Under the pieces are notes generated by a model. That model was given only the letters and a program-made list of their open reading frames with translations. It was not told the DNA's origin and did not search any database. A DNA stretch of 64,000 nt from Saccharothrix sp. (GTDB lineage: Bacteria > Actinomycetota > Actinomycetes > Mycobacteriales > Pseudonocardiaceae): NCBI RefSeq assembly GCF_031180885.1, contig NZ_JAPSLK010000044.1, positions 1-64,000 on the forward strand, in the 5' to 3' direction. Of this stretch, positions 1 through 64,000 are shown in pieces. A program made the position numbers and the translations under genes. The stretch's first letter is position 1; every line of letters begins with the position of its first letter.

Positions 1-2
1 GC

Positions 3-167
3 GGGTTGACCGTGCGGTCGGTGCTGAACCTGGCGCTGCTGCTGGTGCTGGCCGCGAGCCTGGTGCAGTCGGGCTGGTGGTCGGTGTACGCGGTGGTGGT
101 GCTCGCGGTCGCGCTGACCGTGCAGGTCCTCGCCGCGCGCCGAACCAAGCGAGCGGCCTCCAGGTGA
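3..167 (+). CDS. C-terminal end of a small membrane protein (partial)
   Basis: The gene begins before the window; the visible 54 codons run in frame to a TGA at 165-167. The peptide holds two hydrophobic stretches (about residues 8-20 and 25-43) separated by the polar turn QSGWWS, then a basic tail (RRTKRAASR) expected on the cytoplasmic side. This is the look of the last two helices of an integral membrane protein. No family can be named from so short a piece. Confidence 0.5.
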   Translation, partial: GLTVRSVLNLALLLVLAASLVQSGWWSVYAVVVLAVALTVQVLAARRTKRAASR

Positions 168-308
168 CCACCCGCGTCGACGGCATCGGCCGGCCAGACC
201 TTGGGCTTTCCGGTGTCACCGCTCACGGCCGACGGTCGCGAGCGGTGACACCGGACACGTCGGTTCGCGGTGATCATGCGCGGCTGCGCAGGCAGGGCGG
301 CGCGTAGA

Positions 309-695
309 TCAGGACCGTTGACCCTGGTGTACGTAGAACCCCTGGATGAGGCTGGTGATGATCTGGCGCGAGCGCGGGCTGACCCCGTCCAGTGTCGGGA
401 ACACCGACAGCGCCGCGTGCACGGCGGGCGGCGGGTAGTCGCGGGCTTGACCGGGTCCGAGCGCGAGCGCCGTGGCCGTACGCACCCGAATCAACTTCGC
501 GTATTCGCGTGGTGATCCCGTGTTGACGATGAGGTCGGCGAGATGGCCGTCGAGGTCACCGGCCCGCACGAGGCCGACGATCCAGTCGGCGACGGCATCG
601 CCGAAGGCGGCGCACTGATCGGTGGTCCACTCTGCGACGAGCCGGAACAGGTAGTCCTCGCCGACATCGGGGTCGGCGGTGTTGCGGTCGTCCAC
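309..695 (-). CDS. Hypothetical 128-aa protein
   Basis: I chose the GTG at 695 because AGGAG lies 6 nt upstream (701-705). The longer reading to 779 would run through a GC-rich hairpin and has no better ribosome site. The product VDDRNTADPD... is acidic at its N-terminus, soluble, and has no signal peptide or obvious motif. Codon third positions are strongly G/C, supporting real coding. The gene is divergent from dnaE2, and the shared upstream region (700-990) holds a LexA box. I do not recognise a family. Confidence 0.6.
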   Translation of the reverse strand: MDDRNTADPDVGEDYLFRLVAEWTTDQCAAFGDAVADWIVGLVRAGDLDGHLADLIVNTGSPREYAKLIRVRTATALALGPGQARDYPPPAVHAALSVFPTLDGVSPRSRQIITSLIQGFYVHQGQRS

Positions 696-921
696 TGCGC
701 GCTCCTGGTGCGAAGGGATGGCGTGGCGAAGTGGCACACGCCGTTCCCCCGCCTGCGCGGGGAGCGAGTTCGCCGCCACGGTAGCACCGGGGCACCCGTC
801 GCCCTCTAGGCCGGCCCTGTCGTGCCGCTGCTGGTGTGAGCCGGACGGCGCGACTGCGGCTTCGCCCGCGTGAGGTCTTCCGACCGGGTTGCGTGAGCAT
901 TCCTCACGGGTAAGAATCTCC

Positions 922-937
922 TCGAACTGGTGTTCGA
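922..937. promoter_or_regulatory. LexA (SOS) box upstream of dnaE2
   Basis: TCGAACTGGTGTTCGA is a perfect TCGAAC-N4-GTTCGA palindrome, the actinobacterial LexA operator. It lies 60 nt upstream of the chosen dnaE2 start, so dnaE2 is very probably DNA-damage inducible. Confidence 0.9.
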
Positions 938-996
938 CCAGTTGGACTAGCAGGTGCCGACTTCCCCTCGGCGGTGTCGTGGGGAGAGGTGTGCGC

Positions 997-3900
997 GTGG
1001 GCTTCGACAGCCGTCCGGAGCTGCCGTGGGGTGACCTGGAGCGGGCGCTGTCGGGGCGGGTCGACGCGGCCGGGCACCGGTCGGCGGGTCCGCGCGGCCG
1101 GGACGGCTACGTGCGGGCACCGGACCTGGCCGAGCGTCGGGTGACCCGTGAGAGCCACGGCGACGTGGTCCGGGTGCCGTACGCCGAGCTGCACGTGCAC
1201 TCCAACTTCAGCTTCCTGGACGGCGCCAGCCACCCCGAGGAGCTGGTGGAGGAAGCCGCGCGGCTGGGGTTGGACGCGGTCGCGCTGACCGACCACGACG
1301 GGATGTACGGGGTGGTGCGGTTCGCTGAAGCGGCCCGGGACCTCGGGGTGCACACGATCTACGGCTCGGAGCTGAGCCTGGGCGGCGCTGCGCGGACCGG
1401 TGTGCCGGACCCCGACGGCGAGCACCTGCTGGTGCTGGCACGCGGACCCGAGGGCTACCGACGGTTGTGCTCGGTGATCTCCGACGCGCACCTGCGCGGG
1501 CCGGAGAAGGGCCGCCCGGTCTATGACCCGGACCAGGTGGTGGACGAACTGGTCGGGCACGTGCTGGTGCTGACCGGCTGCCGGAAGGGCCCGGTGCGCC
1601 GCGCGCTAGAGGCCTACGGGCCGGCCGCGGCGGGCGACCGGCTGCGGGAGTTGGTGGACCGGTACGGCCGTGACCACGTGGCGGTGGAGTTGGTCGACCA
1701 CGCCCTGCCCGGCGACTCGGTGCGCAACGACATGCTGGCGGGGTTGGCAGCCGAGGCGGGGGTGCCGGTGGTCGCGACCAACCAGGTGCACTACGCGCAC
1801 GTGCGCGCCGGGCGGGTGGCGGCGGCGATGGCGTCGGTGCGGTCGCGGCTGCCGCTGGAGGCGATGGCGGGCTGGCTGCCGCCGCACGGGCAGGCTGGGC
1901 TGCGCAGCGGCGAGCGCATGGCCACGCGGTTCGCCCGCTACCCCGGCGCCGTCGGGCAGGCGGCGGTGCTGGGCATGGAGTGTGCGTTCGACCTACGGGT
2001 GGTGGCGCCGCGCCTGCCGCCGTACCCGGTGCCCGAGGGGCACACCGAGTCGACGTGGCTGCGGGAACTCACCCTGGCAGGGGCGCGGGAGCGGTACGGG
2101 CCGCCGGAGGACGACCCGCGCGCGTACGCGCAGCTGGAGCACGAGCTGGACATCATCGACCGGCTGGACTTCCCGGGGTACTTCCTGGTGGTGCACGACA
2201 TCGTGGAGTTCTGCCGCAACAACGACATCCTGTGCCAGGGCCGCGGTTCGGCGGCGAACTCGGCGGTGTGTTTCGCACTCGGGGTGACCAATGTGGACCC
2301 GGTGCGCTGGGACCTGTTGTTCGAGCGGTTCTTGTCGGTGGAGCGGGACGGGCCGCCGGACATCGACATCGACATCGAGTCCGATCGGCGCGAGCAGGCC
2401 ATCCAGCACGTGTACGGCAAGTACGGCCGCCGCCACGCCGCCCAGGTCGCCAACGTCATCACCTACCGCGCCCGCTCGGCGATCCGGGACGCCGCGCACG
2501 CCCTCGGCCACCCGCCCGGCACCCAGGACGCCTGGAGCAAGAGCGTGGACTCGTGGAGCGTCGTCCGCGACACCGCCACCGACCGCGCCGTGGTCGGCGG
2601 CGCGCCGCCGATCCCGGCCGACGTCCTGCGCCTGGCCGCCGAGCTGGAGGGCTTCCCTCGGCACCTGGGCATCCACTCGGGCGGCATGGTGATCTGCGAC
2701 CGGCCGGTGGCCGAGGTGGTCCCGGTCGAACGCGCCCGGATGCCGGGCCGGACGGTGTTGCAGTGGGACAAGGACGACTGCGCCACCGCTGGCCTGGTCA
2801 AGTTCGACCTGCTCGGCCTGGGGATGCTCTCCGCGGTCCGCTACGCCCGCGACCTGATTGCCACCCACCACGGCGTCCAGGTCGACCTGGCCCACTTGGA
2901 CCTGGCCGACCCGGCGGTCTACGACATGTTGTGCGCCGCCGACACGGTCGGCGTCTTCCAGGTGGAGTCGCGCGCACAGATGTCCACGCTGCCCCGCCTG
3001 AAGCCCCGCACCTTCTGGGACATCGCGGTCGAGGTCGCGCTGATCCGGCCCGGCCCGATCCAGGGCGGCTCCGTGCACCCCTACATCCGCCGCCGCCAGG
3101 GCGAGCTGTGGCACCACGACCATCCCCTCCTGGCCGGCGCGCTCGACCGCACGCTGGGAGTCCCGCTGTTCCAGGAACAGGTCATGCGAATCGCCATCGA
3201 CGTAGCGGGATTCTCGGCGGGCGAGGCCGACGAGCTGCGGCGCGCGATGGGCTCCAAACGTGCGCAGTCCAAAATGGATCGCCTGCGCGACCGGTTCTTC
3301 GCCGGCGCGGCGAGAAACGGCGTGACCGGCGACCTGGCGGACAAGATCTTCCTCCAGGTGCAGGCCTTCAGCGGCTACGGCTTCCCCATGAGCCACTCGC
3401 TGGCGTTCGCGCACCTGGTGTTCGTCAGCGCCTGGCTCAAGCTCTACTACCCGGCCGCGTTGTGCGCGGCCCTGCTGCGCGCCCAGCCGATGGGCTTCTA
3501 CACCCCGCAGTCCCTGGTCGCCGACGCCCGCCGCCACGGCGTCCGCGTCCTGCGCGCCGACGTCAACACCGCCCTGGCCCACGCCACCCTCACCCCGCAC
3601 CCCGACAGCCAGGGCGGACAGGCCGTGCGGCTGGGCCTGGCCGCGATCCGCGACCTCGGCGAGGACGCAGCCCAGCGCATCGTCACCGCCCGCGACGCCG
3701 ACGGCCCCTACCGCGACCTGGCGGAACTGGCCCGCCGCGCCGACCTGGACACCACCCAGCTGGAGGCACTGGCCAGCGCGGGTGCGCTGGACGGCGTCAC
3801 CCGCGACCGCCGCGCCGGGCTCTGGCAGGCCGGAGCCGCCGCCCGCGAACACAAGCCCGGTGTCCTGGCGGGCACCGGCGGCGCGGTCGACGCCCCGCCG

Positions 3901-4329
3901 CTGCCCGGCATGGGCACGTGGGAACTGGTCGCAGCGGACATGCGCTGGACCGGTGTCACCCCGGACGCGCACCCGGTCGAGCTGCTGCGCGCCCACCTCG
4001 CCGGGCAGGGCGCGGTCCCGATCGCCGACCTGCCCGCCATCCCACACGGCACCCGCGTGCTGGTCGGCGGCGCGGTCACCCACCGCCAACAGCCGCCCAC
4101 CGCCGGGGGCGTGGTGTTCCTGTCGCTTGAGGACGAGACCGGGATGCTCAACGTCGTAGTCAGCCCCGGCCTGTGGAAGGCCGCCCGCGTCTACGCCCGC
4201 GACGCCCGTGCCCTGCTGGTTCGTGGCATCGTCGACACCGCCGGCGGCGCGGTCAACGTCACCGCCGACCAGCTTCGCCCGATGAACGTGTCGGAGGCCA
4301 TCGTGGGGAGAACGCGAAGCTTCCGGTAG
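997..4329 (+). CDS. dnaE2: Error-prone DNA polymerase DnaE2 (C-family alpha subunit)
   Basis: Translesion C-family polymerase of 1110 aa, close to the usual DnaE2 length. The PHP domain begins near residue 62 (YAELHVHSNFSFLDGAS) and the polymerase active site PDIDIDIE lies near 454-461. A helix-hairpin-helix region follows, and a C-terminal OB fold ends with ARALLVRGIV. I chose GTG 997 (VGFDSRPELPW), which matches how DnaE2 proteins usually start and has GGGGAGAGG about 7 nt upstream; the frame is open further upstream to 889. A perfect LexA box at 922-937 indicates SOS control. In many actinobacteria dnaE2 sits with imuA' and imuB, but neither is adjacent here, so the other mutasome parts must be elsewhere or absent. 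The reading frame is intact. Confidence 0.95.
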   Translation: MGFDSRPELPWGDLERALSGRVDAAGHRSAGPRGRDGYVRAPDLAERRVTRESHGDVVRVPYAELHVHSNFSFLDGASHPEELVEEAARLGLDAVALTDHDGMYGVVRFAEAARDLGVHTIYGSELSLGGAARTGVPDPDGEHLLVLARGPEGYRRLCSVISDAHLRGPEKGRPVYDPDQVVDELVGHVLVLTGCRKGPVRRALEAYGPAAAGDRLRELVDRYGRDHVAVELVDHALPGDSVRNDMLAGLAAEAGVPVVATNQVHYAHVRAGRVAAAMASVRSRLPLEAMAGWLPPHGQAGLRSGERMATRFARYPGAVGQAAVLGMECAFDLRVVAPRLPPYPVPEGHTESTWLRELTLAGARERYGPPEDDPRAYAQLEHELDIIDRLDFPGYFLVVHDIVEFCRNNDILCQGRGSAANSAVCFALGVTNVDPVRWDLLFERFLSVERDGPPDIDIDIESDRREQAIQHVYGKYGRRHAAQVANVITYRARSAIRDAAHALGHPPGTQDAWSKSVDSWSVVRDTATDRAVVGGAPPIPADVLRLAAELEGFPRHLGIHSGGMVICDRPVAEVVPVERARMPGRTVLQWDKDDCATAGLVKFDLLGLGMLSAVRYARDLIATHHGVQVDLAHLDLADPAVYDMLCAADTVGVFQVESRAQMSTLPRLKPRTFWDIAVEVALIRPGPIQGGSVHPYIRRRQGELWHHDHPLLAGALDRTLGVPLFQEQVMRIAIDVAGFSAGEADELRRAMGSKRAQSKMDRLRDRFFAGAARNGVTGDLADKIFLQVQAFSGYGFPMSHSLAFAHLVFVSAWLKLYYPAALCAALLRAQPMGFYTPQSLVADARRHGVRVLRADVNTALAHATLTPHPDSQGGQAVRLGLAAIRDLGEDAAQRIVTARDADGPYRDLAELARRADLDTTQLEALASAGALDGVTRDRRAGLWQAGAAAREHKPGVLAGTGGAVDAPPLPGMGTWELVAADMRWTGVTPDAHPVELLRAHLAGQGAVPIADLPAIPHGTRVLVGGAVTHRQQPPTAGGVVFLSLEDETGMLNVVVSPGLWKAARVYARDARALLVRGIVDTAGGAVNVTADQLRPMNVSEAIVGRTRSFR

Positions 4330-4383
4330 CGCCGGAGCTGCACCACCGCGAAGATGTAGGGTCGCAAAACCTGCTGCCAGATC

Positions 4384-4578
4384 TCATCTGAGTCTGTCTG
4401 CCACCATGCTGCCACTTGGCAGCGGGAGTGACACTGCGCTGCTCGGGTAGGACTCCAGCCGGGAGGGGTGGACGCCCAGGGCCCGGGCCATCGCACCGGG
4501 TTCCAGACCGCGCCTGGCCATCTCGTCGATGAGAAATTGCGCGAGCGGCGACGGCGAGTGGGAGGATTCGGTTTTCAC
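4384..4578 (-). CDS. Small HTH-like protein, possibly truncated
   Basis: GTG at 4578 starts 4 nt after the TAA of the upstream regulator gene, so the two are probably translationally coupled. The 64-aa product holds one helix-turn-helix-like stretch (LAQFLIDEMARRGLEP, then GAMARALGVHPSRLES). After that the sequence becomes low quality (PSSAVSLPLPSG), as if an HTH protein had been cut short. The tail overlaps a 16-bp perfect palindrome at 4408-4423 (GCTGCCACTTGGCAGC), which could be an operator or a short hairpin. Small size and odd tail keep confidence low. Confidence 0.4.
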   Translation of the reverse strand: MKTESSHSPSPLAQFLIDEMARRGLEPGAMARALGVHPSRLESYPSSAVSLPLPSGSMVADRLR

Positions 4579-4582
4579 GGGG

Positions 4583-5278
4583 TTATCCGTTTCCGGTGGT
4601 GTGCTTGTGATGCCGTGCTCGACGCAGCTGGTGCAGCGTCGTGGCCAGGTCGATCAGTCTGTGCCCCTCGGCCGGCGGGATCCGGTAGCACCGAACCAAG
4701 CGGCTCACGTCGCGCAGGTTTGGCAGCAGCTTGCCGCCCTCGATCTTGGAGATCGTGGGCTGGGAGAGACCCGTGACCTGGGCGGCCTGCTGTTGGGTGC
4801 TGAGCCTGCACGCCAACCGCGCACCGCGAAAGGCGTTGCCCAGTTGCTGGAGCAGCGCAGTCTCGTGTTCCGACGCAGGCTCTACGTGCCGAGTCCGCGA
4901 GGTGAGTCCCAGAAGCCCTCGCTTGTCCAGGATGCGGTGAACGATGCCGTAGGTCAGCTTCAGATCTGCAGCGATCTCACGTATCGACTGGCGGTCGCAG
5001 ACGTAGAGCAGCACGACCTTCCGCACAATGGTGATGCTCTGCCTCGTGCCGTGGGCCCGTTGTGGTGGTTGGGTGGCCGTGTCGGCCGCCGGTGCGGTGG
5101 CGTGATCGACGCCGACGCCGGCGACCGGCGGTGGGACCGGGGAGGGTGCTGCTGTCGGTGGGTGGGGGCTGACCATCATGGGAACGGTCTCCGTGATGAG
5201 CGCCGTGGTGTCGTCCCAGGACGTTGGCGGCCTGAGGTGTGTCACGCGACGGCGAGGCAAATTCGGTACCTCCGGCAC
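4583..5278 (-). CDS. DNA-binding regulator with two helix-turn-helix regions
   Basis: The product has a proline-rich N-terminus, then a first HTH (about residues 84-120: VVLLYVCDRQSIREIAADLK...) of the type seen in resolvase-like or sigma-like proteins. A clear XRE/Cro HTH follows near 150-205 (LSTQQQAAQVTGLSQPTISK, then IEGGKLLPNLRDVSRLV). It is probably a local transcription regulator. The start is uncertain: GTG at 5278 has a weak, close GAGG. The paired ATGs at 5179/5176 have GGAG about 9 nt upstream and would give a 198-aa protein that keeps both HTHs. The next gene begins 4 nt after the stop. Confidence 0.75.
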   Translation of the reverse strand: MPEVPNLPRRRVTHLRPPTSWDDTTALITETVPMMVSPHPPTAAPSPVPPPVAGVGVDHATAPAADTATQPPQRAHGTRQSITIVRKVVLLYVCDRQSIREIAADLKLTYGIVHRILDKRGLLGLTSRTRHVEPASEHETALLQQLGNAFRGARLACRLSTQQQAAQVTGLSQPTISKIEGGKLLPNLRDVSRLVRCYRIPPAEGHRLIDLATTLHQLRRARHHKHTTGNG

Positions 5279-5509
5279 TTCCTCGCCCGCGGCACGACGC
5301 GCCGACTCGGGGAGAACGGGGGCAATCGCCGCTCGACCGAGCCAAGCGGCCAGCGGCTGCCTACCGGACTCCGCAACGACCGGGGTTGGTTACCTACAAA
5401 GTGCGGATACAGCCAGCCCGCTGACCAGGTGTATTACCCCGTTGAAGCAACGGTGTCCCTACGGCCCCGCCTGGTACGGAACCGGACGGGGCCGTTGCTT
5501 GCAAGGGGC

Positions 5510-5620
5510 CTACTTGGTGCACACGGGACACGGGAAGGTGTGTGTCCCAATCGTTCCGTTGTCCTTGATGTAGGTCTCCACTACGACACCGCTATCGCCG
5601 CAGTTGAGGCGCCCGGCCAT
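5510..5620 (-). CDS. 36-aa cysteine-containing small protein
   Basis: The ATG at 5620 follows directly on the TAG of the preceding small gene, so it is probably made by translational coupling. The 36-residue product begins MAGRLNCGDS and ends TFPCPVCTK, giving a CxxC pair plus one more cysteine, which suggests a metal-binding knuckle. It is the last gene of a five-gene series (7702 to 5510) containing a TPR protein and three other very short products. I do not recognise a family. Confidence 0.6.
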   Translation of the reverse strand: MAGRLNCGDSGVVVETYIKDNGTIGTHTFPCPVCTK

Positions 5621-5833
5621 CTAGCGCGCGCTGAGTGACAGCGGCTTGGCCGCGCGAGCGGTGACCCCTACCTGCATCCACACCGGCCGAGGACCGCGCC
5701 CACCCGGCCCGGGGATTCGCCAGCACGCACCCTTGTGGCCCGGGTTGCTGACGCACTGCGGGCAGTACGTGGACGCGAAAGGCGTTGCGGTGTGGTTGAT
5801 GGACGCGACGCGCGCCCCCGCTGGCTTGCTCAT
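5621..5833 (-). CDS. 70-aa small protein with CxxC motif
   Basis: The ATG at 5833 overlaps the TGA of the upstream 46-aa gene (ATGA) and has both AGGAGG and GAAGG just upstream, a convincing start. The product contains STYCPQC and a later cysteine (HKGACW), so a small zinc-binding protein is plausible. A Gly/Pro/Arg-rich stretch follows. Its stop directly abuts the start of the 36-aa gene. Function unknown. Confidence 0.65.
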   Translation of the reverse strand: MSKPAGARVASINHTATPFASTYCPQCVSNPGHKGACWRIPGPGGRGPRPVWMQVGVTARAAKPLSLSAR

Positions 5834-5970
5834 GATCCTTCTACCTCCTGAGGTGACATGGGCGGCGGCCCCGCCAGCACCCGGCACACCGTCGCGCGGT
5901 CCGGACGTCGTCGGCTGCTTGCGGGAACCGGACGGGTCCTGTGTGGACGGTCGGACACGGCGGGGGGCAT
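5830..5970 (-). CDS. 46-aa basic small protein
   Basis: The ATG at 5970 has AAGGAG 6 nt upstream, an excellent site. The 46-residue product is Arg/Pro-rich (PHRTRPVPASSRRRPDRAT) with a single cysteine and ends QEVEGS. Its stop overlaps the next start. The tight packing with two more tiny ORFs and an upstream TPR gene argues that it is expressed, though composition alone gives no function. Confidence 0.55.
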   Translation of the reverse strand: MPPAVSDRPHRTRPVPASSRRRPDRATVCRVLAGPPPMSPQEVEGS

Positions 5971-6050
5971 CGCGATCTCCTTGTGCACGAAGAGGGGCTG
6001 GGCCAACGCGGTCGGGCAGCTGGCCGGGGTCCTGGGTGCGGTGGGTCGGG

Positions 6051-7376
6051 TCAGGCCTCGGGTTGCGGAGGTCCATCCGGGTCTGGGGCGTCGCGGCCCT
6101 CCAGGCGTCGCTGTAGCTGCGCGGCGAGGTCGTGGTGACCGGCCATGTCGTAGCGGTCGGCCGCCGCGCGGTGTTCGGCCTTCGCCCGGTCGGTGTAGCC
6201 CAGCAGCGCGAAAGCGTCGCCCCGGCAGTGCTGGATCGCGGCGAGGTAGTAGTGGTCGGTGGCCGGGTCGACCAGGTCGTCGGCGACGCGCAGCGCCTCT
6301 ACGGCCATGTCGGGCTTGCCGGTGACGTTGAGCGCGCGGCCCCGCAGCAGGTGCGCGCGCAGCGTCTCCCGACGTCGGCGCGGGTCGCGGGACAGGGCGG
6401 TGAGCGCGTTGTCGGCGGCGCGGAGCGCTTCGGCTCCGTCGACGAACCCAGGGGCGAGGTGGGTGTCGGCGATCTCCATCCACCGCAAGCCGATCGCGGT
6501 GTGGGGGGCAGTCCTGGTGCCGTCGGGCGCGGTCACCAGGCGCTGCTTGTCGATCTCCAGGGCGGCGTAGAAGTCGGCCAGCGCGTCGTCGAAGTGCTCC
6601 TGCGCGCGGTAGGCCCGTCCGCGGGTGGTCAATGCGGTGGCCCGGGACCAGTCATGGCGGTGCCGGTCGGCGACCTCCAGCGCCCGCGCCACGACGGCGA
6701 GGGCCTGCTCGGGTCGCCCCAGCGCGGTGAGCGCCCACGCGGACCTGGAATGCGCGGCGCTGGCGGCGATGTGGTCGAGCCGTTCTGCCGCCACGGCGGC
6801 TAGCTGCTGTACGGCGAGTTGGTCCTCGAAGCGGCGGGTGACGCGCAGCCAGGGCCAGCAGGCGGGCCCGAACTGCGCTGCCTCGACCTCCATGCCCAGC
6901 TCCCACGCCCAGCGTAGTACGGCGAGCACCGTGTCGCCCTCAAGGCCGAACCACGCCATCGCGTCGGTCTCGCCGTCGAACCGCGGCAGTCGTGTCAGCT
7001 CGTCGCCGAACGGCCGGTACTTGCCGGGTCCCAAGGCCTCGGCGGCCGCGGTGGCGTGCAGCAGCACGTGCCGCACCACCCGTTCCGCAGCCTGCTGGTC
7101 GACGTCGTCGTGCGGGGGTCGTGCATCGGAGGGCGCCACCGGGGCTCGGCGGAACCGGGGTGCCGGTGACCCCGGCAAACCCTGGCCGGCGGGGATGTCG
7201 TCGACCGGGATGAGCAGTCCCGCGTCGACGTGGGCGGCGAGTGCGGCGTGAGCTTCGGTGAGCGCGTCGGTGCCGCCGAGCAGCGCCGCCGTCACCCCCA
7301 CACTCAACTCCTTGCCCGGGACCAGGTCATGCCGGTCGGCAAGCCACTGTGCGGCGGCGGTCGGGAAATCGGTCAC
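6051..7376 (-). CDS. TPR-repeat protein (441 aa)
   Basis: The helical repeat protein has several tetratricopeptide-like units in its C-terminal two thirds, for example AWALTALGRPEQALAVVARA, then units around YRAQEHFDDALADFY and FALLGYTDRAKAEHRAA. Such proteins act as protein- or peptide-binding scaffolds, often as regulatory partners in actinomycetes. GTG 7376 has AAGGA 8 nt upstream and overlaps the TGA of the preceding gene (GTGA). There is no DNA-binding domain, signal peptide or membrane segment. It leads the small-protein series at 5510-5970, with an 80-nt gap before the 46-aa gene. Confidence 0.8.
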   Translation of the reverse strand: MTDFPTAAAQWLADRHDLVPGKELSVGVTAALLGGTDALTEAHAALAAHVDAGLLIPVDDIPAGQGLPGSPAPRFRRAPVAPSDARPPHDDVDQQAAERVVRHVLLHATAAAEALGPGKYRPFGDELTRLPRFDGETDAMAWFGLEGDTVLAVLRWAWELGMEVEAAQFGPACWPWLRVTRRFEDQLAVQQLAAVAAERLDHIAASAAHSRSAWALTALGRPEQALAVVARALEVADRHRHDWSRATALTTRGRAYRAQEHFDDALADFYAALEIDKQRLVTAPDGTRTAPHTAIGLRWMEIADTHLAPGFVDGAEALRAADNALTALSRDPRRRRETLRAHLLRGRALNVTGKPDMAVEALRVADDLVDPATDHYYLAAIQHCRGDAFALLGYTDRAKAEHRAAADRYDMAGHHDLAAQLQRRLEGRDAPDPDGPPQPEA

Positions 7377-7702
7377 GAGGTGTTCCTTCGGCTTGGGGCC
7401 GGACCGGTGGACAGAGCCACCGCTGTCCGGCGGGATGGGCGGAAGTCGACCGACGAGCCGTGCCCGCCGGTGGGTGGGCGCATCGGTCGCCGTTGCGTCC
7501 TGGCGTCCAGGGCGGCCCGCCGATGCCGTCGTGCTCGGCCGCGGACGACGGGAACCCGGGCGGGCGGTCGGTCGGCCGGCGCGCCGTGCAGCAACGCGGT
7601 GCCCACCGGGTCCGACTCGACCGGGCGAGGTGGCCGGGGCGGCGGCGTGACGCCGGACTCGCGGGGGTCGACGGCGGTGAGAAGACCGTCACGGTGGGAC
7701 AC
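7373..7702 (-). CDS. Hypothetical 109-aa Arg/Pro-rich protein
   Basis: The GTG at 7702 has AGGAG 6 nt upstream, and the stop overlaps the start of the TPR gene, so the pair looks coupled. The product is low in complexity (PPPRPPRPVE, RPSRRTAVAL) and has no recognisable domain. Coding status rests mainly on the ribosome site and the overlap. Two other frames are also open here, as is common in this GC range. Confidence 0.4.
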   Translation of the reverse strand: MSHRDGLLTAVDPRESGVTPPPRPPRPVESDPVGTALLHGAPADRPPARVPVVRGRARRHRRAALDARTQRRPMRPPTGGHGSSVDFRPSRRTAVALSTGPAPSRRNTS

Positions 7703-7970
7703 GTGCTGCTCCTGTGCACATCGCGGCACGTGCAGGTAGGCGCTGAGTGCTCGGCTGTGCGGCGTGTTGGCGTGCTGGCGTTAGGGCGCTCGCCGTGCCG
7801 CCTAGGGGTGGCGGCACGGCGAGCCGGGGGATGCCGTGTCACCGGGGCGTACCCCGATGCCGTCGTGCTCGGGGCGGACACGCGAACCGGGCGGGGGCTC
7901 CGGCGTGTGTCCTTGGCGGCTTCGGGTGTTGCGGAGGTCGCGGCTGGGCGGGGCCGACGTTACGGGTGGG

Positions 7971-8870
7971 TCAGACGGCGAACTGGGGCAGGCGGTCGCG
8001 AAGCTTCACCGGCTCGGTGGTGGTGATCCGGATCGTCGGGTGGCCGATCGGTCCGCCCATGGCGTCGGTCAGCGGAAGGTCGGTGCGCAGCTTGCTGTCC
8101 TTGCTGGTCACCGCACGGACCCACGGTTCGAAGTACGCCACGCCCTGCTGAGCGTCAGGAGTGATGCCGCAGGCTTCCGCGCCGCCGCGGCTGACCGCCG
8201 CCACGAGCACCGAGCCGTTGGAGGTCCGGCCCCAGCCCACCATCCGCACGGGCGTACCCGGTCGCGGCTCGGTGGTGGCGAGCTGCGCGGGACGCTGCGA
8301 CGTCGGCAGTGTCACGGGCTGGGCCAGCCGCACCAACGCGAAGTCGGCAGCCGACTTCTCCTCGACCGGTTTCGGTCCGCCGGGGATCCACTCCCACCAC
8401 GGGTTGACCACGATCGCCGACACGGCCAGTGCCGGCACCTGCGTGCGGTCGACCGATCCGACACGCAACTGGAACTGCCGCTGCTGCACCGGCGGGGCGT
8501 AGAGTTCGCGCGGCCACAAGCCGGACTCGGCGGCCATCAGGGGAAGGTTGGTCACGCAGTGTGCGGCGGTTACCGCCCACTCGGCCCGGGTCGGTTCACC
8601 GGTCCGGGCCGGCTCGGTCTGGATGAGTGTGCTGGTGCAGGTTTGCCAGTCGTCCCGGTTGAACTCGGGCGAGTCGTACTCGACTGCGGCGAGGCCGGGG
8701 TAGTACTGCGAGGCCGGGGTTCCGCCGACCACACTGGTACCGACGTCGCCCGAGGGCGGCACGTTGGTCTGGGCGATGGCCGCTGGGACACAGCCGAACA
8801 AGAGCGCGGAAGCGGCGAGCAAGGCGGTCAACGCCCGCTGTACGAGTCTGGACAAGGGACTCCTCATCAT
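7971..8870 (-). CDS. Secreted S1 (trypsin-like) protease homologue lacking the catalytic serine segment
   Basis: The 299-aa protein has a Sec signal peptide (hydrophobic residues 14-32, ending AAIA). The trypsin fold follows: mature-like N-terminus VVGGTPA at 47-53, catalytic-His motif TAAHC (H104) and catalytic-Asp motif DFALVRL (D176). After GWGRTS near 212-217 the sequence jumps directly to NGSVLVAAVSRGG, which in this family normally follows GDSGGP. About 40-60 residues including the serine are therefore missing, while the reading frame stays open to a normal-looking end. It should be inactive as a protease. Either an in-frame deletion occurred or it is a genuine pseudoprotease. Start: tandem ATGs at 8870 and 8867 with no strong ribosome site. 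Confidence 0.8.
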   Translation of the reverse strand: MMRSPLSRLVQRALTALLAASALLFGCVPAAIAQTNVPPSGDVGTSVVGGTPASQYYPGLAAVEYDSPEFNRDDWQTCTSTLIQTEPARTGEPTRAEWAVTAAHCVTNLPLMAAESGLWPRELYAPPVQQRQFQLRVGSVDRTQVPALAVSAIVVNPWWEWIPGGPKPVEEKSAADFALVRLAQPVTLPTSQRPAQLATTEPRPGTPVRMVGWGRTSNGSVLVAAVSRGGAEACGITPDAQQGVAYFEPWVRAVTSKDSKLRTDLPLTDAMGGPIGHPTIRITTTEPVKLRDRLPQFAV

Positions 8871-9471
8871 CCGTATTGATCTGGGGAAAGCCGGGCAAGC
8901 CCGGGAAGATCGCTGGTGTCGACGTTGGCAGTCGACGCGGTCTGAACAGGGCGCACCGCAGCGCTAGGACGCGAACCTGTCGCGCGCGCGGCGTCGTGTA
9001 CGCGGCCCGCGTTTGCTTCGCGAGGACGTCGTCAGGCCGCTGAGTTCGGTACCGAGTTCGAGGCGAAGGGACGGACGTCTCTGCACGCCACAGGCACGAG
9101 CGCCAGTACTTGCACGCGGCGGCACCGACGTACTGCGTGGCCGTGCGCACATGTCCAGAAGACGCCTTTCAGCCATCACTTGTCGCAGACGTGACCGGAC
9201 AAACGGTCCGCCGGAGAGGTCTGGTGTCGATCCTCGTCGGTGAGCCGGGGTGCCGAGCGTGGGAGGCACCGAGCGTGGCCTGCATCGCGATCCGATCCTC
9301 GAAGCCGTTGTCCGGTCTGTCACAACAGTCGATAGCCAATCGCGATCATGGCGTTGACACCACGGCATCGTTCCCGGCAATTACCCGGCAATTACCCGGC
9401 ATCCCGGCATTCGACCCGGCATCGCAGGTGAGTACGGATGGGTGCGGCTGCCGCTCGCCTGGGATGCAGAC
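8871..9471. other. 600-bp intergenic region, no supported gene
   Basis: Short ORFs exist in several frames, but none has a ribosome site plus sensible codon use. A small cluster of imperfect direct repeats of CCCGGCAATTA/CCCGGCAT lies at about 9375-9422, just downstream of the kinase gene. I see no tRNA, leader element or strong hairpin. Confidence 0.5.
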
Positions 9472-10437
9472 TTAGAACTCGTACCAGTGATGGGTGTCGC
9501 GGGCGCGGGTGCCGTCGAGGCGCTGGCGCAGTGCGGTGGCGTGGCGCGGTGAGTGTGCGGCGTGGCGCAGTGGACCGCTGAGTTGGACGAAGTCACGCAT
9601 CTCCATCAACAGATCGAACGCCGGGGAGCTGGAGAGGTCGTAGCCGTAGCGGTCCGCGAATCGGGTCGCCCATGTCGGGCTGTTCCGGTAGCGGCGGGCG
9701 GCGTGCCAGGAGGGCACAAGGTCGACTTCGCGTGGGCCGAACGCTATCGAGTCCCAGTCGCCCAGTAGCACGGTGTGCCGCGCCGGGTCCACCATCAGGT
9801 TGCCCGCCCAGGCGTCACCGTGGATGAGTCCGAAGCCCAGCGGCATGTCCATGCGTTCCAGTTCGGCGCGCAGGGCGGGGATGCGGGTAAGCAACCACGA
9901 GCGATCGCTGGGCGACAGCACCGCATTCGAGCCGGAGTCGGAGACCATTTGCTCCAACGAGAGCAACGGGCGCCAGGTGGGCAGCTTCACCGGTGGTTCG
10001 GGCAGGCTGTGCAGGCGGCGGACGAGTTCACCGAGCGCGGCCGAGTCGAGCGGGGGCCCTTCGCTGGAGACGGGCTGGTGGTAGTAGCGCCAGAAGGTGA
10101 TCGTCCGACCGCGGATGTGCGTGGCGGCCAGACCGTCGAGGGGGCGTGGTGCTGGGAAGTCCTGCTCGATCAGCCATCGGACGACCGCCAGCATCCTGTT
10201 GGCGTCGTTCGTGTGGTCGCCAACGCCGACACGGGCGACCGCGTGCTCGGCGGGCATCACGACCACGGTCGTGGCGTAGTCGTGGATGACGCCGGCGTCT
10301 CTGGCGTCCAAGCCGAGGTCGGCACACGCCGCACGGATGGCAGAGAGGGCCGAGTATCCCTCATGTGAGGGTTGTTCACCTTGTTTGGGTGGCTGTTCGG
10401 CGGCTGGGTCCGGCAGGGAGGACGGCTCGCAGGTCAC
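9472..10437 (-). CDS. Aminoglycoside phosphotransferase-family kinase
   Basis: The 321-aa protein has an APH/choline-kinase fold. The catalytic loop HGDAWAGN is at about 206-213 and the metal-binding DWDS at about 227-230. This family phosphorylates small molecules (aminoglycosides, choline, homoserine and others) with ATP; the substrate cannot be read from the sequence. The ATG at 10437 overlaps the stop of the upstream XRE-TPR regulator (ATGA), so the two are co-translated and the kinase is probably a partner or target of that regulator. There is no signal peptide or membrane segment. Confidence 0.85.
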   Translation of the reverse strand: MTCEPSSLPDPAAEQPPKQGEQPSHEGYSALSAIRAACADLGLDARDAGVIHDYATTVVVMPAEHAVARVGVGDHTNDANRMLAVVRWLIEQDFPAPRPLDGLAATHIRGRTITFWRYYHQPVSSEGPPLDSAALGELVRRLHSLPEPPVKLPTWRPLLSLEQMVSDSGSNAVLSPSDRSWLLTRIPALRAELERMDMPLGFGLIHGDAWAGNLMVDPARHTVLLGDWDSIAFGPREVDLVPSWHAARRYRNSPTWATRFADRYGYDLSSSPAFDLLMEMRDFVQLSGPLRHAAHSPRHATALRQRLDGTRARDTHHWYEF

Positions 10438-11771
10438 GCAGGAATTGTTCCCCCCGGTAAACCGCGGGACCCTCCCAGCCCGGCAATCTGCTCCCGAAGC
10501 TCCCGCGTGGTGCGGCCTCGGATCTCGCGGGCGCCCAGTTGCCGGGCGAACCTCTGCAACGCGGGCATCAAGGGTGCGATCTGATCGGCGTCACGCAGGT
10601 CCAGCACCGGCCGTGCGGCCGCTTCCGCCGCGTCGAGTTGCCCCTTGGCGGCTTCGGCGGTGGCCTTGTCCAGCCGGGCGATGGCCAAGTCACCCAGCGA
10701 GCGTTCCGTCTCCGGTCCCTGTTCATAGGCGGTGATGGCCAGGTCCGCGGCGCGGCGGGCTTCATCGAACTGGGACGTCATTACGCTGACCCCCGCGCTC
10801 AAGGCCATGTGCTTGGCGCGGGGGAAGGTGAGCACCCCTCCCACCGCGTCGAGGTCACCGGTTCCCTCATCCACCAGTTCCCGTGCCCGCAGTGCGTCGC
10901 GTTGGGCGTCCATCACCACGTGATGGCTGCCCTCTTTGGCTGCGAACCGGCTTCGGTAGAGGTGCAGACGGACCAGGCCCGTGCTGCGGGAGGATCCCAG
11001 CAGGGCAAGCGCTCGATCGATCAGATCCAGCGGCGAGTCGTCGACAGGGGAGCGCTTGGTCAGAGTGTCGGTGATCAGCGCCCGGGTGCCCAGGGCCCAC
11101 GCGGTCAGCTCGTGGTGGTCAATGGCCTCAGCCAGCCCTTCCGCCGTTCGGGCGAGCACCAGGCCCTCGTCGGAGTTGCCCACGACGTGGCAACCGTGCG
11201 CCAGCACCACGCTGGTCATGCCGCTCAACACGTACAGCGGCCGGGTCTGCCGTGGATGCGTGCCTGCCAGCAGGATCTTTCGCAGCTGCTTCCACAGGGT
11301 CAGCAGCGGAGGCAGCCACACCTCCGGCGGCCGGTGCACGAACTCGGTGGACAACCGCGTCAGCTGACGCGAGCAGAGGTCCAACGTCGTGTCGGAGACG
11401 ACTCTGCCACCCAGCAACTCGGCCAACTCCTGGGCTCCAGATACCGCGTTCTCCACATCGGCGCTGGGTGGCCAGTCGGCAGGTCCGGGAATTGGGCTGC
11501 CCGACGTCGCATCTGGGGTAGTGAACCTCGCCTGCCCGGCGATGATCGAATCCAATTCCTGGCTCGTCATCGTGGGAGCGAGCTTTGACCGGACGGCGTC
11601 AAGCAGTCGCCGTGCGTTTGCCCGATCAGGACGGGTTCGATTGCGACCCCATCGACTCACGGTGTCGACGCTCGCCCCGAGCAACTCGGCTACCTCGGCC
11701 TGCGTCCCGAGACGCGACAGCAGCTCGCCGAGCGGCGACGCCAGCTCCCCACGAGAAGCCTTCGCAGCCAC
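10434..11771 (-). CDS. XRE-family regulator with C-terminal TPR-like region
   Basis: The 445-aa product starts at GTG 11771, with GGGAGG 4-5 nt upstream; the frame is open to 11783. The N-terminal HTH (about residues 15-55: LGTQAEVAELLGASVDTVSR) is followed by a long helical region with TPR-like units (ELTAWALGTRALITDTLTK, FDEARRAADLAITAYEQG). This matches the large actinobacterial class of XRE plus TPR regulators that respond to peptides or metabolites. It is coupled to the downstream phosphotransferase. Confidence 0.85.
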   Translation of the reverse strand: MAAKASRGELASPLGELLSRLGTQAEVAELLGASVDTVSRWGRNRTRPDRANARRLLDAVRSKLAPTMTSQELDSIIAGQARFTTPDATSGSPIPGPADWPPSADVENAVSGAQELAELLGGRVVSDTTLDLCSRQLTRLSTEFVHRPPEVWLPPLLTLWKQLRKILLAGTHPRQTRPLYVLSGMTSVVLAHGCHVVGNSDEGLVLARTAEGLAEAIDHHELTAWALGTRALITDTLTKRSPVDDSPLDLIDRALALLGSSRSTGLVRLHLYRSRFAAKEGSHHVVMDAQRDALRARELVDEGTGDLDAVGGVLTFPRAKHMALSAGVSVMTSQFDEARRAADLAITAYEQGPETERSLGDLAIARLDKATAEAAKGQLDAAEAAARPVLDLRDADQIAPLMPALQRFARQLGAREIRGRTTRELREQIAGLGGSRGLPGGTIPA

Positions 11772-11888
11772 GGAGCCTCCCACCCGATCCGTTGGAGCGC
11801 ACCACGGTACCTAGAACGTGACGTCGTCCGGTCCGGTACAAGGCACCGCCACCCGAACGGGGGTGTCGGATCCACCATACGGCCGTCG

Positions 11889-12242
11889 ATGCCGGGTTCA
11901 GCCGACATCTCCGCGCCGGGTGCCGGCCCAAATGCCGGGTCATTGCCGGGGCGGATGCCCTGGTACGCAAAAGGGCGGACAGGTTGGCTCACACCAGCGG
12001 CGTCCGGCGCCGCGACACCCGAAGGGCAGGCTGCGATTACCCCGACGCCGCAGCACCTTGGGATACACGGCGCCGGACACCGCGTCCATCAGTCCGCTCG
12101 CCAGGCGCGCTATCAGGGAGGTGTGGTGGCTGGCATCGCCGTTGGCGGCTGCTTTGTCGGCACGCGTACCGCGACCGCACCACCACCAGCTGTCCAGTGG
12201 CTTGCGTCGGCGGTCGAACCCTTCTGGCTGTCCCACGCCTAA
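11889..12242 (+). CDS. Hypothetical 117-aa protein
   Basis: The open frame from ATG 11889 ends 34 nt before the NUDIX-like gene. Codon use is fair but weaker than in neighbours. The product is Gly/Ala/Pro-rich with a mildly hydrophobic stretch (GGVVAGIAVGGCFVG). No motif is recognised and no strong ribosome site is seen. It may be a real small gene leading the plus-strand series or a chance ORF. Confidence 0.35.
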   Translation: MPGSADISAPGAGPNAGSLPGRMPWYAKGRTGWLTPAASGAATPEGQAAITPTPQHLGIHGAGHRVHQSARQARYQGGVVAGIAVGGCFVGTRTATAPPPAVQWLASAVEPFWLSHA

Positions 12243-12275
12243 CCAGGCTGGCTGTGGATCGGAAGTCGAGCCGTT

Positions 12276-13278
12276 GTGGATTCCCCCGTGCTGCACGTCC
12301 GGACGCACTCCGTGTGGGCCTCCGCTTTGCTGCGAGACCACAGTGATCGGGTGTTGATCATTGCCCGTCAGTGGGACGACGACCTTCTGTGGTGCCTACC
12401 CGGAGGGTTGTTGCCAGTCGGGGCGTCGCCGAGACCGGGGCTGCGAACGGTGCTGTGGGAGCTGCTCTCCATCGAAGTGGTCGCCACTGCGGTGCTTGTC
12501 GTGGTCTTCGAGCGGCCGGTATTGCCGGGTACGCGGGTGCACCGCGAGCCGGGGCTGCATCTGGTGTTCGACTGCGACCCGGTCGAGGCCGAGACGATCG
12601 AATTGCTCCTGCGGCCGCAGTACCGCAGTGAGGTGCAGGACTGGATGTGGGCCGACCGCCGTCAGCTCACCAGCCTGCTGCACCCCACCCACTCTGCGCG
12701 TGTCCGGCAGGCATTGGATGCGGGTAAGCGACTCCCGCTGCTGGAACAGCCCCATCCGCGAAGGTTGGTGGCCCCGGCGGGGCGAGACCGGCCCGACGCA
12801 GGAGGACGTTTCCGCGTCGGGCGCCACGCTTCTGCCCGACCTGCCCGCGCCATCCGCGCCCGTGCAAACCCTTGTCCCGCCCAGCAAGCTCGGCGACGAG
12901 CCCACCGGTCCCGCTGCCGCGCCTGCGCAGGTGCATGTGGACTGCGAGGAGGACCGCACTACTGTGTTCGGCCGTCTGCCCGCCGACGTCGCATCACCGG
13001 CTGACATCCCGTCAACCGCTACCGGCGCATCGGTTCACGACCTGTTCCACCCCGAGTTGGAGGCCACGGCGGCGCACCCGACGCTGCCTGCCGTCTTCGG
13101 ACAGGCAGTGGGGAGCGACCAGCGCTCTGCGACCTACGACGAACCCACCGAGGAGTTATCAGTCGTCAACCAGCTCACGGGCACCAACAACCCTTTGCTG
13201 GCCGACCCCGACGAGGTCGATCCCGAGGAGGTTCAGAGGTACCTGGCCCGTGTACTCGATTCCCTCAGAGGCATGTAG
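12276..13278 (+). pseudogene. NUDIX-domain-like protein with an apparent +1 frameshift
   Basis: The first part (12276 to about 12745) reads as a NUDIX fold, with LLWCLPGGLLPVG followed by a degenerate Nudix box (SPRPGLRTVLWELLSIEV). Most of the usual acidic metal-binding residues are lost, so hydrolase activity is doubtful. Near 12750 good codon use moves to another frame and continues (EGWWPRRGETGPTQED...) to a natural-looking C-terminus QRYLARVLDSLRGM at 13278. Removing one C from the CCCC run in CAGCCCCATC joins the two halves into one protein of about 334 aa. Either the gene is frameshifted or the assembly has one extra base. Start GTG 12276 or 12288. Confidence 0.6.
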
Positions 13279-13334
13279 TCGGACCCCTTCCCACCGCTCG
13301 CCCACCTGCGCTCCTTCGGAGAGGACAGCGCCAC

Positions 13335-13998
13335 ATGACCGCCAACGCCGACGAACTTGCACCCTCGCCTGTCGTGCAACCTGAGCGCCGCAGAACCGGG
13401 CGCATCGCACTGCTGACCGGGGTGCTACTGCTCCCGGTAGCCTTCCTGCTCGATTCTGCGCCGCTCGGTGTCGTCGCTGGCCTGGACCTTGTCGTGGTCT
13501 GCGGCTTTTGCCTGGTGCGCGCTGTGTGCGCCATGCCGGGCGCATTCGGTGCCCGACGCAGGCAGCGCGCCGTCGAGGCGATCAGCGCGCAGCTACCCAG
13601 CCTGGTTGAACCCGCCCCTCTTCCCCCGAGGCGGGTCGTTCTCCACAGCTCCCGTGGTACCGCCTCGCCCCTCCGATGCAGGGCAGTACCACGGGACCGG
13701 AACGCCTCCACACCACGGCAATCCCGCCGCGGCCGTAGCCGCCGACGCGGCGACCGGACCCCGGAGACCCGAGCTGGCTACCACACCACTTCGCTCCGAC
13801 GTTCGCACACAATCCCACCCGAGCCTTGAGCCTCCGGCGGCAGGAAGCGATCCGGCCCTGACGCAGCTCCCCCTTGAGTGGGGCGCCTCGTCCGCTAAGC
13901 CTCCTGAGCGCCGGTCCTCGGTGTCCCGCGTCGCCCGGCCAGCGGGCCTCCGCTCGACCACGGCGGACACCACGCCGCACGCCCTCCCGCGGTGCTGA
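13335..13998 (+). pseudogene. Small membrane protein with an apparent frameshift
   Basis: From ATG 13335 the product has a polar N-terminus and then two hydrophobic helices (about residues 22-40 and 45-62: IALLTGVLLLPVAFLL, GVVAGLDLVVVCGFCLV), followed by a basic turn. Around 13625 good codon use shifts to another frame (RGGSFSTAPVVPPRPSDAGQ...), giving a long Pro/Ala-rich tail ending at 13998. Dropping one C from the CCCCC run near 13625 restores a single frame of about 220 aa. Function unknown; it may be a membrane-anchored protein with an external disordered tail. Confidence 0.5.
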
Positions 13999-14276
13999 TC
14001 CGTCGAATTTGCCACCCACTGTCCCGCGATCAGTCCTCGGGCGGGAACACCGCTTGCAGGACGTCGAGACGGAATCGGGAACAGGTCCTCGTGGTGGCAG
14101 GGCGGCGACGCGGGACACCACCTCACAGAAGCCATCGCGCCGAAACCGGATGGGAGTCGACCCTCTGTGAATCCGGCTATCCCGCATCACGACACCCTGC
14201 CCCGTTCCGGCGCCCCGACCCCGTCCTCCGGCGTTGCTCGGGCGCACCGGGTCCTTGCCGATGCGCACCGGCCCTC

Positions 14277-14570
14277 GTGGACGGAGCGGAGGCCTTGAGC
14301 GCCGCCTTCCGCTACTACCCGCACAACGGCGAGCGGCACGCGATCCCCAAGCGAGCCGTTGGCGGACAGGTCACCACCACGTTGTGTGAAGTGGAACTGA
14401 CCGTTGACGCCGACAGGAAACTGGGTACCGAGAGGACCTGCGCCCGCTGCGAATCGGCGTGGCGCTCCATTCTCGGTATCCCCCAGCAGTCACAGCGGCA
14501 GGCACTGCTGGACGCGCCAGCCTATTCACCTGAGATGCCGGCGGACGCATCGGCAGGCGGGCGGCGATGA
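14277..14570 (+). CDS. Small zinc-finger protein (97 aa)
   Basis: The product contains a two-part cysteine site, TLCEVELTVD then RTCARCESAW, typical of small actinobacterial proteins annotated only as zinc finger. It begins with an aromatic/basic segment (FRYYPHNGERHAIPKRAV). The start is uncertain: GTG 14277 gives 97 aa but lacks a clear ribosome site, and a TTG at about 14295 has GGAGG close by. It is probably DNA-binding or structural. It lies in the plus-strand series with the ECF sigma factor. Confidence 0.6.
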   Translation: MDGAEALSAAFRYYPHNGERHAIPKRAVGGQVTTTLCEVELTVDADRKLGTERTCARCESAWRSILGIPQQSQRQALLDAPAYSPEMPADASAGGRR

Positions 14571-14663
14571 CCGGTCACCTCGGACATTCGACCCGGTCAG
14601 GCCGGGTGCTCCTGGGTGCCGCCCCGCGTTCGGAATCCGAGACCACCACGACCAAAGGCACTC

Positions 14664-15351
14664 ATGGAGCACCACGTCCCGCCAGGCCAGGACCGGGCGG
14701 CATCCTCGACTCCCGGTCGGCCCTGCCGAAACGAACCTGCCGAGCACCTCGGCACGAACTCGGCGTCGACTGGACGGGGTACTGGCGCAACGGGGCCCAA
14801 CGCTCTGAACACCCTGGTCGACGGCTCAGCCGAGGCCGCACTCACTGGCGAGTCGCACAGCGTCGCGAGGTTGGTGGCCCCTGCTCCAACCCTGGATCAC
14901 GCGGTACTGCCGGGCGAGACTCGGCCCCAGACGGCGAAGCCGTTCACCGGGGCATGGCGTCGGACTGTCCTGGGAGGTCTGCCTGGCGGCGCTCGCCGCG
15001 CTGGCGACTGCCCGCGAACCGGGCCGGCCGTTCCTGGCGTTGGTCTACCGCGTCACCGCGAACAAGGTGAATGGTGCCTACCGGACGGCGGCACGCGACC
15101 GGGCCGCCCGACGGCCCGCGCTGTCCGACAGCGGACACATCGGGCAGATATCGGAAGCCGAGCCGGGCGCACGCATGGTGCGGCTGATGGACACGCTGCC
15201 CGAGCAACAGCGGGAGATCCTGGTGCTGCGCGTCGTGTTGGGCATGTCCGCACAAGAAACCGGAGACGTGATCGGCCTACGTGCCGGTGCGGTGCGCGTC
15301 GCCCAGTCCCGCGCGTTGACGGCGCTGCGCGAAGCGCTCGCACGCAGCTGA
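14664..15351 (+). pseudogene. ECF sigma factor, ShbA-like, with an apparent frameshift near 14876
   Basis: The C-terminal half is a good sigma region 4: TLPEQQREILVLRVVLGMSA followed by GAVRVAQSRALTALREAL. Upstream in the same frame are recognisable region-2 pieces, ITRYCRARLG and EVCLAALAALATAREPGRPF, then LALVYRVTANKV. The N-terminus is in another frame from ATG 14664 (AAAGG 6 nt upstream): LVDGSAEAALTGESHSVARL. Taking one C from the CCCC run near 14876 joins them as ...VARLVALLQPWITRYCRARLG, the expected arrangement of this family. No anti-sigma gene is adjacent. It is either a frameshifted gene or an assembly error. Confidence 0.65.
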
Positions 15352-15403
15352 CCCGTCCGTCGATGACCGACGCACCGGTCACACCTGTCCGGAGACGTTC
15401 GTC

Positions 15404-16144
15404 ATGGCCTCCGACCGCACAACCGCCTCGCCGGCACCCGACTTCCTAGCGAGCGCCACGTCCCAGTTCGAACCAGCCCCATTGGAGCCGACCACCATGA
15501 CCACCGTCTTCCCGAGTCACGCCAGCGCCTCCCCAGCTTCCGCGTCCGCAGACAGGCCGCTGCTCGATCACCGCGATGCCGGTGTTCACCGAGGACCACG
15601 GTTACACGCGGTGGCACCGGCATCGACGCAAGCACGAGCGGGCGGCGTGCCTCCCCGCGCAGCTGCTCCTTCGTCGCTCGGCGACCTCCGCGGTGAACGC
15701 GAGACGACCGGTGTGACGGAATCCGCACCGGCCGGCGAGTGGACTGCCCACGTCATCGACACCGCGCCACTGGACACCAGCACGGTGGACACCGTGCCGG
15801 ACCGGATAGTCGGTCACGTGCCGGTTGAGCACGACAGCCGCGCCGAAGAGGCCCTGGGCCCCTACAGCGAGGCGCTGCTGATCACCTGCGCCTTCGCCTT
15901 GCGCTGCAACCCACTGAGCCCGATGAACTCGGAGCAGGCGCAGAAGCTTCTGGAGATCACCCTGCCGCTGGGGCATGCCCGGGTGTTGCGGTGGCGCAGC
16001 GAGGTCGACCCGGGCCAGTGGCAGGTGCGCTGGCGTAGAGCCGTCGCGCTCACCCGGGAGTTCTACCCGAACCAGACCGGCGCGCAGCGGGTGCCTGACG
16101 AATTGGATGAGGCAACCGAGGCCGGGCTCCTGCCCGCCTACTGA
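15404..16144 (+). CDS. Hypothetical protein, conserved-looking C-terminal domain
   Basis: ATG 15404 lies 52 nt after the sigma-factor stop. The C-terminal 100 residues (GPYSEALLITCAFALRCNPL through FYPNQTGAQRVPDELDE) have excellent codon use and look like a folded helical domain of unknown family. The N-terminal 100 residues are low complexity, and part of them (about 15576-15650) reads better in another frame (MPVFTEDHGYTRWHRHRRKH). One or two indels may therefore hide a separate small gene here. The domain itself is supported; the exact start is not. Confidence 0.5.
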   Translation: MASDRTTASPAPDFLASATSQFEPAPLEPTTMTTVFPSHASASPASASADRPLLDHRDAGVHRGPRLHAVAPASTQARAGGVPPRAAAPSSLGDLRGERETTGVTESAPAGEWTAHVIDTAPLDTSTVDTVPDRIVGHVPVEHDSRAEEALGPYSEALLITCAFALRCNPLSPMNSEQAQKLLEITLPLGHARVLRWRSEVDPGQWQVRWRRAVALTREFYPNQTGAQRVPDELDEATEAGLLPAY

Positions 16145-16155
16145 CGCCACACCTC

Positions 16156-16477
16156 GTGACCGCCGGGCGCGGCCAGCGGATCGAGCACGACGAGGTCACC
16201 GTGTCGATCGTGTGGGATCCCAGGGCGGCGGACCGGTGTCGCGATGCGCTGGTGCGCTACCCCTGCTGGTTCACCCTGTCTGCGATCGCGGCGCACCACG
16301 CGGTGCCACCGCACCTTCCCGTGGAGGACACGGCTGCCGGACGCGTGTAGCCACGACGGGCACTTCGAGTCCGCCGCGCAGGCAGTCGACTGGTTCCGCG
16401 ATCACGGCCACCTGCCTGTTATCTGCGCTTGCCTTCGTCGAGCGGGAGTTGGTGGCCAGTGCTTCAGTAGACGTTGA
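16156..16477 (+). pseudogene. Degenerate small ORF
   Basis: The first part (GTG about 16201 to 16350: VSIVWDPRAADRCRDALVRY, PCWFTLSAIAAHHAVPP) and a second part in another frame (to 16477: HFESAAQAVDWFRDHGHLPV) both show coding-like use. They appear to be one small protein interrupted by an indel near 16335. No family is recognised. Confidence 0.35.
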
Positions 16478-16525
16478 AGGCCCCCCACAAGGGGAGTGAG
16501 GTGGCGGGCCTCCAGCGGCGGGTGT

Positions 16526-16804
16526 CTAGAGCGTCCGAACGTGCGCCTGCCAGTACTCGATCGACGGACAGGCGTAGCCGCACTCGCACCCGTCGACGAC
16601 CGACCAGGTCCGGTGACCCGGCACCGCGGCCACCAGGTCGCCGGCGCTGACCGGAGTGCCGATCACGGGATGCCCGCGCGTCGCCTTGCCCAGGTGGGGT
16701 CGCCCGTACGAGCACTGGCAGACGCTCGTCACCTCGTTGCCGGTCGCGTTGTAGCTCGTCATCAAGTGCATCGCGCCCTCTTGGGCATCCTTGTGGTCGC
16801 TCAT
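16526..16804 (-). CDS. Cysteine-containing 92-aa protein
   Basis: ATG 16804 with GGAGAGG 3 nt upstream. The product has two cysteine pairs, VCQCSYG and GCECGYACPS, suggesting metal binding, and ends in an aromatic-rich helix (IEYWQAHVRTL). There is no signal peptide. It sits at the left edge of the island, beside the relaxase genes, transcribed in the same direction. Function unknown. Confidence 0.7.
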   Translation of the reverse strand: MSDHKDAQEGAMHLMTSYNATGNEVTSVCQCSYGRPHLGKATRGHPVIGTPVSAGDLVAAVPGHRTWSVVDGCECGYACPSIEYWQAHVRTL

Positions 16805-16888
16805 CTGCCTCTCCGGTTACCGCGCCGGCTTGCCGGTGCTCCTGGTCGCCTGCTTGCCGGGCTCCGGTGTCTTCGAGGGCTTGTTCAC

Positions 16889-17254
16889 TCACCGTTCGTG
16901 GCGATCGTGACTACTGGGATTCGAATCCCGTGGATGGATCGGGCCGGGCCCCATGGTGAGAGCGATGTTGCTGAACGGTTCTCCCATGAGCACCGGACCA
17001 GTAACGGTGCCGCTGACGCTGTTGTGGACCCGAGGCGATCCGGCCGTGGCCGCCTGATCGGCGTTGCCCTGGCGCCTGCTCACAATCCACAGCGCCGGCG
17101 CGGCCAACCCGGAAAGGATCGTCACGCACCAGCTCACGCTTTCGACCAGATCCCGTGTCCCTGTGCTCCAGCCGGGCAGCCATACCGTGGCGGCTACGCC
17201 GCCGCCCGCCACCACCGCGACGACCAGTGCCAGCCGCCAAGCCACTCTCCACAT
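16889..17254 (-). CDS. Two-helix membrane protein with NSVSGTVTGPV motif
   Basis: I chose ATG 17254 because AAGGA lies 7 nt upstream; the longer frame to 17458 would overlap the relaxase end. The 121-aa product has two membrane helices (residues about 5-26 and 43-60) and then the motif HNSVSGTVTGPVLM. Similar N-SG-V-GPV stretches are common in actinobacterial proteins of conflict and signalling systems, where they seem to form a small beta module. It is the last gene after mobC and the relaxase. Confidence 0.65.
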   Translation of the reverse strand: MWRVAWRLALVVAVVAGGGVAATVWLPGWSTGTRDLVESVSWCVTILSGLAAPALWIVSRRQGNADQAATAGSPRVHNSVSGTVTGPVLMGEPFSNIALTMGPGPIHPRDSNPSSHDRHER

Positions 17255-17360
17255 TGGCGCATCCTTGCGCGACCCCCTCCCACCGCTTGCACCGCCGAAC
17301 GGGTCACTGCGGACGTCCTGCCCGGGATTCACCCAACAAGGTGACCCGGCCTCGAACTGA

Positions 17361-19028
17361 TCAGCCCATCGTTCTGCCTCGCGGGCGCGGCTGGCCGGTC
17401 GTGGCGGGACGAGGCGTCGCGGGACGATCCTGCACCACACTGTCACCGGGTGCGACACGGCCGATGATCGGGCGCGGAGCCGATGTCGGCCTGGCCGGTG
17501 CCGGCAGCACCTCGACAGCCGCGCGTGCGGCGGCGGCCTGGTGGACGCGTCCCCGGCGTTGTTGCCACGCGGCGATCTCGGCGATCAGACCCGCCAGTGC
17601 CAGCAGCAGAGCGGCTGCCGCGAACTTCTCCTTGCCCCGGCCGGCCAGGGTTCCCGCGAACACCAGACGACGGGACGCCATGCGCAACTCGCGGGCGACC
17701 GGGCCCAGCCGATCGGGTAGCACTCTGACCGGAGTGCGCGCCGCCCGGTCGTAGATCGCGGCCGCGTCGCTCAGCGGGCCGGCGTCACGTCCCTCCTGAC
17801 CACGGGCCAGCGCAGCCAGGACTTCCCCGGCCGCGTGCGCGATGCCCTCGACCCCGTCCGCGTTCCGGGTACCGCCGGTCTCGGTCCCGCCGTCGTCGGC
17901 GGACACGGTGGTGCGGGCCGCCCGCACCACCGCCTCGGCTCGCCGGACGACGTCGGCCGCCGACTCCAACGCTTCGCGCCGTTCGGCAGGGGTCACCCGC
18001 AAGTCGACGGAACGCTCAGGTGCCTCCAGAGGTGGAACGCTCGCCCACCGCTGCTCCAGCCTGGGCCAGGTCAGGTCGGCGGCGAGCTTGCTGCCCGAGT
18101 ACCGCACCCGCTCGCCGTCGGCGGTCAGGTCACCAGGCAGCGCCACGGTGTAGCCGCGCACCCGGCCGTCGGCGTAGTGCACCGTCCGGGGGTCCAGCCC
18201 TTGGGCCTTGAGCGCGGCCAGGAACCCCTCGCCGTCCGTCGCGCCAGCGGCGGCCTGGGCAACCAGGCGGTGGAGCTCCTCCCGTGCGGTGACCGGACGC
18301 CCGAGGCGCTCAGCCTTCGCCTTCTCCGCTCGGCTGGGCGTCGGCACCGCGGTGCGGTCGACCCCAGCGGTGCGCACCAGGCCGAACTCCTCCTCCAGCC
18401 GCCGACACTCCTCGCGCAGTTTGTAGAAGTCATTGTGCGGGGAGACCAGCTTGCCGGTGGTCTCCGAGACCAGCGTGGCCATCAGGTGGATGTGGTCGTC
18501 GGCGTGCCGTACCGCGATCCAGCGGCACCCAGCCTGGTGGATTCCGGTGGACTTCATCAGCCGCTCGGCGATGTGCTCCCACTGCTCGTCGGTCAACGTC
18601 GGATCGTCTGGGTGCAGCCGGACGGGGGTGTGCCACACGTAGCCCGGTCGCAGCACGACGGCATTCTTGCCTACGTCGTACCGGTAGGCACTCAGCCACG
18701 TCGGAGCGTCGGGCGGCACGTCGCCATCGCGGACCCGCCGGGCCCATTCCGGGCTGATCGACGGCGGGGTGTTCAACGGCAGGCCGGCCAGCTCGGCGAG
18801 GTCCTGCATCGTCCCGGTCAACGGTCCAAGGTCGAAGTCGAACTCGCCCGGTTCCACGAGGCGGCCGTCCATGACGATGGGGGCAGGCTTGTCCGGATGG
18901 TGCAGCCACGGCGCGCCGTCCCATGCCGCCACCACTCGCGGGTTCTCGTGCTCCTCGTACTTGCCCGGCCCGAACAGGTACCGGATCAGCCCGGCCGGCT
19001 TCCAGCCGCGCACCACTTTGGCGATCAC
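17361..19028 (-). CDS. Relaxase / mobilization nuclease
   Basis: The 555-aa protein starts at GTG 19028, which overlaps the mobC stop (GTGA) with GGAGC upstream. The N-terminal 250 residues form the relaxase domain: an early GLIRYLFGPGKYEEHENPR segment, and the metal-binding histidine cluster HADDHIHL at 175-182 that defines MOBP/MobA-type nucleases. A helical linker and a C-terminal hydrophobic helix (AAALLLALAGLIAEIAA) follow, so the protein may be membrane-associated. It would nick an oriT and lead conjugative transfer. No coupling protein or T4SS is visible nearby, so the element would need help from another conjugative system or parts outside the window. Confidence 0.85.
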   Translation of the reverse strand: MIAKVVRGWKPAGLIRYLFGPGKYEEHENPRVVAAWDGAPWLHHPDKPAPIVMDGRLVEPGEFDFDLGPLTGTMQDLAELAGLPLNTPPSISPEWARRVRDGDVPPDAPTWLSAYRYDVGKNAVVLRPGYVWHTPVRLHPDDPTLTDEQWEHIAERLMKSTGIHQAGCRWIAVRHADDHIHLMATLVSETTGKLVSPHNDFYKLREECRRLEEEFGLVRTAGVDRTAVPTPSRAEKAKAERLGRPVTAREELHRLVAQAAAGATDGEGFLAALKAQGLDPRTVHYADGRVRGYTVALPGDLTADGERVRYSGSKLAADLTWPRLEQRWASVPPLEAPERSVDLRVTPAERREALESAADVVRRAEAVVRAARTTVSADDGGTETGGTRNADGVEGIAHAAGEVLAALARGQEGRDAGPLSDAAAIYDRAARTPVRVLPDRLGPVARELRMASRRLVFAGTLAGRGKEKFAAAALLLALAGLIAEIAAWQQRRGRVHQAAAARAAVEVLPAPARPTSAPRPIIGRVAPGDSVVQDRPATPRPATTGQPRPRGRTMG

Positions 19029-19543
19029 GTCAGCTCCGAGCGGATCCGCACCAGAAGTTCGTCGGAGGAACCCACCACACGTCGCACTAGCTCCAGCACT
19101 CGCCTGGCAGCCACAGGGTTTTCGACCTCGCCGGTGGAGTTGGCGACCTTGGCCAGCTGGTTGAGGTTGCCCCCGATGTTGGCCAACACTCGCCGCTGCT
19201 CCTGCACCGCGGCGGTCAACCCGGCGACGAGGTCGCGGTCGAGTCCGGTCCCACTGTTGTGCCGAGCGGCCTCGGCGAAGGCAAGGCGGGCGATCCAGGC
19301 GCCGGGGCGCATGCCCTCGGTCGCGGCCGCCACCACGATCGCGGACCACTCCAGATCGGTGAACAACACAGCGGTGCGGGCTCGTCGTCGGTTAGTGCCC
19401 ACGGGCACCGGCTCGCGATTGCCCAGACGCACCGCGTCGCCCTTCTCGGCCCCGCGACGTCGGTCGACCACAGCTGCCCCCGTTCCGCTCCGGCCCGCCG
19501 GCCAGAGGCGTGCGTTGGGGGGCTGCCCGCCGAGGGCAATCAT
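19025..19543 (-). CDS. mobC: MobC-family mobilization accessory protein
   Basis: The C-terminal 110 residues match relaxosome accessory proteins: a short DNA-binding region (RTAVLFTDLEWSAIVVAAAT then GMRPGAWIARLAFAEAAR) and the typical LANIGGNLNQLAKVANSTGE segment. Such proteins bind oriT and help the relaxase. The stop overlaps the relaxase start. The start is unsure: ATG 19543 is plausible, and GTG 19471 with GGGGG upstream would give a shorter protein that keeps the domain. A palindromic operator candidate lies immediately upstream at 19567-19585. Confidence 0.8.
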   Translation of the reverse strand: MIALGGQPPNARLWPAGRSGTGAAVVDRRRGAEKGDAVRLGNREPVPVGTNRRRARTAVLFTDLEWSAIVVAAATEGMRPGAWIARLAFAEAARHNSGTGLDRDLVAGLTAAVQEQRRVLANIGGNLNQLAKVANSTGEVENPVAARRVLELVRRVVGSSDELLVRIRSELT

Positions 19544-19566
19544 GCCAGGTCGCGCAGCGACGTGGC

Positions 19567-19585
19567 GGCGAACTATTAGTTCGCC
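19567..19585. promoter_or_regulatory. Palindromic operator candidate of the mob operon
   Basis: GGCGAACTATTAGTTCGCC is a perfect 8-bp inverted repeat with a 3-nt centre. It lies 24 nt before the mobC ATG and next to an AT-rich promoter-like TATATCTTG (on minus, AGATATA). That position suits repression by a dimeric regulator or a relaxosome protein. Confidence 0.6.
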
Positions 19586-19908
19586 TATATCTTGCTCTCC
19601 CTGGATCGAGGGGACAGCGGATTTCCCGTGTCTGCGAAGCTCGCTTTCACAGGCGCTGTAGAAGGACGCGACCGACCTTATCGGTACGGATCCGCGGGGT
19701 GGCCGTGCGCCGCGTGGACACCGCCCGGCGGTGGTGCTCCCGGTTGTGGCGGACATGCCGCACGGGCGGAAGGCGTGTCGGGTGCGTGCCGGTCGAGCCA
19801 CTACAGAGGTGCTCAACACTGCCGGGTGAGTGGCCCTGGCGTGACCGCCGCGGCGACCGGGCGGTCGCTGGTGCGGCCATCGGCACGCGTCGAGCTGGTG
19901 AGTGCGAC

Positions 19909-19942
19909 AACCCCCGCGGGCGAGGATTCGCGCGCGGGGGTT
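19909..19942 (-). terminator. Hairpin after the 124-aa gene
   Basis: Perfect 10-bp arms AACCCCCGCG / CGCGGGGGTT with a 14-nt loop, 20 nt after the stop at 19962. The rest of 19544-19961 holds no supported gene. Confidence 0.7.
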
Positions 19943-19961
19943 CGGTGGGGCGGTGTCGATT

Positions 19962-20336
19962 TCAGCGGCCGGCCATCCGCGCGGCGAAGCCGCCGTCCCG
20001 TCGGGGGCCGTAGCGCTCGGTGTAGATCTTCTCGATCAGAGCCAGGCGCTCGGGGGTCTCGAACGGGCCGGGGTGCTCGAACAGATGCGGGTAGAGCTGG
20101 TGGGCGACGAGCCTGCGGACGTAGGAGGGAGCGACCCAGTAGCGCACGCGGGCACGCCGGGCGGGCGCGCTGTCGATGTCGGCCATGGTCAGGCTCCGGG
20201 TCTTGCGGATCTCGCCGAAAGGATCGCCGGTGAGCTGGCGGACCAGGAACGGGAACATCCGGTTCGTCATTTCTTCGAAGATCGTGGCGACGTCGACGGA
20301 CACAGTCTTCGGGGCGGGCGGCGTGATGTTGTCCAT
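19962..20336 (-). CDS. Hypothetical 124-aa protein
   Basis: ATG 20336 with GGAGAAG 5 nt upstream. The soluble product has a helical N-terminal part (VDVATIFEEMTNRMFPFLVR), a region YWVAPSYVRRLVAHQLYPHL and a C-terminal ALIEKIYTERYGPR. No known motif is seen. It is followed by a strong terminator, as are most genes of the island, but lacks the common leader element. Confidence 0.7.
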   Translation of the reverse strand: MDNITPPAPKTVSVDVATIFEEMTNRMFPFLVRQLTGDPFGEIRKTRSLTMADIDSAPARRARVRYWVAPSYVRRLVAHQLYPHLFEHPGPFETPERLALIEKIYTERYGPRRDGGFAARMAGR

Positions 20337-20375
20337 GGGCTTCTCCGCGCGGGGGTAGTTGTTGCGGTCCGACGA

Positions 20376-20405
20376 ACCGGGCCGGGGCGATGCCCTCGGC
20401 CCGGT
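20376..20405 (-). terminator. Hairpin after the nucleotidase gene
   Basis: Arms ACCGGGCCG / CGGCCCGGT (9 bp, extended by imperfect pairs) directly after the stop at 20413. Confidence 0.6.
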
Positions 20406-20412
20406 GGTCGCC

Positions 20413-21144
20413 TCACGTCTGGTCGGATTCGTTCGCCGCGCACGCGCGCACGGCGCGTGCGAAGGCGGACATGTCGTGAACCCGGCGGCGTGCGTCGTGG
20501 TGCCGGTTCCATACGGTGTCGAGCAGGTAGGCCGTGGTCCCTGCGGCCTCCAGCGCCTCGTAGTGGTCGGTGCGGTCGTCGACCATCACGTCGGTGGGGA
20601 CCACGGTCTTGTCGCGGCTGAGGGTCAGCGTGGTGAAAGGCACGGCGTGCTCGGCCAACCACTCGCGGGTTGCTTGCTCGGCTGCTCCGGGTGAACCCCA
20701 TTCGGCGCGGTCGGTGATGAGGTGCACGCGGTGTCCGTCTTCCATGAGCTGTTGGACCGCCTCTACCGAACCCGGCACGGGGGTGCCTGTGCGGAAGACG
20801 ATCCCGCTGTCCACGCCACGGTGGCAGACCGCGCTGAACTGCTCGTCGGTCAATCCCCAGTCGCGGTAGAAGTGCCAGCGCGTCGGCTCGGGCATTCGCC
20901 GCCCGGTGCCTTCGACGCCGATGAGGTACGCGCGGACCGCCGCGGGGAAGTCGTACAGCGGGCCGTCCACGTCGACGCCGACGTCGAGACGGCGCGGCGT
21001 GCGACCGTCGAACACTTCGGGCGGCAGGGTGATGGTCGTGTCGGCCCTGCGTGGGCCGACGACGTGGCGGTCCGGGATCGTCGGCGTGTGGTGTCGGTGT
21101 GCTCCGGGTGCGTTGGCGGTCCCGGCACCGGTGGTGTCGCGCAC
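20413..21144 (-). CDS. 5'(3')-deoxyribonucleotidase-like HAD phosphatase
   Basis: The 243-aa HAD-superfamily protein has motif I DVGVDVDGPLYDF (DxDG), motif II LITDRAEW, and motif III/IV DKTVV...DVMVDDR followed by HYEALEAAGTTAYLLD. That layout matches the 5'(3')-deoxyribonucleotidase (NT5C) family, which removes phosphate from nucleoside monophosphates. In phage and mobile islands such enzymes help reshape nucleotide pools. GTG 21144 was chosen for AGGAG 7 nt upstream and because the common leader element ends 21 nt before it. Confidence 0.75.
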   Translation of the reverse strand: MRDTTGAGTANAPGAHRHHTPTIPDRHVVGPRRADTTITLPPEVFDGRTPRRLDVGVDVDGPLYDFPAAVRAYLIGVEGTGRRMPEPTRWHFYRDWGLTDEQFSAVCHRGVDSGIVFRTGTPVPGSVEAVQQLMEDGHRVHLITDRAEWGSPGAAEQATREWLAEHAVPFTTLTLSRDKTVVPTDVMVDDRTDHYEALEAAGTTAYLLDTVWNRHHDARRRVHDMSAFARAVRACAANESDQT

Positions 21145-21164
21145 GGTGCTGCTCCTGCGGGTCG

Positions 21165-21223
21165 GTGACTCGGTCGTGTCCGAAGTGGGGTTGTCAGTCC
21201 GTCCGAACAAGATCAACTTTACT
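21165..21223 (-). promoter_or_regulatory. Island leader element, copy 1
   Basis: Box A (GACCGAGTCAC in mRNA sense) at 21165-21175, a diverged hairpin zone with the TGAC loop at 21187-21200, and the promoter-like box AAAGTTGATCTTGTT at 21206-21223. It precedes the nucleotidase gene. Confidence 0.75.
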
Positions 21224-21373
21224 GTTTTCGCGGCTCACCCGTGCTACGCGATGCGCGCTCTGCGGCGCGCGGAGGGCGTCGTACAGCTTGTTCCGGAGTG
21301 GCCGGTGGGCCGCTCGACTTCATCGGCGTCCGCCGTGTTCATCCGACTTGCGGACCCGGAACCCAGTGCGCCG

Positions 21374-21420
21374 GGACGCTCGGCGATATCCCGCGCGGGG
21401 CGGGAAATCGCCGAGCGTCC
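21374..21420 (-). terminator. Long hairpin after the 201-aa gene
   Basis: Perfect 14-bp arms GGACGCTCGGCGAT / ATCGCCGAGCGTCC, with further pairing inside, 25 nt after the stop at 21445. Confidence 0.75.
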
Positions 21421-21444
21421 GGCCGGATCGTGGTGACCGACCGC

Positions 21445-22050
21445 TCAGGCGTCCACCCCGTCGTCCTGGCGGTGTGCGTCGAACAGGTTGAAGACGACAT
21501 CGCCCATCGACTCGGGAATGCTGGAATCCGGAATCGCCGTGCGGAGGCGCACCACGTCGGCCACCGACAGGTGTCGACCTCCCCACCTCTGGGCCTGTTC
21601 GAGCGTGACCACCGCGATGACTCGGGCGGCCGTCTCAACCGCACGGTCCTCGCCCTCGTCGTCGTTCTCGTCGGGCAGCGGCAGCACGCAAATCGCCCGC
21701 CCGTGGTGGTTGCCCTCGTCGGGCAGAAGCCTGCGAAGCTCGGGCGGCAGGTGGTCCGGGTACTCGAACACGCGGACGAGGAGGTGCCGGACGGTCTCGT
21801 CGTCGATGTCCTGCGGGTTTCGGCGCGGGTCGAGCACCTGGTCCTCGCCTGCGAGGAAGACGCGGTCGAGCACCGGCTCGCCGCCCTTGCCGAAGTAGGC
21901 ATCGAGGTGCAGCAGCAAGGCCGACGCGGCGGGGTAGACCCTGCGCACTGCTCGGCTCAGGGCGTGCACGCAGGTGTCCACGTAGGCCGCGACGGCGTCG
22001 GCCGCCGCCTGCCCGGTCATCTCGACCGCGTCGTGGAGGTCGTCGTTCAT
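21445..22050 (-). CDS. Hypothetical 201-aa protein
   Basis: ATG 22050 with GGGAGA about 10 nt upstream and box A of the leader 24 nt before it. The protein is acidic and probably soluble. It has a helical N-terminal half (AAYVDTCVHALSRAVRRVYP, HLDAYFGKGGEPVLDRVF) and a later segment LEQAQRWGGRHLSVADVVRL. No family is recognised. Strong GC3 bias and its own leader and terminator support it as a real cassette gene. Confidence 0.75.
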   Translation of the reverse strand: MNDDLHDAVEMTGQAAADAVAAYVDTCVHALSRAVRRVYPAASALLLHLDAYFGKGGEPVLDRVFLAGEDQVLDPRRNPQDIDDETVRHLLVRVFEYPDHLPPELRRLLPDEGNHHGRAICVLPLPDENDDEGEDRAVETAARVIAVVTLEQAQRWGGRHLSVADVVRLRTAIPDSSIPESMGDVVFNLFDAHRQDDGVDA

Positions 22051-22073
22051 CGTGGAGTCGTCTCCCGGTCGGG

Positions 22074-22110
22074 GTGGTTCTGTCGGTTTCCGGGTCGGGT
22101 CGTCACTCCG
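22074..22110 (-). promoter_or_regulatory. Island leader element, copy 2 (diverged)
   Basis: Box A variant at 22074-22084 (GACAGAACCAC in mRNA sense, two differences) and hairpin box GGAGTGACGACCC at 22097-22110. No promoter-like AT box is recognisable beyond it. Confidence 0.5.
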
Positions 22111-22229
22111 CCCGGGAAGTCGGGTTCGTTGTGCGGGACAACCAGAGGGCGTCCCGATGTGGCCGGCGGGCGGCTCCCGCGACACCGGTTGGCCATGTCG
22201 CGGGGCGGCTGGGGAGCGCGGTGGACGGC

Positions 22230-23156
22230 TTAAATGGTCGGGATCGCGGGTACCGCCGACGTCACTTCGCGCACGGCTTCCGGCACGGGCTGGTCACCGA
22301 CCAGGTAGCGCGCATCGGCTTCCAACACACGCAGTGTGGCCTGCTCCGCGCTCCTGGCACGCACGACAACTTCGTGGTGCTCGTGCCGGCCGGGCAGCAG
22401 CGCCACCCGGTAGTTCGCGCCCTGGGTGTGGCGGGCCAGGTACGCGGTCATCTCCTGCAACGCCTGGACGCGGGCGGATTCCCCGCCCCTGGTGCTGTCG
22501 GCCTGGAGGTGGTTGACCACCGCGTCGAGCCGGACGACGGCACCGAGTACGGGTCCACCTGTCGTCGCCGCGTGCCGCTCGTGACTCGCCGCGTCGCACA
22601 GCAGTCGGGCCGCGTGGCGCCACGACGACGGTCGCTGCCATCCCACCGTGTCCTGCTCCGGCTCCACCTTGACGGCGATCCGCAGGAGCGCCCCGGCGGA
22701 CTGGTGGGCGTGGAGCTGGTCCGCGGCTGCGGTCCTCTCCGCGTGCTCGGCCTCGTCCTGGTCCCACTCGTAGGAATCGGCGACGTCGGTCCGGCTCCAG
22801 TTCACCAACCCGCTGTCGGACACCGGGGCGTAGCACTGCTCGCCGCGCACCAGCCACAGCACGCATTGCGCGCGGCGCAGTAGGGCCAGTGGCGTGCCGG
22901 GTTCAGGGAGGATCTCGGTCGACGCATACCAGTCGTGGCACCCCTCGCGGTGGCACGGCCCCCGGTCACGCGCCCGGCTATCGGGCGTGGAGCACTCGGC
23001 GCAGAAGGAGGTACCGGGTGTGCCGGGCTGTGCCATCGGGTAGGGAGCGACCAGCCACGTCTGTTGCCGATCGGTCAGCGGTCGTCCGACCTGGACGTGC
23101 GACTCGTCCTGCCCGGCGGGGGCGCTCGCGTCCCACCACACGACGCCGTCGGTCAT
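22230..23156 (-). CDS. Hypothetical 308-aa protein with zinc-site-like cysteines
   Basis: The ATG at 23156 overlaps the upstream stop (ATGA). Residues about 45-75 carry SFCAECSTPD and GPCHREGCHDW, a likely zinc site. A segment VLWLVRGEQCYAPVSDSGLV ending in NWSRT closely resembles two segments of the protein at 28923-29999, pointing to a shared module. The C-terminal half is helical (LDAVVNHLQADSTRGGESAR; VVVRARSAEQATLRVLEADA). Function unknown. It is the second gene of a two-gene unit with 23153-23449. Confidence 0.75.
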   Translation of the reverse strand: MTDGVVWWDASAPAGQDESHVQVGRPLTDRQQTWLVAPYPMAQPGTPGTSFCAECSTPDSRARDRGPCHREGCHDWYASTEILPEPGTPLALLRRAQCVLWLVRGEQCYAPVSDSGLVNWSRTDVADSYEWDQDEAEHAERTAAADQLHAHQSAGALLRIAVKVEPEQDTVGWQRPSSWRHAARLLCDAASHERHAATTGGPVLGAVVRLDAVVNHLQADSTRGGESARVQALQEMTAYLARHTQGANYRVALLPGRHEHHEVVVRARSAEQATLRVLEADARYLVGDQPVPEAVREVTSAVPAIPTI

Positions 23157-23449
23157 GGCGCGCCGGTGCGGGGCAGGATGACGGACACCGGGGCGGTCGG
23201 GGAGGGCAGCTTGTCCTCGGCGCACAGGGTGTCCACCAGCGCACGGATCTGGTTTTCGTCGGGGTACTCGTCGAACGACCCGTCCTCGGTGAGCAGGCGG
23301 CCGTCGGCGACGCGCACGACTTCGTAGGACCTGCCGTCGATGCCGTTCCACCGCAGTTCGGTCACGCGGTACTGCTCGCCGTCCACGGTCACGGTGGCCA
23401 GGTCGCGTTCGCCGGTGACCACGCTGCCGGGTCTGGTGCTGTTGCCCAT
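23153..23449 (-). CDS. Hypothetical 98-aa protein
   Basis: ATG 23449 with AAAGG 6 nt upstream. The small beta-rich protein (VTVDGEQYRVTELRWNGIDG, YEVVRVADGRLLTEDGS) ends in a proline-rich tail that overlaps the next gene's start. It has a DUF-like look but I do not recognise it. Just upstream lies an exceptionally strong hairpin (23471-23516), so transcription of this pair may be attenuated or start within the 70-nt gap. Confidence 0.7.
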   Translation of the reverse strand: MGNSTRPGSVVTGERDLATVTVDGEQYRVTELRWNGIDGRSYEVVRVADGRLLTEDGSFDEYPDENQIRALVDTLCAEDKLPSPTAPVSVILPRTGAP

Positions 23450-23470
23450 CTGGGGCCTTTCTGGCTCGGG

Positions 23471-23516
23471 GTGTCGTGCGGCCGGCGCCGCTTCGGGTGC
23501 GCCGGCCGCACGACAC
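23471..23516 (-). terminator. Perfect 18-bp hairpin
   Basis: Arms GTGTCGTGCGGCCGGCGC / GCGCCGGCCGCACGACAC with a 10-nt loop. It stands between a 22-codon ORF and the 98-aa gene, so it could be a terminator of the short upstream transcript or an attenuator. Confidence 0.7.
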
Positions 23517-23522
23517 GGTGAT

Positions 23523-23591
23523 TCAGCGGAGTGATAGCTGTGTGGCGTCCCCTGAGACTTCGAACCGGCCCGCGGACCTGTCGTAGCGCAC
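23523..23591 (-). CDS. 22-codon ORF behind a copied leader end
   Basis: GTG 23591 is preceded by TTAGGAGCGAAACC, nearly the same as the sequence before the start of the 399-aa gene (CCAGGAGCGAAAACC GTG CGC). The peptide is VRYDRSAGRFEVSGDATQLS plus LR. A box-A-like sequence (23518-23528) overlaps its stop and the 18-bp hairpin follows. It may be a leader peptide for the following pair of genes, or the stub of a duplicated cassette. Confidence 0.35.
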   Translation of the reverse strand: MRYDRSAGRFEVSGDATQLSLR

Positions 23592-23622
23592 GGTTTCGCT
23601 CCTAAGTAGTGATCTCGGGGAG

Positions 23623-23662
23623 CCGTGCGGCTGGCCTCGTTCTCGATGCGCCGGCCGCACGG
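23623..23662 (-). terminator. Hairpin after the 399-aa gene
   Basis: 13-bp arms CCGTGCGGCTGGC / GCCGGCCGCACGG with one G-T pair, starting 9 nt after the stop at 23671. Confidence 0.7.
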
Positions 23663-23670
23663 ATTGGAAG

Positions 23671-24870
23671 TCAGTGGTTGGCAAGCGGAGTGGTGTCGGC
23701 GTCCTCGGAGGCGTCGGACCGGCACGCGACCTCGCCGTCCGAGAGGGGCACCTCGTCGTCGATCAGCACGTGTAGGCCGGGGTCTTCGGGCATCGGGACG
23801 TCCGCCCACGGGTCGTCCACCCACGGCTCGGCGACCACCTCGTCCGGTTTGTTCGCGTGCCGGTACCTCGCCTGCGCGGTGAGCAGGCCGATGGTGACGA
23901 CGTGCCGTCCGGCGTTGCGAAAGTCCAGACACCAAGCCAGATCGACGGGGCGATAGGTCAGCGCGTCGGTCAGCCACCGCACGACGTCCGCCGCCACCCT
24001 GGGCCAACGGGGGTCGACGCTGAACGGAACGGTGTCGGTGGCCCCGTCCAACCCGACCAGTTCGACCGGCTTCTCGTCGTCCTCCTTGCGGTCGCTGAGG
24101 TCCACGCGAACCGCCCAGGCGTCGGGGTGGAAACGCAGGATCGCGCGCGCGGCGGCTCCAATGCAGGCGCGCACGTGCTCGGTGACGGCGTGGTCGGCGC
24201 GAGCACGGGCGGCGGTGATCCGCTCATACTCCGGTCCGCGATCGGTGCCGTCGTCGAACGCTTCGATCACGCCGACCAATGCCGCCCTGAGGTCATCCCG
24301 GTTGACGGCGACCTGCGTCGGCGAGGTGAGGTAGTCCAGCATTGCGGCAGCGGCACTGGGCCGCTCGCCGCCTGCGAGGATCGCCAACGCGTCCGCGTAG
24401 TGCAGGCGCAACTGTCCGGCTTGCTCGTCGGAGAGCTGCATCCAGTGCAGGTCAAGGGGGTAGTAGCCGTCTGCGTCCGGTCCGATGAGCTGAGGGTAGG
24501 GGTAGTCGCTGTAGGGGTGGTCGTCCCACACCTCCAGCACGTCCCCACGCCACTCGAAGTGGTGGCAGCCCAGTTCCGCCGCTTCGAGGAGCACCCCGAT
24601 CCATGCGACGACCGATCGACGGAATCGCGCGGAGTTGGTGTCGTCGAGTGGGTGACTGTCGGCGGAGTGGCGGGGGATGCCGGGGAATGCCGCGTTGCTT
24701 CCGGGGAGGGTCATCAAGACCTCACCCGACGGGAACGGCGTCGCCTGTTCGGACAGGCGCAGCGTGACGCGGCGGGCGTCGGCCTGCCCGGTCCCCAACC
24801 GGGTCACCGGGTCGGATTGTGGGCGCGCACCGGGGTTGTTCGTTTCCCCGACGCTCATGTCATGGCGCAC
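23671..24870 (-). CDS. Hypothetical 399-aa protein
   Basis: GTG 24870 (VRHDMSVGETNN) has AGGAG 7 nt upstream and box A of the leader 19 nt before it. The protein is acidic and soluble with an aromatic-rich central part (GCHHFEWRGDVLEVWDDHPY then PLDLHWMQLSDEQAGQLRLH). A helical region with many acidic residues and a Trp/Asp-rich tail (EPWVDDPWADVPMPEDPG) follow. No enzyme motif or membrane segment is recognised. Own leader and terminator. Confidence 0.8.
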   Translation of the reverse strand: MRHDMSVGETNNPGARPQSDPVTRLGTGQADARRVTLRLSEQATPFPSGEVLMTLPGSNAAFPGIPRHSADSHPLDDTNSARFRRSVVAWIGVLLEAAELGCHHFEWRGDVLEVWDDHPYSDYPYPQLIGPDADGYYPLDLHWMQLSDEQAGQLRLHYADALAILAGGERPSAAAAMLDYLTSPTQVAVNRDDLRAALVGVIEAFDDGTDRGPEYERITAARARADHAVTEHVRACIGAAARAILRFHPDAWAVRVDLSDRKEDDEKPVELVGLDGATDTVPFSVDPRWPRVAADVVRWLTDALTYRPVDLAWCLDFRNAGRHVVTIGLLTAQARYRHANKPDEVVAEPWVDDPWADVPMPEDPGLHVLIDDEVPLSDGEVACRSDASEDADTTPLANH

Positions 24871-24888
24871 GGTTTTCGCTCCTGGATA

Positions 24889-24950
24889 GTGATTCGGTCG
24901 TCGTCGGAATCTGGGCGTCACCCCTGAACCGACAAGATCAACTATATCGT
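24889..24950 (-). promoter_or_regulatory. Island leader element, copy 3 (near-consensus)
   Basis: Box A 24889-24899 (GACCGAATCAC), hairpin box GGGGTGACGCCC at 24913-24924, promoter-like box ATATAGTTGATCTTGTC at 24931-24950, all in mRNA sense. Confidence 0.85.
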
Positions 24951-25132
24951 CGTCGCACTTCAGACAGGTTGCTGGAAAGTGCACGCCGCGCTGCGTGCGA
25001 AGACTTGACCGACGTCCTTTTGTCCGCGCTCTCCCCTGCTCAAGGTCCGCGCCCAACTTGGTCCGCTCATGAGTTGTTCCCTCGCCACGCTGATCGCGTG
25101 TCCCGTGTTCGAACTTAGCCCGCAATGCCTGG

Positions 25133-25192
25133 CGGAGTGCCCCGGAAGGCGACGGCCACGGCGTGGTTGGCATCGCCTCCCTGGGCACTCCG
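25133..25192 (-). terminator. Long hairpin after the 559-aa gene
   Basis: Outer arms CGGAGTGCCC / GGGCACTCCG (10 bp) with inner imperfect pairing (GGCGAC with GCATCGCC), ending 4 nt from the stop codon. Confidence 0.65.
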
Positions 25193-25196
25193 GAGT

Positions 25197-26876
25197 TCAC
25201 TCGTGCGCGCCACCCGGCGGGCGTTCGGCGGCGTCCGACGGTGTGACCTCGGCCTTGTCCGGGGTCGTGGAAGCCGCCTGGACGACGCGGCCGACGATAG
25301 TGAAGACGCCGTGTCGCGGGTCGTAACTGTCGTTGTCGTAGACCAGCCCGCACTTGGCGCACCGCATGAGGTTGCTGGTCCAGTCCTGCGGGGTTGGCTC
25401 GACTGGTTCGCCGTTGTCGTCGACCGGGTAGAACCCGTCGCTACAGGGGTTGTTGCCGCAGTGGCATTCGGGCCAGTTGCGCGGATCGGCGGGGATGGTC
25501 GGCGCCACCGCGGTGACCTGGGCGCTGTAGGCGGGCAGGTGAGGGCCGGAGGTGTCGGTCCACGACCAGCCCGGCCCCACGCGGGCGGCGTCGACGCTCA
25601 CCCGACCCGGTGACCACGGCGTGGTGATCCGTTCGATGCTCGCCTCGTGCCCGGAGCCGTTGAAGTGGTCGAGCACCAGCAGGTGCGCGTTCGTGAACTC
25701 GACGGCGACCGGGGGCGCGGGCACGATGGCGTGTGACCGGCGCGCGGGCGGGTGTGCGAGCTGGTAGCCGTCGTAGGGTTCGCCGTACCAGATCATGTAG
25801 AGCCTGCCGCCGTTGTAGGCGTGTGCGAGCAACTCGTCTAGGGCTTCGGAGACCGCTGGCACTGCGGTGTCCAGTCCGGCTGCCTCGGCGATCTCCGCGA
25901 GGGTCGAGAGGTACTGCTCGGCGTCCGATGTCGGTGCGGGTGGCACCGCGACGTTCAGGTCGTAGCGCAGCAGCATGGAGGGGCTGTTGCGCAGCAGGCT
26001 GAGTTCCGGGTGGGAGGTGTCGCGCTCCACGATCTCCTCGCGTAGCGCGTCCAGCAGGTTGTGGTGTTCCAACTCGTCGCGTTCGTCGTCGTCGAGCAAG
26101 TCGTTCAGGATGGCCTCGATCGCGTGCCACCGGTGATCGCCCACCCACTCATGGCCGTAGTGGTCGAACACCTCGTCGTCGGTGTCGGACGAGGAGAGCA
26201 TCAACTGGATCTGTCGGGGTTCGAGGCGGTCGCGGTAGTGGGGGGTGAACAGTTCGTAGGCCGGTTTGAGACCTTCGACGGTGCGTTCGTAGAGTCGGTC
26301 GGCGTCGGTCGAGCGCTTGGCGGCGGCACGCGCCGCGCGGGTCATGAGCATGACGTCGCCGGTGTCGGCGACGGAGATCTCCATGACGGTGCCGCCGGCG
26401 ATCGCCGCGTCTCGCGCGGCGTGGTCGGCCGCCCGCGCGCACGGCGGTCCCAGGGGCAACCCCCGCGTGTTGGCGGCGTGTTCGGTGTGCGGCGCGGGCT
26501 CGGGGCGGCACTCGGCGCAGGGAGCGCCGGCGAGGTAGACGGCCAGTTGGACACCGCGCTCGTTGTGCACCACGTGGGCTGCGCGGTCGCCGGGGCCGTG
26601 CTCGGCGATCCAGGTGGTGGAGTAGTCGGCTGCGGGGAGGTCCGTCTCGATGCGGTATCGGCCGGTTTCGGAGGCGGAGAGGTCGAGCCAGCGCAGCACG
26701 AGCGGCTCCAGGTGCGTGCTGCGCCATTCGGTCGGGTCGACAGTGCCGCCTCTCGGCACGCGGATCATCGAAGGGCGGTCGTCGGGTCCGTCGAGTGCAG
26801 TGATGGTGACGCCGACGTAGCCGTCGGCGGCTGCCGTGGCGTTCGCCACTGAGTTGTCGGTGGGGTCGGAACCCAT
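25197..26876 (-). CDS. Hypothetical 559-aa protein with two zinc-ribbon-like sites
   Basis: ATG 26876 with GGGAG 8 nt upstream and box A of the leader 23 nt before it. Cysteine sites: GAPCAECRPEPAPHTEHA near 120-140, and a C-terminal cluster ECHCGNNPCSDG plus MRCAKCGLVYDNDS that looks like a zinc ribbon. The middle is helical and acidic (LNDLLDDDERDELEHHNLLD) and contains YNGGRLYMIWYGEPYDGYQL. I do not recognise the family. Its size and multiple metal sites suggest a nucleic-acid-associated or scaffolding role, which is inference only. Confidence 0.8.
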   Translation of the reverse strand: MGSDPTDNSVANATAAADGYVGVTITALDGPDDRPSMIRVPRGGTVDPTEWRSTHLEPLVLRWLDLSASETGRYRIETDLPAADYSTTWIAEHGPGDRAAHVVHNERGVQLAVYLAGAPCAECRPEPAPHTEHAANTRGLPLGPPCARAADHAARDAAIAGGTVMEISVADTGDVMLMTRAARAAAKRSTDADRLYERTVEGLKPAYELFTPHYRDRLEPRQIQLMLSSSDTDDEVFDHYGHEWVGDHRWHAIEAILNDLLDDDERDELEHHNLLDALREEIVERDTSHPELSLLRNSPSMLLRYDLNVAVPPAPTSDAEQYLSTLAEIAEAAGLDTAVPAVSEALDELLAHAYNGGRLYMIWYGEPYDGYQLAHPPARRSHAIVPAPPVAVEFTNAHLLVLDHFNGSGHEASIERITTPWSPGRVSVDAARVGPGWSWTDTSGPHLPAYSAQVTAVAPTIPADPRNWPECHCGNNPCSDGFYPVDDNGEPVEPTPQDWTSNLMRCAKCGLVYDNDSYDPRHGVFTIVGRVVQAASTTPDKAEVTPSDAAERPPGGAHE

Positions 26877-26898
26877 GCGGGTGCTCCCGGTCTGGAGG

Positions 26899-26962
26899 GT
26901 GATTCGGTCTTTGCGGGCCGGGGGCGTCACCCCCGGACCCACCACTAGCTTAGCAATGCTAA
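26899..26962 (-). promoter_or_regulatory. Island leader element, copy 4
   Basis: Box A 26899-26909, perfect 5-bp hairpin GGGGG-TGACG-CCCCC at 26920-26934. The distal AT box is replaced by the palindrome TTAGCAATGCTAA (26950-26962), also found in similar form at 34800-34812. Confidence 0.8.
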
Positions 26963-27012
26963 ATATTTTGTGAGTGCGACTCCGCGTGCCTTCAATGCCT
27001 GGCCTGCACGAC

Positions 27013-27048
27013 GGAAGGCCCTTCGCGCGGTGGCGCGAAGGGCCTTCC
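27013..27048 (-). terminator. Perfect 16-bp hairpin
   Basis: Arms GGAAGGCCCTTCGCGC / GCGCGAAGGGCCTTCC with a 4-nt loop, 23 nt after the stop at 27071. Confidence 0.85.
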
Positions 27049-27070
27049 CGAATCTGCCGGAGGTGTGCTG

Positions 27071-27465
27071 TCAGTCGTCACCGTCGTCGGTGTCACCGTC
27101 GGCACGGCTGGCGGTGAAGAACCGCGTCACCTCGGGGTCGCCGGCGTCGAAGCGGCCCCGCAACTCCTCCAGTGCGTTGCCGAACGCCCGGTTCTGTCCG
27201 GCGCGGGTGATTCGCCCGGCCGCGTCGGTATGGATGACCGGGCCTTGGATCAGCTTCGGCCCGGCGGCACCGTCCCTGGGCGGGACCACGAGTTGGAGGA
27301 CGGCGTGGTACGCGCGCCGGAATTCGATATGGAGCATGAGCAGCCGCACGCGCGGTCGCTCTTGGTCGTCTGCGCCGACGAGGGTCCATTCTGCGTCGAC
27401 CCAGTGCAGGGTGCGGAACTCGCGGCGTTCGTGCTCGCCGTGCGGGGAGCGCGATCCTGAGGCAT
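27071..27465 (-). pseudogene. Hypothetical protein with a one-base frameshift near its start
   Basis: Good coding runs from about 27440 down to 27071: HGEHERREFRTLHWVDAEWT, then RPRVRLLMLHIEFRRAYHAV and VTRFFTASRADGDTDDGDD. The only well-placed start, ATG 27465 with GAGGAA 7 nt upstream, is in a different frame. Adding one C to the CCCC run near 27435 joins them into one protein of about 131 aa. The internal GTG 27349 is an alternative start but would cut off clearly coding sequence. Function unknown. Terminators flank it on both sides. Confidence 0.55.
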
Positions 27466-27483
27466 GACAGCTTCCTCGGGTAG

Positions 27484-27516
27484 CGGCCCGCCGCCGTGCG
27501 GCACGGCGGCGGGCCG
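27484..27516 (-). terminator. Perfect 15-bp hairpin
   Basis: Arms CGGCCCGCCGCCGTG / CACGGCGGCGGGCCG with a 3-nt loop, 6 nt after the stop at 27523. Confidence 0.85.
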
Positions 27517-27522
27517 GGTTGG

Positions 27523-28209
27523 TCAGGCGTGGGACGTGTGGAGGGGAACGTGTTCGGTCCGCACGGTGCTGTCGGTCACGGCGGTGACGAAGCGGATCTC
27601 CACTCCGGTGTCGTTGTACGGGCGATGCGTGGCGGCCAGCTCGCGCGCGGCCTGGACGTCGTCGCAGTACCTCTTCTCGTCTTCGCCGTTGATGGCGTTC
27701 CAGAAGCGGACGATGTGCTCCCCCTCCCGCAGTTGGCGCACCGGAGGTCGCGGTGACCGCGCGTCACGGACGATCAGGTCGGCGATGCGGCGCAGGTATC
27801 GCGCGTCCGCGGTGAGGCTCAGGCTCGGGCGGGTGAGGTATTCGACCCCCTCGGCCTGTTGGTCCAGCGCGGCGAACGCCGGTGCCTTGACCCGCAGGTT
27901 CAGCTCGATCTCCAGCGTCTCGGCCTGGAAGCGGAGCTGGGCGGCGATGGCCTTGACGGCCTCGCGCATCGGGGTGGGGTGGTCAGCGCGGCACGCGATG
28001 TCCAGCAGCGCGTCCACGTCCAGCGCGTTGCGGCGCAACATGTACGCCCAGTAGTCCAGGCGCAGGGCCAACTCGCGGAACATGGCGTGGGCGTCGTCCA
28101 GCTCGCGGCTTCGGGCGCGGGCTCGGCGCGGGCTGACGAAGAAGCCCAACGGCACCGGGCGTATGCCGGTGCGGTGGTGGATGGGCGCAATCAAGTGGGG
28201 GTTGGTCAC
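27523..28209 (-). CDS. Hypothetical 228-aa protein
   Basis: GTG 28209 (VTNPHLIAP) with AGGAG 6 nt upstream and a box A variant 27 nt before it. The protein is mostly helical (RELALRLDYWAYMLRRNALD, REAVKAIAAQLRFQAETLEI), with a beta-rich end (VRFWNAINGEDEKRYCDDVQ, TGVEIRFVTAVTDSTVRTEH). No known motif. Own terminator; coding use is strong. Confidence 0.75.
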   Translation of the reverse strand: MTNPHLIAPIHHRTGIRPVPLGFFVSPRRARARSRELDDAHAMFRELALRLDYWAYMLRRNALDVDALLDIACRADHPTPMREAVKAIAAQLRFQAETLEIELNLRVKAPAFAALDQQAEGVEYLTRPSLSLTADARYLRRIADLIVRDARSPRPPVRQLREGEHIVRFWNAINGEDEKRYCDDVQAARELAATHRPYNDTGVEIRFVTAVTDSTVRTEHVPLHTSHA

Positions 28210-28235
28210 GATGGACTCCTGGTGCGGGGGAGAAG

Positions 28236-28246
28236 GTGATCCGATC
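28236..28246 (-). promoter_or_regulatory. Island leader element, copy 5 (box A only)
   Basis: GATCGGATCAC in mRNA sense, two differences from consensus and at the usual distance (27 nt) from the start codon. No clear TGACG hairpin upstream. Confidence 0.45.
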
Positions 28247-28305
28247 GTGGACGGCGTGTGTCTGTCTGCCGCGCGGCGTCGCCGATCGGGTGGTGGTGCG
28301 CGGGT

Positions 28306-28354
28306 TCCGACCGGCCGAAGGTGTGTCGCCGGTGCGGCCCTTCGGCCGGTCGGA
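28306..28354 (-). terminator. Perfect 16-bp hairpin
   Basis: Arms TCCGACCGGCCGAAGG / CCTTCGGCCGGTCGGA with a 17-nt loop, 3 nt after the stop at 28358. Confidence 0.85.
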
Positions 28355-28357
28355 GCG

Positions 28358-28711
28358 TCAGGCGGACCAGTCGGTGATGACGGCGTTCATCGCGTCGCCC
28401 GCGCTCTCGAACGCGCTGACGGCCTCGTCGAACAAGGCGCTGCCGCGCTGCCCCGCGTCGCGTAGCGCGTCGAGCAGGTCGTAGAGGCTGCCGCGCGCGT
28501 CGTCGATGCGGTGGACCAACACCGTCAGTTCAGCGGTGTCCTTCTGGTCGGCCGCTTCGCCCACAACGTCGGCTCCGATGCGGTTCACCTCGTCGACGAA
28601 GGTCGCCAGCGCCACGCTCATGGCGGTGATGGGGTCGGTCTCGATCCGGTCGGCCGCGCTCGTCGCGGTCGCGCCGTCCGGAGTCGTCGGCAGAGCGGTG
28701 TTCTCGTGCAC
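28358..28711 (-). CDS. Hypothetical 117-aa helical protein
   Basis: GTG 28711 (VHENTALPTT) with GGGAG 7 nt upstream and box A 27 nt before it. After a disordered N-terminus the protein is almost wholly alpha-helical and acidic (ITAMSVALATFVDEVNRIGA, LTVLVHRIDDARGSLYDLLD), possibly a coiled-coil bundle. No family is recognised. Confidence 0.75.
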   Translation of the reverse strand: MHENTALPTTPDGATATSAADRIETDPITAMSVALATFVDEVNRIGADVVGEAADQKDTAELTVLVHRIDDARGSLYDLLDALRDAGQRGSALFDEAVSAFESAGDAMNAVITDWSA

Positions 28712-28737
28712 GGTGTGCTCCCTGGTTCGGTGGTGAA

Positions 28738-28795
28738 GTGATTCGGTCTGCGCCAGCCGGGGCGTCACCCCCGACCAACAAGATCAACTATACCG
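28738..28795 (-). promoter_or_regulatory. Island leader element, copy 6 (best consensus)
   Basis: Box A GACCGAATCAC at 28738-28748, hairpin GGGGGTGACGCCCC at 28759-28772, promoter-like box TATAGTTGATCTTGTTG at 28776-28795. If TATAGT is a -10 box, the hairpin lies at the very 5' end of the mRNA. Confidence 0.85.
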
Positions 28796-28852
28796 TTTTG
28801 CCAGATCAAAGGTGGTCGACGGGGGCATCCGAAAGCGGAGGCTCCGGGGCGG

Positions 28853-28885
28853 GATGGGGTGCCGAAGTCACCTCGACACCCCGTC
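28853..28885 (-). terminator. Imperfect hairpin after the 358-aa gene
   Basis: GATGGGGTGCCGA pairs with TCGACACCCCGTC with two mismatches; 38 nt after the stop at 28923. Confidence 0.5.
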
Positions 28886-28922
28886 AGTCGTATGTCGCCA
28901 GTCTTTGGCGGGTGGAACGCGG

Positions 28923-29999
28923 TCAGCGGCCGGGGGAGGCGGCCAGCAGGTCGCGCACGGCGGCGACCTCGGCGAGCGTGGCGTGGTCGCGCCTGGTCGC
29001 CCGCATCAATGCGTTCGCGATCCGCACGTCGATCCGGTCCCTTCCCTCGAACCGCGTCGCGGCTTCGGCTGCGCGGTCGAGCGCGCGGTCGGCGTGCTCG
29101 CGGGCTGCCAGCAGTGCGGCGGCCACCGCGTGTGCGTGCCGGACGGTCATCGGCATCCGGTGCCGGGAGGCGCGCAGGACGACGACGCCGGGCCGGTGGA
29201 CAGCATCGTGCAGCACGAGGATCTCCTCGGTGGGCCGCCACCTGAGCATGTCGCCTCGGCCGCGCTCGGGTGCGGCGTGATCGACGAGGATGCGTACGGA
29301 ACCTGCGTCGGCATCGGGATGGGCGAGCAGGTTGGCGGCCAGTCCTCGCGCCGTGCGCGGGTTGAACGCGGCGTCGGCTGGGAACTGCTCGATGACGGGC
29401 GCTTCGCTCAGATCGAGCCACAGGCCGCTGTCCACGGTGCGGTGCCGGATGACCGCGCCGTCCGCTCGCACGGTGACGATGCCGGGCACGGCGCGTCGCG
29501 ACGCCCGGACGATCTCGGTGCTCGCGTACTCGGGGGCGGCCAGGCGCAGCGTCCACGCGGTCTCGGCCAGCAACGCGGGTTCGACGTCGGCGTCGTCGGT
29601 GACCTCGTTGGCATAGCCCCATCCGACGATCCCGTCCTCGAACAGCGGGCAGTACATGAGGTGGTGGCCGTGGAACCAGAAGACATCGCCGCTGTGGCAC
29701 CGGATGAGCATTGGCGCCGCGGGCTGCGGCAACGAGGACGTCGCGCGGGCGGGGGCCGTGCCGTGGACGCGGTCCAGCACGTCCGAAGCGGCGATCCGCT
29801 CGGCCAACCCGCGCACCTCGGCGGGCAGCCTTTCGGCCTCGGAGGTGCGGCTCCAGGCGACGAGTCCGTTCTCCAGCACGGGCGTGGTGCGCAAGTCGCC
29901 GTCCGAGCGCCAGACCACGATGCGGTGCCGGCGCGAGACCGCCAAGGGCGCGCCGGGTACGGGGAAGCGGTGTTCAGTGCCGGAGTCGAACATGCTCAT
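28923..29999 (-). CDS. Hypothetical 358-aa protein with an internal repeat
   Basis: ATG 29999 with GAGGAG 8 nt upstream and box A 22 nt before it. Two segments resemble each other: IVVWRSDGDLRTTPVLENGL (then VAWSRT) and VFWFHGHHLMYCPLFEDGIV (then GWGYA). A third copy occurs in the protein at 22230-23156. The second half is helical and Arg/Ala-rich (AVAAALLAAREHADRALDRA). The repeated module looks like a small beta unit of unknown function. No catalytic motif is seen. Confidence 0.75.
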   Translation of the reverse strand: MSMFDSGTEHRFPVPGAPLAVSRRHRIVVWRSDGDLRTTPVLENGLVAWSRTSEAERLPAEVRGLAERIAASDVLDRVHGTAPARATSSLPQPAAPMLIRCHSGDVFWFHGHHLMYCPLFEDGIVGWGYANEVTDDADVEPALLAETAWTLRLAAPEYASTEIVRASRRAVPGIVTVRADGAVIRHRTVDSGLWLDLSEAPVIEQFPADAAFNPRTARGLAANLLAHPDADAGSVRILVDHAAPERGRGDMLRWRPTEEILVLHDAVHRPGVVVLRASRHRMPMTVRHAHAVAAALLAAREHADRALDRAAEAATRFEGRDRIDVRIANALMRATRRDHATLAEVAAVRDLLAASPGR

Positions 30000-30020
30000 G
30001 CTGGTGCTCCTCGGATTCGA

Positions 30021-30054
30021 GTGATTCGGTCTGCTCCGCGCCGGGCGTCACCCC
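30021..30054 (-). promoter_or_regulatory. Island leader element, copy 7
   Basis: Box A 30021-30031 and hairpin GGGGTGACGCCC at 30043-30054. The distal AT box is not recognisable. The following 260 bp to the DpdA-like gene hold no other supported feature. Confidence 0.75.
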
Positions 30055-30314
30055 GGTGGCGGTGCGGGTCCGTCCCGCCGGCGCGAGAACGGGCCGGCGT
30101 TGCGATGGACCCGCGTCGCGGTCGTTCACGGTCGGCTGCGAGATCGGCCGGCGGCGGGCTTTCCCCACAAGAGGGGCTTTGCCGCGACTCGTCGGATACC
30201 TCGCGAAACAGGCTCTTTCCGACTAAAAAATACTATCGCATTTCCGGAATGACGTCGGAGTGCGGCGGACGCCATTCCGCCCGAGGTGCGTGGCGCACGT
30301 CGGACGGGTACGCC

Positions 30315-31124
30315 TCAAGCGGAGAATTCAAGCGGCATGGAGAACTGCTTCGGCGACGCCAGCGCTTCGAGGACCTTGTCGCGGTACTGCATCGCGTAGC
30401 GGAAGCAGTTGTTGCACGGCCCGATGTGAGCATTCTCCACCGCGCACTCTACGAGCTTGATCCCGCCCTTCCTCGCGTCGTACGACCACGCGAGGCTGTC
30501 GGCAGAGGTGAGCATGTGGCCGTACTTCTCCAAGCCCTTCAGCTTGACGCCGAATCCGTGGAGGCGCAGTCCCCGGGAGTGCAGCATCGTAACGATCGCG
30601 CCGATTTCAGAGGTCGACTGACGTCGACACACGCTGCCCAGCCCGACCAGCGGTTCGGCTGCGAGATCGAACCCTGCGAGCCGGTACATCTCCAGGTGGT
30701 GCAGGTAGTCCTGCATGGTCCACCCTTGGAGCACCGGAATCCACGGCGCGTGCGGGAATTCGCGACGCAGGTAGACCACCGAGTCGATGGTGTATTCCTG
30801 GTGATCGCGGACAGTCAGTCCGGTTTTAGCCAGGATGTGCGGTTCGCACATCCAGTCCTGCGGCGAGAAGAACATCGGCGGCGTTCCGATGTCTTCCATG
30901 AAGCGGTACACGGCGCCGCCGTAGACGTCCTGATCGACGGTCCATTCGCCGTGCTCGTCCAGTTCGCTGTACGCGCCGCTGTCGCCCGCCCAGAGGGTGA
31001 GACCCTTGGGAAAATGGTCTCCTCCGTGCTTGTATTTTGACAACGTCGAGTAGGAGATGAACAGTGGCACGTTCGCTTTTTCGAGCCAACGGGGACGATG
31101 CGTCCCGAGATAGAAACACGTCAT
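30315..31124 (-). CDS. DpdA-like tRNA-guanine-transglycosylase-family protein
   Basis: The 269-aa protein resembles the DpdA family, distant relatives of bacterial TGT that insert 7-deazaguanine bases into DNA in phages and genomic islands. Visible signature: WAGDSGAYSEL (D48, the region of the TGT catalytic DSGG), FSPQDWMCEP (86-95), VLQGW, GLGSVCRRQ (161-169), HGFGVK (189-194) and SADSLAWS (207-214). Possible zinc ligands are C227, H233, C237 and C240 (GPCNNC). ATG 31124 has GAGGAA 6 nt upstream. Its own leader ends 20 nt before the start. No preQ0 synthesis or other dpd genes are in the window, so the base it would insert, and whether it acts on DNA or RNA, is unknown. Confidence 0.75.
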   Translation of the reverse strand: MTCFYLGTHRPRWLEKANVPLFISYSTLSKYKHGGDHFPKGLTLWAGDSGAYSELDEHGEWTVDQDVYGGAVYRFMEDIGTPPMFFSPQDWMCEPHILAKTGLTVRDHQEYTIDSVVYLRREFPHAPWIPVLQGWTMQDYLHHLEMYRLAGFDLAAEPLVGLGSVCRRQSTSEIGAIVTMLHSRGLRLHGFGVKLKGLEKYGHMLTSADSLAWSYDARKGGIKLVECAVENAHIGPCNNCFRYAMQYRDKVLEALASPKQFSMPLEFSA

Positions 31125-31143
31125 CGGAAATTCCTCGAAAGAA

Positions 31144-31208
31144 GTGATTCGGCCCTGGCGGCACTCGGGGCGTCACTCCGGTGTCCGGCCAACACGACAA
31201 TTCTATCG
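31144..31208 (-). promoter_or_regulatory. Island leader element, copy 8 (before the DpdA-like gene)
   Basis: Box A 31144-31154 (GGCCGAATCAC), hairpin GGAGTGACGCCCC at 31167-31179, distal box AGAATTGTCGTGTTGG at about 31187-31204. Confidence 0.8.
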
Positions 31209-31298
31209 AGAATTCACGGAGAACAGTTTGCGTAAATTACGTGCGGATTCGGGTGGCCCGGCGGTGGGATTGGGTCACGACGAACCCGGGGTTCGGAC

Positions 31299-31343
31299 GC
31301 GAGTGACCGCCGGCCCGGTCCGCCGGGTCCGGCTGTCACTCGC
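31299..31343 (-). terminator. Long hairpin after the 361-aa gene
   Basis: Outer arms GCGAGTGAC / GTCACTCGC with further GCCGG / CCGGC pairing inside; 36 nt after the stop at 31379. Confidence 0.7.
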
Positions 31344-31378
31344 GGGAAGGTGGCGCTCGGCTGCAACGGCGCAGCCGG

Positions 31379-32464
31379 TCAGCTCTGCCCAGTGCCAGCG
31401 GGGTGCGTCCCCGACTGGCGGGCAGCCAGGTCGTCCGCCTCGGCGTGGCGCAGCGCCTCGGCCGCCCACGGCCAGGATCCGAGGTAGGTCAGCGGTCCGT
31501 CGCCGGTGTCGTCCCGCCACACGCGCTGCGTGAAGACACCGATCTCGACCAAATAGGTCACCGCGCGGCCGCCCCGGACGGACGCCGCGCGCCAGCGCTG
31601 CGGGGGGCTGGCCTCCAGCCGTTGCCAGCACAGGTGGCCGTCGTCGCGGTGGTCCTCCGCGGGCTTCGCGTGCGCCAACCTCTCCAGGTGGGCGGCGCGG
31701 AGCTGGTCGAACGCCGGGCCGGCGGAGATAACCGCGCCGGTCTCGTAGTGGTAGAGCATGTAGGTGGCAGCACATGGGCGACGGCGGTCGGAGTCGTAGC
31801 GGGCCGCGCACCACGGCCTGTCCTCGTCTTCAGCAGGGGCGGGGTACAGCATGCCCGGCTGCTCACCGGGGACGTAAAGCGCTCGGCCGCAGTGGCGGCA
31901 GCGGGGGTACCAGTCCTCCTCCGCGGTCAGCACGGCCGGGCGGCGGTCCTCGTCGAGTTCGGGCTCGAAGAGCGCGACGCGGCCAGCCGGAACGATGATC
32001 AGCGCCGTCTGCCGGTACATGATGGCGGCGACGACCACCCACTCCGCGGGGTCGCGCTGCTCGACGTCGGCGGGCGCACGGACGTAACACCCGAGATCGA
32101 GATCGGGGATGTCCACGACCGCCAGCGGGTCCTCGCGGAAGGTGGGTGAGCGGCGCGGCTGGTCGGGAACGAGCTCCCATCCTGCCGGATCGGGGACCAG
32201 GATGTGGTGCGGACCGCACCGCTCCCAGTCGGCGATGTCGGCGGGCACCGCGTGTCCGGTGCGGGCTGCGCGGTCGGCCACCACCTCGTGGAGCACCTCG
32301 GGGCGGAACGCCGGGCGCATCACGAGGCTGTCCCGATCGGTGCCAGCCTTTTCGCTGCCGTAGTGCAGCAACGCGGGGAAGGTCCGCGTGGTGCCCGGCA
32401 GCGAACGGTCGAAGACCAGGACTTCGCCGAAGGTGATCGGTGAGTGGTTGACGTCTCGGGTCAC
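31379..32464 (-). CDS. Hypothetical 361-aa protein with a zinc-ribbon-like site
   Basis: I prefer GTG 32464 (VTRDVNHSPITF), with AGAGGA 7 nt upstream. A GTG at 32524 would add 20 residues and sit nearer to the leader. Central CRHCGRALYVPGEQ and RRPCAATYM may bind zinc. The N-terminal half contains VMRPAFRPEVLHEVVADRAA and ADWERCGPHHILVPDPAGWE. The C-terminus holds TYLVEIGVFTQRVWRDDTGD and PWAAEALRHAEADDLAARQ. No family is recognised. It lies directly upstream of the DpdA-like gene but has its own leader and terminator. Confidence 0.75.
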   Translation of the reverse strand: MTRDVNHSPITFGEVLVFDRSLPGTTRTFPALLHYGSEKAGTDRDSLVMRPAFRPEVLHEVVADRAARTGHAVPADIADWERCGPHHILVPDPAGWELVPDQPRRSPTFREDPLAVVDIPDLDLGCYVRAPADVEQRDPAEWVVVAAIMYRQTALIIVPAGRVALFEPELDEDRRPAVLTAEEDWYPRCRHCGRALYVPGEQPGMLYPAPAEDEDRPWCAARYDSDRRRPCAATYMLYHYETGAVISAGPAFDQLRAAHLERLAHAKPAEDHRDDGHLCWQRLEASPPQRWRAASVRGGRAVTYLVEIGVFTQRVWRDDTGDGPLTYLGSWPWAAEALRHAEADDLAARQSGTHPAGTGQS

Positions 32465-32562
32465 GTGCGCGTCCTCTCGGTGCACCTGCGGACACGCTGA
32501 GCAGCGGCGGAATCCGTACGGCACGCGGCAGGGGGAACCGTCGGAACGGTTCTCGGTGAATA

Positions 32563-32616
32563 GTGATTCGGTCAGTCGGTTCGGGCGTCACCCCTGTCCG
32601 ACAATATGATCCTAGC
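32563..32616 (-). promoter_or_regulatory. Island leader element, copy 9
   Basis: Box A 32563-32573, hairpin GGGGTGACGCCC at 32583-32594, distal box GATCATATTGTCGG to about 32612. It is 99 nt from the preferred start, or 39 nt from the alternative GTG 32524. Confidence 0.75.
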
Positions 32617-32691
32617 CTCTAACAGTCCTATGTGGACGCTATTTGTATGCGGCTTTCGCAGGTCGGGCGCGCGCTGGCCTACCATCGGAAC

Positions 32692-33150
32692 ATGGGGGAC
32701 AACAACATTCGCAGAGAGGCCGAACGGGCCGCCGCGGAAGCGCTGAAGCCGCGGACCGATGCCTCGGTCGCGCTCGCGGTCGCGGAGCTGGCGGCCAGGC
32801 AGGCACCGAAGATCCTGGAGAAGGCCAAGCAGGACGCGGACGCAATCCTGGCGAAGGCCAAGCAGGACGCCGACGGGGTGCGCGCCCAGGCTGTGCAGGA
32901 GGTCACGCGGCTCCAGCAGGAATGGGCGCGGAGCTGGCAGGCGGCGTTGGATGTGGGATGGGAACCGGCGGAGTTGACGGCGGCGCCGCTGCACCACGAA
33001 GAGCCACCGAAGCCGAGGCGACGGCCCAGACGGGCCGGCTCGGCCTCCGCCGGCGCGCCCGCGGCCGGACCAGCGCCACGGCCCGGAACCGGCGAGGGGG
33101 GCGTCTCCGATCCGGTGGTCGGGATCGCCGCTCCGACCGAATCCGCCTGA
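32692..33150 (+). CDS. Coiled-coil protein (152 aa)
   Basis: One of few plus-strand genes in the island. ATG 32692 (MGDNNIRREAERAAAEAL); the frame is open to 32632, and an upstream ATG at 32647 would add 15 residues. Residues about 30-85 form a strong heptad-type coiled coil (LEKAKQDADAILAKAKQDAD), with an internal KQDAD repeat. A Pro/Ala-rich, charged tail follows (PKPRRRPRRAGSASAGAP). It may be a structural or septum/segregation-type protein. The divergent 250-bp region holds leader copy 9 on the other strand. Confidence 0.65.
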   Translation: MGDNNIRREAERAAAEALKPRTDASVALAVAELAARQAPKILEKAKQDADAILAKAKQDADGVRAQAVQEVTRLQQEWARSWQAALDVGWEPAELTAAPLHHEEPPKPRRRPRRAGSASAGAPAAGPAPRPGTGEGGVSDPVVGIAAPTESA

Positions 33151-33159
33151 TACGGGCAG

Positions 33160-33202
33160 GCGTGCCCGATCCCAGGCTGCGATGGCGTGGGACCGGGCAC
33201 GC
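33160..33202. terminator. Hairpin between convergent genes
   Basis: Arms GCGTGCCCGATCCCA / TGGGACCGGGCACGC (15 bp, one mismatch). It can serve both the coiled-coil gene and the 140-aa gene. Confidence 0.75.
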
Positions 33203-33234
33203 TGCGCCGGTCGGGCTGTGCGGCTGGCTCGTGG

Positions 33235-33657
33235 TCAGACATGCTCGTCGAGCAGCTGGGCGAGGGCCAGACGCAGCCTCTTCACCGTCTGCTCGGCGAG
33301 TTGGGTGACCATCGACCAGGCGGCGAGCCAGAGTTCGTCGATGACGGCGCGTACGCGGTCGGGGTCGTAGCTGCCCGCCAACTCGGCCAGAGCATCGTGG
33401 TCCAACGCGTTCTCCCCTTCCACGGTGACCCTGGTCGCCTTCCAGTCGTCGTCCTCCTGGCCGATGACCACCGTCGCGCCGGTGCTCAGCGTGAGGGTGA
33501 CGCGCGGCGCGCCCTGGTGGAAGTCGAATGCGGTGACGCGACCGAGGTCGGCCAGTGCGGCCGTGGTGCGGCGCATGGTGACTGTTGCGTCCAGTGCCCG
33601 GATCTTCAAAACCGCGTCGGTGGTCTCGCCGGCAGTCGTACGGTCGGTGGTGTTCAT
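33235..33657 (-). CDS. Hypothetical 140-aa protein
   Basis: ATG 33657 with GGGGA 5 nt upstream and a weak box A-like GTGGTTCGGTG (plus strand) at 33671-33681. A beta-rich middle (VTLTLSTGATVVIGQEDDDW) and helical C-terminus (WSMVTQLAEQTVKRLRLALA). It lies between two terminators, so it is its own transcription unit. Function unknown. Confidence 0.7.
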   Translation of the reverse strand: MNTTDRTTAGETTDAVLKIRALDATVTMRRTTAALADLGRVTAFDFHQGAPRVTLTLSTGATVVIGQEDDDWKATRVTVEGENALDHDALAELAGSYDPDRVRAVIDELWLAAWSMVTQLAEQTVKRLRLALAQLLDEHV

Positions 33658-33716
33658 GGTGTTCCCCAGGGTGGTTCGGTGACCGCGCTCCGGGAGCGGG
33701 CCGGTGGTGGTGTGGT

Positions 33717-33753
33717 GCGCCGACCCCGGCGCGACGTTGACCGGGGTCGGCGC
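33717..33753 (-). terminator. Perfect 13-bp hairpin
   Basis: Arms GCGCCGACCCCGG / CCGGGGTCGGCGC with an 11-nt loop, 6 nt after the stop at 33760. Confidence 0.8.
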
Positions 33754-33759
33754 GGCTGG

Positions 33760-34722
33760 TCAGGAAACCTTGAGGTAACCGGCCCTGACGGCGTCGATGG
33801 TGGCGCGGACGGCGTGGTCGAGCGCGGTGTAGGCGTCCGGCTCGTCGGCGGGGTACGGGAACGCCCCCCAGACGAGGATGTCGCCGTTGGGGCGCCGCGT
33901 CCCCGGCGACCGTTGCCACACCTTCGCGGCCCGCCACATGTGCCCCTTCGGACCAGGGCAGCCCTCGCTCGCCGCGAACTCGTACCCCTCGTCGCGGCAG
34001 TGGGGGCACGGTTCGTCTGCGGGCGTGGGTTCGAACAGGTCGAGCCGGTAGGCCATGCCGGGCAGCGGGTTGCGCTCGGCGATCGCCACCACGTGGACGA
34101 GCGCGGTTCCGGAACACGCCAGTTCGGGCAGCGTGCGCTCCAGGAGGTCGACGGCCCCGTGCAGGCCGTCGAACCCGGACCGGACTGCGTAAATGGTGCC
34201 GTCCGGCCGGCGCGCCGAGAGCCAACCCGGCTCGGTGCGCCGCGTGCGCAGCCGGACCGGACCATGCTCGGTGGAGATTTCGAGCGAACCGGGCAACCCG
34301 TGGTTGTCGGTGACCAGCACGGGCCGGTAGTCGTGGGTCTCCATGGCGTCGAGCAGGATGGCGGTGTCGCAGTAGGCGGTGGTGGCGGCCAAGCGGTTCG
34401 CCTCCTCCTGGGCCTCGCGGGCGCGCTCGTGCAGGTCGTCGCCCAGCAGCGCGAGGGCGTCGGCGCGGTCTAGCAGGCAGGCGCAGGGCTCGCTGTCGGC
34501 GATGCCCACGCCCTGACAACTCGGGCAGTCGGCCACTGCCCAGTCCTCCGGGCCCACCCTGCGCAGCAGGGCGTGATTGGGGAAGGCGGTGAGGCAGTCG
34601 GCCGAGCACGGCAGTGTCGGCTCGGCACCGCACTGTTCGCACGCATCGGTGCGGAGATCGTGACCTTCCGGCGTGTCACCGACCATGCGGCCGGTGTCGG
34701 GCGCGGTTTCGGACGTGGACAT
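33760..34722 (-). CDS. Hypothetical 320-aa cysteine-rich protein
   Basis: ATG 34722 with GGAG 6 nt upstream and box A 26 nt before it. The N-terminus carries ACEQCGAEPTLPCSADC, then DCPSCQGVGIADSEPCACLL (a DnaJ-like or zinc-ribbon pattern). A third site EPCPHCRDEGYEFAASEGCP lies near 220. The rest is beta-rich (RLRTRRTEPGWLSARRPDGT). Three zinc knuckles suggest nucleic-acid or protein binding. No enzyme motif is recognised. Confidence 0.75.
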   Translation of the reverse strand: MSTSETAPDTGRMVGDTPEGHDLRTDACEQCGAEPTLPCSADCLTAFPNHALLRRVGPEDWAVADCPSCQGVGIADSEPCACLLDRADALALLGDDLHERAREAQEEANRLAATTAYCDTAILLDAMETHDYRPVLVTDNHGLPGSLEISTEHGPVRLRTRRTEPGWLSARRPDGTIYAVRSGFDGLHGAVDLLERTLPELACSGTALVHVVAIAERNPLPGMAYRLDLFEPTPADEPCPHCRDEGYEFAASEGCPGPKGHMWRAAKVWQRSPGTRRPNGDILVWGAFPYPADEPDAYTALDHAVRATIDAVRAGYLKVS

Positions 34723-34747
34723 GAACGCTCCAGTGGTGGTTGCGGAA

Positions 34748-34812
34748 TTGATTCGGTCTGTGTCGTCCGGGGCGTCACTCCCGAGCCAACAAATAAAACT
34801 TAGCACAGCTAA
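34748..34812 (-). promoter_or_regulatory. Island leader element, copy 10
   Basis: Box A 34748-34758, hairpin GGGAGTGACGCCCC at 34769-34782, distal AT-rich box 34785-34799, then the palindrome TTAGCACAGCTAA at 34800-34812 (compare 26950-26962). The rest of 34813-35103 has no supported gene. Confidence 0.8.
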
Positions 34813-35103
34813 TCAATGTGCGTGGCAGGACACGGGCTCTTCTTTCCGGCCCACCAGTCGATCATTTCCGATGTATCCGGCGTTCCGGGCCGCGCAGCCC
34901 TCTTCGGCCCGTCGATGGGTTGGCCGGCGATGCCGCGCGGCGCTGGGTGCCCGACCTGTCCCGATCGGGATCGGGAGTAGGGGCGGGCGGGTGGGTGTCG
35001 GTACTCGGGGGAGGATGCGGCGCGCCTTCTCCGCGTGTCTTGCCGCGGCGGTGGCACCCACGTGCATCCGGACCCGTCCACGATCGCGACGCAGCGGACG
35101 CGA

Positions 35104-35147
35104 GGCCCCGGCGGCAGGCGTAGGTTCCTGTGCCTGCCGCCGGGGCC
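35104..35147 (-). terminator. Perfect 16-bp hairpin
   Basis: Arms GGCCCCGGCGGCAGGC / GCCTGCCGCCGGGGCC with a 12-nt loop, 19 nt after the stop at 35166. Confidence 0.85.
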
Positions 35148-35165
35148 GCTTCCAGGCGCAGCGGG

Positions 35166-36494
35166 TCAGAAGAGAGTCAGCGCGTGGAACTCGTTCCAAC
35201 GCCTGGCAAAGCTGCTGCGCTCCTTATCGTCCACGCCCGTGGGAACCAGCACGTGCAGGTGTTCGGCGGCCGGGTAGACGACCGACTTGCCCTTGGGCGC
35301 GCGACGACGGGTCCAGGCCCGGATGATGCCGTACCGGTGATCGACCTCCAGTTCGGCCACGAGGTTGGCGCGCATCCAGTCCAACAGGTCGCGCCGGGTC
35401 CCGGTCCGGATGGCCCGGACGCTGCGGAACGGGCTGCCCTTCTTGCTCGGATCGTCGTCCTTGGCGGTGAAAAGGCGCCGGATCTCCAGCACGTCCCAGC
35501 TCTCATGGGCCTCGATGCGGGCCAAGGCGATGTCCACGACGTGGTCCAGCCCTTCCTCCAGGGCGACGTCGAAAGCGGTCCTTCCGGTGCCGAACAAGCC
35601 GATGTTCTCGTTGAGTGCCAGGGCGGTGTACTCCAGTTCAAGGCCGAACGCGGCGACCTCGGGCTGCGCCCGCCAACGCGCCACGAGCTCGGCGCGACTT
35701 CCCGCGATCCCGCTGAACGGGCACCAGGTACAGCATGACCTGGGCCACTCCTCGCCCTCGGCGAGCTTGAAGACCTGCTTCAGATATTTGGACGCGTCGG
35801 AGCGGTTCATGCCCCAGTCCATGAGGGGGTACCAGGCCAGGCAGGGGACTGTCTTGCCCTCGCCCTCCTTCTCCAGGCGGGCCTCGGCGTCGCGGGCGGC
35901 ACGCCTGCCTTCCTCGGCCGCGTACCCCGTCACGTGGATGTAGCCCGGCTGCATGTTGTCCCGGACCCACCAGTCGATGGGGTCACCCTTGGCCCGGTCG
36001 GAGCACCACCGCCGCCCTTTCCGCACGCTGGGGAGGGTGCCGCCGGCCTTCATCTCGTAGGACAGCCGCCAAGGGCCGATCATGTGCATCCGGTCCGGCC
36101 TGCGGGTGTCGGAGAGCACCACGTAGCCGTGCTTGCGCTTCTGCCCGGCCCGGCAGATCTGCACGTAACGGATGCGATGCTTGCGCATCAACGGCAGCAG
36201 GTACCGCTCCATGTACTCGCGGGTCCGGTCGTGTTCCTCGCCCGTCATCGCCGTAACGACGGTCAGGGCCGAAAGCGGAAAACCACGCAAGGTGGCGTTG
36301 AGGATCCAGCGCACCAACAGTGCGACCGAGTCCACGCCCATGCCCAGCGAGAGGACAACCTGCCGCTCGCGGTACCGCGGGTCCAGGGCGTCGGCGACGA
36401 TCCGGTTGTCCTCGGCCGCGACGTTCGTCAAGACGGCTTGCGGAGCGGTGACGGCACGGAGTACAGCGCGGGAAGATGACTTGACAGACTTCAT
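35166..36494 (-). CDS. PP-loop ATPase, PAPS-reductase/DndC-like (442 aa)
   Basis: The N-terminal adenylating PP-loop is VVLSLGMGVDSVALL at 46-60, a variant of SGGxDS. Other family-like segments are TAMTGEEHDRTREYMERYLL and RRWCSDRAKGDPIDWW. A cysteine cluster RSCCTWCPFSG (C254, C255, C258) probably binds zinc or an iron-sulfur cluster. PP-loop enzymes of this type activate a substrate with ATP for sulfur or amide transfer; relatives act in DNA phosphorothioation (DndC) and 7-deazaguanine synthesis (QueC). The exact reaction cannot be assigned. ATG 36494 with GGGGA 5 nt upstream; leader box A is 20 nt before it. Confidence 0.75.
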   Translation of the reverse strand: MKSVKSSSRAVLRAVTAPQAVLTNVAAEDNRIVADALDPRYRERQVVLSLGMGVDSVALLVRWILNATLRGFPLSALTVVTAMTGEEHDRTREYMERYLLPLMRKHRIRYVQICRAGQKRKHGYVVLSDTRRPDRMHMIGPWRLSYEMKAGGTLPSVRKGRRWCSDRAKGDPIDWWVRDNMQPGYIHVTGYAAEEGRRAARDAEARLEKEGEGKTVPCLAWYPLMDWGMNRSDASKYLKQVFKLAEGEEWPRSCCTWCPFSGIAGSRAELVARWRAQPEVAAFGLELEYTALALNENIGLFGTGRTAFDVALEEGLDHVVDIALARIEAHESWDVLEIRRLFTAKDDDPSKKGSPFRSVRAIRTGTRRDLLDWMRANLVAELEVDHRYGIIRAWTRRRAPKGKSVVYPAAEHLHVLVPTGVDDKERSSFARRWNEFHALTLF

Positions 36495-36513
36495 GAAGTC
36501 CCCGGTAACGGAA

Positions 36514-36577
36514 GTGATTCGGTCCGCGTCATCAAAGGGGTGTCACCCCCTTTTTCGACACAGGATAAACAATATCC
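36514..36577 (-). promoter_or_regulatory. Island leader element, copy 11 (longest hairpin)
   Basis: Box A 36514-36524. The hairpin has extended arms AAAGGGG / CCCCTTT at 36534-36553 around a TGACA loop. Distal box ATATTGTTTATCCTGTGTCG at about 36556-36575. The longer stem here, with the loop kept, supports an RNA hairpin. Confidence 0.8.
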
Positions 36578-36966
36578 GATTCGGCTTTCGCTCGACGGCA
36601 AGCCACTTTCGCTTCCAATGCGAAATCCTTCCAGTGCGATATTTGTGCTGGCCGGTAAAGGCGTTTGGTTATATCTCTCGAAGGCGGGTAGAGCAGACTT
36701 CAGCGACAGCCTTTCCGGCTCGCCGCTGTTGGTTTCCGAGTGTGACTTGCACAGCTAGCATGGGCGTCGCGTCGACGCGTCTAGTACGGCAGCCTGTGGA
36801 CCTGCCGCGCGGGTTGCTGCCGCCCCGCCCCGTGCCAGATCGCTGACCTCGTGCGGCAGGACACGGCTGCGGCGCGCCGTACGGCGACCGGACACCGCCT
36901 GGAAAGTTCCGTCCATCGGGCCTGGGCGACACGGCCGTCCATTTCGCGGCCGTGTGGACGTGGTGC
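36578..36966. other. 390-bp region without a supported gene
   Basis: It holds AT-richer sequence next to leader copy 11, then a short inverted repeat (CACGGCCG / CGGCCGTG at about 36931-36955). No ORF has a ribosome site and sensible codon use. Confidence 0.5.
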
Positions 36967-37012
36967 GCGCCCTCGCCGGGCGCCTGGAGGCGCACGCACC
37001 CGGCGAGGGCGC
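36967..37012 (-). terminator. Perfect 14-bp hairpin
   Basis: Arms GCGCCCTCGCCGGG / CCCGGCGAGGGCGC with an 18-nt loop, 5 nt after the stop at 37018. Confidence 0.8.
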
Positions 37013-37017
37013 GGGGT

Positions 37018-37830
37018 TCAGGAGTTCGGACTGGCGTGCTGCTGCGCCCGGCGTCCGGCGACGCGCAACGGCCGGTGTCTGCGGCGCGCGGCGCGGCGGC
37101 GGTTGTATGCCACCTGGATCTCACTGAAGCGCCTGCCTGCGATGAACTTTTTGGCCTTGGGCAGGTTGTTGACCGACATGCCGACAGGGGCGGGGCCGGT
37201 GACGGCCAGGCGGTCGTCGGCGGTCTGCGGGTGCCAGCCCGCGCGGATGATCGACTCCTCGTCGGGGAACACGTCGGCGACGCGGTCCACCGACGGGTCG
37301 AGCAGGTGGTCCTCCCGCCCACCCAGGGAGTAGACCCAGAAGAAATTCTCGGGCGGGTCGGGCTCGACCAAACGCTTGAAGCGCTCGACTTCCTTGGTGT
37401 AGCTGTAGATCCTGACCGCCGGGCACACGCGTGCCACCCGAAGCCATTCGAGCAGGTAGTCGTCGCTGAAGTAGTCGCCGGCGTCGTGCACCCTGACCCA
37501 CAGGGTCTGCTTGCTGCGCTGATTGCGCCGGGTCAACTCTGCGATCATCGCTTCGCCCCAGCCGCGAAGGTCGTCGAGCACGAACAGTAGGTTCGCCTGG
37601 TGCCGGCGTTTGACGCTGGGCCACAAATAGGCGCCCTGTCGTGCGTAGCAGGGAAGGGCGCAGATCCCCGCGGCCGGGCAGGTGCTGACGGTCCTGCCGT
37701 CGGGCAGGCGGGTCGCCAATGCCGGGATGCTCCAGTTGACGATCTTCAGTTTCGCGAGTCGGCTGTTCTGCGTGAGCAGCGTCTTGGGACGGGGGAGTGC
37801 GGTCACGGTCTCGGTGTGGTGTTCCGGCAC
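37018..37830 (-). CDS. Gp88-like protein with radical-enzyme-like cysteine cluster
   Basis: The 270-aa product from GTG 37830 (VPEHHTETVTALPRPKTL; GAGGG about 10 nt upstream) contains STCPAAGICALPCYARQGAY, with C51, C57 and C61. This is the hallmark of the actinophage gene-product-88 family, whose spaced cysteines recall an iron-sulfur site. Conserved-looking segments follow: LWVRVHDAGDYFSDDYLLEW, IYSYTKEVERFKRL and VYSLGGREDHLLD. The biochemical role of Gp88 proteins is not established to my knowledge. A basic Arg-rich tail (RRRAARRRHRPLRVAGRR) could bind nucleic acid. Own leader and terminator. Confidence 0.7.
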   Translation of the reverse strand: MPEHHTETVTALPRPKTLLTQNSRLAKLKIVNWSIPALATRLPDGRTVSTCPAAGICALPCYARQGAYLWPSVKRRHQANLLFVLDDLRGWGEAMIAELTRRNQRSKQTLWVRVHDAGDYFSDDYLLEWLRVARVCPAVRIYSYTKEVERFKRLVEPDPPENFFWVYSLGGREDHLLDPSVDRVADVFPDEESIIRAGWHPQTADDRLAVTGPAPVGMSVNNLPKAKKFIAGRRFSEIQVAYNRRRAARRRHRPLRVAGRRAQQHASPNS

Positions 37831-37893
37831 GGGTGATCTGCCCTCTCGGAGGACACGACATTCCCAGAAAGAAGGGCGGGGTGTCGCGGATTG

Positions 37894-37931
37894 GTGATTC
37901 GGCCTGCGTCGTCCACGGTGTGTCAATTCCG
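37894..37931 (-). promoter_or_regulatory. Island leader element, copy 12 (diverged hairpin)
   Basis: Box A 37894-37904 (GGCCGAATCAC). Hairpin zone CGGAATTGACACACCG at 37916-37931 keeps the TGACA loop. A promoter-like GAATTTCGGTGTCGTCGG lies beyond it. Confidence 0.7.
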
Positions 37932-38010
37932 TGTCCGACGACACCGAAATTCTACCGGTTTCCGAATTCCCGTGTGGCGCATGAACGTGCGACGAAAGAC
38001 ACCGGAATCC

Positions 38011-38050
38011 CGGCGGTCGCGAATCCGTGGGAACGGAATCGCGACCGCCG
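38011..38050 (-). terminator. Perfect 12-bp hairpin
   Basis: Arms CGGCGGTCGCGA / TCGCGACCGCCG with a 16-nt loop, 20 nt after the stop at 38071. Confidence 0.8.
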
Positions 38051-38070
38051 AGGCTCGGGCGGTCGGCAGG

Positions 38071-38709
38071 TCAGCAGCCGACGCAGGCCAGGCACACCGC
38101 CTGGGGCACCGCGGTGAACTCGGTGCCGGCCGGCAGACGCGATCCCTCCGCCAGGCGTCGGCGTACATCCCGCTCCAGCGCAAGGAACTCCGGCCCGTCC
38201 TCCTGGAGCACGACCCCGGGCTCGGGGCCTCCGGGTCCTTCGGCCCAGCCGATGATCTGCTTCATCGACATGTCAAAGCGGAACCGGTGCCCGATGTGCT
38301 CTTCGACCTCCAGGTAGAGGGCGGCGAGCCGGGGCCGGCGGCGGGTGGCCAGAATCAGGTCGCGCTTGTTACCCAGCACGCACTCCGAACACGACACGCG
38401 TGAACTTCCCTGCCAGTCACCGGCGCCCGGTCGGCTGTCGTACGCCCAGTGGTGCCCGACCGGGGTGTCGTCCACCAGCGCCCGGATCTGGTCGGTCGTG
38501 ACGCGGTGCACGGCCAGCCACACGTCCTCGTGCCGGTTCTCCAACGACTCACGCACGCTGTAGACCGGCAGTTCGCGGCGGTCCTTGCTCTCCTCGGCAC
38601 GCAGGCCGGTGATGGTCAGGATCCGCACCGGGCGCTTGAGGCGGTAATGCAGCAGATCGACGACTGGGGTGAGCGCGGCCCGGATCTTGGTGACCTTCTG
38701 GTCCGAGGA
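38071..38709 (-). pseudogene. C-terminal part of a PAPS-reductase-like protein, cut off by an insertion
   Basis: It begins SSDQKVTKIRAALTPVVDLL and carries ILTITGLRAEESKDRRE, the family's substrate-binding region. CSECVLGNKRDL and a terminal CLACVGC may be metal sites. It lacks any PP-loop, and the frame upstream is element sequence with a different character. The missing N-terminus lies 5.4 kb away at 44169-44594 on the same strand. Joining the two at the shared GCTC (minus strand) gives ...DKARKFCSSDQKVTKIRA... without a frame break. As it stands this fragment has no start or leader and is probably not expressed as a working enzyme. Confidence 0.8.
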
Positions 38710-38711
38710 GC

Positions 38712-38723
38712 TTATCTGCACCA
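38712..38723 (+). repeat. Left inverted end of the element
   Basis: TTATCTGCACCA, directly after GAGC. The following 350 bp (38724-39073) contain no supported gene. Confidence 0.8.
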
Positions 38724-39073
38724 CCGCAGGTTGGGCACTTGGGGGTGAAGCAGGGCCGGTTCGCCGCCACACCCATACCACCCGAGAGACCAGGGCAACG
38801 AGCGTTGGCCTTGGAGGAGCAGTGGGCTTGAGCCTGAGGTCGCTGCGAACTTGATGGGCTACTAGACGTCCCGGTGCGACGGTGCCAGCCAGTAGTGGCT
38901 CAGTCCCCTGCTGCCTGGGGCGAGCCTGGCGAACGCGGTCGACACTCGGCCGACCGCACTTGCACTGAGGGCGACACGCAGTAGAGCTAGGCGACCGGGC
39001 ATCCAGGTGCCGTACGGCACCTGGACGAGTCAGGCACCCAGTGATGATCAAGCACTGAAACCTTTGGGGCGTA

Positions 39074-39583
39074 GTGATCGATGATCTAGTCATGGAAGAG
39101 ACTCCTGAGTCGACGAGAGAAGACCTATGGCGCACGTTGCAGAGCGTCAGCGAGTGGATCCGGGTTGCCGATGCGAAAGCAGGAGCAACGCTGGCCGTCG
39201 ATGGCGCCCTAATGGCCCTTCTGGCCAGCCGCCTACGAGGGACAACAACGCTTTCTCTTCTTTCGACGTTCAGCCTTTCCACAGCCATCGTAATTGCCGC
39301 CACCAGTGGACTTCTGGCCATTTGGACTGTCATCCCCAGGACGAAACGCCTGGGCGCCGACTCGATGGTGCACTACGGCACCATCGCCGCATTCGAATCC
39401 CCTGCTATCTATCACGAAGCAGCTCTTACGCTTTACGCAGACTCGGACGCCCTCACCGAAGCGCTTACGAAACACATTTGGGTCATCTCACGATCAGCGC
39501 GCATAAAATACATGCTCGCCACATGGGCAATCAGGCTTCTGACTGCGGCCTTGGTTATCGGACTGCTCGCCCTGCTGCTGTAG
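39074..39583 (+). CDS. Pycsar-effector-like membrane protein (cargo)
   Basis: The 169-aa product starts at GTG 39074, with GGGG 5 nt upstream. It opens with a soluble helix (TREDLWRTLQSVSEWIRVAD, then AKAGATLAVDGALMALLASR). Two hydrophobic segments (about 65-95) and a final helix (LLTAALVIGLLALLL) follow, and before that IWVISRSARIKYMLATWAIR. This layout, with the W-I-xx-A-D-x-K-A start and late membrane helix, matches the Pycsar effector family (DUF5706; PycTM). PycTM proteins damage the membrane when cyclic CMP or UMP is made. No cyclase gene is next to it, so it may answer to another signal or be an orphan. GC content is lower than around. Confidence 0.6.
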   Translation: MIDDLVMEETPESTREDLWRTLQSVSEWIRVADAKAGATLAVDGALMALLASRLRGTTTLSLLSTFSLSTAIVIAATSGLLAIWTVIPRTKRLGADSMVHYGTIAAFESPAIYHEAALTLYADSDALTEALTKHIWVISRSARIKYMLATWAIRLLTAALVIGLLALLL

Positions 39584-39846
39584 AGTGACCCGCCTTGCAT
39601 TGCATTCGACTGAGACCAATATTTGCAGAAGAGGATCTCGAATCCTGGTCACTCAACAGCAGAAATCACCCCTTCGGACCGGGAACTCGCGAGATGGTCT
39701 GAACGTCGAGATCTACGGTTACCCTTCTCCAGGCGACGCCCGGATTGCATGCGCTCGCTCAAAGCGGAGAGTCCCCCGGAGGAGTGACAGCGTAGGCCGC
39801 GACCGACCGACCCCATGTTGACGACCAAGACAAGCCAGGAGAGACC

Positions 39847-40425
39847 GTGTCATCGCCCGACCATGAGGCCGTCCTCGAACCAGTAGAGATGTCCAAGGTC
39901 ATCGGAAGGACGGAATTTGCTACAGAGCTTTTACTCGCCGAGTACAAGGGATTGCGCGATGAGATTATCAAGAAGATGGACCACAGGACTTCCATGGTTG
40001 TCTGCTCCGTGACTGTAAGCTCCGCAGTGTTAGGCTTCGGGATTGAGCGTCAAAGCGCCCCGCTCCTGCTCGTCTCACCATTGGTCTCACTACTTCTAGG
40101 CCTTTTAATTTTGTTTCAAAACATGCAAATTGGATTAGCTTCCGAACATCTCCGAAAGAATTTAGAGCAGCCTCTATCCAAGCATGTGACAGGATTTACC
40201 GGCTGGCATGAGGCCATGGCGAACCCAAGGGTTCGAGTGGTGCAGCGACTCATCCCCTACCACCTATCACTAGTTTTGATAGCAGTTGCACCAGCAACCG
40301 TAGCGATTCCGCTAGCACTGGCAAGGTTTGGCCCTGCGGGCACGACCGTTCCGGTTCTTATTGTCGTGATACTGCTGTTGGCACTCTACATCGTTCAGCT
40401 CTTTAAAGACCGACATTCGATATAG
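39847..40425 (+). CDS. Four-helix membrane protein (cargo)
   Basis: GTG 39847 with AGGAG 6 nt upstream. The 192-aa product has a polar helical N-terminus (TELLLAEYKGLRDEIIKKMD) and four membrane helices (about residues 50-70, 74-98, 138-160, 165-188). The soluble-helix-then-TM-pair pattern recalls the small membrane proteins of bacterial conflict systems such as SLATT-type effectors, but the match is by layout only. The gene follows the Pycsar-effector-like gene by 263 bp; the gap holds no supported gene. Low GC and AT-ending codons suggest a different source from the host island. Confidence 0.65.
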   Translation: MSSPDHEAVLEPVEMSKVIGRTEFATELLLAEYKGLRDEIIKKMDHRTSMVVCSVTVSSAVLGFGIERQSAPLLLVSPLVSLLLGLLILFQNMQIGLASEHLRKNLEQPLSKHVTGFTGWHEAMANPRVRVVQRLIPYHLSLVLIAVAPATVAIPLALARFGPAGTTVPVLIVVILLLALYIVQLFKDRHSI

Positions 40426-40435
40426 AGGTCAGCGA

Positions 40436-42913
40436 TCAAGGCGTTGAGCCGAGGCTGTTTGCTTTTGTGTCGCGACTGCTCGGAACGAGAGGAAAACCGA
40501 GATCTACGTGCGGTCGCCGCAGCCGTCCTCTAGCGTCATCGCGCTTCGCCCGTAGAAAGGTCAGAGTCATGTCGATGCCTTCAATCTCGCCAGCCCAGCC
40601 TTCGGCTTGAGCGCGTGTCCGACGGTCGATCAGGTCGGCTTCGAGGTCGTCGAGTCGGGTGAGCATCTTGGGGTTGACGTAGAGCATGGGGCAGCGGATG
40701 CAGGCATGTTCGTGCTGACAGGGTGTGCCGTAAGGGCGTCCGCAGGAGCCGAGTTCGACCTTGCGCTTGTCGAAGTGCTCCTCGAACTCGCCCCATTCCT
40801 CGCGGGTGGTGTCGCGATACTCTTCGACGGGGCGGAGTTCACGGCGGTCGGCAAGGAAAGCGACGTAGTGGCGGACGACGTCCTCGTTGAAGACTGCCAC
40901 GTAGCCACGGGTGGTCTGAATGTTGAGGTGGCCGAGCAAAGCTGCTCCGATGTGGATGGGCAGTCCGCTATTGACCAGCTCGGTGGCGAATATCCGCCGG
41001 AAGTCGTGTGGCGTGAAGCGGGTGGTGCGGAAGCCAGGGTGCTCTTCTGCTAGTTCGTCGCACCGGCGTTTGAGCATGTTCAGGACGGTGCCGGTGGCGA
41101 TCACGGTGCGGGTGGCGCCGTTACGTCGCTGGAACAGGAACGGCAGTTCGGCGCTCCAGAGTTTGTCGTGGGGGTCGAATCGGCTCAGCAGGGGGATGTT
41201 GCGGCCGTTGCGGGTGTGGCGGCGGATAATAGAGGCGATGACGTGGAACAGTTCCGCGCTCATCGGAATGACGCGCTCTCGATCTGTCTTCGACGGTGCG
41301 ATGACCAGGAGTGCGATTACTTCGCCGTTGGCGCGTTGATACTGGCGGATGCTCAGGTGGCTGAGCTCGCACATCTCTTCGATGCGGACGCCGGAGTGTC
41401 GCAGCGTCTCGATAGAGGCCCACTCCCAGAATGCTGCTTCCTCGTCGGTCTCGATGTGGATGATCCGGCCGGTGGCGTCGTCGATCACCCGAATCGGGAG
41501 TTCCTCACCTCGCAGGTTGATGGTGTGTCGGTCGGATTCGGTGATGATGCGCCGATAGGTTCTGCCTTCGACCTTGAAGGTCTCGCCATCGTGTGCTCGC
41601 TGGGCGCGCTCCAGTAGGAGGCGTGTCTGGTCGCAGCGGTGTTCGACGTGGGCGACGAGGATCGGGAGTAGGGGTTGGCGTTGACGGGTGCGGTCGGCGG
41701 AGCGTTCGTTGATCCTGCGGCGTCGCTTGCCCAGGCCGCGCAGCTCGCTGGGCGGGATCGGGCAGGGCGCGACCCACGGTGCCCAACGCTCCGGCTCGTC
41801 GGCGGCCCAGGTATGCAGGTCGTAGTAGAAGCTGCGGACGATGATGACGATGCCGTCGACACCTGCTCGTGGTTTGCCGTCATCGCGGGTGCTGATCATG
41901 TGACGCCAGGTCGCGTAGACTTCTGGCGTGACGCGGAGGTCGACCTGACCGGGATTGATCCGCTCGATTTTCTCCCAGAAATGGTGGGCGAGTTCTAGGA
42001 CGAGGTGCGAGAGCGAGGCGTAGTCGGTGTCGGCTGAGCGGCGTACGAAGTAGTCGATGAGCAACTGCCGCACTGAACGGTTGCGGATTGGGTAGCGGTC
42101 GATCATCTCCTCGACGCTGAGTTGACCGCGGTGCAATGCGGCGCGCATGGTCGAGGGTGTCCCGTCGGGGAAGTGCCCCATGCGATGCAGGACGTTCCAG
42201 GCGGACGGTCCGACAAACCGGTTCGCGTCCCTTTTACCGGGCCGCATGGTCGCTTTCACCTTGCGCGTCTCGTGGCCGTGGTGGATCAGCGCTGCCGGGG
42301 TGAGGTCAGTCAGCGCGACACCTTGGACGGTGAGGGCGCAGCACACGTCGAACACAGCTTCGCGGCGGTGTTGCCAGGACATGTCGTGTGCGGCGGCGAG
42401 TTCGGCGAACTTGTCGAGCAGCGGGTCGGCCTGGGCGGCGATGAAGAAGGAGGCGTAGTCGGTAAACGAGTTCGTGCGCAGGGCCAGCAGGGTCGGCTGG
42501 ATCACGCGGAGGCAGAACAGCGATCGCAGACCTGGCCCGTAGGCGAGCCCTGTGGTGCGCCGTGACCCCAGTGAGTTGACCTGGATCTCGGCTCGTCCCA
42601 GAGGGCTGGAATCCCAGCGTTGTTGCCAGGTGTCGCCGTCGAACTCGGTCAGGTAGGTGAGCACTTGGCGTGTCGCCTGACCGCGCTGCTGACGCGTGAC
42701 CTCGGCGCCGTCCCAGGTGGCGGTGGCGAGCCGGGCGATGGATTCGATGCCGGTGGTGCTCAGGTCACCGTGCGGGCGTGGCGGCGCTGTGGCCACGGCT
42801 GCCTCCGCCTTGATTTTGCCCGACACGAACCGGCTGGCGAAGCCGAGTTCGGCGATGACCGGGCCGTGACGCCTGCTGAGCCCGGTCGTCGGGCGGACCT
42901 CCTGCTCAGCCAC
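40436..42913 (-). CDS. Large tyrosine recombinase, TnpB-like (825 aa)
   Basis: GTG 42913 overlaps the end of the first recombinase by 8 nt. After a long N-terminal helical part (1-480) comes the catalytic domain: R510 (ETLRHSGVRIEEM), HDFRR (H636, R639), LLGHLNIQTTRGYVAV (H662, Y671). A C-terminal cysteine cluster, CGRPYGTPCQHEHACIRCP (724-742), is typical of Tn554-TnpB-type enzymes. It acts with TnpA in excision and integration. The frame is open further upstream, but that part lies in TnpA sequence. The stop comes only 10 nt from the end of the convergent cargo gene. Confidence 0.85.
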   Translation of the reverse strand: MAEQEVRPTTGLSRRHGPVIAELGFASRFVSGKIKAEAAVATAPPRPHGDLSTTGIESIARLATATWDGAEVTRQQRGQATRQVLTYLTEFDGDTWQQRWDSSPLGRAEIQVNSLGSRRTTGLAYGPGLRSLFCLRVIQPTLLALRTNSFTDYASFFIAAQADPLLDKFAELAAAHDMSWQHRREAVFDVCCALTVQGVALTDLTPAALIHHGHETRKVKATMRPGKRDANRFVGPSAWNVLHRMGHFPDGTPSTMRAALHRGQLSVEEMIDRYPIRNRSVRQLLIDYFVRRSADTDYASLSHLVLELAHHFWEKIERINPGQVDLRVTPEVYATWRHMISTRDDGKPRAGVDGIVIIVRSFYYDLHTWAADEPERWAPWVAPCPIPPSELRGLGKRRRRINERSADRTRQRQPLLPILVAHVEHRCDQTRLLLERAQRAHDGETFKVEGRTYRRIITESDRHTINLRGEELPIRVIDDATGRIIHIETDEEAAFWEWASIETLRHSGVRIEEMCELSHLSIRQYQRANGEVIALLVIAPSKTDRERVIPMSAELFHVIASIIRRHTRNGRNIPLLSRFDPHDKLWSAELPFLFQRRNGATRTVIATGTVLNMLKRRCDELAEEHPGFRTTRFTPHDFRRIFATELVNSGLPIHIGAALLGHLNIQTTRGYVAVFNEDVVRHYVAFLADRRELRPVEEYRDTTREEWGEFEEHFDKRKVELGSCGRPYGTPCQHEHACIRCPMLYVNPKMLTRLDDLEADLIDRRTRAQAEGWAGEIEGIDMTLTFLRAKRDDARGRLRRPHVDLGFPLVPSSRDTKANSLGSTP

Positions 42914-44102
42914 CGAACACCGCCTGGATGTCGGCAGCGGCATAGCCGGACGGGTACTGGCGTTCCGGCCGCGGCCGGGCGTAGTGCTCGGTGAGCTTGT
43001 CGAACAGCTCCTCGACACCGACCGCGAGGTAGCGGCCCGTAGTCTGAATGTTCGCGTGCCGGAGGATCGCCTGAACCTCGGGCAGGGTAAGCTTCCCGCT
43101 GTTGGCCATGCGGCTGGCGGCGGTGTGGCGCATGTCGTGCAACGTCCAGTTCGTGCCCAGCCGGGCGTTCGCCCGTTGCAGCACCCGACGCATAGCCGAG
43201 TAGCCAAGCGGGCGATCCTCACCGCGACGAGTCCGCCAGATCGGTTCGCCCGAGGCCGGTGTCCCGATCTCGTCGAAGTAGAGCGCGAGCCGGACGAACG
43301 CCTGCGGCGAGGCCGGGACCGCTTCCCGCTCGCGAGTGCCCTTGGACACCACGTAGATCCGTCGGCCTGCCCAGTCAACGTCCTCGGGCCGGACACCAAG
43401 CAATTCGGCGGCGCGGGCACCGCTGGAGACGAAGAACTCCAGCAGGGCGCGATCGCGTTCACACCCCATCGCGTCGAACAACTCGTCCCACAACCGATCG
43501 GGGATCGACCTCGGTGGACGATCGGCCACCCGCTGCCGAAGGCGCGCTCGCCCGACGACCGGCTTGGGCTCCAGCGGGCTCAAGTGGGCCAGCGCACGAC
43601 GCCGCTGCGGCGAGGATGGAACCGGATTGACCACGGGACCACGGCCGTGATGCCCGTGGTACTCGTAGAAGCCGCTGACCGACGACAACGCGTGGTTGAT
43701 GGTAGTTGCGGCATAGCCCGCCCGCAGGATGGCCTTCCCCGTACGCAGATTGACGGCTCCGGGCTCGGTCGATCCAGGTCGATGACGACGTCGCTGCGGA
43801 TTCGCCGCAGTACGCAACCACCCGACCAGCACCGCGACCTCGGACTCCGTCGCCTGCTCCCATCGCACGCCGAGCAACCACAGCAGCCGGAACCATCGCA
43901 GCAACCCATAGGCATAGCTCCGGCAGGTCAGCGGACTGCAATCACCGAGCACCAGGTCCCGCAGGTACTCGGTCACGTCCGCGACCTCAACTCCTCCCGA
44001 ATCCAGCACGACGAACGGTGGGTGGACACGAGCCACCCGGATCACAGAACCGACTCGGGGCACAGACGCACGGCCTTCCATCAACTGACGGTGTAGATCC
44101 AC
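42906..44102 (-). CDS. Tyrosine recombinase, TnpA-like (398 aa)
   Basis: Chosen start GTG 44102 with AAGGAG 7 nt upstream. The frame continues without a stop into the interrupted host gene up to 44594, so a fusion protein is also possible. N-terminal SAM-like DNA-binding region (about 40-150: LTCRSYAYGLLRWFRLLWLL). The catalytic residues are R230 (SSGARAAELLGV), HDMR (H322, R325), LRHANIQTTGRYL (H349, Y358). All are present, so the enzyme should be active. The start codon is 51 bp inside the right end of the element. Confidence 0.85.
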   Translation of the reverse strand: MDLHRQLMEGRASVPRVGSVIRVARVHPPFVVLDSGGVEVADVTEYLRDLVLGDCSPLTCRSYAYGLLRWFRLLWLLGVRWEQATESEVAVLVGWLRTAANPQRRRHRPGSTEPGAVNLRTGKAILRAGYAATTINHALSSVSGFYEYHGHHGRGPVVNPVPSSPQRRRALAHLSPLEPKPVVGRARLRQRVADRPPRSIPDRLWDELFDAMGCERDRALLEFFVSSGARAAELLGVRPEDVDWAGRRIYVVSKGTREREAVPASPQAFVRLALYFDEIGTPASGEPIWRTRRGEDRPLGYSAMRRVLQRANARLGTNWTLHDMRHTAASRMANSGKLTLPEVQAILRHANIQTTGRYLAVGVEELFDKLTEHYARPRPERQYPSGYAAADIQAVFGG

Positions 44103-44152
44103 TTCGCGCTCCTTGATCACAACGAGAAGCACCATGATCAGCCAGCGGAAGT

Positions 44153-44164
44153 TGGTGCAGATAA
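44153..44164 (-). repeat. Right inverted end of the element
   Basis: TGGTGCAGATAA on plus, the complement of the left end. It is followed by CT and then GAGC. Confidence 0.8.
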
Positions 44165-44168
44165 CTGA

Positions 44169-44594
44169 GCAGAATTTGCGCGCCTTGTCGGGGAACTTCT
44201 GCATCTGGGCGATTTGTTCCAGCAGCGTTTGCGGGCGCCTCAAGCCGGTGGTCTCCGTGACCACCCGGCGGGTGGTGATCCGGCGCTCGGGCGGCACGCC
44301 GTAGAACGCCGCGGTGGCGTCCACGTGCTCGGCGTTGCTCGGGTAGTAGCGGCCCTCGAAGGTCACGCCCGGCCATTCCATGAGTCCCAGATCGGCGTGC
44401 GCGGTGAACAACCGGCCGAAGGTGCCGGTGGCTCGGGTGACCTCAACGGCCTTGGCCAACGCGGCGTGGCCGTCCTTGCCGGACAGGTTCGCCACGACGA
44501 TGTCGTAGTCGCGCGGGTCGGGCTCGGGGCCGTCGGTGACGGTCGTGACCGGCGGGGGTTCGATGTCGATGAGCTGGAGCTGGTCGACGGTCAT
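44169..44594 (-). pseudogene. N-terminal part of the interrupted PAPS-reductase-like protein
   Basis: ATG 44594 (MTVDQLQLIDIEPPP). The PP-loop NLSGKDGHAALAKA (37-42 as LSGKDG) is followed by FTAHADLGLMEWPGVTFEGR and LLEQIAQMQKFPDKARKFC, where the element begins. Its leader (box A 44618-44628) is intact, so its promoter probably now drives the recombinase genes. Together with 38071-38709 it forms a 354-residue enzyme of the ATP-pyrophosphatase class. The LSGKDG loop and the later GLRAEES motif are those of PAPS-reductase-like proteins found in phages and islands. Confidence 0.8.
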
Positions 44595-44617
44595 GGCGGT
44601 AGGTGCTCCTTGCGGGG

Positions 44618-44655
44618 GTGATTCGGTCTGGTGCGGGTCACGGGGTGTCGGTCCG
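44618..44655 (-). promoter_or_regulatory. Island leader element, copy 13
   Basis: Box A 44618-44628 (consensus) 24 nt before the start of the interrupted gene. The upstream part holds GGACCGACACCCCGTGACC, a rearranged hairpin zone. Confidence 0.65.
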
Positions 44656-44779
44656 TGGTCCGGGTGAAGCGGGTGTGGCTGCGGCGGCGTCGCGGCCAGG
44701 GCTGGCCTTCGGCCGTCGCTGAGCGGGCGCGCATGGGCAGACGGAGGAGTTGCCGGTCGAACGCGATCGGATCGGACGG

Positions 44780-45217
44780 CTACTCGGTCGATCGCAAGTG
44801 CTCGTCCCAGCAGCAGTGGTCACCGACCCATCGGTCCTGGTAGCGGTGCGCGGTGCGTACGGGAGTCGGTCGGTCGCAGACCTGACACACCACCTGGTGG
44901 GTGTCGGCCGTGGTGAACAGCAGGTCGGCCAGTTCCTGCTCACCGTGCGTGTCGAGCAGGAACTAGAGTTGTGCCCGGAGTCCCTGGTTGTTGATGTCGC
45001 TCCCGTATCGGCTGGCGGCGTCGTGCACTTCGTCGCCCGCCTGCTCCAGGTCGAGTTCGAGAAGGGCGCCGTTGTTGGCCTGGTTCGCGGCGTCCTGGCC
45101 TAGCACGTCGAGCACCAGTTCCCCTAGGTCGACCACCGGGTCGAGTTCGAGGTTGCGGACGAGGCCCTCCAGCCACACCAGGGTCTCGGCGGTGGGGCGG
45201 GTGCCGATTGAGTTCAC
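44780..45217 (-). pseudogene. Zinc-site protein interrupted by an in-frame TAG
   Basis: GTG 45217 (VNSIGTRPTAETLVW; AAGGGA 8 nt upstream) codes 84 residues to a TAG at 44963-44965. The same frame continues without a start codon for 60 more residues of clear coding quality: FLLDTHGEQELADLLFTTAD, then VVCQVCDRPTPVRTAHRYQD and RWVGDHCCWDEHLRSTE. The two parts read smoothly across the stop (...NNQGLRAQL-TAG-FLLDTHGEQ...). This points to a nonsense mutation of a Gln or Glu codon, an assembly error, or read-through. The C-terminal CxxC...H...HCC pattern is zinc-finger-like. Confidence 0.6.
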
Positions 45218-45236
45218 GATGGCTTGTCCCTTCCGC

Positions 45237-45749
45237 TCAGGCCAGCGTCGGTGTCGCGGTGCCGTCCGCAGTAGGGGTGTCGTCCGTTTCGACGGGCAGC
45301 AGGACCAAGTACAACTCGCCGTCCTCGGGGGCCGTACCGCCACCGCCACCGGCAGCGTCGGCGGGGTCGTCGACCTCGGTGGAGTAGTTGCGCCAGCCGC
45401 AGAGCTCGGGCGTGGCGTGGGCCAGCAGCTCGGCCAGGTGTGCCTCCACTGCGGCGCACAGGGCGGTCCAGCCGCCCTCGACGCCGGGGACGTGCGGAGC
45501 CCACCCATCCATGGCGGACCAGAGCAAATCACCGTCGGCGTCAAGAACCTCGATCAGCTCGACCGAGTCGCGGTCCGCAGGATTACCGGTCAGCACCACC
45601 AGCCTGCTCGCGGTGGGGAACGGCATGCGCAACATCTGGGTGCTCAAATCGATGCACACCCAGGCCAGGTGCAGGGCCGCGGCCTCGGCAACCAGCCGGG
45701 CGGCGTTTATGCGCTCCTGACCGAAGGAGGTGTATAGGTCGACGGACAT
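45237..45749 (-). CDS. Hypothetical 170-aa protein
   Basis: ATG 45749 (MSVDLYTSFGQERINAARLV) with GAGG 8 nt upstream. The mixed alpha/beta product has LAWVCIDLSTQMLRMPFPTA, SRLVVLTGNPADRDSVELIE and a Gly-rich, acidic C-terminal part (GGGGGTAPEDGELYLVLLPV). Its stop is 20 nt before the next gene's start, so they form a unit. The nearest leader element is 420 bp upstream (46171), with a hairpin between. Function unknown. Confidence 0.7.
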   Translation of the reverse strand: MSVDLYTSFGQERINAARLVAEAAALHLAWVCIDLSTQMLRMPFPTASRLVVLTGNPADRDSVELIEVLDADGDLLWSAMDGWAPHVPGVEGGWTALCAAVEAHLAELLAHATPELCGWRNYSTEVDDPADAAGGGGGTAPEDGELYLVLLPVETDDTPTADGTATPTLA

Positions 45750-46050
45750 AGAGGAACCTCACAGAAGAAGGAATGGTGACGACGAAGACAGGACTTCGCG
45801 CGTCGCGCTTGGAAGCGAAGTTGGTCGATCCACGCTTTCGATTGCGGAGACAAATCTCCTGCGGCCGGATCGGTGTTCCAGCGGCAATTGAATGCTAGCG
45901 AATCGCGGCTCATCCTGCGGGTGGCCTGTGGGCTCCGGTTGTCTGGCCGAACGTCGCCGGGCGTTCTCCCTGCGGCGGGCTCCGCGCGGATCGTTCGACC
46001 TTGTCCCTCGTCTACGGCTGCACGGGGCAGGCCCCGCCAGCACCGAGCGC

Positions 46051-46079
46051 ACGACCGGCCGCCGGCACCGGCCGGTCGT
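46051..46079. terminator. Perfect 11-bp hairpin
   Basis: Arms ACGACCGGCCG / CGGCCGGTCGT with a 7-nt loop. Confidence 0.65.
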
Positions 46080-46170
46080 GTTGGTGTGCCCCTGCCACGG
46101 CCGCGGCGCGGTGCCGTCGCTAGACTCCACGGTGAATTACTTTCGGGGGCCCCCATTGGTGCCGCAGGAA

Positions 46171-46181
46171 GTGATTCGGTC
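46171..46181 (-). promoter_or_regulatory. Orphan island leader box (copy 14)
   Basis: Perfect GACCGAATCAC in mRNA sense, but no intact gene follows within the usual distance. It marks the last copy found and probably the island's right edge. Confidence 0.6.
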
Positions 46182-46300
46182 AGATAGGAGCGGAGCGGGC
46201 CCCCTGACGGACCGTCAATCCCACAGGCCGCGGACCGGCCGGGTGACTGGTGCGGTGAGCGCGGTGGAAGGGGTGTCCCGCTCCGTGACCGGGCAGGGGT

Positions 46301-46912
46301 TCATCCCGCCCGCAGGACTCCCCGTCGTTCCGACAGCACGCTCGCCGCGTGGATCCGTGGACCGTAGTGCGCGAGGATCACGGCGCACCAAGGTGCCCAG
46401 GGACCGGCCAGGCGCAGCGGCGTCGCGCCGACGAACTGCGCGGTCATGCGGTCGCCGTGGAGTTCCAAATGGGTGACGTTGTCGAAGTTGAACCACCGCC
46501 AGGTCGCTGCGCCGTCGGACTCGGCGACCAGGCACCACAGGCGGCGGGTGGTCACCGCGGTCGTGACCAGCGTCCGGGCGTGCCAGGCTGATCCGCCCGA
46601 GCGGCTGAACATCCTGCGCGCAGCGGTGCCGAGCACGAACCCCGTGGCGAAGCGCGGGTCGGTCGTCAGGACCAGTGGCCCACCGGTCCTGGTCACGGGC
46701 TCGGAGTAGAAGCGGTGGTAGGCACCGACCTCCGCACGCCCGAACACCCCCAATAGCGTCTCCCCTGCCTCGTACAGGCCCACGCCGTGGGGCAGGGGGT
46801 CCATGCAGGGCTGGAGTGAGCCGGAGGAGAGCAGGTGCCGGTGCAGCAGCACCGCCTGCTGGGCGGGGGAGGACGTGGACGGCATCACACCGACACCACC
46901 GATGCTCGTCAT
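46301..46912 (-). CDS. Hypothetical 203-aa protein
   Basis: ATG 46912 with AGGAG about 8 nt upstream. The beta-rich product has GVGLYEAGETLLGVFGRAEV, RLWCLVAESDGAATWRWFNF and THLELHGDRMTAQFVGATPL. These alternating strands recall PH-like or beta-barrel folds, but no family is recognised. It lies just outside the leader-bearing region and has no leader of its own. Confidence 0.7.
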   Translation of the reverse strand: MTSIGGVGVMPSTSSPAQQAVLLHRHLLSSGSLQPCMDPLPHGVGLYEAGETLLGVFGRAEVGAYHRFYSEPVTRTGGPLVLTTDPRFATGFVLGTAARRMFSRSGGSAWHARTLVTTAVTTRRLWCLVAESDGAATWRWFNFDNVTHLELHGDRMTAQFVGATPLRLAGPWAPWCAVILAHYGPRIHAASVLSERRGVLRAG

Positions 46913-47120
46913 GACCAGCTCTCCTCTCCGGTCTACCGCAGTTCGGCCACCCTACCGGGGGCGCCGCCGAAGCTCCCGTGACTTCCCCTGAACCGCTCGC
47001 CGCGCCGGACCACCGACGGGCGTTGTGGTGCCGCAGTGCACTGGCACGGTGACACCGGACAAGCCGTCGCGGCCGGTCGGTAGCCGCTTTGGACCGATTC
47101 GCGTCGGCCTCGGCGGCGCG

Positions 47121-47145
47121 TAGTGCCACGAGAAGTAGGTACTTA
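47121..47145. promoter_or_regulatory. Imperfect palindrome with core AAGTAGGTACTT
   Basis: CCACG-N2-AAGTA-GG-TACTT-N2-CGTGG-like palindrome within the 457-bp gap 46913-47369. The same core, reversed (AAGTACCTACTT), occurs at 52121-52132. The gap has no supported gene. Confidence 0.5.
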
Positions 47146-47369
47146 CGTGGCCGATTCCATGCCCTTTGCCTCGGCGGAGGGCACGCGGGTCACTACCGTT
47201 TGCGACGACTTCGATGTGGAGGCGGCGTGTCGCGGAAAACCCGTGCCTTTCGGGGCTCGACTCTGCCGAACGATAGGCGCACAGTGGATAGTGGCTGGTC
47301 AACGCCAGTGAATGCCGACTCGGCGCGATTCGGGGGAACCGCGCGCTACTCACCGGGGGACGTTCGATC

Positions 47370-47957
47370 ATGAGTGTTCAGGAGTTGGACCGCGCGCGAC
47401 TCGACACCGTCGACTACTCAGCGCTCACATTGGCCAGGTGGTTGCGGGACTCCGACAGCTTCACCGACACGGTGGATCGGTGGCTGTCGACGCCGACCGG
47501 TTTCGTGCTGACCGATCAGGAGTTGGTGCGGTTGGACCCCGAGCACGAGCAGCGCGACGCCGCAGAAGCGGAGGCGTTGGAACTGCGGCGGGGTGACCAC
47601 GTGCTGCGGCGTGCGGGGCTGCTGATGATGGAGTCGTGGGGTGAGGAGTTGGTGCTGGCCGAGGTGTCGGCGACAGTCGCGTTCCTGCGACTGCCGACGC
47701 GGGTGCGCGTGGGCCTGGAGGACGGTGAGATGCCGTTGGGCAGGCTGCTCAAGCCCTTCGGGGTACGGCGCCACACCTACTCGGTCGCGCGCATCGACGA
47801 GGAGGGTGCGCGCGGCGGACGGCGGGTCCAGCGGGTGCGGGCCGGGCTGACGGTCACCGGTTTCCTGGTTGCGGTGGTGGAGGAGGACATCCACCGGCAG
47901 CTGTTCGAGCACCGCGTGCCCGCACAGGTCGGTTGGGCCGCCCCATCCGGCCGATGA
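47370..47957 (+). CDS. Chorismate-lyase-like (UbiC/UTRA-fold) protein
   Basis: ATG 47370 with GGGGGA about 10 nt upstream. The 195-aa soluble product shows the layout of chorismate lyase-like proteins: ARWLRDSDSFTDTVDRWLST near the start, then GDHVLRRAGLLMMESWGEEL VLAEV and EDGEMPLGRLLKPFGVRRHT. Members cleave chorismate or act as ligand-binding domains. Key catalytic residues cannot be judged without alignment, so the activity is open. It stands alone, 230 nt downstream of a palindrome shared with the 52.1-kb region. Confidence 0.55.
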   Translation: MSVQELDRARLDTVDYSALTLARWLRDSDSFTDTVDRWLSTPTGFVLTDQELVRLDPEHEQRDAAEAEALELRRGDHVLRRAGLLMMESWGEELVLAEVSATVAFLRLPTRVRVGLEDGEMPLGRLLKPFGVRRHTYSVARIDEEGARGGRRVQRVRAGLTVTGFLVAVVEEDIHRQLFEHRVPAQVGWAAPSGR

Positions 47958-48090
47958 TCGCCTCGGACCCGCTTGCTTCGGCAGACGGCTGCGACAAGCC
48001 AATCAGCTCATCGGGGTTGTCCGCACGTCGAACGCGGACGCCTCGGACTCGTTGAATAGCTCGGTATGGCGGGCCAGTCGGTTTCCCCGA

Positions 48091-48574
48091 TCACCGCGGT
48101 AAGGCCGTCCTTTCGTGCGAGCCGCAGTCCACACTGGACCCGATCTGGCGATCCCGGAGGACGGTGGCGACGTGACCGCACTCCAGCAGAACCTGCCTGC
48201 TTGCAGGGGCGGGCGGCGGCAACCCGGCTTCCCGTGCCACCCACTGGGCACCGACGACCTGCGCCGGGTGGACGCTGGTGGCGCCGGCAGCGTCGGTGAA
48301 CACTGGGGTGCAGGCCCATGGCGGAGCCAAGGCCGTGGAGGCTGCGGACGGTGTAGTCGACGCCGGGCGCACCAGCGCGCGTAACGCCCTCCAGCACCAG
48401 CGGGTCACCACGCCAGCGGTCCTGCCGGAGCACCGCGCCGTCGCTCGGGTCGACGTAGAAGGGGCAGCTTTTGGACTCCACGACGATCTTGAGCAGTTGG
48501 GCGTCGGGCGCCGACGGCGTGTCGACGTCCGCTCGCGGTCCGAGAACGTGCCCGTCATCATCTCCGTCGATCAT
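48091..48574 (-). pseudogene. Hypothetical protein with apparent frameshift near 48305
   Basis: ATG 48574 (MIDGDDDGHVLGPRADVD), with GGAGG about 10 nt upstream, codes well to about 48305 (VVESKSCPFYVDPSDGAVLR, LVLEGVTRAGAPGVDYTVRS). The good frame then changes and continues to 48091 (VHPAQVVGAQWVAREAGLPP, LLECGHVATVLRDRQIGSSV). One indel near 48305 would give a single protein of about 160 aa. The two CxxxxF/ECGH sites may bind metal. Unknown family. Confidence 0.5.
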
Positions 48575-48704
48575 CGGCTGCCTACCTCCATGCTGGGGCG
48601 CTTGGTGTGCGATGAACCCACGCTGGCGCGCCTCGTCCACCACCTCGGGTTGGTGACCTTTCCGCATGTGCTGGTCACCGTTGGCTGGCGGGGACCGGTG
48701 ATGA

Positions 48705-49769
48705 TCAGCGGATGATGACGGGTGCCCCAGCGGGGACGGTGCGCAACGCATGGCGCAGCGAAGGCGGGGTGTCCACGCAGCCGTCCGCCGTACTTGTGCC
48801 CAACGGCGAAGTCTCGGGCAGTCCCGGGACGCCGATTCCGCCCAACGGGCCGGTGCAGATCCGGGTAGGTGAGGCGACCAGCGGCCAGAGCACGCCGACC
48901 AACCACGGCAGCCCTTCGGTGCCGGTGGCGCCGACCGCGACGAAGCTGCGCACTCCGCTCGTCGGCGCGGTGGCAGGTGCGGCCGGGGAGCTGGTCGACA
49001 CCCGCGCGAGATCGGCGACCACGGAGACGGTCAGCGTGCCGCGGTCGATGACGATGCGGCGGTCGACCTCGTCCAGCACGACGTCGCCGTCCAAATGCAC
49101 CCACCCAACCGGGGCAGCGCCGCCGGGGTGCGGTCGCCCCGGCAGCAGCACCAGCGCCCAGCCGGGCCTGCGGTCGACCACGGGAACCCAGGTCGGCGCG
49201 AGGACCTGACGGACCGGGAGGCGGGCCAGCGCCGGGCCGCCTGGTTCGGTGAACACCACCACTTCGCGCACAGGGTGCAGCACGGTGGTTCCGGGGTCCG
49301 CGGCGGGCGCCGGGTCGACCGGCGCGCCGGGCAACTCCACGCCGGCCAACGCCACCACCAGGGCTTGGCGCTGTTCTACGGCGACGGGGGCCGGCGGGAC
49401 TGCAGTCGGGTCCTCACGGGCGTGAGTCGGCGTGCGCGCGGGTGGAGTGGTCGACTCGACCAGGACGGTGGTCGTCGTGATCACGCTCTGGGCGTGCACG
49501 GCTGGCGGCGCGGCCGAGCTGCTCTCCCTCCCCACGACGAAACCTGCGGCTATCACTACCAGTATGCCCGCGGTCGCGCGCGCTGCCCCGGGCTTGATGC
49601 GCCGTCGGAGCCAGCGCACAAGGTCGTGACGCCACAAACGGCTGCGGGACAACGGAGGAAGCGGCCGAGTACGCTCCAGATCGGACTCGTCGTTGGGCGG
49701 GGAGGTCACCGCGACAACGGTGACCTCCCCCGACAGCGAGTGCACCCGGACGTCGCCGGGCCCGGTCAC
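48705..49769 (-). CDS. Membrane-anchored L,D-transpeptidase-like (YkuD) protein
   Basis: The GTG at 49769 overlaps the lipoprotein's TGA. The 354-aa product has a cytoplasmic basic start (RLWRHDLVRWLRRRIKPGAA), one membrane helix (TAGILVVIAAGFVVGRE, about 54-70), a Pro/Thr-rich linker and an SH3-like part (LPVRQVLAPTWVPVVDRRPG). The C-terminal domain resembles YkuD: SFVAVGATGTEGLPW and PLGTSTADGCVDTPPSLRHA, then VPAGAPVIIR. The catalytic cysteine position (DGC) is present, but the usual SxGCIR and HG motifs are altered, so activity is not certain. Probably extracellular, acting on peptidoglycan cross-links. Confidence 0.65.
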   Translation of the reverse strand: MTGPGDVRVHSLSGEVTVVAVTSPPNDESDLERTRPLPPLSRSRLWRHDLVRWLRRRIKPGAARATAGILVVIAAGFVVGRESSSAAPPAVHAQSVITTTTVLVESTTPPARTPTHAREDPTAVPPAPVAVEQRQALVVALAGVELPGAPVDPAPAADPGTTVLHPVREVVVFTEPGGPALARLPVRQVLAPTWVPVVDRRPGWALVLLPGRPHPGGAAPVGWVHLDGDVVLDEVDRRIVIDRGTLTVSVVADLARVSTSSPAAPATAPTSGVRSFVAVGATGTEGLPWLVGVLWPLVASPTRICTGPLGGIGVPGLPETSPLGTSTADGCVDTPPSLRHALRTVPAGAPVIIR

Positions 49770-51394
49770 GGCGTGCCTGCCGCGATCGCCAGCGAGACCT
49801 GCTCGGCCACCGCGCATGGATCGGTGGCGAAGCGGTTCTGGGTGACGGTAACCCCGGCTGTGCCGTTGGCCAGCGCGAAGATCGTCGCGCACGAGGGGAC
49901 GCCGCTGTTGCCGGTGTAGGAGCGGATAAGCCCCTTCTTCCCGCGGAGGTCGAGGTCACGGGCGTTGGTGCGGTTGACGGTGTCCACCGAGATGTCGCCC
50001 GACTTGGCCCAGAACACCATCGTCAGGAACACCTTGCCCAGCGCGCCGGAGCCCTGCCCCTTCTCGTCGACCTTGGCCTCGACCGTTTCGTCGTTGGTGT
50101 AGCGACAGGCGGTCGCGAACTTGTCCTGCGAGCTGGCGGCCACCAGACGCGGCTTGGCGTCACCGGGGTGGCGCACCTCCTCCGGGAAGGACTTCCAACC
50201 CACCGCGCACGGGTCGAACGGCGCGGACACGCTCGCCGCGTCGGGCACCTTCTCCAGGTCACCCAGACGGACCGGGGCGTCCGCGCGGTCCTCGGCCCGC
50301 TCGGAGTCGGGTGTCGCGACCTTGGCCATGACCTTCTCGGCGGTGGCCTGCGCGGTGCCGCAGTCGGGGACCTGGATTGTCACGACCTGGACCAGACCGG
50401 GCTCGTCGACCTTGGTGTTGTCCGGTGTCACCGTGGTGGCCGGCTGCCACGGCACCTGGACCTGGCAGTTGATGCCGCGCTCGGTGATCGCGGCCTTTTG
50501 GCCGGCGATGGTCGCCGACGTCGTCCGCGATGTGGATCCGGTCGCCTGCGCGGCGGGGTCCTCGTCCATCGCGAAGATCACCTTGACGGTCTGGGACCTG
50601 GTCTTCTCCTTGACTGTCCCCGACGGCAACCGCACCTCGCAGCTGGAGGCCGACGTGGGGCGCAGCTGCGCTCCCTGGGTGTCCGCCGCGATCGGTGCGA
50701 CCGCGCGGCACGGGTCGAGGCCGCCGAGTTCCAGCCGGGGGCTGCTGCGGTCGCCGTCCCGCCGGGGCAGCTCGCGCCACTGGCCGGCGGTCGCCGTCAG
50801 GTACTGGCGGGCGACGTCGCACGCGGCCTTGGCCGGCTTGGTGTCGCGTGACGCCGACGCCTGCACGCGCAGCTCGACCGCATAGAGGCCGCGCGCGTCG
50901 TCGGCGACGGCGAGCTGTGCGTCGACGTCGGCGGCCACGGTGCAGTTGCGCTCCGGGTCGTCGGTCGCCTTGTCCACGAACACCTCGACCCCGCCGAGGG
51001 TCTCCTGCGCTGCCTCGTTGCGGCGGGCCTGGTCGAACTCCGCGCCCACCTCCAGGTAAAGGTTGTAGTTGGAGGCGAAGTCACCGGTGTCGATCCGCAG
51101 CACGCAGTTGTCCAGGCCGTCCTTGTCGGGCAACAGCTCATCCCCGGACGCCTTGCCGAACACCGACTCGACCGCTGCGGCGTCGTAGAGCAGGCCGCAC
51201 GGGTCGACCTTCCGGAACTTCGTATACGCCTCGGCGGCGGCCCGGAACTCCTCCGGTACCGCCGGGTCCACCACGTCCTCCTGCGCTGCGGACGGCGGGG
51301 GAGCGGTGTCGAACGACTGGTCGCCGCCTCCGGTACAGGCGGCCAACATCAGCAGCGCGGCGCCCAGCACGAGCGCCCTCACTGTATGGATCAT
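49766..51394 (-). CDS. Lipoprotein with three DUF3558-like domains (542 aa)
   Basis: Signal peptide with lipobox: RALVLGAALLMLAAC, cysteine near residue 20. Three DUF3558-type units each begin with a DPC motif (KVDPCGLLYDAAAVESVFG; GLDPCRAVAPIAADT; FDPCAVGWKSFPEEV) and contain further paired cysteines, as in actinobacterial exported DUF3558 proteins. The function of DUF3558 is unknown; it is common in Pseudonocardiales and mycobacteria. Start: ATG 51394 sits right after CGGAG; GTG 51382 (12 nt after it) is also possible and gives 538 aa. The downstream L,D-transpeptidase-like gene overlaps, so both probably act at the cell surface. Confidence 0.8.
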   Translation of the reverse strand: MIHTVRALVLGAALLMLAACTGGGDQSFDTAPPPSAAQEDVVDPAVPEEFRAAAEAYTKFRKVDPCGLLYDAAAVESVFGKASGDELLPDKDGLDNCVLRIDTGDFASNYNLYLEVGAEFDQARRNEAAQETLGGVEVFVDKATDDPERNCTVAADVDAQLAVADDARGLYAVELRVQASASRDTKPAKAACDVARQYLTATAGQWRELPRRDGDRSSPRLELGGLDPCRAVAPIAADTQGAQLRPTSASSCEVRLPSGTVKEKTRSQTVKVIFAMDEDPAAQATGSTSRTTSATIAGQKAAITERGINCQVQVPWQPATTVTPDNTKVDEPGLVQVVTIQVPDCGTAQATAEKVMAKVATPDSERAEDRADAPVRLGDLEKVPDAASVSAPFDPCAVGWKSFPEEVRHPGDAKPRLVAASSQDKFATACRYTNDETVEAKVDEKGQGSGALGKVFLTMVFWAKSGDISVDTVNRTNARDLDLRGKKGLIRSYTGNSGVPSCATIFALANGTAGVTVTQNRFATDPCAVAEQVSLAIAAGTP

Positions 51395-51504
51395 CTCCGG
51401 AACCCCCGGTTGGACATGACATGGGTGAACCGCCGCGTCGGCGGTGAACAAGGTGTGGCGGCGCGCGGCCGCCCGGTCTTCGACAGTGGCGGGACGGTGC
51501 TAGG

Positions 51505-51747
51505 TCAGGTGCTGTGCGCCGCCGTGCCGGTGACCGGCGCCGTGCCTGCGCCGGGGCTGGTTCCGGCCGGTTCAGGCCATAGCGACAACACGAGCGCCAG
51601 CGCGATCACCAGAGTCGCGACGACGACGAGTACCCAGCGGGCCAGCGTCTGCACGCCCTCATCTCCGGTGCTCTCCAGCACCGGGATGCGTGGCGCGTTC
51701 TCGTGAAGGATGTCGTCCAGTTGTCGCTCGTCGAGCAACCGTGCCAT
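51505..51747 (-). CDS. Small single-pass membrane protein (80 aa)
   Basis: ATG 51747 with GGGGGA 8 nt upstream; longer starts up to 52017 are open but poorer. A soluble N-terminus (MARLLDERQLDDILHENAPR) is followed by a membrane helix (WVLVVVATLVIALALVLSLW, about 42-61) and a short Pro/Thr tail outside. It precedes the DUF3558 lipoprotein in the same direction, 110 nt apart, and may belong to the same surface unit. Confidence 0.6.
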   Translation of the reverse strand: MARLLDERQLDDILHENAPRIPVLESTGDEGVQTLARWVLVVVATLVIALALVLSLWPEPAGTSPGAGTAPVTGTAAHST

Positions 51748-52113
51748 TGCCACGTCCCCCAACGTGGTCAGACGAGTCGACGACGAGCTGACGTGCCCGC
51801 GGTCGACCCGTGCCCCCAAACGGCACCGCGGCGGGTGCCGATACAGCACCCGCCACCCGGGCCGCGCCATGGCGGGACCGGACGCCCGAGTGCCTGCTGG
51901 AGTGACCGCCTGAAGCGGCGTGTCGGCCGTGTCGAGCTGCGGGCCTCTCCAGCCCGTTCGATACCCCCTGTACCGAACGTAACATCGACCCTGCACGATC
52001 AGAGCAGGTGAAGTCAACTATCCGACCAATCACACCTAGAAGGCCAGCCCAAATGTCACACTGTGTAATCGCGCGTTGGCCTGACGTTCGGGGATCACCG
52101 TCCCCGTCTTTTG

Positions 52114-52506
52114 TCACTCTAAGTACCTACTTAGAGTGGCAAGCCAGTCCAGCTGAGCGTGGCCAAGTGGCTCAGCCTCGCGCCACTCGTGCAGGCGCAC
52201 TTGCGACACCCGGAGCTCGTGCCGGGGGCAGCGGGTGGGCGTACCAGCGAGGCCTCTGGTCGATGAAGAGCGGCCAGTGTCGGCCGCGAGGTCCACGGCG
52301 CGGAGGTGGCGGATCCAGACGGTGCGGTGGGCGGCGAGGTAGTCCCGCAAAGCGCTGTGGCGTGCCGAGGGCGCGAATTCGACCGGGTCGGCGTGGCAGG
52401 TCACGCAAGCTGCCCGGAAGAGCTCGACCGCGCCGCGTGGCGTCCGGTCCAGCGCCGCGGCGGGCAGCGTGAAGGCCGGCCACAGGCGGGTGGTCGTCGC
52501 GCCCAC
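52114..52506 (-). CDS. Hypothetical 130-aa protein with a CxxCH motif
   Basis: GTG 52506 (VGATTTRLWPAF) begins inside an 88-bp tandem duplication, so the first 20 codons and the ribosome-site region occur twice. The body contains LFRAACVTCHADPVEFAPSA, a CxxCH motif that can bind haem but here lacks a signal peptide, followed by RDYLAAHRTVWIRHLRAVDL. The last 40 residues are less convincing and may be out of frame. The stop overlaps a 10-bp hairpin. Confidence 0.45.
   Translation of the reverse strand: MGATTTRLWPAFTLPAAALDRTPRGAVELFRAACVTCHADPVEFAPSARHSALRDYLAAHRTVWIRHLRAVDLAADTGRSSSTRGLAGTPTRCPRHELRVSQVRLHEWREAEPLGHAQLDWLATLSRYLE
52115..52138. promoter_or_regulatory. Perfect palindrome with core AAGTACCTACTT
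   Basis: Arms CACTCTAAGT / ACTTAGAGTG (10 bp) around ACCT. The 12-bp core equals the reverse complement of the one at about 47121-47145. The surrounding stretch 51748-52113 has no supported gene. Confidence 0.55.
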
Positions 52507-52627
52507 GCCTCCAGCCCTCGACGTGCCGGTCCAGCGCGGGCGCCGCGGCGGGCAGCGTGAAGGCCGGCCACAGGCGGGTGGTCGTCGCGCCCACGCCTCC
52601 AGCCCTCGACGTGCCGGTCCAGCGCGG
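52452..52627. repeat. 88-bp perfect or near-perfect tandem duplication
   Basis: Two adjacent copies (52452-52539 and 52540-52627) beginning GCGCCGCGGCGGGCAGCGTG. It duplicates the start of the minus-strand gene at 52506. Confidence 0.85.
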
Positions 52628-52897
52628 CTGACCTACGCCGGTTATTCCGCTCGGCTAGGCATGATCGGTAAAGCTGATTCGGTGTGACATCGAATGAGTC
52701 GAACCCGCATCTGCGCTGGTAGGAACGTTGCGCACTGATCATCGACCTACCCGAAAATTGTTGGACTCCTTGGACAACGGTGTATGGTCGCAACGATCGC
52801 ACCTTGGGCCGCCAACAACCCGGGGTGCGACATGCCAACGGCCGAGAAGCAGGTCAACGGGGCTGGCACCCCGCTGGCTTCCCGGCCGCGGCGATGG

Positions 52898-53131
52898 TCA
52901 CCTCGTCTTGCGCGTGCGAGCGGCAGCGACTTGGAGACCGATGGCAAGAAGCCCGGCGGTCACGAAGATCGTCGGGCTTCCATCGTTCTGGCCTGACGCC
53001 ACGACCGCGGCGACCTCCATCACGACACCCGAGCTACTCAGGACCTGGGCAACTCGCCTGCGGGACCACCGTGGTTCCGGTGGCTCCTCGCGGTCCTTCG
53101 ATTCGTTCAAACTGCTGGCCTCCTGACCCAC
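52898..53131 (-). CDS. Small membrane protein (77 aa)
   Basis: GTG 53131 begins a polar, charged start (SLNESKDREEPPEPRWSRRR), then two hydrophobic segments (VAQVLSSSGVVMEVAAVVAS and TIFVTAGLLAIGLQVAAA) and a basic end RTRKTR. Codon use is typical of real genes here. No clear ribosome site and no known family. Confidence 0.5.
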   Translation of the reverse strand: MGQEASSLNESKDREEPPEPRWSRRRVAQVLSSSGVVMEVAAVVASGQNDGSPTIFVTAGLLAIGLQVAAARTRKTR

Positions 53132-53628
53132 GCCGGAGGTGGACCCCGGGAGGGGACCGCTGTTGCCTCCGGCGAAGCGTGTGTACGAGCCAGAACCACC
53201 AGCGGGTCAGGAGATGCGGTCAAAACGATCAGCCGAACCTCGTAGGGCAAGACCCTACAGCGCTGGCCGCGTTGATTGGTGGTGGCGGCGACCGGTAGGT
53301 AGATCAATAACCGGTCCTGCACCTGGGGTTGCGTCTAACCCGACGTGCCCCATCGGCGAACGCGGTGGCGCCGCCGAGGTCCAGAAATGCGGCATCCAGA
53401 GTGAACTAAGTCACCGTGTCACCGCTCCACCTGCGCTAATGAGCCCGGTCCGGCCTGGTGCTAGGACGGGGCGACAACTGTCGCCGGTCTCGTACCCGAC
53501 GCTGCGCGGACGCTCGGCCCACGCCGCCCATGCCGTGCAACCGAACGATCTTTCTGGGGTCAACCTTGGACAACGACTGAGGTTGTCTCCAACACTGGAA
53601 GATCCGGCGCTACACCACCGCACGGCTG
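53132..53628. other. 500-bp region without a supported gene
   Basis: Several short ORFs, none with a ribosome site and consistent codon use. No hairpin or repeat of note. Confidence 0.4.
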
Positions 53629-53901
53629 TCACCAGCGAGAACAACACGATGCCGACCCCCAAGCGGCGAAGCGGGTGGTCTTGGGCGGGCCCGAGCCAGA
53701 CGGTGTCGACGCGTAGACCTTGTCGTCAGTGCGTAGGTGGCCGTACGGGTAGACCTCGACTCCGCCCAGGTAGGTGCGGGCAAGGACCTTGCCACCACCG
53801 ATTCGCTTGAGGTGGTTGTCGATCAGGGTTGCCGGTCGGCCACCAAGGTGGTGCAGGCCTTTGGGGCGTTCGGAGATCGCTACGTGCGCATCACCAAGCA
53901 A
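53629..53901 (-). pseudogene. Gene fragment of unknown family
   Basis: The middle shows good coding use (NHLKRIGGGKVLARTYLGGV, EVYPYGHLRTDDKVYAST) but both ends fade and no start codon with a ribosome site is visible. Probably the remains of a larger gene, in a stretch (52-57 kb) rich in fragments. Confidence 0.35.
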
Positions 53902-54022
53902 CTCCTCGCTGCGGTCCTCTGCTGGAGCGGCGCACCTTCGATGACCGCCCAGTTGGAGGCGGACGCCCAGCGGCCAGGTCGCACAGCACGCGGCCGTTCT
54001 CCAGCACGCCGAGCGGCGTGGG

Positions 54023-54509
54023 TCAGGCAGCGGAGAGCAGTTGGAGCACCGCCGTCACGGTATCGGGGAGGGTCTCGCGGACCGGGGCGCCGTGCCGCCG
54101 GGCGATGTACGCCCGCTGCTGGCCGGAGCAGGAGGAGCTGCTCAACCGGGTCTGCTTCTGGACGTCCCGCGAGCCGATCCGCCGGCTCCAGGAGTGGACG
54201 GAGCGGTGGGGGAGCGGCCCCGCGGAGGTGGCCGACATGCACCCGGCACTCGTCCGGCTGGTCCGCGGCGGCCAAGAGTTCGCCGACGTCGTGGGCCCGG
54301 ACCGCGTCGAGCGGGTCGACGACCATGATGGGGAGTTCGGTCAGCACGCGCAGCGCGTCCCGGTCGTGCTGCGGGGTGAGCGCGTAGGCGTGGGTGAGCG
54401 CCGCGGCCGGGACGGCCAGCGAGTAGCCGTCCTCCATAGAGGCCCAGACGACACCGCGGACGAAAGGGTGTCCCAGAGCGAAGCGGGTGATGGCGGCGGT
54501 GTCGAGCAC
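54023..54509 (-). pseudogene. PIN-like domain protein with apparent frameshift
   Basis: GTG 54509 (VLDTAAITRFALGHPFVRGV) codes well to about 54235 (YSLAVPAAALTHAYALTPQH, LRVLTELPIMVVDPLDAVRA). The early VLDTAA aspartate and later acidic residues fit a PIN-type nuclease fold. The good frame then shifts and ends at 54023. Either a single indel near 54230 or decay. PIN proteins are usually toxins of toxin-antitoxin pairs; no antitoxin is evident beside it. Confidence 0.45.
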
Positions 54510-54599
54510 GCCGGGGGGAGCGTCCCCGCCCGAGCTGCGGCAGCCCGACGACCCTGCGTCGCAGGACCCGCCGCCCGACGCGGGCAGGAGCGCGGAAAG

Positions 54600-54784
54600 G
54601 CGGTCAGCCTGTCGGCCAGGGCCTGCTCGACCGAGGCCCCGACTTCCACCACCAGGTCGAACTCGGTGACCTTCAACAGCCGGGCCACCTGCTGGCCGTC
54701 CGGGACCACGACCACCAGCCGCCCGCCGCGCCCGGTCGCGTCGCCGTGGGCGCGGATCAGTACGGTCAGCCTGGCAGATCCCAC
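54600..54784 (-). pseudogene. STAS-domain fragment
   Basis: SARLTVLIRAHGDATGRGGR then LVVVVPDGQQVARLLKVTEF and VEVGASVEQALADRL is the C-terminal half of a STAS domain (anti-sigma factor antagonist type). The N-terminal half with the phosphorylatable serine is missing, and the region before 54784 does not continue it in any frame. Likely a truncated gene. Confidence 0.55.
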
Positions 54785-54919
54785 AACGACAGGAGCCGGT
54801 GACGACCTTCCGGTCGTGTCGGCCCCTGTCGGCCACCAGGGGATCCCGGATCACGACGGCTGCGTCCTCACCGACCGTGGCGCGGTCTCCCACCACGAGG
54901 AACGGAACGAACCACTCCC

Positions 54920-55363
54920 ATGATCTCCCACCGTGAGGCCCGGTTCGGCCAAGACATCGTCCGGCTGCGCAGGGACGAACTCGAACTACTGAGACAACTC
55001 GTGCGGGAAGCCCGGGAACTCGGTGACGACCGGCTCGCCGCGCTCGGCATGCGACGGGACGAGGTGGACGACCTGCACGCCGTAGTGCGCACCGTGCACG
55101 ACCAACTCGCCGACACCAACTGCACCACCCTCGACGTGATGCTCGGGGCCACGGCTACATCACCCGCGGCGACTCCTCCCGGGCCGACCGGTCTTTCGCG
55201 AGTGACCGGCATGCTGTCGCAGGCGACGGCCCTCCGGCTACCCGGCCTGATCCAGCACCTACGAGACTGGCTCGCGGACCCGGAGCTGGGGCTTCGCACT
55301 GGCAGCGGCCCGGCCGATCTCGACGACCTCGCCGCTCGGTTTCCGAATCCCATGACCCGCTGA
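54920..55363 (+). CDS. Hypothetical 147-aa helical protein
   Basis: ATG 54920 (MISHREARFGQDIVRLRRDE) starts a strongly coding stretch of charged helix (LELLRQLVREARELGDDRLA, RDEVDDLHAVVRTVHDQLAD). A Ser/Pro-rich part and a helical end (PGLIQHLRDWLADPELGLRT) follow. It is possibly a coiled-coil regulatory protein. No clear ribosome site. Confidence 0.6.
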   Translation: MISHREARFGQDIVRLRRDELELLRQLVREARELGDDRLAALGMRRDEVDDLHAVVRTVHDQLADTNCTTLDVMLGATATSPAATPPGPTGLSRVTGMLSQATALRLPGLIQHLRDWLADPELGLRTGSGPADLDDLAARFPNPMTR

Positions 55364-55953
55364 TGTGGGCGATCCGGCCCCACCGGCGCTCCAGCACGTT
55401 CGGGTCGCCGGCCGGGATGCTCCAGCCATGAAGCGCACGCCGTGCGCCGGCTGGCCCCGCCGGGCAGCCGCCCGGTGCTCTCTGAGGCCCATCCTGATGC
55501 CTGCGAGGCGTCATCGGGGTGTCAGGGGCAGGGCGTCGGTCGCCTGTCAGCGGCGCAGCGGTCCGGTAGCCCGGCGTCCGGGCCAGCGGAGCCGTCGTTA
55601 TGCGGGTGGGCCGATGCGGTCGGGTGAATTCCGCCGCCGCCGGCCCGCGCAGCGGCCCGGCGGTGCCACGCTGTGCGCCATCAGCCGGCCGAAGGAGGAC
55701 CTCCGCGCGCGCAATGCCGGGCAGCCAAAGCCCGAGACGCAACGGGAGCAGCCGATTCGGGGGACGGCGACCGCCTGGCACCGGCGTGCAACCGTCACCC
55801 ACTCTCCCTTCCCACCCCGTCAGCGGCGGCGCCACGACACCGCAGAGCCCTTGGAACCCGGGGCCGGAGGAGGGCAGATGGTCCTGTGCTGCTCGGGTTC
55901 GGGTGGCGAGCCCGACAGAGGCCGCGCCCGTTCTGGCTGCCGAACCCACCGCA
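55364..55953. other. 590-bp region without a supported gene
   Basis: Arg/Pro-rich shadow ORFs only; no start with ribosome site, no strong hairpin. Confidence 0.4.
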
Positions 55954-56136
55954 GTGCGTATGGAGCTGCAGAGGAAGTTTCACCTCACCGACGCCGATAC
56001 GGCCGACGGTCTTTACTAGGACAGCACCACCGCTGACTGGCAGAACTGGCAGCTACCGGGAACCTCCACCGTCTGGTCCGACGAGCCCTCCGCATACGAC
56101 GCGTTCCTGGACAGGATCCTGAGCCTCCAGCAGTGA
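55954..56136 (+). pseudogene. Small ORF interrupted by an in-frame TAG
   Basis: GTG 55954 (VRMELQRKFHLTDADTADGLY) runs into TAG at 56017-56019. The same frame then continues with good coding use, DSTTADWQNWQLPGTSTVWS DEPSA and YDAFLDRILSLQQ, to TGA at 56134-56136. As at 44963, a Gln codon (CAG) at the TAG position would give one smooth small protein of about 60 aa. The frame is also open upstream of 55954. Unknown function. Confidence 0.4.
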
Positions 56137-56516
56137 CCGGCGAAATCCCGCCCCACCCTGCCGATGTCCCGCCCGGCCTCCCTCCCTCCGCCGGACGCCA
56201 CCGCGTTGGTCGCAATGCGGGCTCGCCGTGCCGTGCACTGACCGCCAACTCTTCGGTCGTCATATCGGAGGTGCTTGCGCAACTCCGTCTGCGCGAGTTC
56301 GTGGTGGCCAACGTCGGCCCGCTGCTGGTCAAGGCCGCTCGCCTGGCTAACCGGCGCGTGTCTGCCAGCCCGTACCAGGCTGTTACGGTGGCCAGCGGGC
56401 CCTCCCTAGCCGGTGCCGGACGAACCCCCTACAGCCGCATCACCTGGCCGCGTGCCTCGCACACGATCGTCCGAACCGTCCACTCGGAACCGTTCCCGCA
56501 CCAGACTTGTCCGGAT
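56137..56516. other. 380-bp region without a supported gene
   Basis: No ORF with both ribosome site and coding-type codon use; no repeats noted. Confidence 0.4.
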
Positions 56517-57089
56517 TCACGTGCTGGGTCGATTGAGATGGGCGGCCACGGCCCAGTTCTCGGCGCCTTGCCGGGCTTTTGCGACAATGATCAGCTTGTT
56601 GAGTCGCTTCGCCTTGTCGATCCATTCCGGGCTGGTGTTGATTGTTCCTTGGTAGAACAGGGCGACCCCGGCCCCGGTGGGAGACGGACCGCGTACAGCG
56701 CCGGTGAGGGTGACGAAGCGCGGGTCGCTGGGAAGGCGACTGGCGGGGCCGAGTGTGACGGTCCAGTCGACGTCGACGCCGATTTCGTCGAGACGGTTCA
56801 GATCGGTGATCTGGCGGAACCGTTGCAAGGGCAGGCCCTCGGCCCAGGTGTTGACCGACGTGACTCCGTCCTCGGACAGTACGTGTAGTTCGTGTGTGGG
56901 GATGCAGATCAGCACGGGGGTGCCGACCGGGGTGAACCCGGTCTGGGTGTTCATGTCCGACCCCACCCGGTCCCGCCACGGTCCGTTCGCCAGATCCTCG
57001 ACACGGCCGGTGTAGGGGGTGCCGGGTTCCGCTGCACGGCGGGTTTTGCCGGTGGTGCGACCGTCATGGCGGGCCCGCTTTTTCGCCAT
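56517..57089 (-). CDS. Hypothetical 190-aa protein
   Basis: ATG 57089 (MAKKRARHDGRTTGKTRRAA) with AAGGAG 11 nt upstream. A basic, disordered start is followed by an alpha/beta domain: TPVLICIPTHELHVLSEDGV, GVDVDWTVTLGPASRLPSDP, then ALFYQGTINTSPEWIDKAKR and IIVAKARQGAENWAVAAHLN. No known motif. The reading frame is intact, with consistent GC3. Confidence 0.7.
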   Translation of the reverse strand: MAKKRARHDGRTTGKTRRAAEPGTPYTGRVEDLANGPWRDRVGSDMNTQTGFTPVGTPVLICIPTHELHVLSEDGVTSVNTWAEGLPLQRFRQITDLNRLDEIGVDVDWTVTLGPASRLPSDPRFVTLTGAVRGPSPTGAGVALFYQGTINTSPEWIDKAKRLNKLIIVAKARQGAENWAVAAHLNRPST

Positions 57090-57344
57090 ACGACTGATTC
57101 TCCTTGACAGTGCTGGTGAGAAGGACGCGTGGCAGGAAGAGGCATGCGGTGCACGTCCGGCCGGTCAAAGGACTCGGAACCGGGATCCTACCGGGACCAT
57201 CCGCCTCGCTAGGGTCTCCCGCCAAGCGCGGTAGATCTATCACCGAAGCGGACACGAGGGGCCGGAGGCGGTCCGATCGGCCCGACGGCGTAACCAGCGC
57301 CTCTCGGCGGCCGATACATCCCCTAGTCGAGTCTGGGGGCCACG

Positions 57345-57632
57345 ATGAACGGTGGAGGCGTAGCGGAGGGGCGGCGCTATCGCGCGGTGGTACTGGCAGT
57401 GCTGGGCCTGGTCTTGGCCGGGGCGACGAACGTCCTGATCGCCGTGACGGACGCGGTGACCTGGCCGTGGTGGCTGGCGGCGGGCTGTCTCGCGGTGGCG
57501 TGGCGAGCCGGCCACGTGTGGTCGAGGCCGTTCACCGGGACGCCGGGCGGCGTCGAAGGAGTTCCGGCTGACGACCACGCCTCCTCGTCGTGGCGGGTGT
57601 CTGTGGGCGGATCACCGGACGGACGGACCTGA
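57345..57632 (+). CDS. Small two-helix membrane protein (95 aa)
   Basis: ATG 57345 (MNGGGVAEGRRYRAVVLAVL). Two membrane helices at about 14-33 and 41-56 (VTWPWWLAAGCLAVAWRAG) and a polar tail. The next ORF starts 1 nt later, so the two may be co-translated. No family is recognised. Confidence 0.6.
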   Translation: MNGGGVAEGRRYRAVVLAVLGLVLAGATNVLIAVTDAVTWPWWLAAGCLAVAWRAGHVWSRPFTGTPGGVEGVPADDHASSSWRVSVGGSPDGRT

Positions 57633-57633
57633 C

Positions 57634-58095
57634 TTGCCCACGAAGGGGCATTGTGCGGCGCCGGATGCACGAACAGCAGACCCAACGAGCGCCCGTGTCC
57701 GCGACGTCAACCGCGGGCACGTCGCAGCGCAGCAACTCGCCAGGCTGCTGCCCGCGCTCGCCGAGCACGGCCGACCCCCTGCCGGGAGTCCGCGTCGCGG
57801 GCCGGACCGTCGTCGACCTCGACGGTCTGACCGTCGGAGGTTGGCTGGAACGCAAGCATCTCGCCCGGCCCGCCGCGGGCCGATCCCACCCAACGTCGAA
57901 GTCCTGCAACGGCAACTCGACGACGCACACGCCCGCAACGCCCGACTCGAAGCCGACAAGAAGACCCTTCAAGGCCGCATCGACACCCTCGCGGCAATCA
58001 TCACCGAGCTGACCTACCAGGCCGAATACGAGAAGATCATCACCATGCCGACGCGCCGTCGCAGGTCAGGAGTCCGCACGCATGGCGGCCGTTAG
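57634..58095 (+). CDS. Protein with C-terminal coiled coil, frame uncertain in the middle
   Basis: The start (ATG 57634) to about 57775 and the end (57890-58095) have good codon use in the same frame: RDVNRGHVAAQQLARLLPAL, then NVEVLQRQLDDAHARNARLE and TLAAIITELTYQAEYEKIIT. Between them another frame looks better (GRTVVDLDGLTVGGWLERKH), suggesting two compensating indels. The end is a clear coiled coil. It overlaps the HEPN gene start by 14 nt. Unknown role. Confidence 0.45.
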   Translation: MPTKGHCAAPDARTADPTSARVRDVNRGHVAAQQLARLLPALAEHGRPPAGSPRRGPDRRRPRRSDRRRLAGTQASRPARRGPIPPNVEVLQRQLDDAHARNARLEADKKTLQGRIDTLAAIITELTYQAEYEKIITMPTRRRRSGVRTHGGR

Positions 58096-59043
58096 AGTGC
58101 AGCTCGTGGATCCGGCCGAAATCCTGTCGTCCTCCCGCCGCTGGATGACGGCGGGGCTGGCCGCGTTCTCGCGCAACGACGGGTCCGAGGACTTCGCCGT
58201 CCACCACGTCGGCGTCGCCATGGAACACCTGCTCAAGGCATACCTGGCATCCCTGCACCCCGCTCACATCGTCGAAGATAAGAACTGGGAGTCCCTACTT
58301 CACGCCACCGGCCACGCCGACCGCTCGCGGATCTCCCGTTCGCGAACCAAGACGATCGGGCTGAGCGTCGCCTTCGACCGTGTCAGGCGACTGATCCCCA
58401 CGGTCACCGTCTCGACGCAGGAGTTCGAACCGGTCCTGGCTGCACGCAACGGCGTCGCCCACGTCGGCGACCACGACCAGGACGAGGTCCGGGCAGTGCT
58501 CACCACGGTCATCAGGCTCGCCATCCCCGTCCTGGCCGAGATCGAACAACTGCATGGCGTCGACGACTGGGCCGAGGACTACTGGGGCGACTACCGCCAG
58601 CTTCGAGACGACCTCCTCGACGAGCACACGACCGAGCTACGGCTCGCGCTCACTGCCAAGATCGCCCGCGCGAAGGCCAGGTTCCTCGATCGGCTGGCCG
58701 GGATCGAGGGCGCGCAGCGGGCGGCCTTGATCGAAGCTATTAGCGCTCACAACACCTATCCCTTCTCCGCCGAGCACGAGGATCGGGCCCGGTCCTGCCC
58801 TGTCTGCGAAGGCCGCGGATGGGTTCACGGTCAGGTTGCCTTCGCCTGGGGATCAGACGGTGAAGGTGGCGGCGAGCCCCACTTCGTCTTCTATCCCGAC
58901 GCCTATGAGTGCGCTGCCTGCGGTCTCAGCCTCGGCTCCGAGGAGATGAAACTGCTCAAGCTCGACACAACGCCTACGAGCTGGTCGACGTGAACCCAGA
59001 CGAATGGCTGGAGCCCGATGAGGACAGCTACCGGGACCGCTGA
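58082..59043 (+). CDS. HEPN-domain protein with C-terminal zinc ribbon (frameshift near its end)
   Basis: ATG 58082 with AGGAG 9 nt upstream. Residues about 10-150 form a HEPN-like helical bundle: VAMEHLLKAYLASLHPAHIV and the R-x4-H motif RNGVAH (R122, H127), the catalytic signature of HEPN ribonucleases. A long helical middle is followed by a zinc ribbon (CPVCEGRGWVHG ... YECAACGLSLGS). The frame stops at 58993, but the other frame continues NAYELVDVNPDEWLEPDEDS YRDR to 59043. One extra C near 58969 joins them. HEPN proteins often act in toxin or antiphage systems; here no partner is evident. Confidence 0.65.
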
Positions 59044-59148
59044 CTCGGCGACGCACCCTGCGCTCAGCTCGCAAGCGCAATATCACTAAGGTCACCACGG
59101 CTGCGGTCCGACAGTTGTCGGTTGGGTGAGAGAACCCGCAGCCCTCAC

Positions 59149-60501
59149 ATGCGCGGTCTGCCCGACACACCGGACGGGCTGGCCGTGCGCCGAACGCTAC
59201 TGTCCGATCCGGAATCGCGGGTACGCACCGCCGCGCGTCGGGCCGGCGTGCACGTCACCAACGGCCATGTCCTGGCCGCCCTGTCCGCCGCCGACGGCCG
59301 GGACGCCCCGAACCCGCCCTCGATGCCGGGACGTGCTGGACGACCCGGACCACAGGGTGCGGGCCACCGCGGTGATTGCGGGCATCCACCGCCAGGACGG
59401 CGCCCGGTGGAAGCGGGTGCTGGACGACCCGCACGCCGCCGTGCGCCGGGCCGCCGCCGTGCACGGCTACTTCACTCCGCGCTTCGTGTGGACGGCCCTG
59501 GCCGCCGATCCCGTGCACGGTGTGCGCAAGGCGGTCGCCGCCTCGCGCCACGCCCCCGCCGAAGTCCGCCGCAGGCTGCTGTCCGACCCGGATCCGGCCG
59601 TGGCCACCGCCGCCGCGACCCGCGACCCGCTGGCCGCACCCGTGCGGGTGCGCCCCACCCTGCCCGCCGACGCCGAACTCGCCCTGCCCGCCAGCCACAG
59701 CGCCGACCCCGGCCTGCGGCTGCTCGACCTGACCGTCGCCACGCTCACCTTCGACCGGCAGCGTCTCCTCGCCAAAACCGCCGCCCGTACGGACCCCGCT
59801 GCCCGCGATGCCGCCCGCGACCGGGCACTGCGCCTCCTGGGGCACGGTGAACACGCCCGACGGATCGCCGAGCGTTGGATCCGCTGGACCGACCTGTTCG
59901 CACTGCCCGCCCCGATCTCCGGGCTGGCCTGGGTAGCCGAACAACTCGCCGCGCCGTTCACCGCCCTTCCCGGCGCCGACGACCGCATCCGCGGAGCGCT
60001 GACCCTGTTCGACGCGGTCCTGGGCCTGACCGTCACCCCCGACACCGACCAGGGCCGGGCCGACCGCACGCTGCTGACCACCCCCTGGAAACAGGTGTGC
60101 CTGCCCCCGGAACACACCCCGACACCGTCTACGGCCCGCGGACACCCGAACTGCGCACCAGCCTGACCCACCTGACCCGCCGCCCCCGCACCGTCGCCGA
60201 CGCCCTGCTCGTCGCGCGGCTGGAAACCGGCAACGACCGGTGGGCCGAGGCCGAGGCCAAGGCCGTCACCCTCGCTCCGGGCCCGCAGGAGCACGTCTAC
60301 GCAGGACACCACCTGTTCTGGGACTGCGTGCTGGTGGCCGAACTCGCGACCGGCGAGCAGCCCACCGACCCGTTGCTGGCCGAGGCGATCTGGGGCGGCG
60401 CCGCCTGCATTGCCTGGGCCGACCGCCTGCCGCCCGCGGTCGCCGAGGTCCTGACCGGGCCGTGGACCACCGCAGGACTGCCGATACCCACCCGGCGGTG
60501 A
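59149..60501 (+). pseudogene. HEAT-like / variant leucine-rich repeat protein with two apparent frameshifts
   Basis: Repeats of the form LLSDPESRVRTAARRAGVH, VLDDPDHRVRATAVIAGIHR, VLDDPHAAVRRAAAVHGYF, LAADPVHGVRKAVAASRHA and LLSDPDPAVATAAATRDPL run through the first 170 residues; such units stack into protein-binding solenoids. A helical domain follows to 60501. Frame changes lie near 59327 (one C too many in GATGCCGGG) and near 60118 (one C too few in ACACCCC). With both mended, a protein of about 450 aa is restored. ATG 59149 is a possible start. Confidence 0.6.
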
Positions 60502-60505
60502 CGGC

Positions 60506-61025
60506 TCACCGACCACGCTGGGCGACCTGATGGCAGGTCGACGCGGTCGACGCGCCCCTCGCGTACGAGTGGCCGAGTTCTCGCCCTGGCCGTCGCATCA
60601 CCACGTAGCAGCACCACTGGGGCAGCCGCGCCCACTCCTCCACCGGGGGCACCACCACCCGCTCCCAGTCGCCCACCTCCACGCCCGGCCCGAGCAACCG
60701 GTTCAGCGCGGCCTCGGCGACGTCGGTGTCCGGCACGTACACCCCGCGCTCCAGCTCCCACGCCAGCACCGCCGCCACCCGTCCCGTGTCCAACGCCGGG
60801 GCCCCGCCGCGCAGGCCGACCACCGCGTGCGCGGCGGCCATCAACGTCCAGCACCACTCCTGGCCGTCCTGACGGACCAGGGACCGCTGCCGTCCCACCT
60901 CGCGCAGAGCACGCGGGAACCCGACTCGGAACCGCGTCAGCAGCCGATCCGCGCGGCCGCCGCGTCGGCCGCGGCCGGCCCCAGCGACGCGGAGATACCC
61001 GGACGGGCAGGAGGTTCGCGGGCAT
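60506..61025 (-). pseudogene. Hypothetical protein with frameshifts in its N-terminal part
   Basis: ATG 61025 (MPANLLPVRV) has GAGGAG about 9 nt upstream. Good coding then passes through two other frames before a clean stretch from about 60950 to 60506: RFRVGFPRALREVGRQRSLV, EWCWTLMAAAHAVVGLRGGA, YVPDTDVAEAALNRLLGPGV, EEWARLPQWCCYVVMRRPGR. No family is recognised. It converges on the HEAT-like gene with only a few bases between. Confidence 0.5.
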
Positions 61026-61335
61026 GATCGTCGTCTCCTCGTTGTGCAGCACAGTGGCATGCCGATGTCACCCGGCGATGCGGGTGTCGAGGTCGTTGCA
61101 GTCCCCGCCCCGGTGCCGGTGCCGCCACCGAGGCGCTGCCCTGGCCCGCACGAGGCGAGGGACGAACCTGCTCCGGACCAGCCTAACCACCCCCGGCCGG
61201 CTGGGGCGTGGCGGAGAACTTCTGCGAGATGCGGCGGGCGGAGGCAGCGCCGCAGGCCGTCTACATGGTCGGGTTCGCGGCCTGCGCGATTCCACCTCAC
61301 GATGGATGAGCGCAGGCTGCAGGAGGTGAGCCAGG

Positions 61336-61602
61336 GTGCCAGGTACGCGGGCAATCGACGCGCTGCCGCAGATCGCCCCGATGCTCGCGGTCGCAGGCGA
61401 GCCGCCGACGGGTCCGGGCTGGGCCACGGAGTTCAAGTGGGACGGAACCGGGCGGGTTCGAGCATTCCCGCAACGGTCTACAGGGGAACCCGCCTGTCGA
61501 GTCAATCGAAGTCGTCGCTGCGCTGGTCGGGCTCGCTCGTACTTCGACGAAGTCATGCTCCGGTGTCGGTGCCCCGCGCCACCGCTTCTCGCCAGCTGGT
61601 GA
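61336..61602 (+). pseudogene. N-terminal fragment of an ATP-dependent DNA ligase
   Basis: ALPQIAPMLAVAGEPPTGPG then WATEFKWDG is the start of actinobacterial ATP-dependent DNA ligases (LigC/LigD-ligase type). The KWDG lysine is the adenylation site. About 15 residues later the family sequence ends and unrelated sequence follows, overlapping the end of the STAND gene on the other strand. The ligase is therefore a truncated relic. Confidence 0.6.
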
Positions 61603-64000
61603 GGTTGTTGCGGGTGGTCAGGGTGCTGGGGTGGTTGGGTCCCAGGACCCGGAGCTGGTCTGCCAGCAGCGCCTCGTACTCGGTGACCGCGCCGGCCGGG
61701 TCACCGGCCCTACCCCGCCAGGAGGCGAGGTTGTTGCGGGTGGTCAGGGTGTCGGGGTGGTTGGGTCCCAGGACCCGGAGCCCGTCTGCCAGCAGCGCCT
61801 CGTACTCGGTGACCGCGCCGGCCGGGTCACCGGCCCTACCCTGCCAGCGGGCGAGGTTGTTGCGGGTGGCCAGGGTGTCGGGGTGGTCGGGTCCCAGGAC
61901 CCGGAGTTGGTCGGGCAACAGCGCCTCGTACTCGGCGACCGCGCCGGCCGGGTCACCGGCCTCAGCCCGCCAGTGGGCGAGGTTGTTGCGGGTGGCCAGG
62001 GTGTCGGGGTGGTCGGGTCCCAGGACCCGGAGCTGGTCTGCCAGCAGCGCCTCGTACTCGGTGACCGCGCCGGCCGGGTCACCGGCCTCACCCCGCCAGG
62101 AGGCGAGGTTGCTGCGAGTGGCCAGGGTGTGGGGATGGTCGGGTCCCAGGACCCGGAGCTGGTCTGCCAGCAGTGCCTCCAACTCGGTGACCGCGCCGGC
62201 CGGGTCACCGGCCCTACCCTGCCAGCGGGCGAGGTTGTTGCGGGTGATCAGGGTGTCGGGGTGGTCGGGTCCCAGGACCCGGAGTTGGTCGGGCAACAGC
62301 GCCTCCAACTCGGCGACCGCGCCGGCCGGGTCACCGGCCTCAGCCCGCCAGTGGGCGAGGTTGTTGCGGGTGATCAGGGTGTCGGGGTGGTCGGGTCCCA
62401 GGACCCGGAGCCGGTCTGCCAGCAGCGCCTCGTACTCGGTGACCGCGCCGGCCGGGTCACCGGCCTCACCCCGCCAGGAGGCGAGGTTGCTGCGGGTGAT
62501 CAGGGTGTGGGGATGGTCGGGTCCCAGGACCCGGAGCTGGTCTGCCAGCAGCGCCTCGTACTCGGTGACCGCGCCGGCCGGGTCACCGGCCTCAGCCCGC
62601 CAGTGGGCGAGGTTGTTGCGGGTGGCCAGGGTGTCGGGGTGGTCGGGTCCCAGGACCCGGAGCCGGTCTGCCAGCAGCGCCTCGCACCCGGTGACCGCCC
62701 CGGCCGGGTCACCGGCCTCACCCCGCCAGGAGGCAAGGTTGCTGCGGGTGGTCAGAGTGTGGGGATGGTCGGGTCCCAGGACCCGGAGCTGGTCTGCCAG
62801 CAGCGCCTCGTACTCGGTGATCGCGCCGGCCGGGTCACCGGCCTCACCCTGCCGGCGGGCGAGGTTGCTGCGGGTGGTCAGGGTGTCGAGGTGGTCGGGG
62901 CCCAACTGTGAGTCGGTGTGGTTGTGGAGGGTGTGCCAGTAGGCGATGGCGGCGTGGACTTGGCCGCTGACGCCCAAAGAGTTCCCTGCGCGTTTGAGTA
63001 CGTCGTGGAGTGAGGGGGTGAGCAGGGCGGCGGTGGTGTGGGCGTGGAGGGTGGTGGTGTTGGAGCGCAGGGCTTGGGCGAGGTCGGGGTGGAGGGTGTC
63101 GATGTCGGGCCAGATGGTGTGAAGGGCGTCGGCGGAGGTGCGGACGAGCGTGTGGAGCCGTTTGGGGGTGAGGGTGTCGCGGACGGTGCGTTGGACCAGG
63201 GCGTGCACCGCGACCGCCCGTGCATGGCGGTCAGGGGTGAGGGTGATCAGGTTGAAGCGGTGTAGTCGGGTCAGTCCGTCGTGGACGTCGTCGGGGTCGA
63301 CCGGCCTGCCGGTGAGGGTGGTGAGGTGGTCCAGGACGGGTGGGGCGGTGAACGCGGTGAGGGGGATGCCGTTGGGGTCGAGCAGGGCGGCGATCTCCAG
63401 CAGCGGGCGGGCCAGTCCCGCGCCGCGCGGTCGGGCCGGGTCGTCGGCGCGGTCGGCGCGGTCGATGGACACCGCCCAGGTGACGGCGATGGTGGCCTGG
63501 TGTTCGGGTAGGGCGTGTTCGGGTGGGGTGAGTTCGGCCAGGGTGCGGCGCTTGTCGGCCAGCATCGCCCGGTAGGCGGTGACGGTGAGCAGTGGCTGGT
63601 CGACCAGGTAGGCGGCGGCCTGGCTCAACGCCAACGGCAAGCACCCCAACTCATCCGCCAACCCCGCGAGCTTGTCCCGGTCACCGCCGTCCGTAGTGCC
63701 GGCCAGGGCCTCGGTGAGGTAGGCCAGGGCTTCGTGGGGGGTGAACACGTCCAGTTCGATCACCCGGTGGCCGCGGCGTCCCACCACCGCGTCGCGCCGC
63801 CGGCTGGTGACCACGACCTGACCGCCGCTACCGGGTGGCGGGTCCAGGCCGCGCAGATCGGCCGGGTCCTGCACGTCGTCCAGCACGATCAGCCAGCGGC
63901 GCGGCGTGGCGGCCAGCCACTCCCGGAACCGGCCCGCCGCCTGCTCGGGCGGCCGGTCGGCAATTAGCGGGTCCTGTTCGACCAGCACCCGCGTGGCGGC
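61553..64000 (-). CDS. STAND/NB-ARC-type ATPase with C-terminal TPR array (5' end outside window)
   Basis: The gene enters from the right edge, so its N-terminus and Walker A are not seen. Visible parts: Walker-B-like RRWLIVLDDVQDPADL, VVVTSRRRD (sensor region) and LGCLPLALSQAAAYLV (GxP motif), all typical of NB-ARC ATPases. A winged-helix-like part (DDVHDGLTRLHRFNLITLTP) follows. The C-terminus is a row of ten 42-residue TPR units (TLxTRxNLAxWRxEAGDPAG, AVTEYEALLADQLRVLGPDH) plus a partial one. Such proteins sense a ligand with the repeats and trigger an N-terminal effector, often in defence or regulation. The effector lies outside the window. Confidence 0.85.
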   Translation of the reverse strand, partial: AATRVLVEQDPLIADRPPEQAAGRFREWLAATPRRWLIVLDDVQDPADLRGLDPPPGSGGQVVVTSRRRDAVVGRRGHRVIELDVFTPHEALAYLTEALAGTTDGGDRDKLAGLADELGCLPLALSQAAAYLVDQPLLTVTAYRAMLADKRRTLAELTPPEHALPEHQATIAVTWAVSIDRADRADDPARPRGAGLARPLLEIAALLDPNGIPLTAFTAPPVLDHLTTLTGRPVDPDDVHDGLTRLHRFNLITLTPDRHARAVAVHALVQRTVRDTLTPKRLHTLVRTSADALHTIWPDIDTLHPDLAQALRSNTTTLHAHTTAALLTPSLHDVLKRAGNSLGVSGQVHAAIAYWHTLHNHTDSQLGPDHLDTLTTRSNLARRQGEAGDPAGAITEYEALLADQLRVLGPDHPHTLTTRSNLASWRGEAGDPAGAVTGCEALLADRLRVLGPDHPDTLATRNNLAHWRAEAGDPAGAVTEYEALLADQLRVLGPDHPHTLITRSNLASWRGEAGDPAGAVTEYEALLADRLRVLGPDHPDTLITRNNLAHWRAEAGDPAGAVAELEALLPDQLRVLGPDHPDTLITRNNLARWQGRAGDPAGAVTELEALLADQLRVLGPDHPHTLATRSNLASWRGEAGDPAGAVTEYEALLADQLRVLGPDHPDTLATRNNLAHWRAEAGDPAGAVAEYEALLPDQLRVLGPDHPDTLATRNNLARWQGRAGDPAGAVTEYEALLADGLRVLGPNHPDTLTTRNNLASWRGRAGDPAGAVTEYEALLADQLRVLGPNHPSTLTTRNNLTSWREAVARGTDTGA
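61600..62910 (-). repeat. Array of near-identical 126-bp (42-codon) TPR repeats
   Basis: Ten full units and one partial, differing mainly at NLASWRGE / NLAHWRAE / NLARWQGR, EYE/ELE and DHPD/DHPH. Units with these three types follow each other in order at least twice, giving a 378-bp higher-order repeat. Confidence 0.85.

What the first reader, a model, noticed from the sequence alone, without database searches (positions are those of the whole stretch)
19962..37953. One-gene cassettes: leader, gene, long perfect hairpin
Nearly every gene in this stretch ends in a 9-18 bp inverted repeat within 3-40 nt of its stop (for example 27013-27048, 27484-27516, 28306-28354, 33717-33753, 35104-35147). 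Most begin with the same leader. Although all point the same way, they are insulated units, unlike a normal operon. This resembles a collection of accessory genes added one by one under a shared control signal (inference).
Basis: partly seen in the sequence, partly recalled or inferred. Interest (0 to 1): 0.65.

Follow-up and report, generated by a model that had tools for sequence, protein, structure and literature searches.

The report
Plasmid-specific hairpin leaders before each gene
A block of genes near a plasmid's mobilization genes carries the same hairpin-forming leader before most genes and another hairpin after them, and related plasmids use the same fold with a different short signature, which looks like a private switch for genes needed on entering a new cell.

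Summary
Of 21 block genes that I listed, 12 carry the leader; 11 of these 12 end in a 3' hairpin above my cut-off, the twelfth just below (15 of all 21, against 17 of 300 random stretches). "Nearly every gene" and "one gene" are somewhat overstated: g7-g5-g4 is a conserved three-gene block and 9 of 21 genes lack the leader.

The leader is a structured, RNA-like element: a covarying hairpin with a conserved GUGAC loop, then an 11-14 nt tag about 30 nt before the start codon. Relatives in genome G019, the Amycolatopsis sp. AA4 plasmid, G264, G318 and G340 keep hairpin and loop, but the tag is near-uniform within a plasmid and differs between plasmids (5 tag types on 6 plasmids). Homologous genes carried the resident tag in 12 cases; one did not. 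In all six the array lies upstream of mobC/relaxase on the same strand, ending 1-11 kb before mobC, which suggests a leading (establishment) region. Leader genes include DpdA, Mom and a cytosine methylase.

Best reading: a plasmid-specific leader regulon of establishment genes, probably read as RNA by an unidentified plasmid factor. No Rfam family matched; our paper searches listed no description. Expression, factor and transfer polarity are untested.

The parts
21160..21216 (-). leader of NT5C-like gene (divergent copy)
   Evidence: R1 46.2 bits (in the training set)
22069..22125 (-). leader of g3, degenerate tag
   Evidence: R1 38.6 bits (in the training set)
24884..24940 (-). leader of g7 (first gene of g7-g5-g4)
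26894..26949 (-). leader of g8
28733..28787 (-). leader of g11
30016..30070 (-). leader of g12
31139..31195 (-). leader of dpdA
   Evidence: best window match of R2
32558..32610 (-). leader of g14
34743..34797 (-). leader of g16
36509..36565 (-). leader of paps
37889..37945 (-). leader of gp88
44613..44670 (-). leader (weak) of the split PAPS-reductase-like gene pap2
   Evidence: 26 bits; not in the training set
46170..46181 (-). tag-only copy GACCGAATCACT, no clear hairpin
   Evidence: R1 18.1 bits
20413..21144 (-). NT5C-family 5'-nucleotidase-like gene
   Evidence: PF06941 2.9e-15
21445..22050 (-). g3, unknown; homologue with window-type tag in G019
22230..23156 (-). g4, unknown, no own leader found
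23153..23449 (-). g5, unknown, overlaps g4
23671..24867 (-). g7, unknown
25197..26876 (-). g8, unknown
28358..28711 (-). g11, unknown
28923..29999 (-). g12, unknown; homologues in G019 and G264 with their own tags
30315..31124 (-). DpdA family (DNA transglycosylase)
   Evidence: PF23859 1e-69; matches in 399 phage records by tblastn
31379..32461 (-). g14, unknown
33760..34722 (-). g16, unknown; in 4 related plasmids, each with its own tag
35166..36494 (-). PAPS-reductase-like gene (paps)
   Evidence: phrog_424 5e-21; matches in 113 plasmid records
37018..37830 (-). GP88 family; tag-bearing in 4 related plasmids
   Evidence: PF17338 2e-48
38071..44594 (-). pap2, PAPS-reductase-like by eye, split by a recombinase-bearing insert (about 38.8-44.1 kb)
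   Evidence: homologous halves in AA4 and G264; recombinases
20376..20405 (-). 3' hairpin of NT5C-like gene
   Evidence: score 28
21374..21420 (-). 3' hairpin of g3
23623..23662 (-). 3' hairpin of g7
25133..25192 (-). 3' hairpin of g8
27013..27048 (-). 3' hairpin of g9
27484..27516 (-). 3' hairpin of g10
28306..28354 (-). 3' hairpin of g11
28853..28885 (-). 3' hairpin of g12
30277..30307 (-). 3' hairpin of dpdA
31298..31344 (-). 3' hairpin of g14
33717..33753 (-). 3' hairpin of g16
35104..35147 (-). 3' hairpin of paps
36966..37013 (-). 3' hairpin of gp88
38005..38056 (-). 3' hairpin of pap2
17361..19349 (-). relaxase; the block points at it
   Evidence: PF03432 5e-14; homologues in 5 related plasmids
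19031..19387 (-). mobC-like stretch upstream of and overlapping the relaxase start
   Evidence: tblastn 47% over 121 aa to AA4 mobC

Best explanation
The block (about 20-47 kb) is the leading, or establishment, region of a mobilizable or conjugative actinobacterial plasmid. Most of its genes are separate transcription units. Each such mRNA would start with the same element: a 5'-terminal hairpin (stem free to change, loop GUGAC kept), then a plasmid-specific tag just upstream of the ribosome-binding site; a second hairpin closes the unit. Shown here: the anatomy, stem covariation, loop and tag conservation, plasmid-specificity of the tag, position and orientation relative to mobC/relaxase in 6 of 6 plasmids, and the 3' hairpins. 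Inferred: the promoter and transcript start; that it acts as RNA; that a factor encoded by each plasmid reads the tag and loop and sets translation or stability of all genes together; that the genes are needed on entry and then shut down; that the 3' hairpins stop transcription.
For: Covariation: 29 leaders of G019:C57, 14 pairs, 12 with both-side changes, 82.2% of cells paired versus at most 49.3% when slid, 0 of 500 shuffles on all five measures; 49 leaders of three plasmids: 12 of 13 pairs, 78.0% versus at most 48.6%, 0 to 3 of 500 shuffles. Conservation in C57: loop 0.98 and tag 0.98, stems 0.73 and 0.79. Tag cores by plasmid: window GACCGAATCACT, G019 CGAACCCGACAACC, AA4 and G318 ACAGATTGAAC, G264 ATCGAAAACCAA, G340 GATCGAACGAA, with a few deviating copies in each. 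Homologous genes carry the resident tag in 12 cases: gp88 in 4 plasmids, g16 in 4, g12 in 2, paps in 1, g7 in 1. In 6 of 6 plasmids the array lies upstream of mobC+relaxase on their strand; nearest copy 1.0-1.8 kb from mobC in window, G019 and G264, 4.5 in AA4, 9.9 in G318, 10.8 in G340; transfer-gene homologues lie on the relaxase side in AA4, G019 and G340. Leader genes include DpdA, Mom (G264) and a C5 methylase (AA4). 3' hairpins also mark the AA4 block, 16 of 30 genes versus 5 of 48 elsewhere on that plasmid, and C57, 17 of 23 leader ORFs versus 15 of 300 random stretches. Tag-to-start medians 27.5-39 nt in plasmids with 9 or more measured.
Against: No expression data. In the window's own 11 leaders the covariation is modest (71.2% paired, score reached by 4 of 500 shuffles, both-side pairs by 117 of 500) and RNAalifold keeps only 2 pairs. 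GU versus AC counts do not favour RNA over DNA (45 GU, 39 AC). No trans-acting factor found: of window ORFs only mobC and relaxase have homologues in all five other plasmids, and AA4 and G318 were only partly held. Nine of 21 block genes have no leader. No resident tag was found before paps in AA4, G264 and G340, NT5C in G019, or the partial g8 and g14 homologues. The g3 homologue in G019 carries the window-type tag, read here as an imported fragment. oriT and the transferred strand are inferred from position only. Most leader genes have no known family.
Confidence: 0.6

Rival explanations
1. DNA operators: a plasmid-encoded repressor binds the tag, and perhaps the inverted repeat, in double-stranded DNA downstream of each promoter, comparable to Reg of plasmid p576 and its establishment promoters.
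For: A repressor-controlled establishment regulon exists (PMC8708921, first part of the Discussion); the tag is sequence-conserved and plasmid-specific; the GU/AC count does not separate RNA from DNA.
Against: Tag and loop lie at a varying distance (20-25 nt in the leaders kept), the stem covaries while its sequence is free, and the tag stays close to the start codon; these fit RNA better.
Confidence: 0.2
2. A constitutive expression module: 5'-terminal hairpin for mRNA stability plus a spacer before the ribosome-binding site, copied with each gene, without a trans-factor.
For: 5'-terminal hairpins can stabilise messages (own knowledge); tag just upstream of the start; no trans-factor and no supported anti-tag sRNA found.
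Against: Does not explain a conserved loop, or a tag near-uniform within and different between plasmids, even for homologous genes and within one genus (window and G019).
Confidence: 0.15
3. Single-strand promoters (Frpo/ssi type) active on the incoming strand.
For: Position and orientation relative to mobC/relaxase; leading-region genes and Frpo promoters as described in passages of PMC11541004.
Against: The -10-like box lies outside the hairpin (by eye); stretches upstream of 9 of the 12 window leaders, folded as the complementary single DNA strand, give z -1.9 to +0.9 (best: 9 of 200 shuffles as stable).
Confidence: 0.05
4. Recombination cassettes: the 3' hairpins are insertion sites, as in integrons.
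For: Gene content varies between sister plasmids; a hairpin after most genes.
Against: No common motif among the 3' hairpins by eye; the one transfer trace begins inside a gene; the recombinases found in the block lie in the pap2 insert and score far below the integron-integrase cut-off. Integrases elsewhere were not searched for.
Confidence: 0.04

Closest known systems
Establishment gene regulatory sequences (EGeRS1/EGeRS2) of the pLS20 family of Bacillus plasmids (PMC8708921; outline with abstract, passages and first part of the Discussion read)
   Same: Repeated upstream sequences reveal a plasmid regulon of variable establishment genes clustered in one region, each followed by an operon; EGeRS1 contains many inverted repeats.
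   Different: EGeRS1 is 400-750 bp; EGeRS2 is a promoter with Reg operators; here a leader of about 55 nt with conserved loop and plasmid-specific tag, in Actinobacteria. In pLS20 the transferred strand is the non-template strand; the geometry here suggests (inference) the template strand.
Start-associated sequences (SAS/ESAS) of cluster K mycobacteriophages (PMC3203893, PMC12699233; passages read)
   Same: Short sequences repeated just upstream of many start codons outside the structural genes, about half with upstream inverted repeats whose consensus differs between subclusters; function unknown.
   Different: SAS is one 13-bp sequence, GGGATAGGAGCCC; the ESAS inverted repeats have a consensus sequence and a variable spacer, the opposite of the free stem and conserved loop here; phage, not plasmid.
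Leading-region anti-defence islands with Frpo promoters (PMC11541004; passages read)
   Same: Genes near oriT in one orientation, including anti-restriction genes and methylases.
   Different: No Frpo-like promoter fold was found here; the shared element is a leader before single genes.
Com-mom translational control of phage Mu (PMC6483171; start of abstract in a search listing only)
   Same: An RNA-binding protein activates translation of a DNA-modification gene; a Mom homologue is among the leader genes (G264).
   Different: One gene; no Com homologue was looked for here.

Membership tests
Known RNA family (Rfam 15) | Match to a curated covariance model | tested here: not met
   0 families at gathering score in the window; in L044+L045 at E up to 1 one mir-8515 hit, E 0.91. 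AA4, G264, G318, G340 not scanned
Structured RNA element | Compensatory changes in the stem beyond shuffles and slid controls | tested here: met
   12 of 14 pairs, 29 leaders of C57; 12 of 13 pairs, 49 leaders (rows had passed a mild pairing filter); modest for the window's 11 alone
Structured RNA element | Present in a transcript | not testable with these tools
   No RNA-seq at hand
Leading/establishment region | Beside oriT, on the side away from the transfer genes, genes pointing to oriT | tested here: inconclusive
   Array upstream of mobC+relaxase on their strand in 6 of 6, 1.0-10.8 kb away; oriT not mapped
Leading/establishment region | Anti-restriction / DNA modification genes | tested here: met
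   DpdA, Mom and C5 methylase; but only 9 Pfam families over the 46 leader genes scanned
Leading/establishment region | Early transient expression in the recipient | not testable with these tools
   -
EGeRS regulon | Homologous 400-750 bp upstream sequences | tested here: not met
   Aligned leaders span 53-62 nt; sequence not compared with EGeRS
SAS/ESAS | GGGATAGGAGCCC within 2 mismatches before start codons | not tested
   Tags compared by eye only; none resembles it
Integron-type cassette | Shared attC-like hairpin and integron integrase | tested here: not met
   3' hairpins differ in sequence (by eye); recombinases of the pap2 insert score 23-29 bits against a cut-off of 265
Intrinsic terminator | Hairpin followed by a T run | tested here: not met
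   0-3 T in the next 8 nt, never a run
ssDNA promoter (Frpo) | Promoter boxes inside a stable single-strand fold | tested here: not met
   9 of the 12 window leaders tested, z -1.9 to +0.9

The most novel reading that the evidence does not exclude
Each plasmid of this group carries its own RNA signature that marks its establishment genes, read by a plasmid-encoded RNA-binding factor; absence of that factor in a naive recipient switches on all tagged genes at once, and genes brought in from another plasmid with a foreign tag stay outside the regulon until retagged. The same design (conserved hairpin loop plus tag) has arisen or diverged in other actinobacterial plasmids, for example a Streptomyces plasmid with a recurrent CGGCAA loop.
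Probability: 0.33. Interest if true: 0.88.

Novelty: new variant of a known kind. Interest (0 to 1): 0.7.

Why it matters
In the passages we searched, leading regions of actinobacterial plasmids were not treated. A leader that marks the genes of a regulon gives a direct way to list them; most have unknown function and some are probably directed against host restriction. If the tag is read by a plasmid factor, it would be an RNA-level establishment control unlike those in the papers we read, and the tag differences give ready-made swap experiments.

Tried and rejected
Loop-tag pseudoknot: GUGA can pair with UCAC in the window tag, but the tags of the other plasmids cannot pair so with the same loop, and two window leaders break it (by eye); rejected.

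Antisense sRNA against the tag: no complementary 10-mer in the window contig (68 kb), the G264 contig (116 kb) or 125 of 306 kb of the AA4 plasmid; 6 in G019:C57 (3 same-strand copies outside the block) and 2 in G340 (7 same-strand outside my block limits); not supported, not excluded.

Copying of whole leaders as the cause of uniform tags: stems differ freely while loop and tag stay conserved, so selection is the better reading.

RNA versus DNA by wobble pairs: inconclusive. Accessibility by folding: tag 0.56-0.75 unpaired, ribosome-binding site 0.29-0.52, no control run; not decisive.

Common regulator: of window ORFs only mobC and relaxase have homologues in all five other plasmids; a regulator encoded off the 68-kb contig would be missed.

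Exact window pattern in 99 relatives: 29 match, the window's genome included; the other 28 have 1-3 scattered matches each. The reversed-pattern control found one match in all, so these are not shown to be chance, but none is a cluster. R1 in 297 and R2 in 390 family genomes: 146 and 68 have any match (E 0.1 and 0.01). Three or more same-strand matches close together: G000, G019, G264, G275 (contig of the AA4 plasmid's length, taken as the same) and G318; pairs in G340 (followed) and G120 (not followed). G000, G019 and AA4 match by construction; G264, G318 and G340 were independent finds, G318 close to AA4. In 394 class-level genomes 69 have a match, none a cluster.

Streptomyces-type pattern over 394 class-level genomes: 222 match, reversed controls at similar rates, listing capped; uninformative.

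Selection of rows: A2 came from a tag search plus two loop-based copies. A4 rows had to show TGAC before the tag and 3 of 5 inner pairs; one search dropped 12 of 56 hits as off-pattern, overlapping, tag-only or wrong strand, leaving 44; 5 missed by the pattern were added by hand. Window leaders g3 and pap2 are not in A4. TGAC in A4 is thus by construction; a tag-only search finds it upstream in 31 of 35 tag hits of the C57 block and 11 of 11 in AA4. A6 (Streptomyces) rows were chosen by the GGCAA loop and 4 of 6 inner pairs, 11 of 18 L051 rows kept by eye, so its loop and inner pairs are by construction. An earlier C57 count (18 of 26) held a duplicate and two non-leaders; 17 of 23 replaces it. 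AA4 gene ends were typed from the tables, ends of overlapping genes left out.


Full report
CHECK OF THE OBSERVATION. The five hairpins quoted are at exactly the stated coordinates. With one scoring (stem score >=30 within 85 nt of the stop), 15 of the 21 block genes that I listed have such a hairpin, against 17 of 300 random stretches inside and 16 of 300 outside the block (Fisher p 1e-12). Of leader genes 11 of 12 pass and the twelfth scores 28; of genes without leader 4 of 9 pass. The eight bases after the stems hold 0-3 T and no run, so these are not U-tract terminators; whether they stop transcription is untested. The shared leader is beyond chance: its exact core occurs 8 times in the window, never in 100 shuffles, and nowhere else in the 9.46-Mb genome. 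A covariance model built on 11 copies finds these and a weak twelfth at 44613. The picture of single-gene units needs corrections: g7-g5-g4 (24867-22230) is a block with overlapping g5/g4 and a leader found only before g7, kept in a sister plasmid; and pap2 (44594-38071) is split by a recombinase-bearing insert.

WHAT THE LEADER IS. On the minus strand the leaders read: a -10-like box in many (TATAGT, TAAGTT and similar; by eye, no -35 seen, not tested), often TTGTYGG, a hairpin with loop GTGAC(G/A), a tag, a ribosome-binding site and the start codon. In the sister genome G019 (same genus) the model finds a second array on contig C57. On 29 leaders of C57 the stem covaries strongly: 12 of 14 pairs have changes on both sides, 82.2% of cells pair versus 49.3% at most when the partner is slid, and 0 of 500 shuffles reach any of the five measures. 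Over 49 leaders of three plasmids, chosen with a mild pairing filter, the result is alike: 12 of 13 pairs, 78.0% against 48.6%, 0 to 3 of 500 shuffles. For the window's 11 leaders alone it is modest: 71.2% paired, covariation score reached by 4 of 500 shuffles, both-side pairs by 117 of 500, and RNAalifold keeps only 2 pairs. In C57 loop and tag columns are 0.98 conserved, the stems 0.73 and 0.79: kept loop, kept tag, free but complementary stem. Wobble counts do not settle RNA against DNA; the place before the start codon (medians 27.5-39 nt where nine or more were measured) favours RNA.

THE TAG BELONGS TO THE PLASMID. Amycolatopsis sp. AA4 plasmid unnamed1 (NZ_CP024895), reached through a homologue of paps, has the same hairpin and loop but the tag ACAGATTGAAC. 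A hairpin-only model then found clusters in G264 and G318 and a pair in G340, with tags ATCGAAAACCAA, ACAGATTGAAC and GATCGAACGAA. So six plasmids show five tags, each near-uniform within its plasmid; tag searches count 9 to 38 copies of the core per plasmid, the C57 count with some outside the block. Homologous genes carry the resident tag in 12 cases: gp88 in C57, AA4, G264 and G318; g16 in C57, G264, AA4 and G340; g12 in C57 and G264; paps and g7 in C57. A G264 tag copy also lies about 80 nt before the aligned start of its pap2. Against this: no resident tag before paps in AA4, G264 and G340, NT5C in C57, and the partial g8 and g14 homologues; genes without leader in the window (g4, g5, g10, g15, g22, g23) mostly lack one there too. 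One gene breaks the rule: the g3 homologue of C57 has the window-type tag. It lies behind a remnant of g4, as g3 does behind g4 in the window, so a piece of a window-like plasmid, starting inside g4, seems to have been imported; its loop has a change and g3 matches over only 132 of 201 residues.

SURROUNDINGS. In all six plasmids the array lies upstream of mobC and the relaxase on their strand. The nearest copy is 1.0-1.8 kb from mobC in window, G019 and G264, 4.5 kb in AA4, 9.9 kb in G318 and 10.8 kb in G340. In AA4, G019 and G340 transfer-gene homologues lie on the relaxase side. The block thus points at the likely oriT from the side away from the transfer genes, the layout of a leading region as described in passages of PMC11541004; here it is an inference, oriT not being mapped. 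Leader genes with telling families are DpdA in the window, Mom in G264 and a C5 methylase in AA4: three kinds of DNA modification; Mom protects phage Mu DNA from restriction (abstract of PMC6483171 in a listing). Over 46 leader genes of the other plasmids, those for which my script called a reading frame, only nine Pfam families match. The AA4 block is also enriched in 3' hairpins, 16 of 30 gene ends against 5 of 48 elsewhere on that plasmid, and C57 has 17 of 23.

HOW IT PROBABLY WORKS. I commit to an establishment regulon: transcription units tied together by a leader that a plasmid-specific factor recognises at tag and loop, most likely in the RNA, giving joint expression on entry and shut-off later. 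The shared structured leader with a plasmid-specific tag is well supported; the leading-region reading rests on position and a few gene families; the factor, the direction of its effect and the timing are inferred. The closest precedent is the pLS20 family, where repeated upstream sequences revealed establishment regulons and, on p576, a repressor that is not transferred gives transient expression (PMC8708921, first part of the Discussion). Among window ORFs only mobC and relaxase have homologues in all five other plasmids; an antisense RNA found no support; single-strand promoters found none.

WIDER VIEW. A Streptomyces plasmid (NBC_01186, L051) shows what may be an independent version. CGGCAA is the commonest hexaloop of the hairpins on its coding strand (9; next 5). 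I aligned 11 of 18 loop-selected places: 81.8% of cells pair and all 9 pairs have both-side changes, but the rows were chosen by loop and inner pairing, so only the three outer pairs (6, 8 and 7 of 11 paired) are free of that choice; several are followed by CCCAACCC-like tags before the start (by eye). An M. gordonae and an M. vanbaalenii plasmid also hold repeated upstream motifs, not analysed further. In 394 class-level genomes the GUGAC-loop model finds no cluster, so that version seems limited to the window's family in what was searched.

NOVELTY. No Rfam family matches in the window or in L044+L045. Paper searches on start-associated sequences, leading regions, actinobacterial plasmid leaders, establishment genes and related words listed no description of it; most subscription papers are not held. 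I rate it a new variant of a known kind: repeated upstream control sequences of mobile-element regulons, with a new design.

Noticed in passing
window 38.8-44.1 kb: The insert that splits pap2 carries two tyrosine-recombinase genes, one reading in frame with the pap2 N-terminus, and a gene with a Pycsar effector (PycTM) domain at 39074-39583. G340 has related recombinases (37-39%) next to its own pap2, so pap2 may be a repeated target.
   Followed up: partly
L051 419-14854: Streptomyces sp. NBC_01186 plasmid: hairpins with recurrent CGGCAA loop upstream of genes, possibly an independent leader family.
   Followed up: partly
L047, L052: M. gordonae plasmid p1 repeats hairpin loop CGACCG plus AGAACGGAGA before starts; M. 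vanbaalenii plasmid repeats GTGACCTTTT and AACCCTGCT in longer repeats.
   Followed up: no
window 27071-27463: g9: no start codon in frame was listed where the gene should begin; possible frameshift or assembly error.
   Followed up: no
window 23465-23661: Two 48-nt hairpin sequences 79% alike flank a possible 22-aa reading frame between g7 and g5.
   Followed up: no
window, location not checked: TCCGGGTCCTGGGACC-like 10-mers recur 8-11 times on one strand of the window, probably a repeat array unrelated to the leader.
   Followed up: no
G019:C57:243881-244536: gp88 homologue matches in two overlapping pieces, suggesting a frameshift.
   Followed up: no
G120 contig C1:5366300-5368371: Two equal R2 matches (26.4 bits) on one strand, 2 kb apart, in a same-family genome.
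   Followed up: no
window 889-4329: DNA polymerase III alpha-type gene in the left part of the contig, which shares little with the sister plasmids; whether this part is plasmid or chromosome is open.
   Followed up: no
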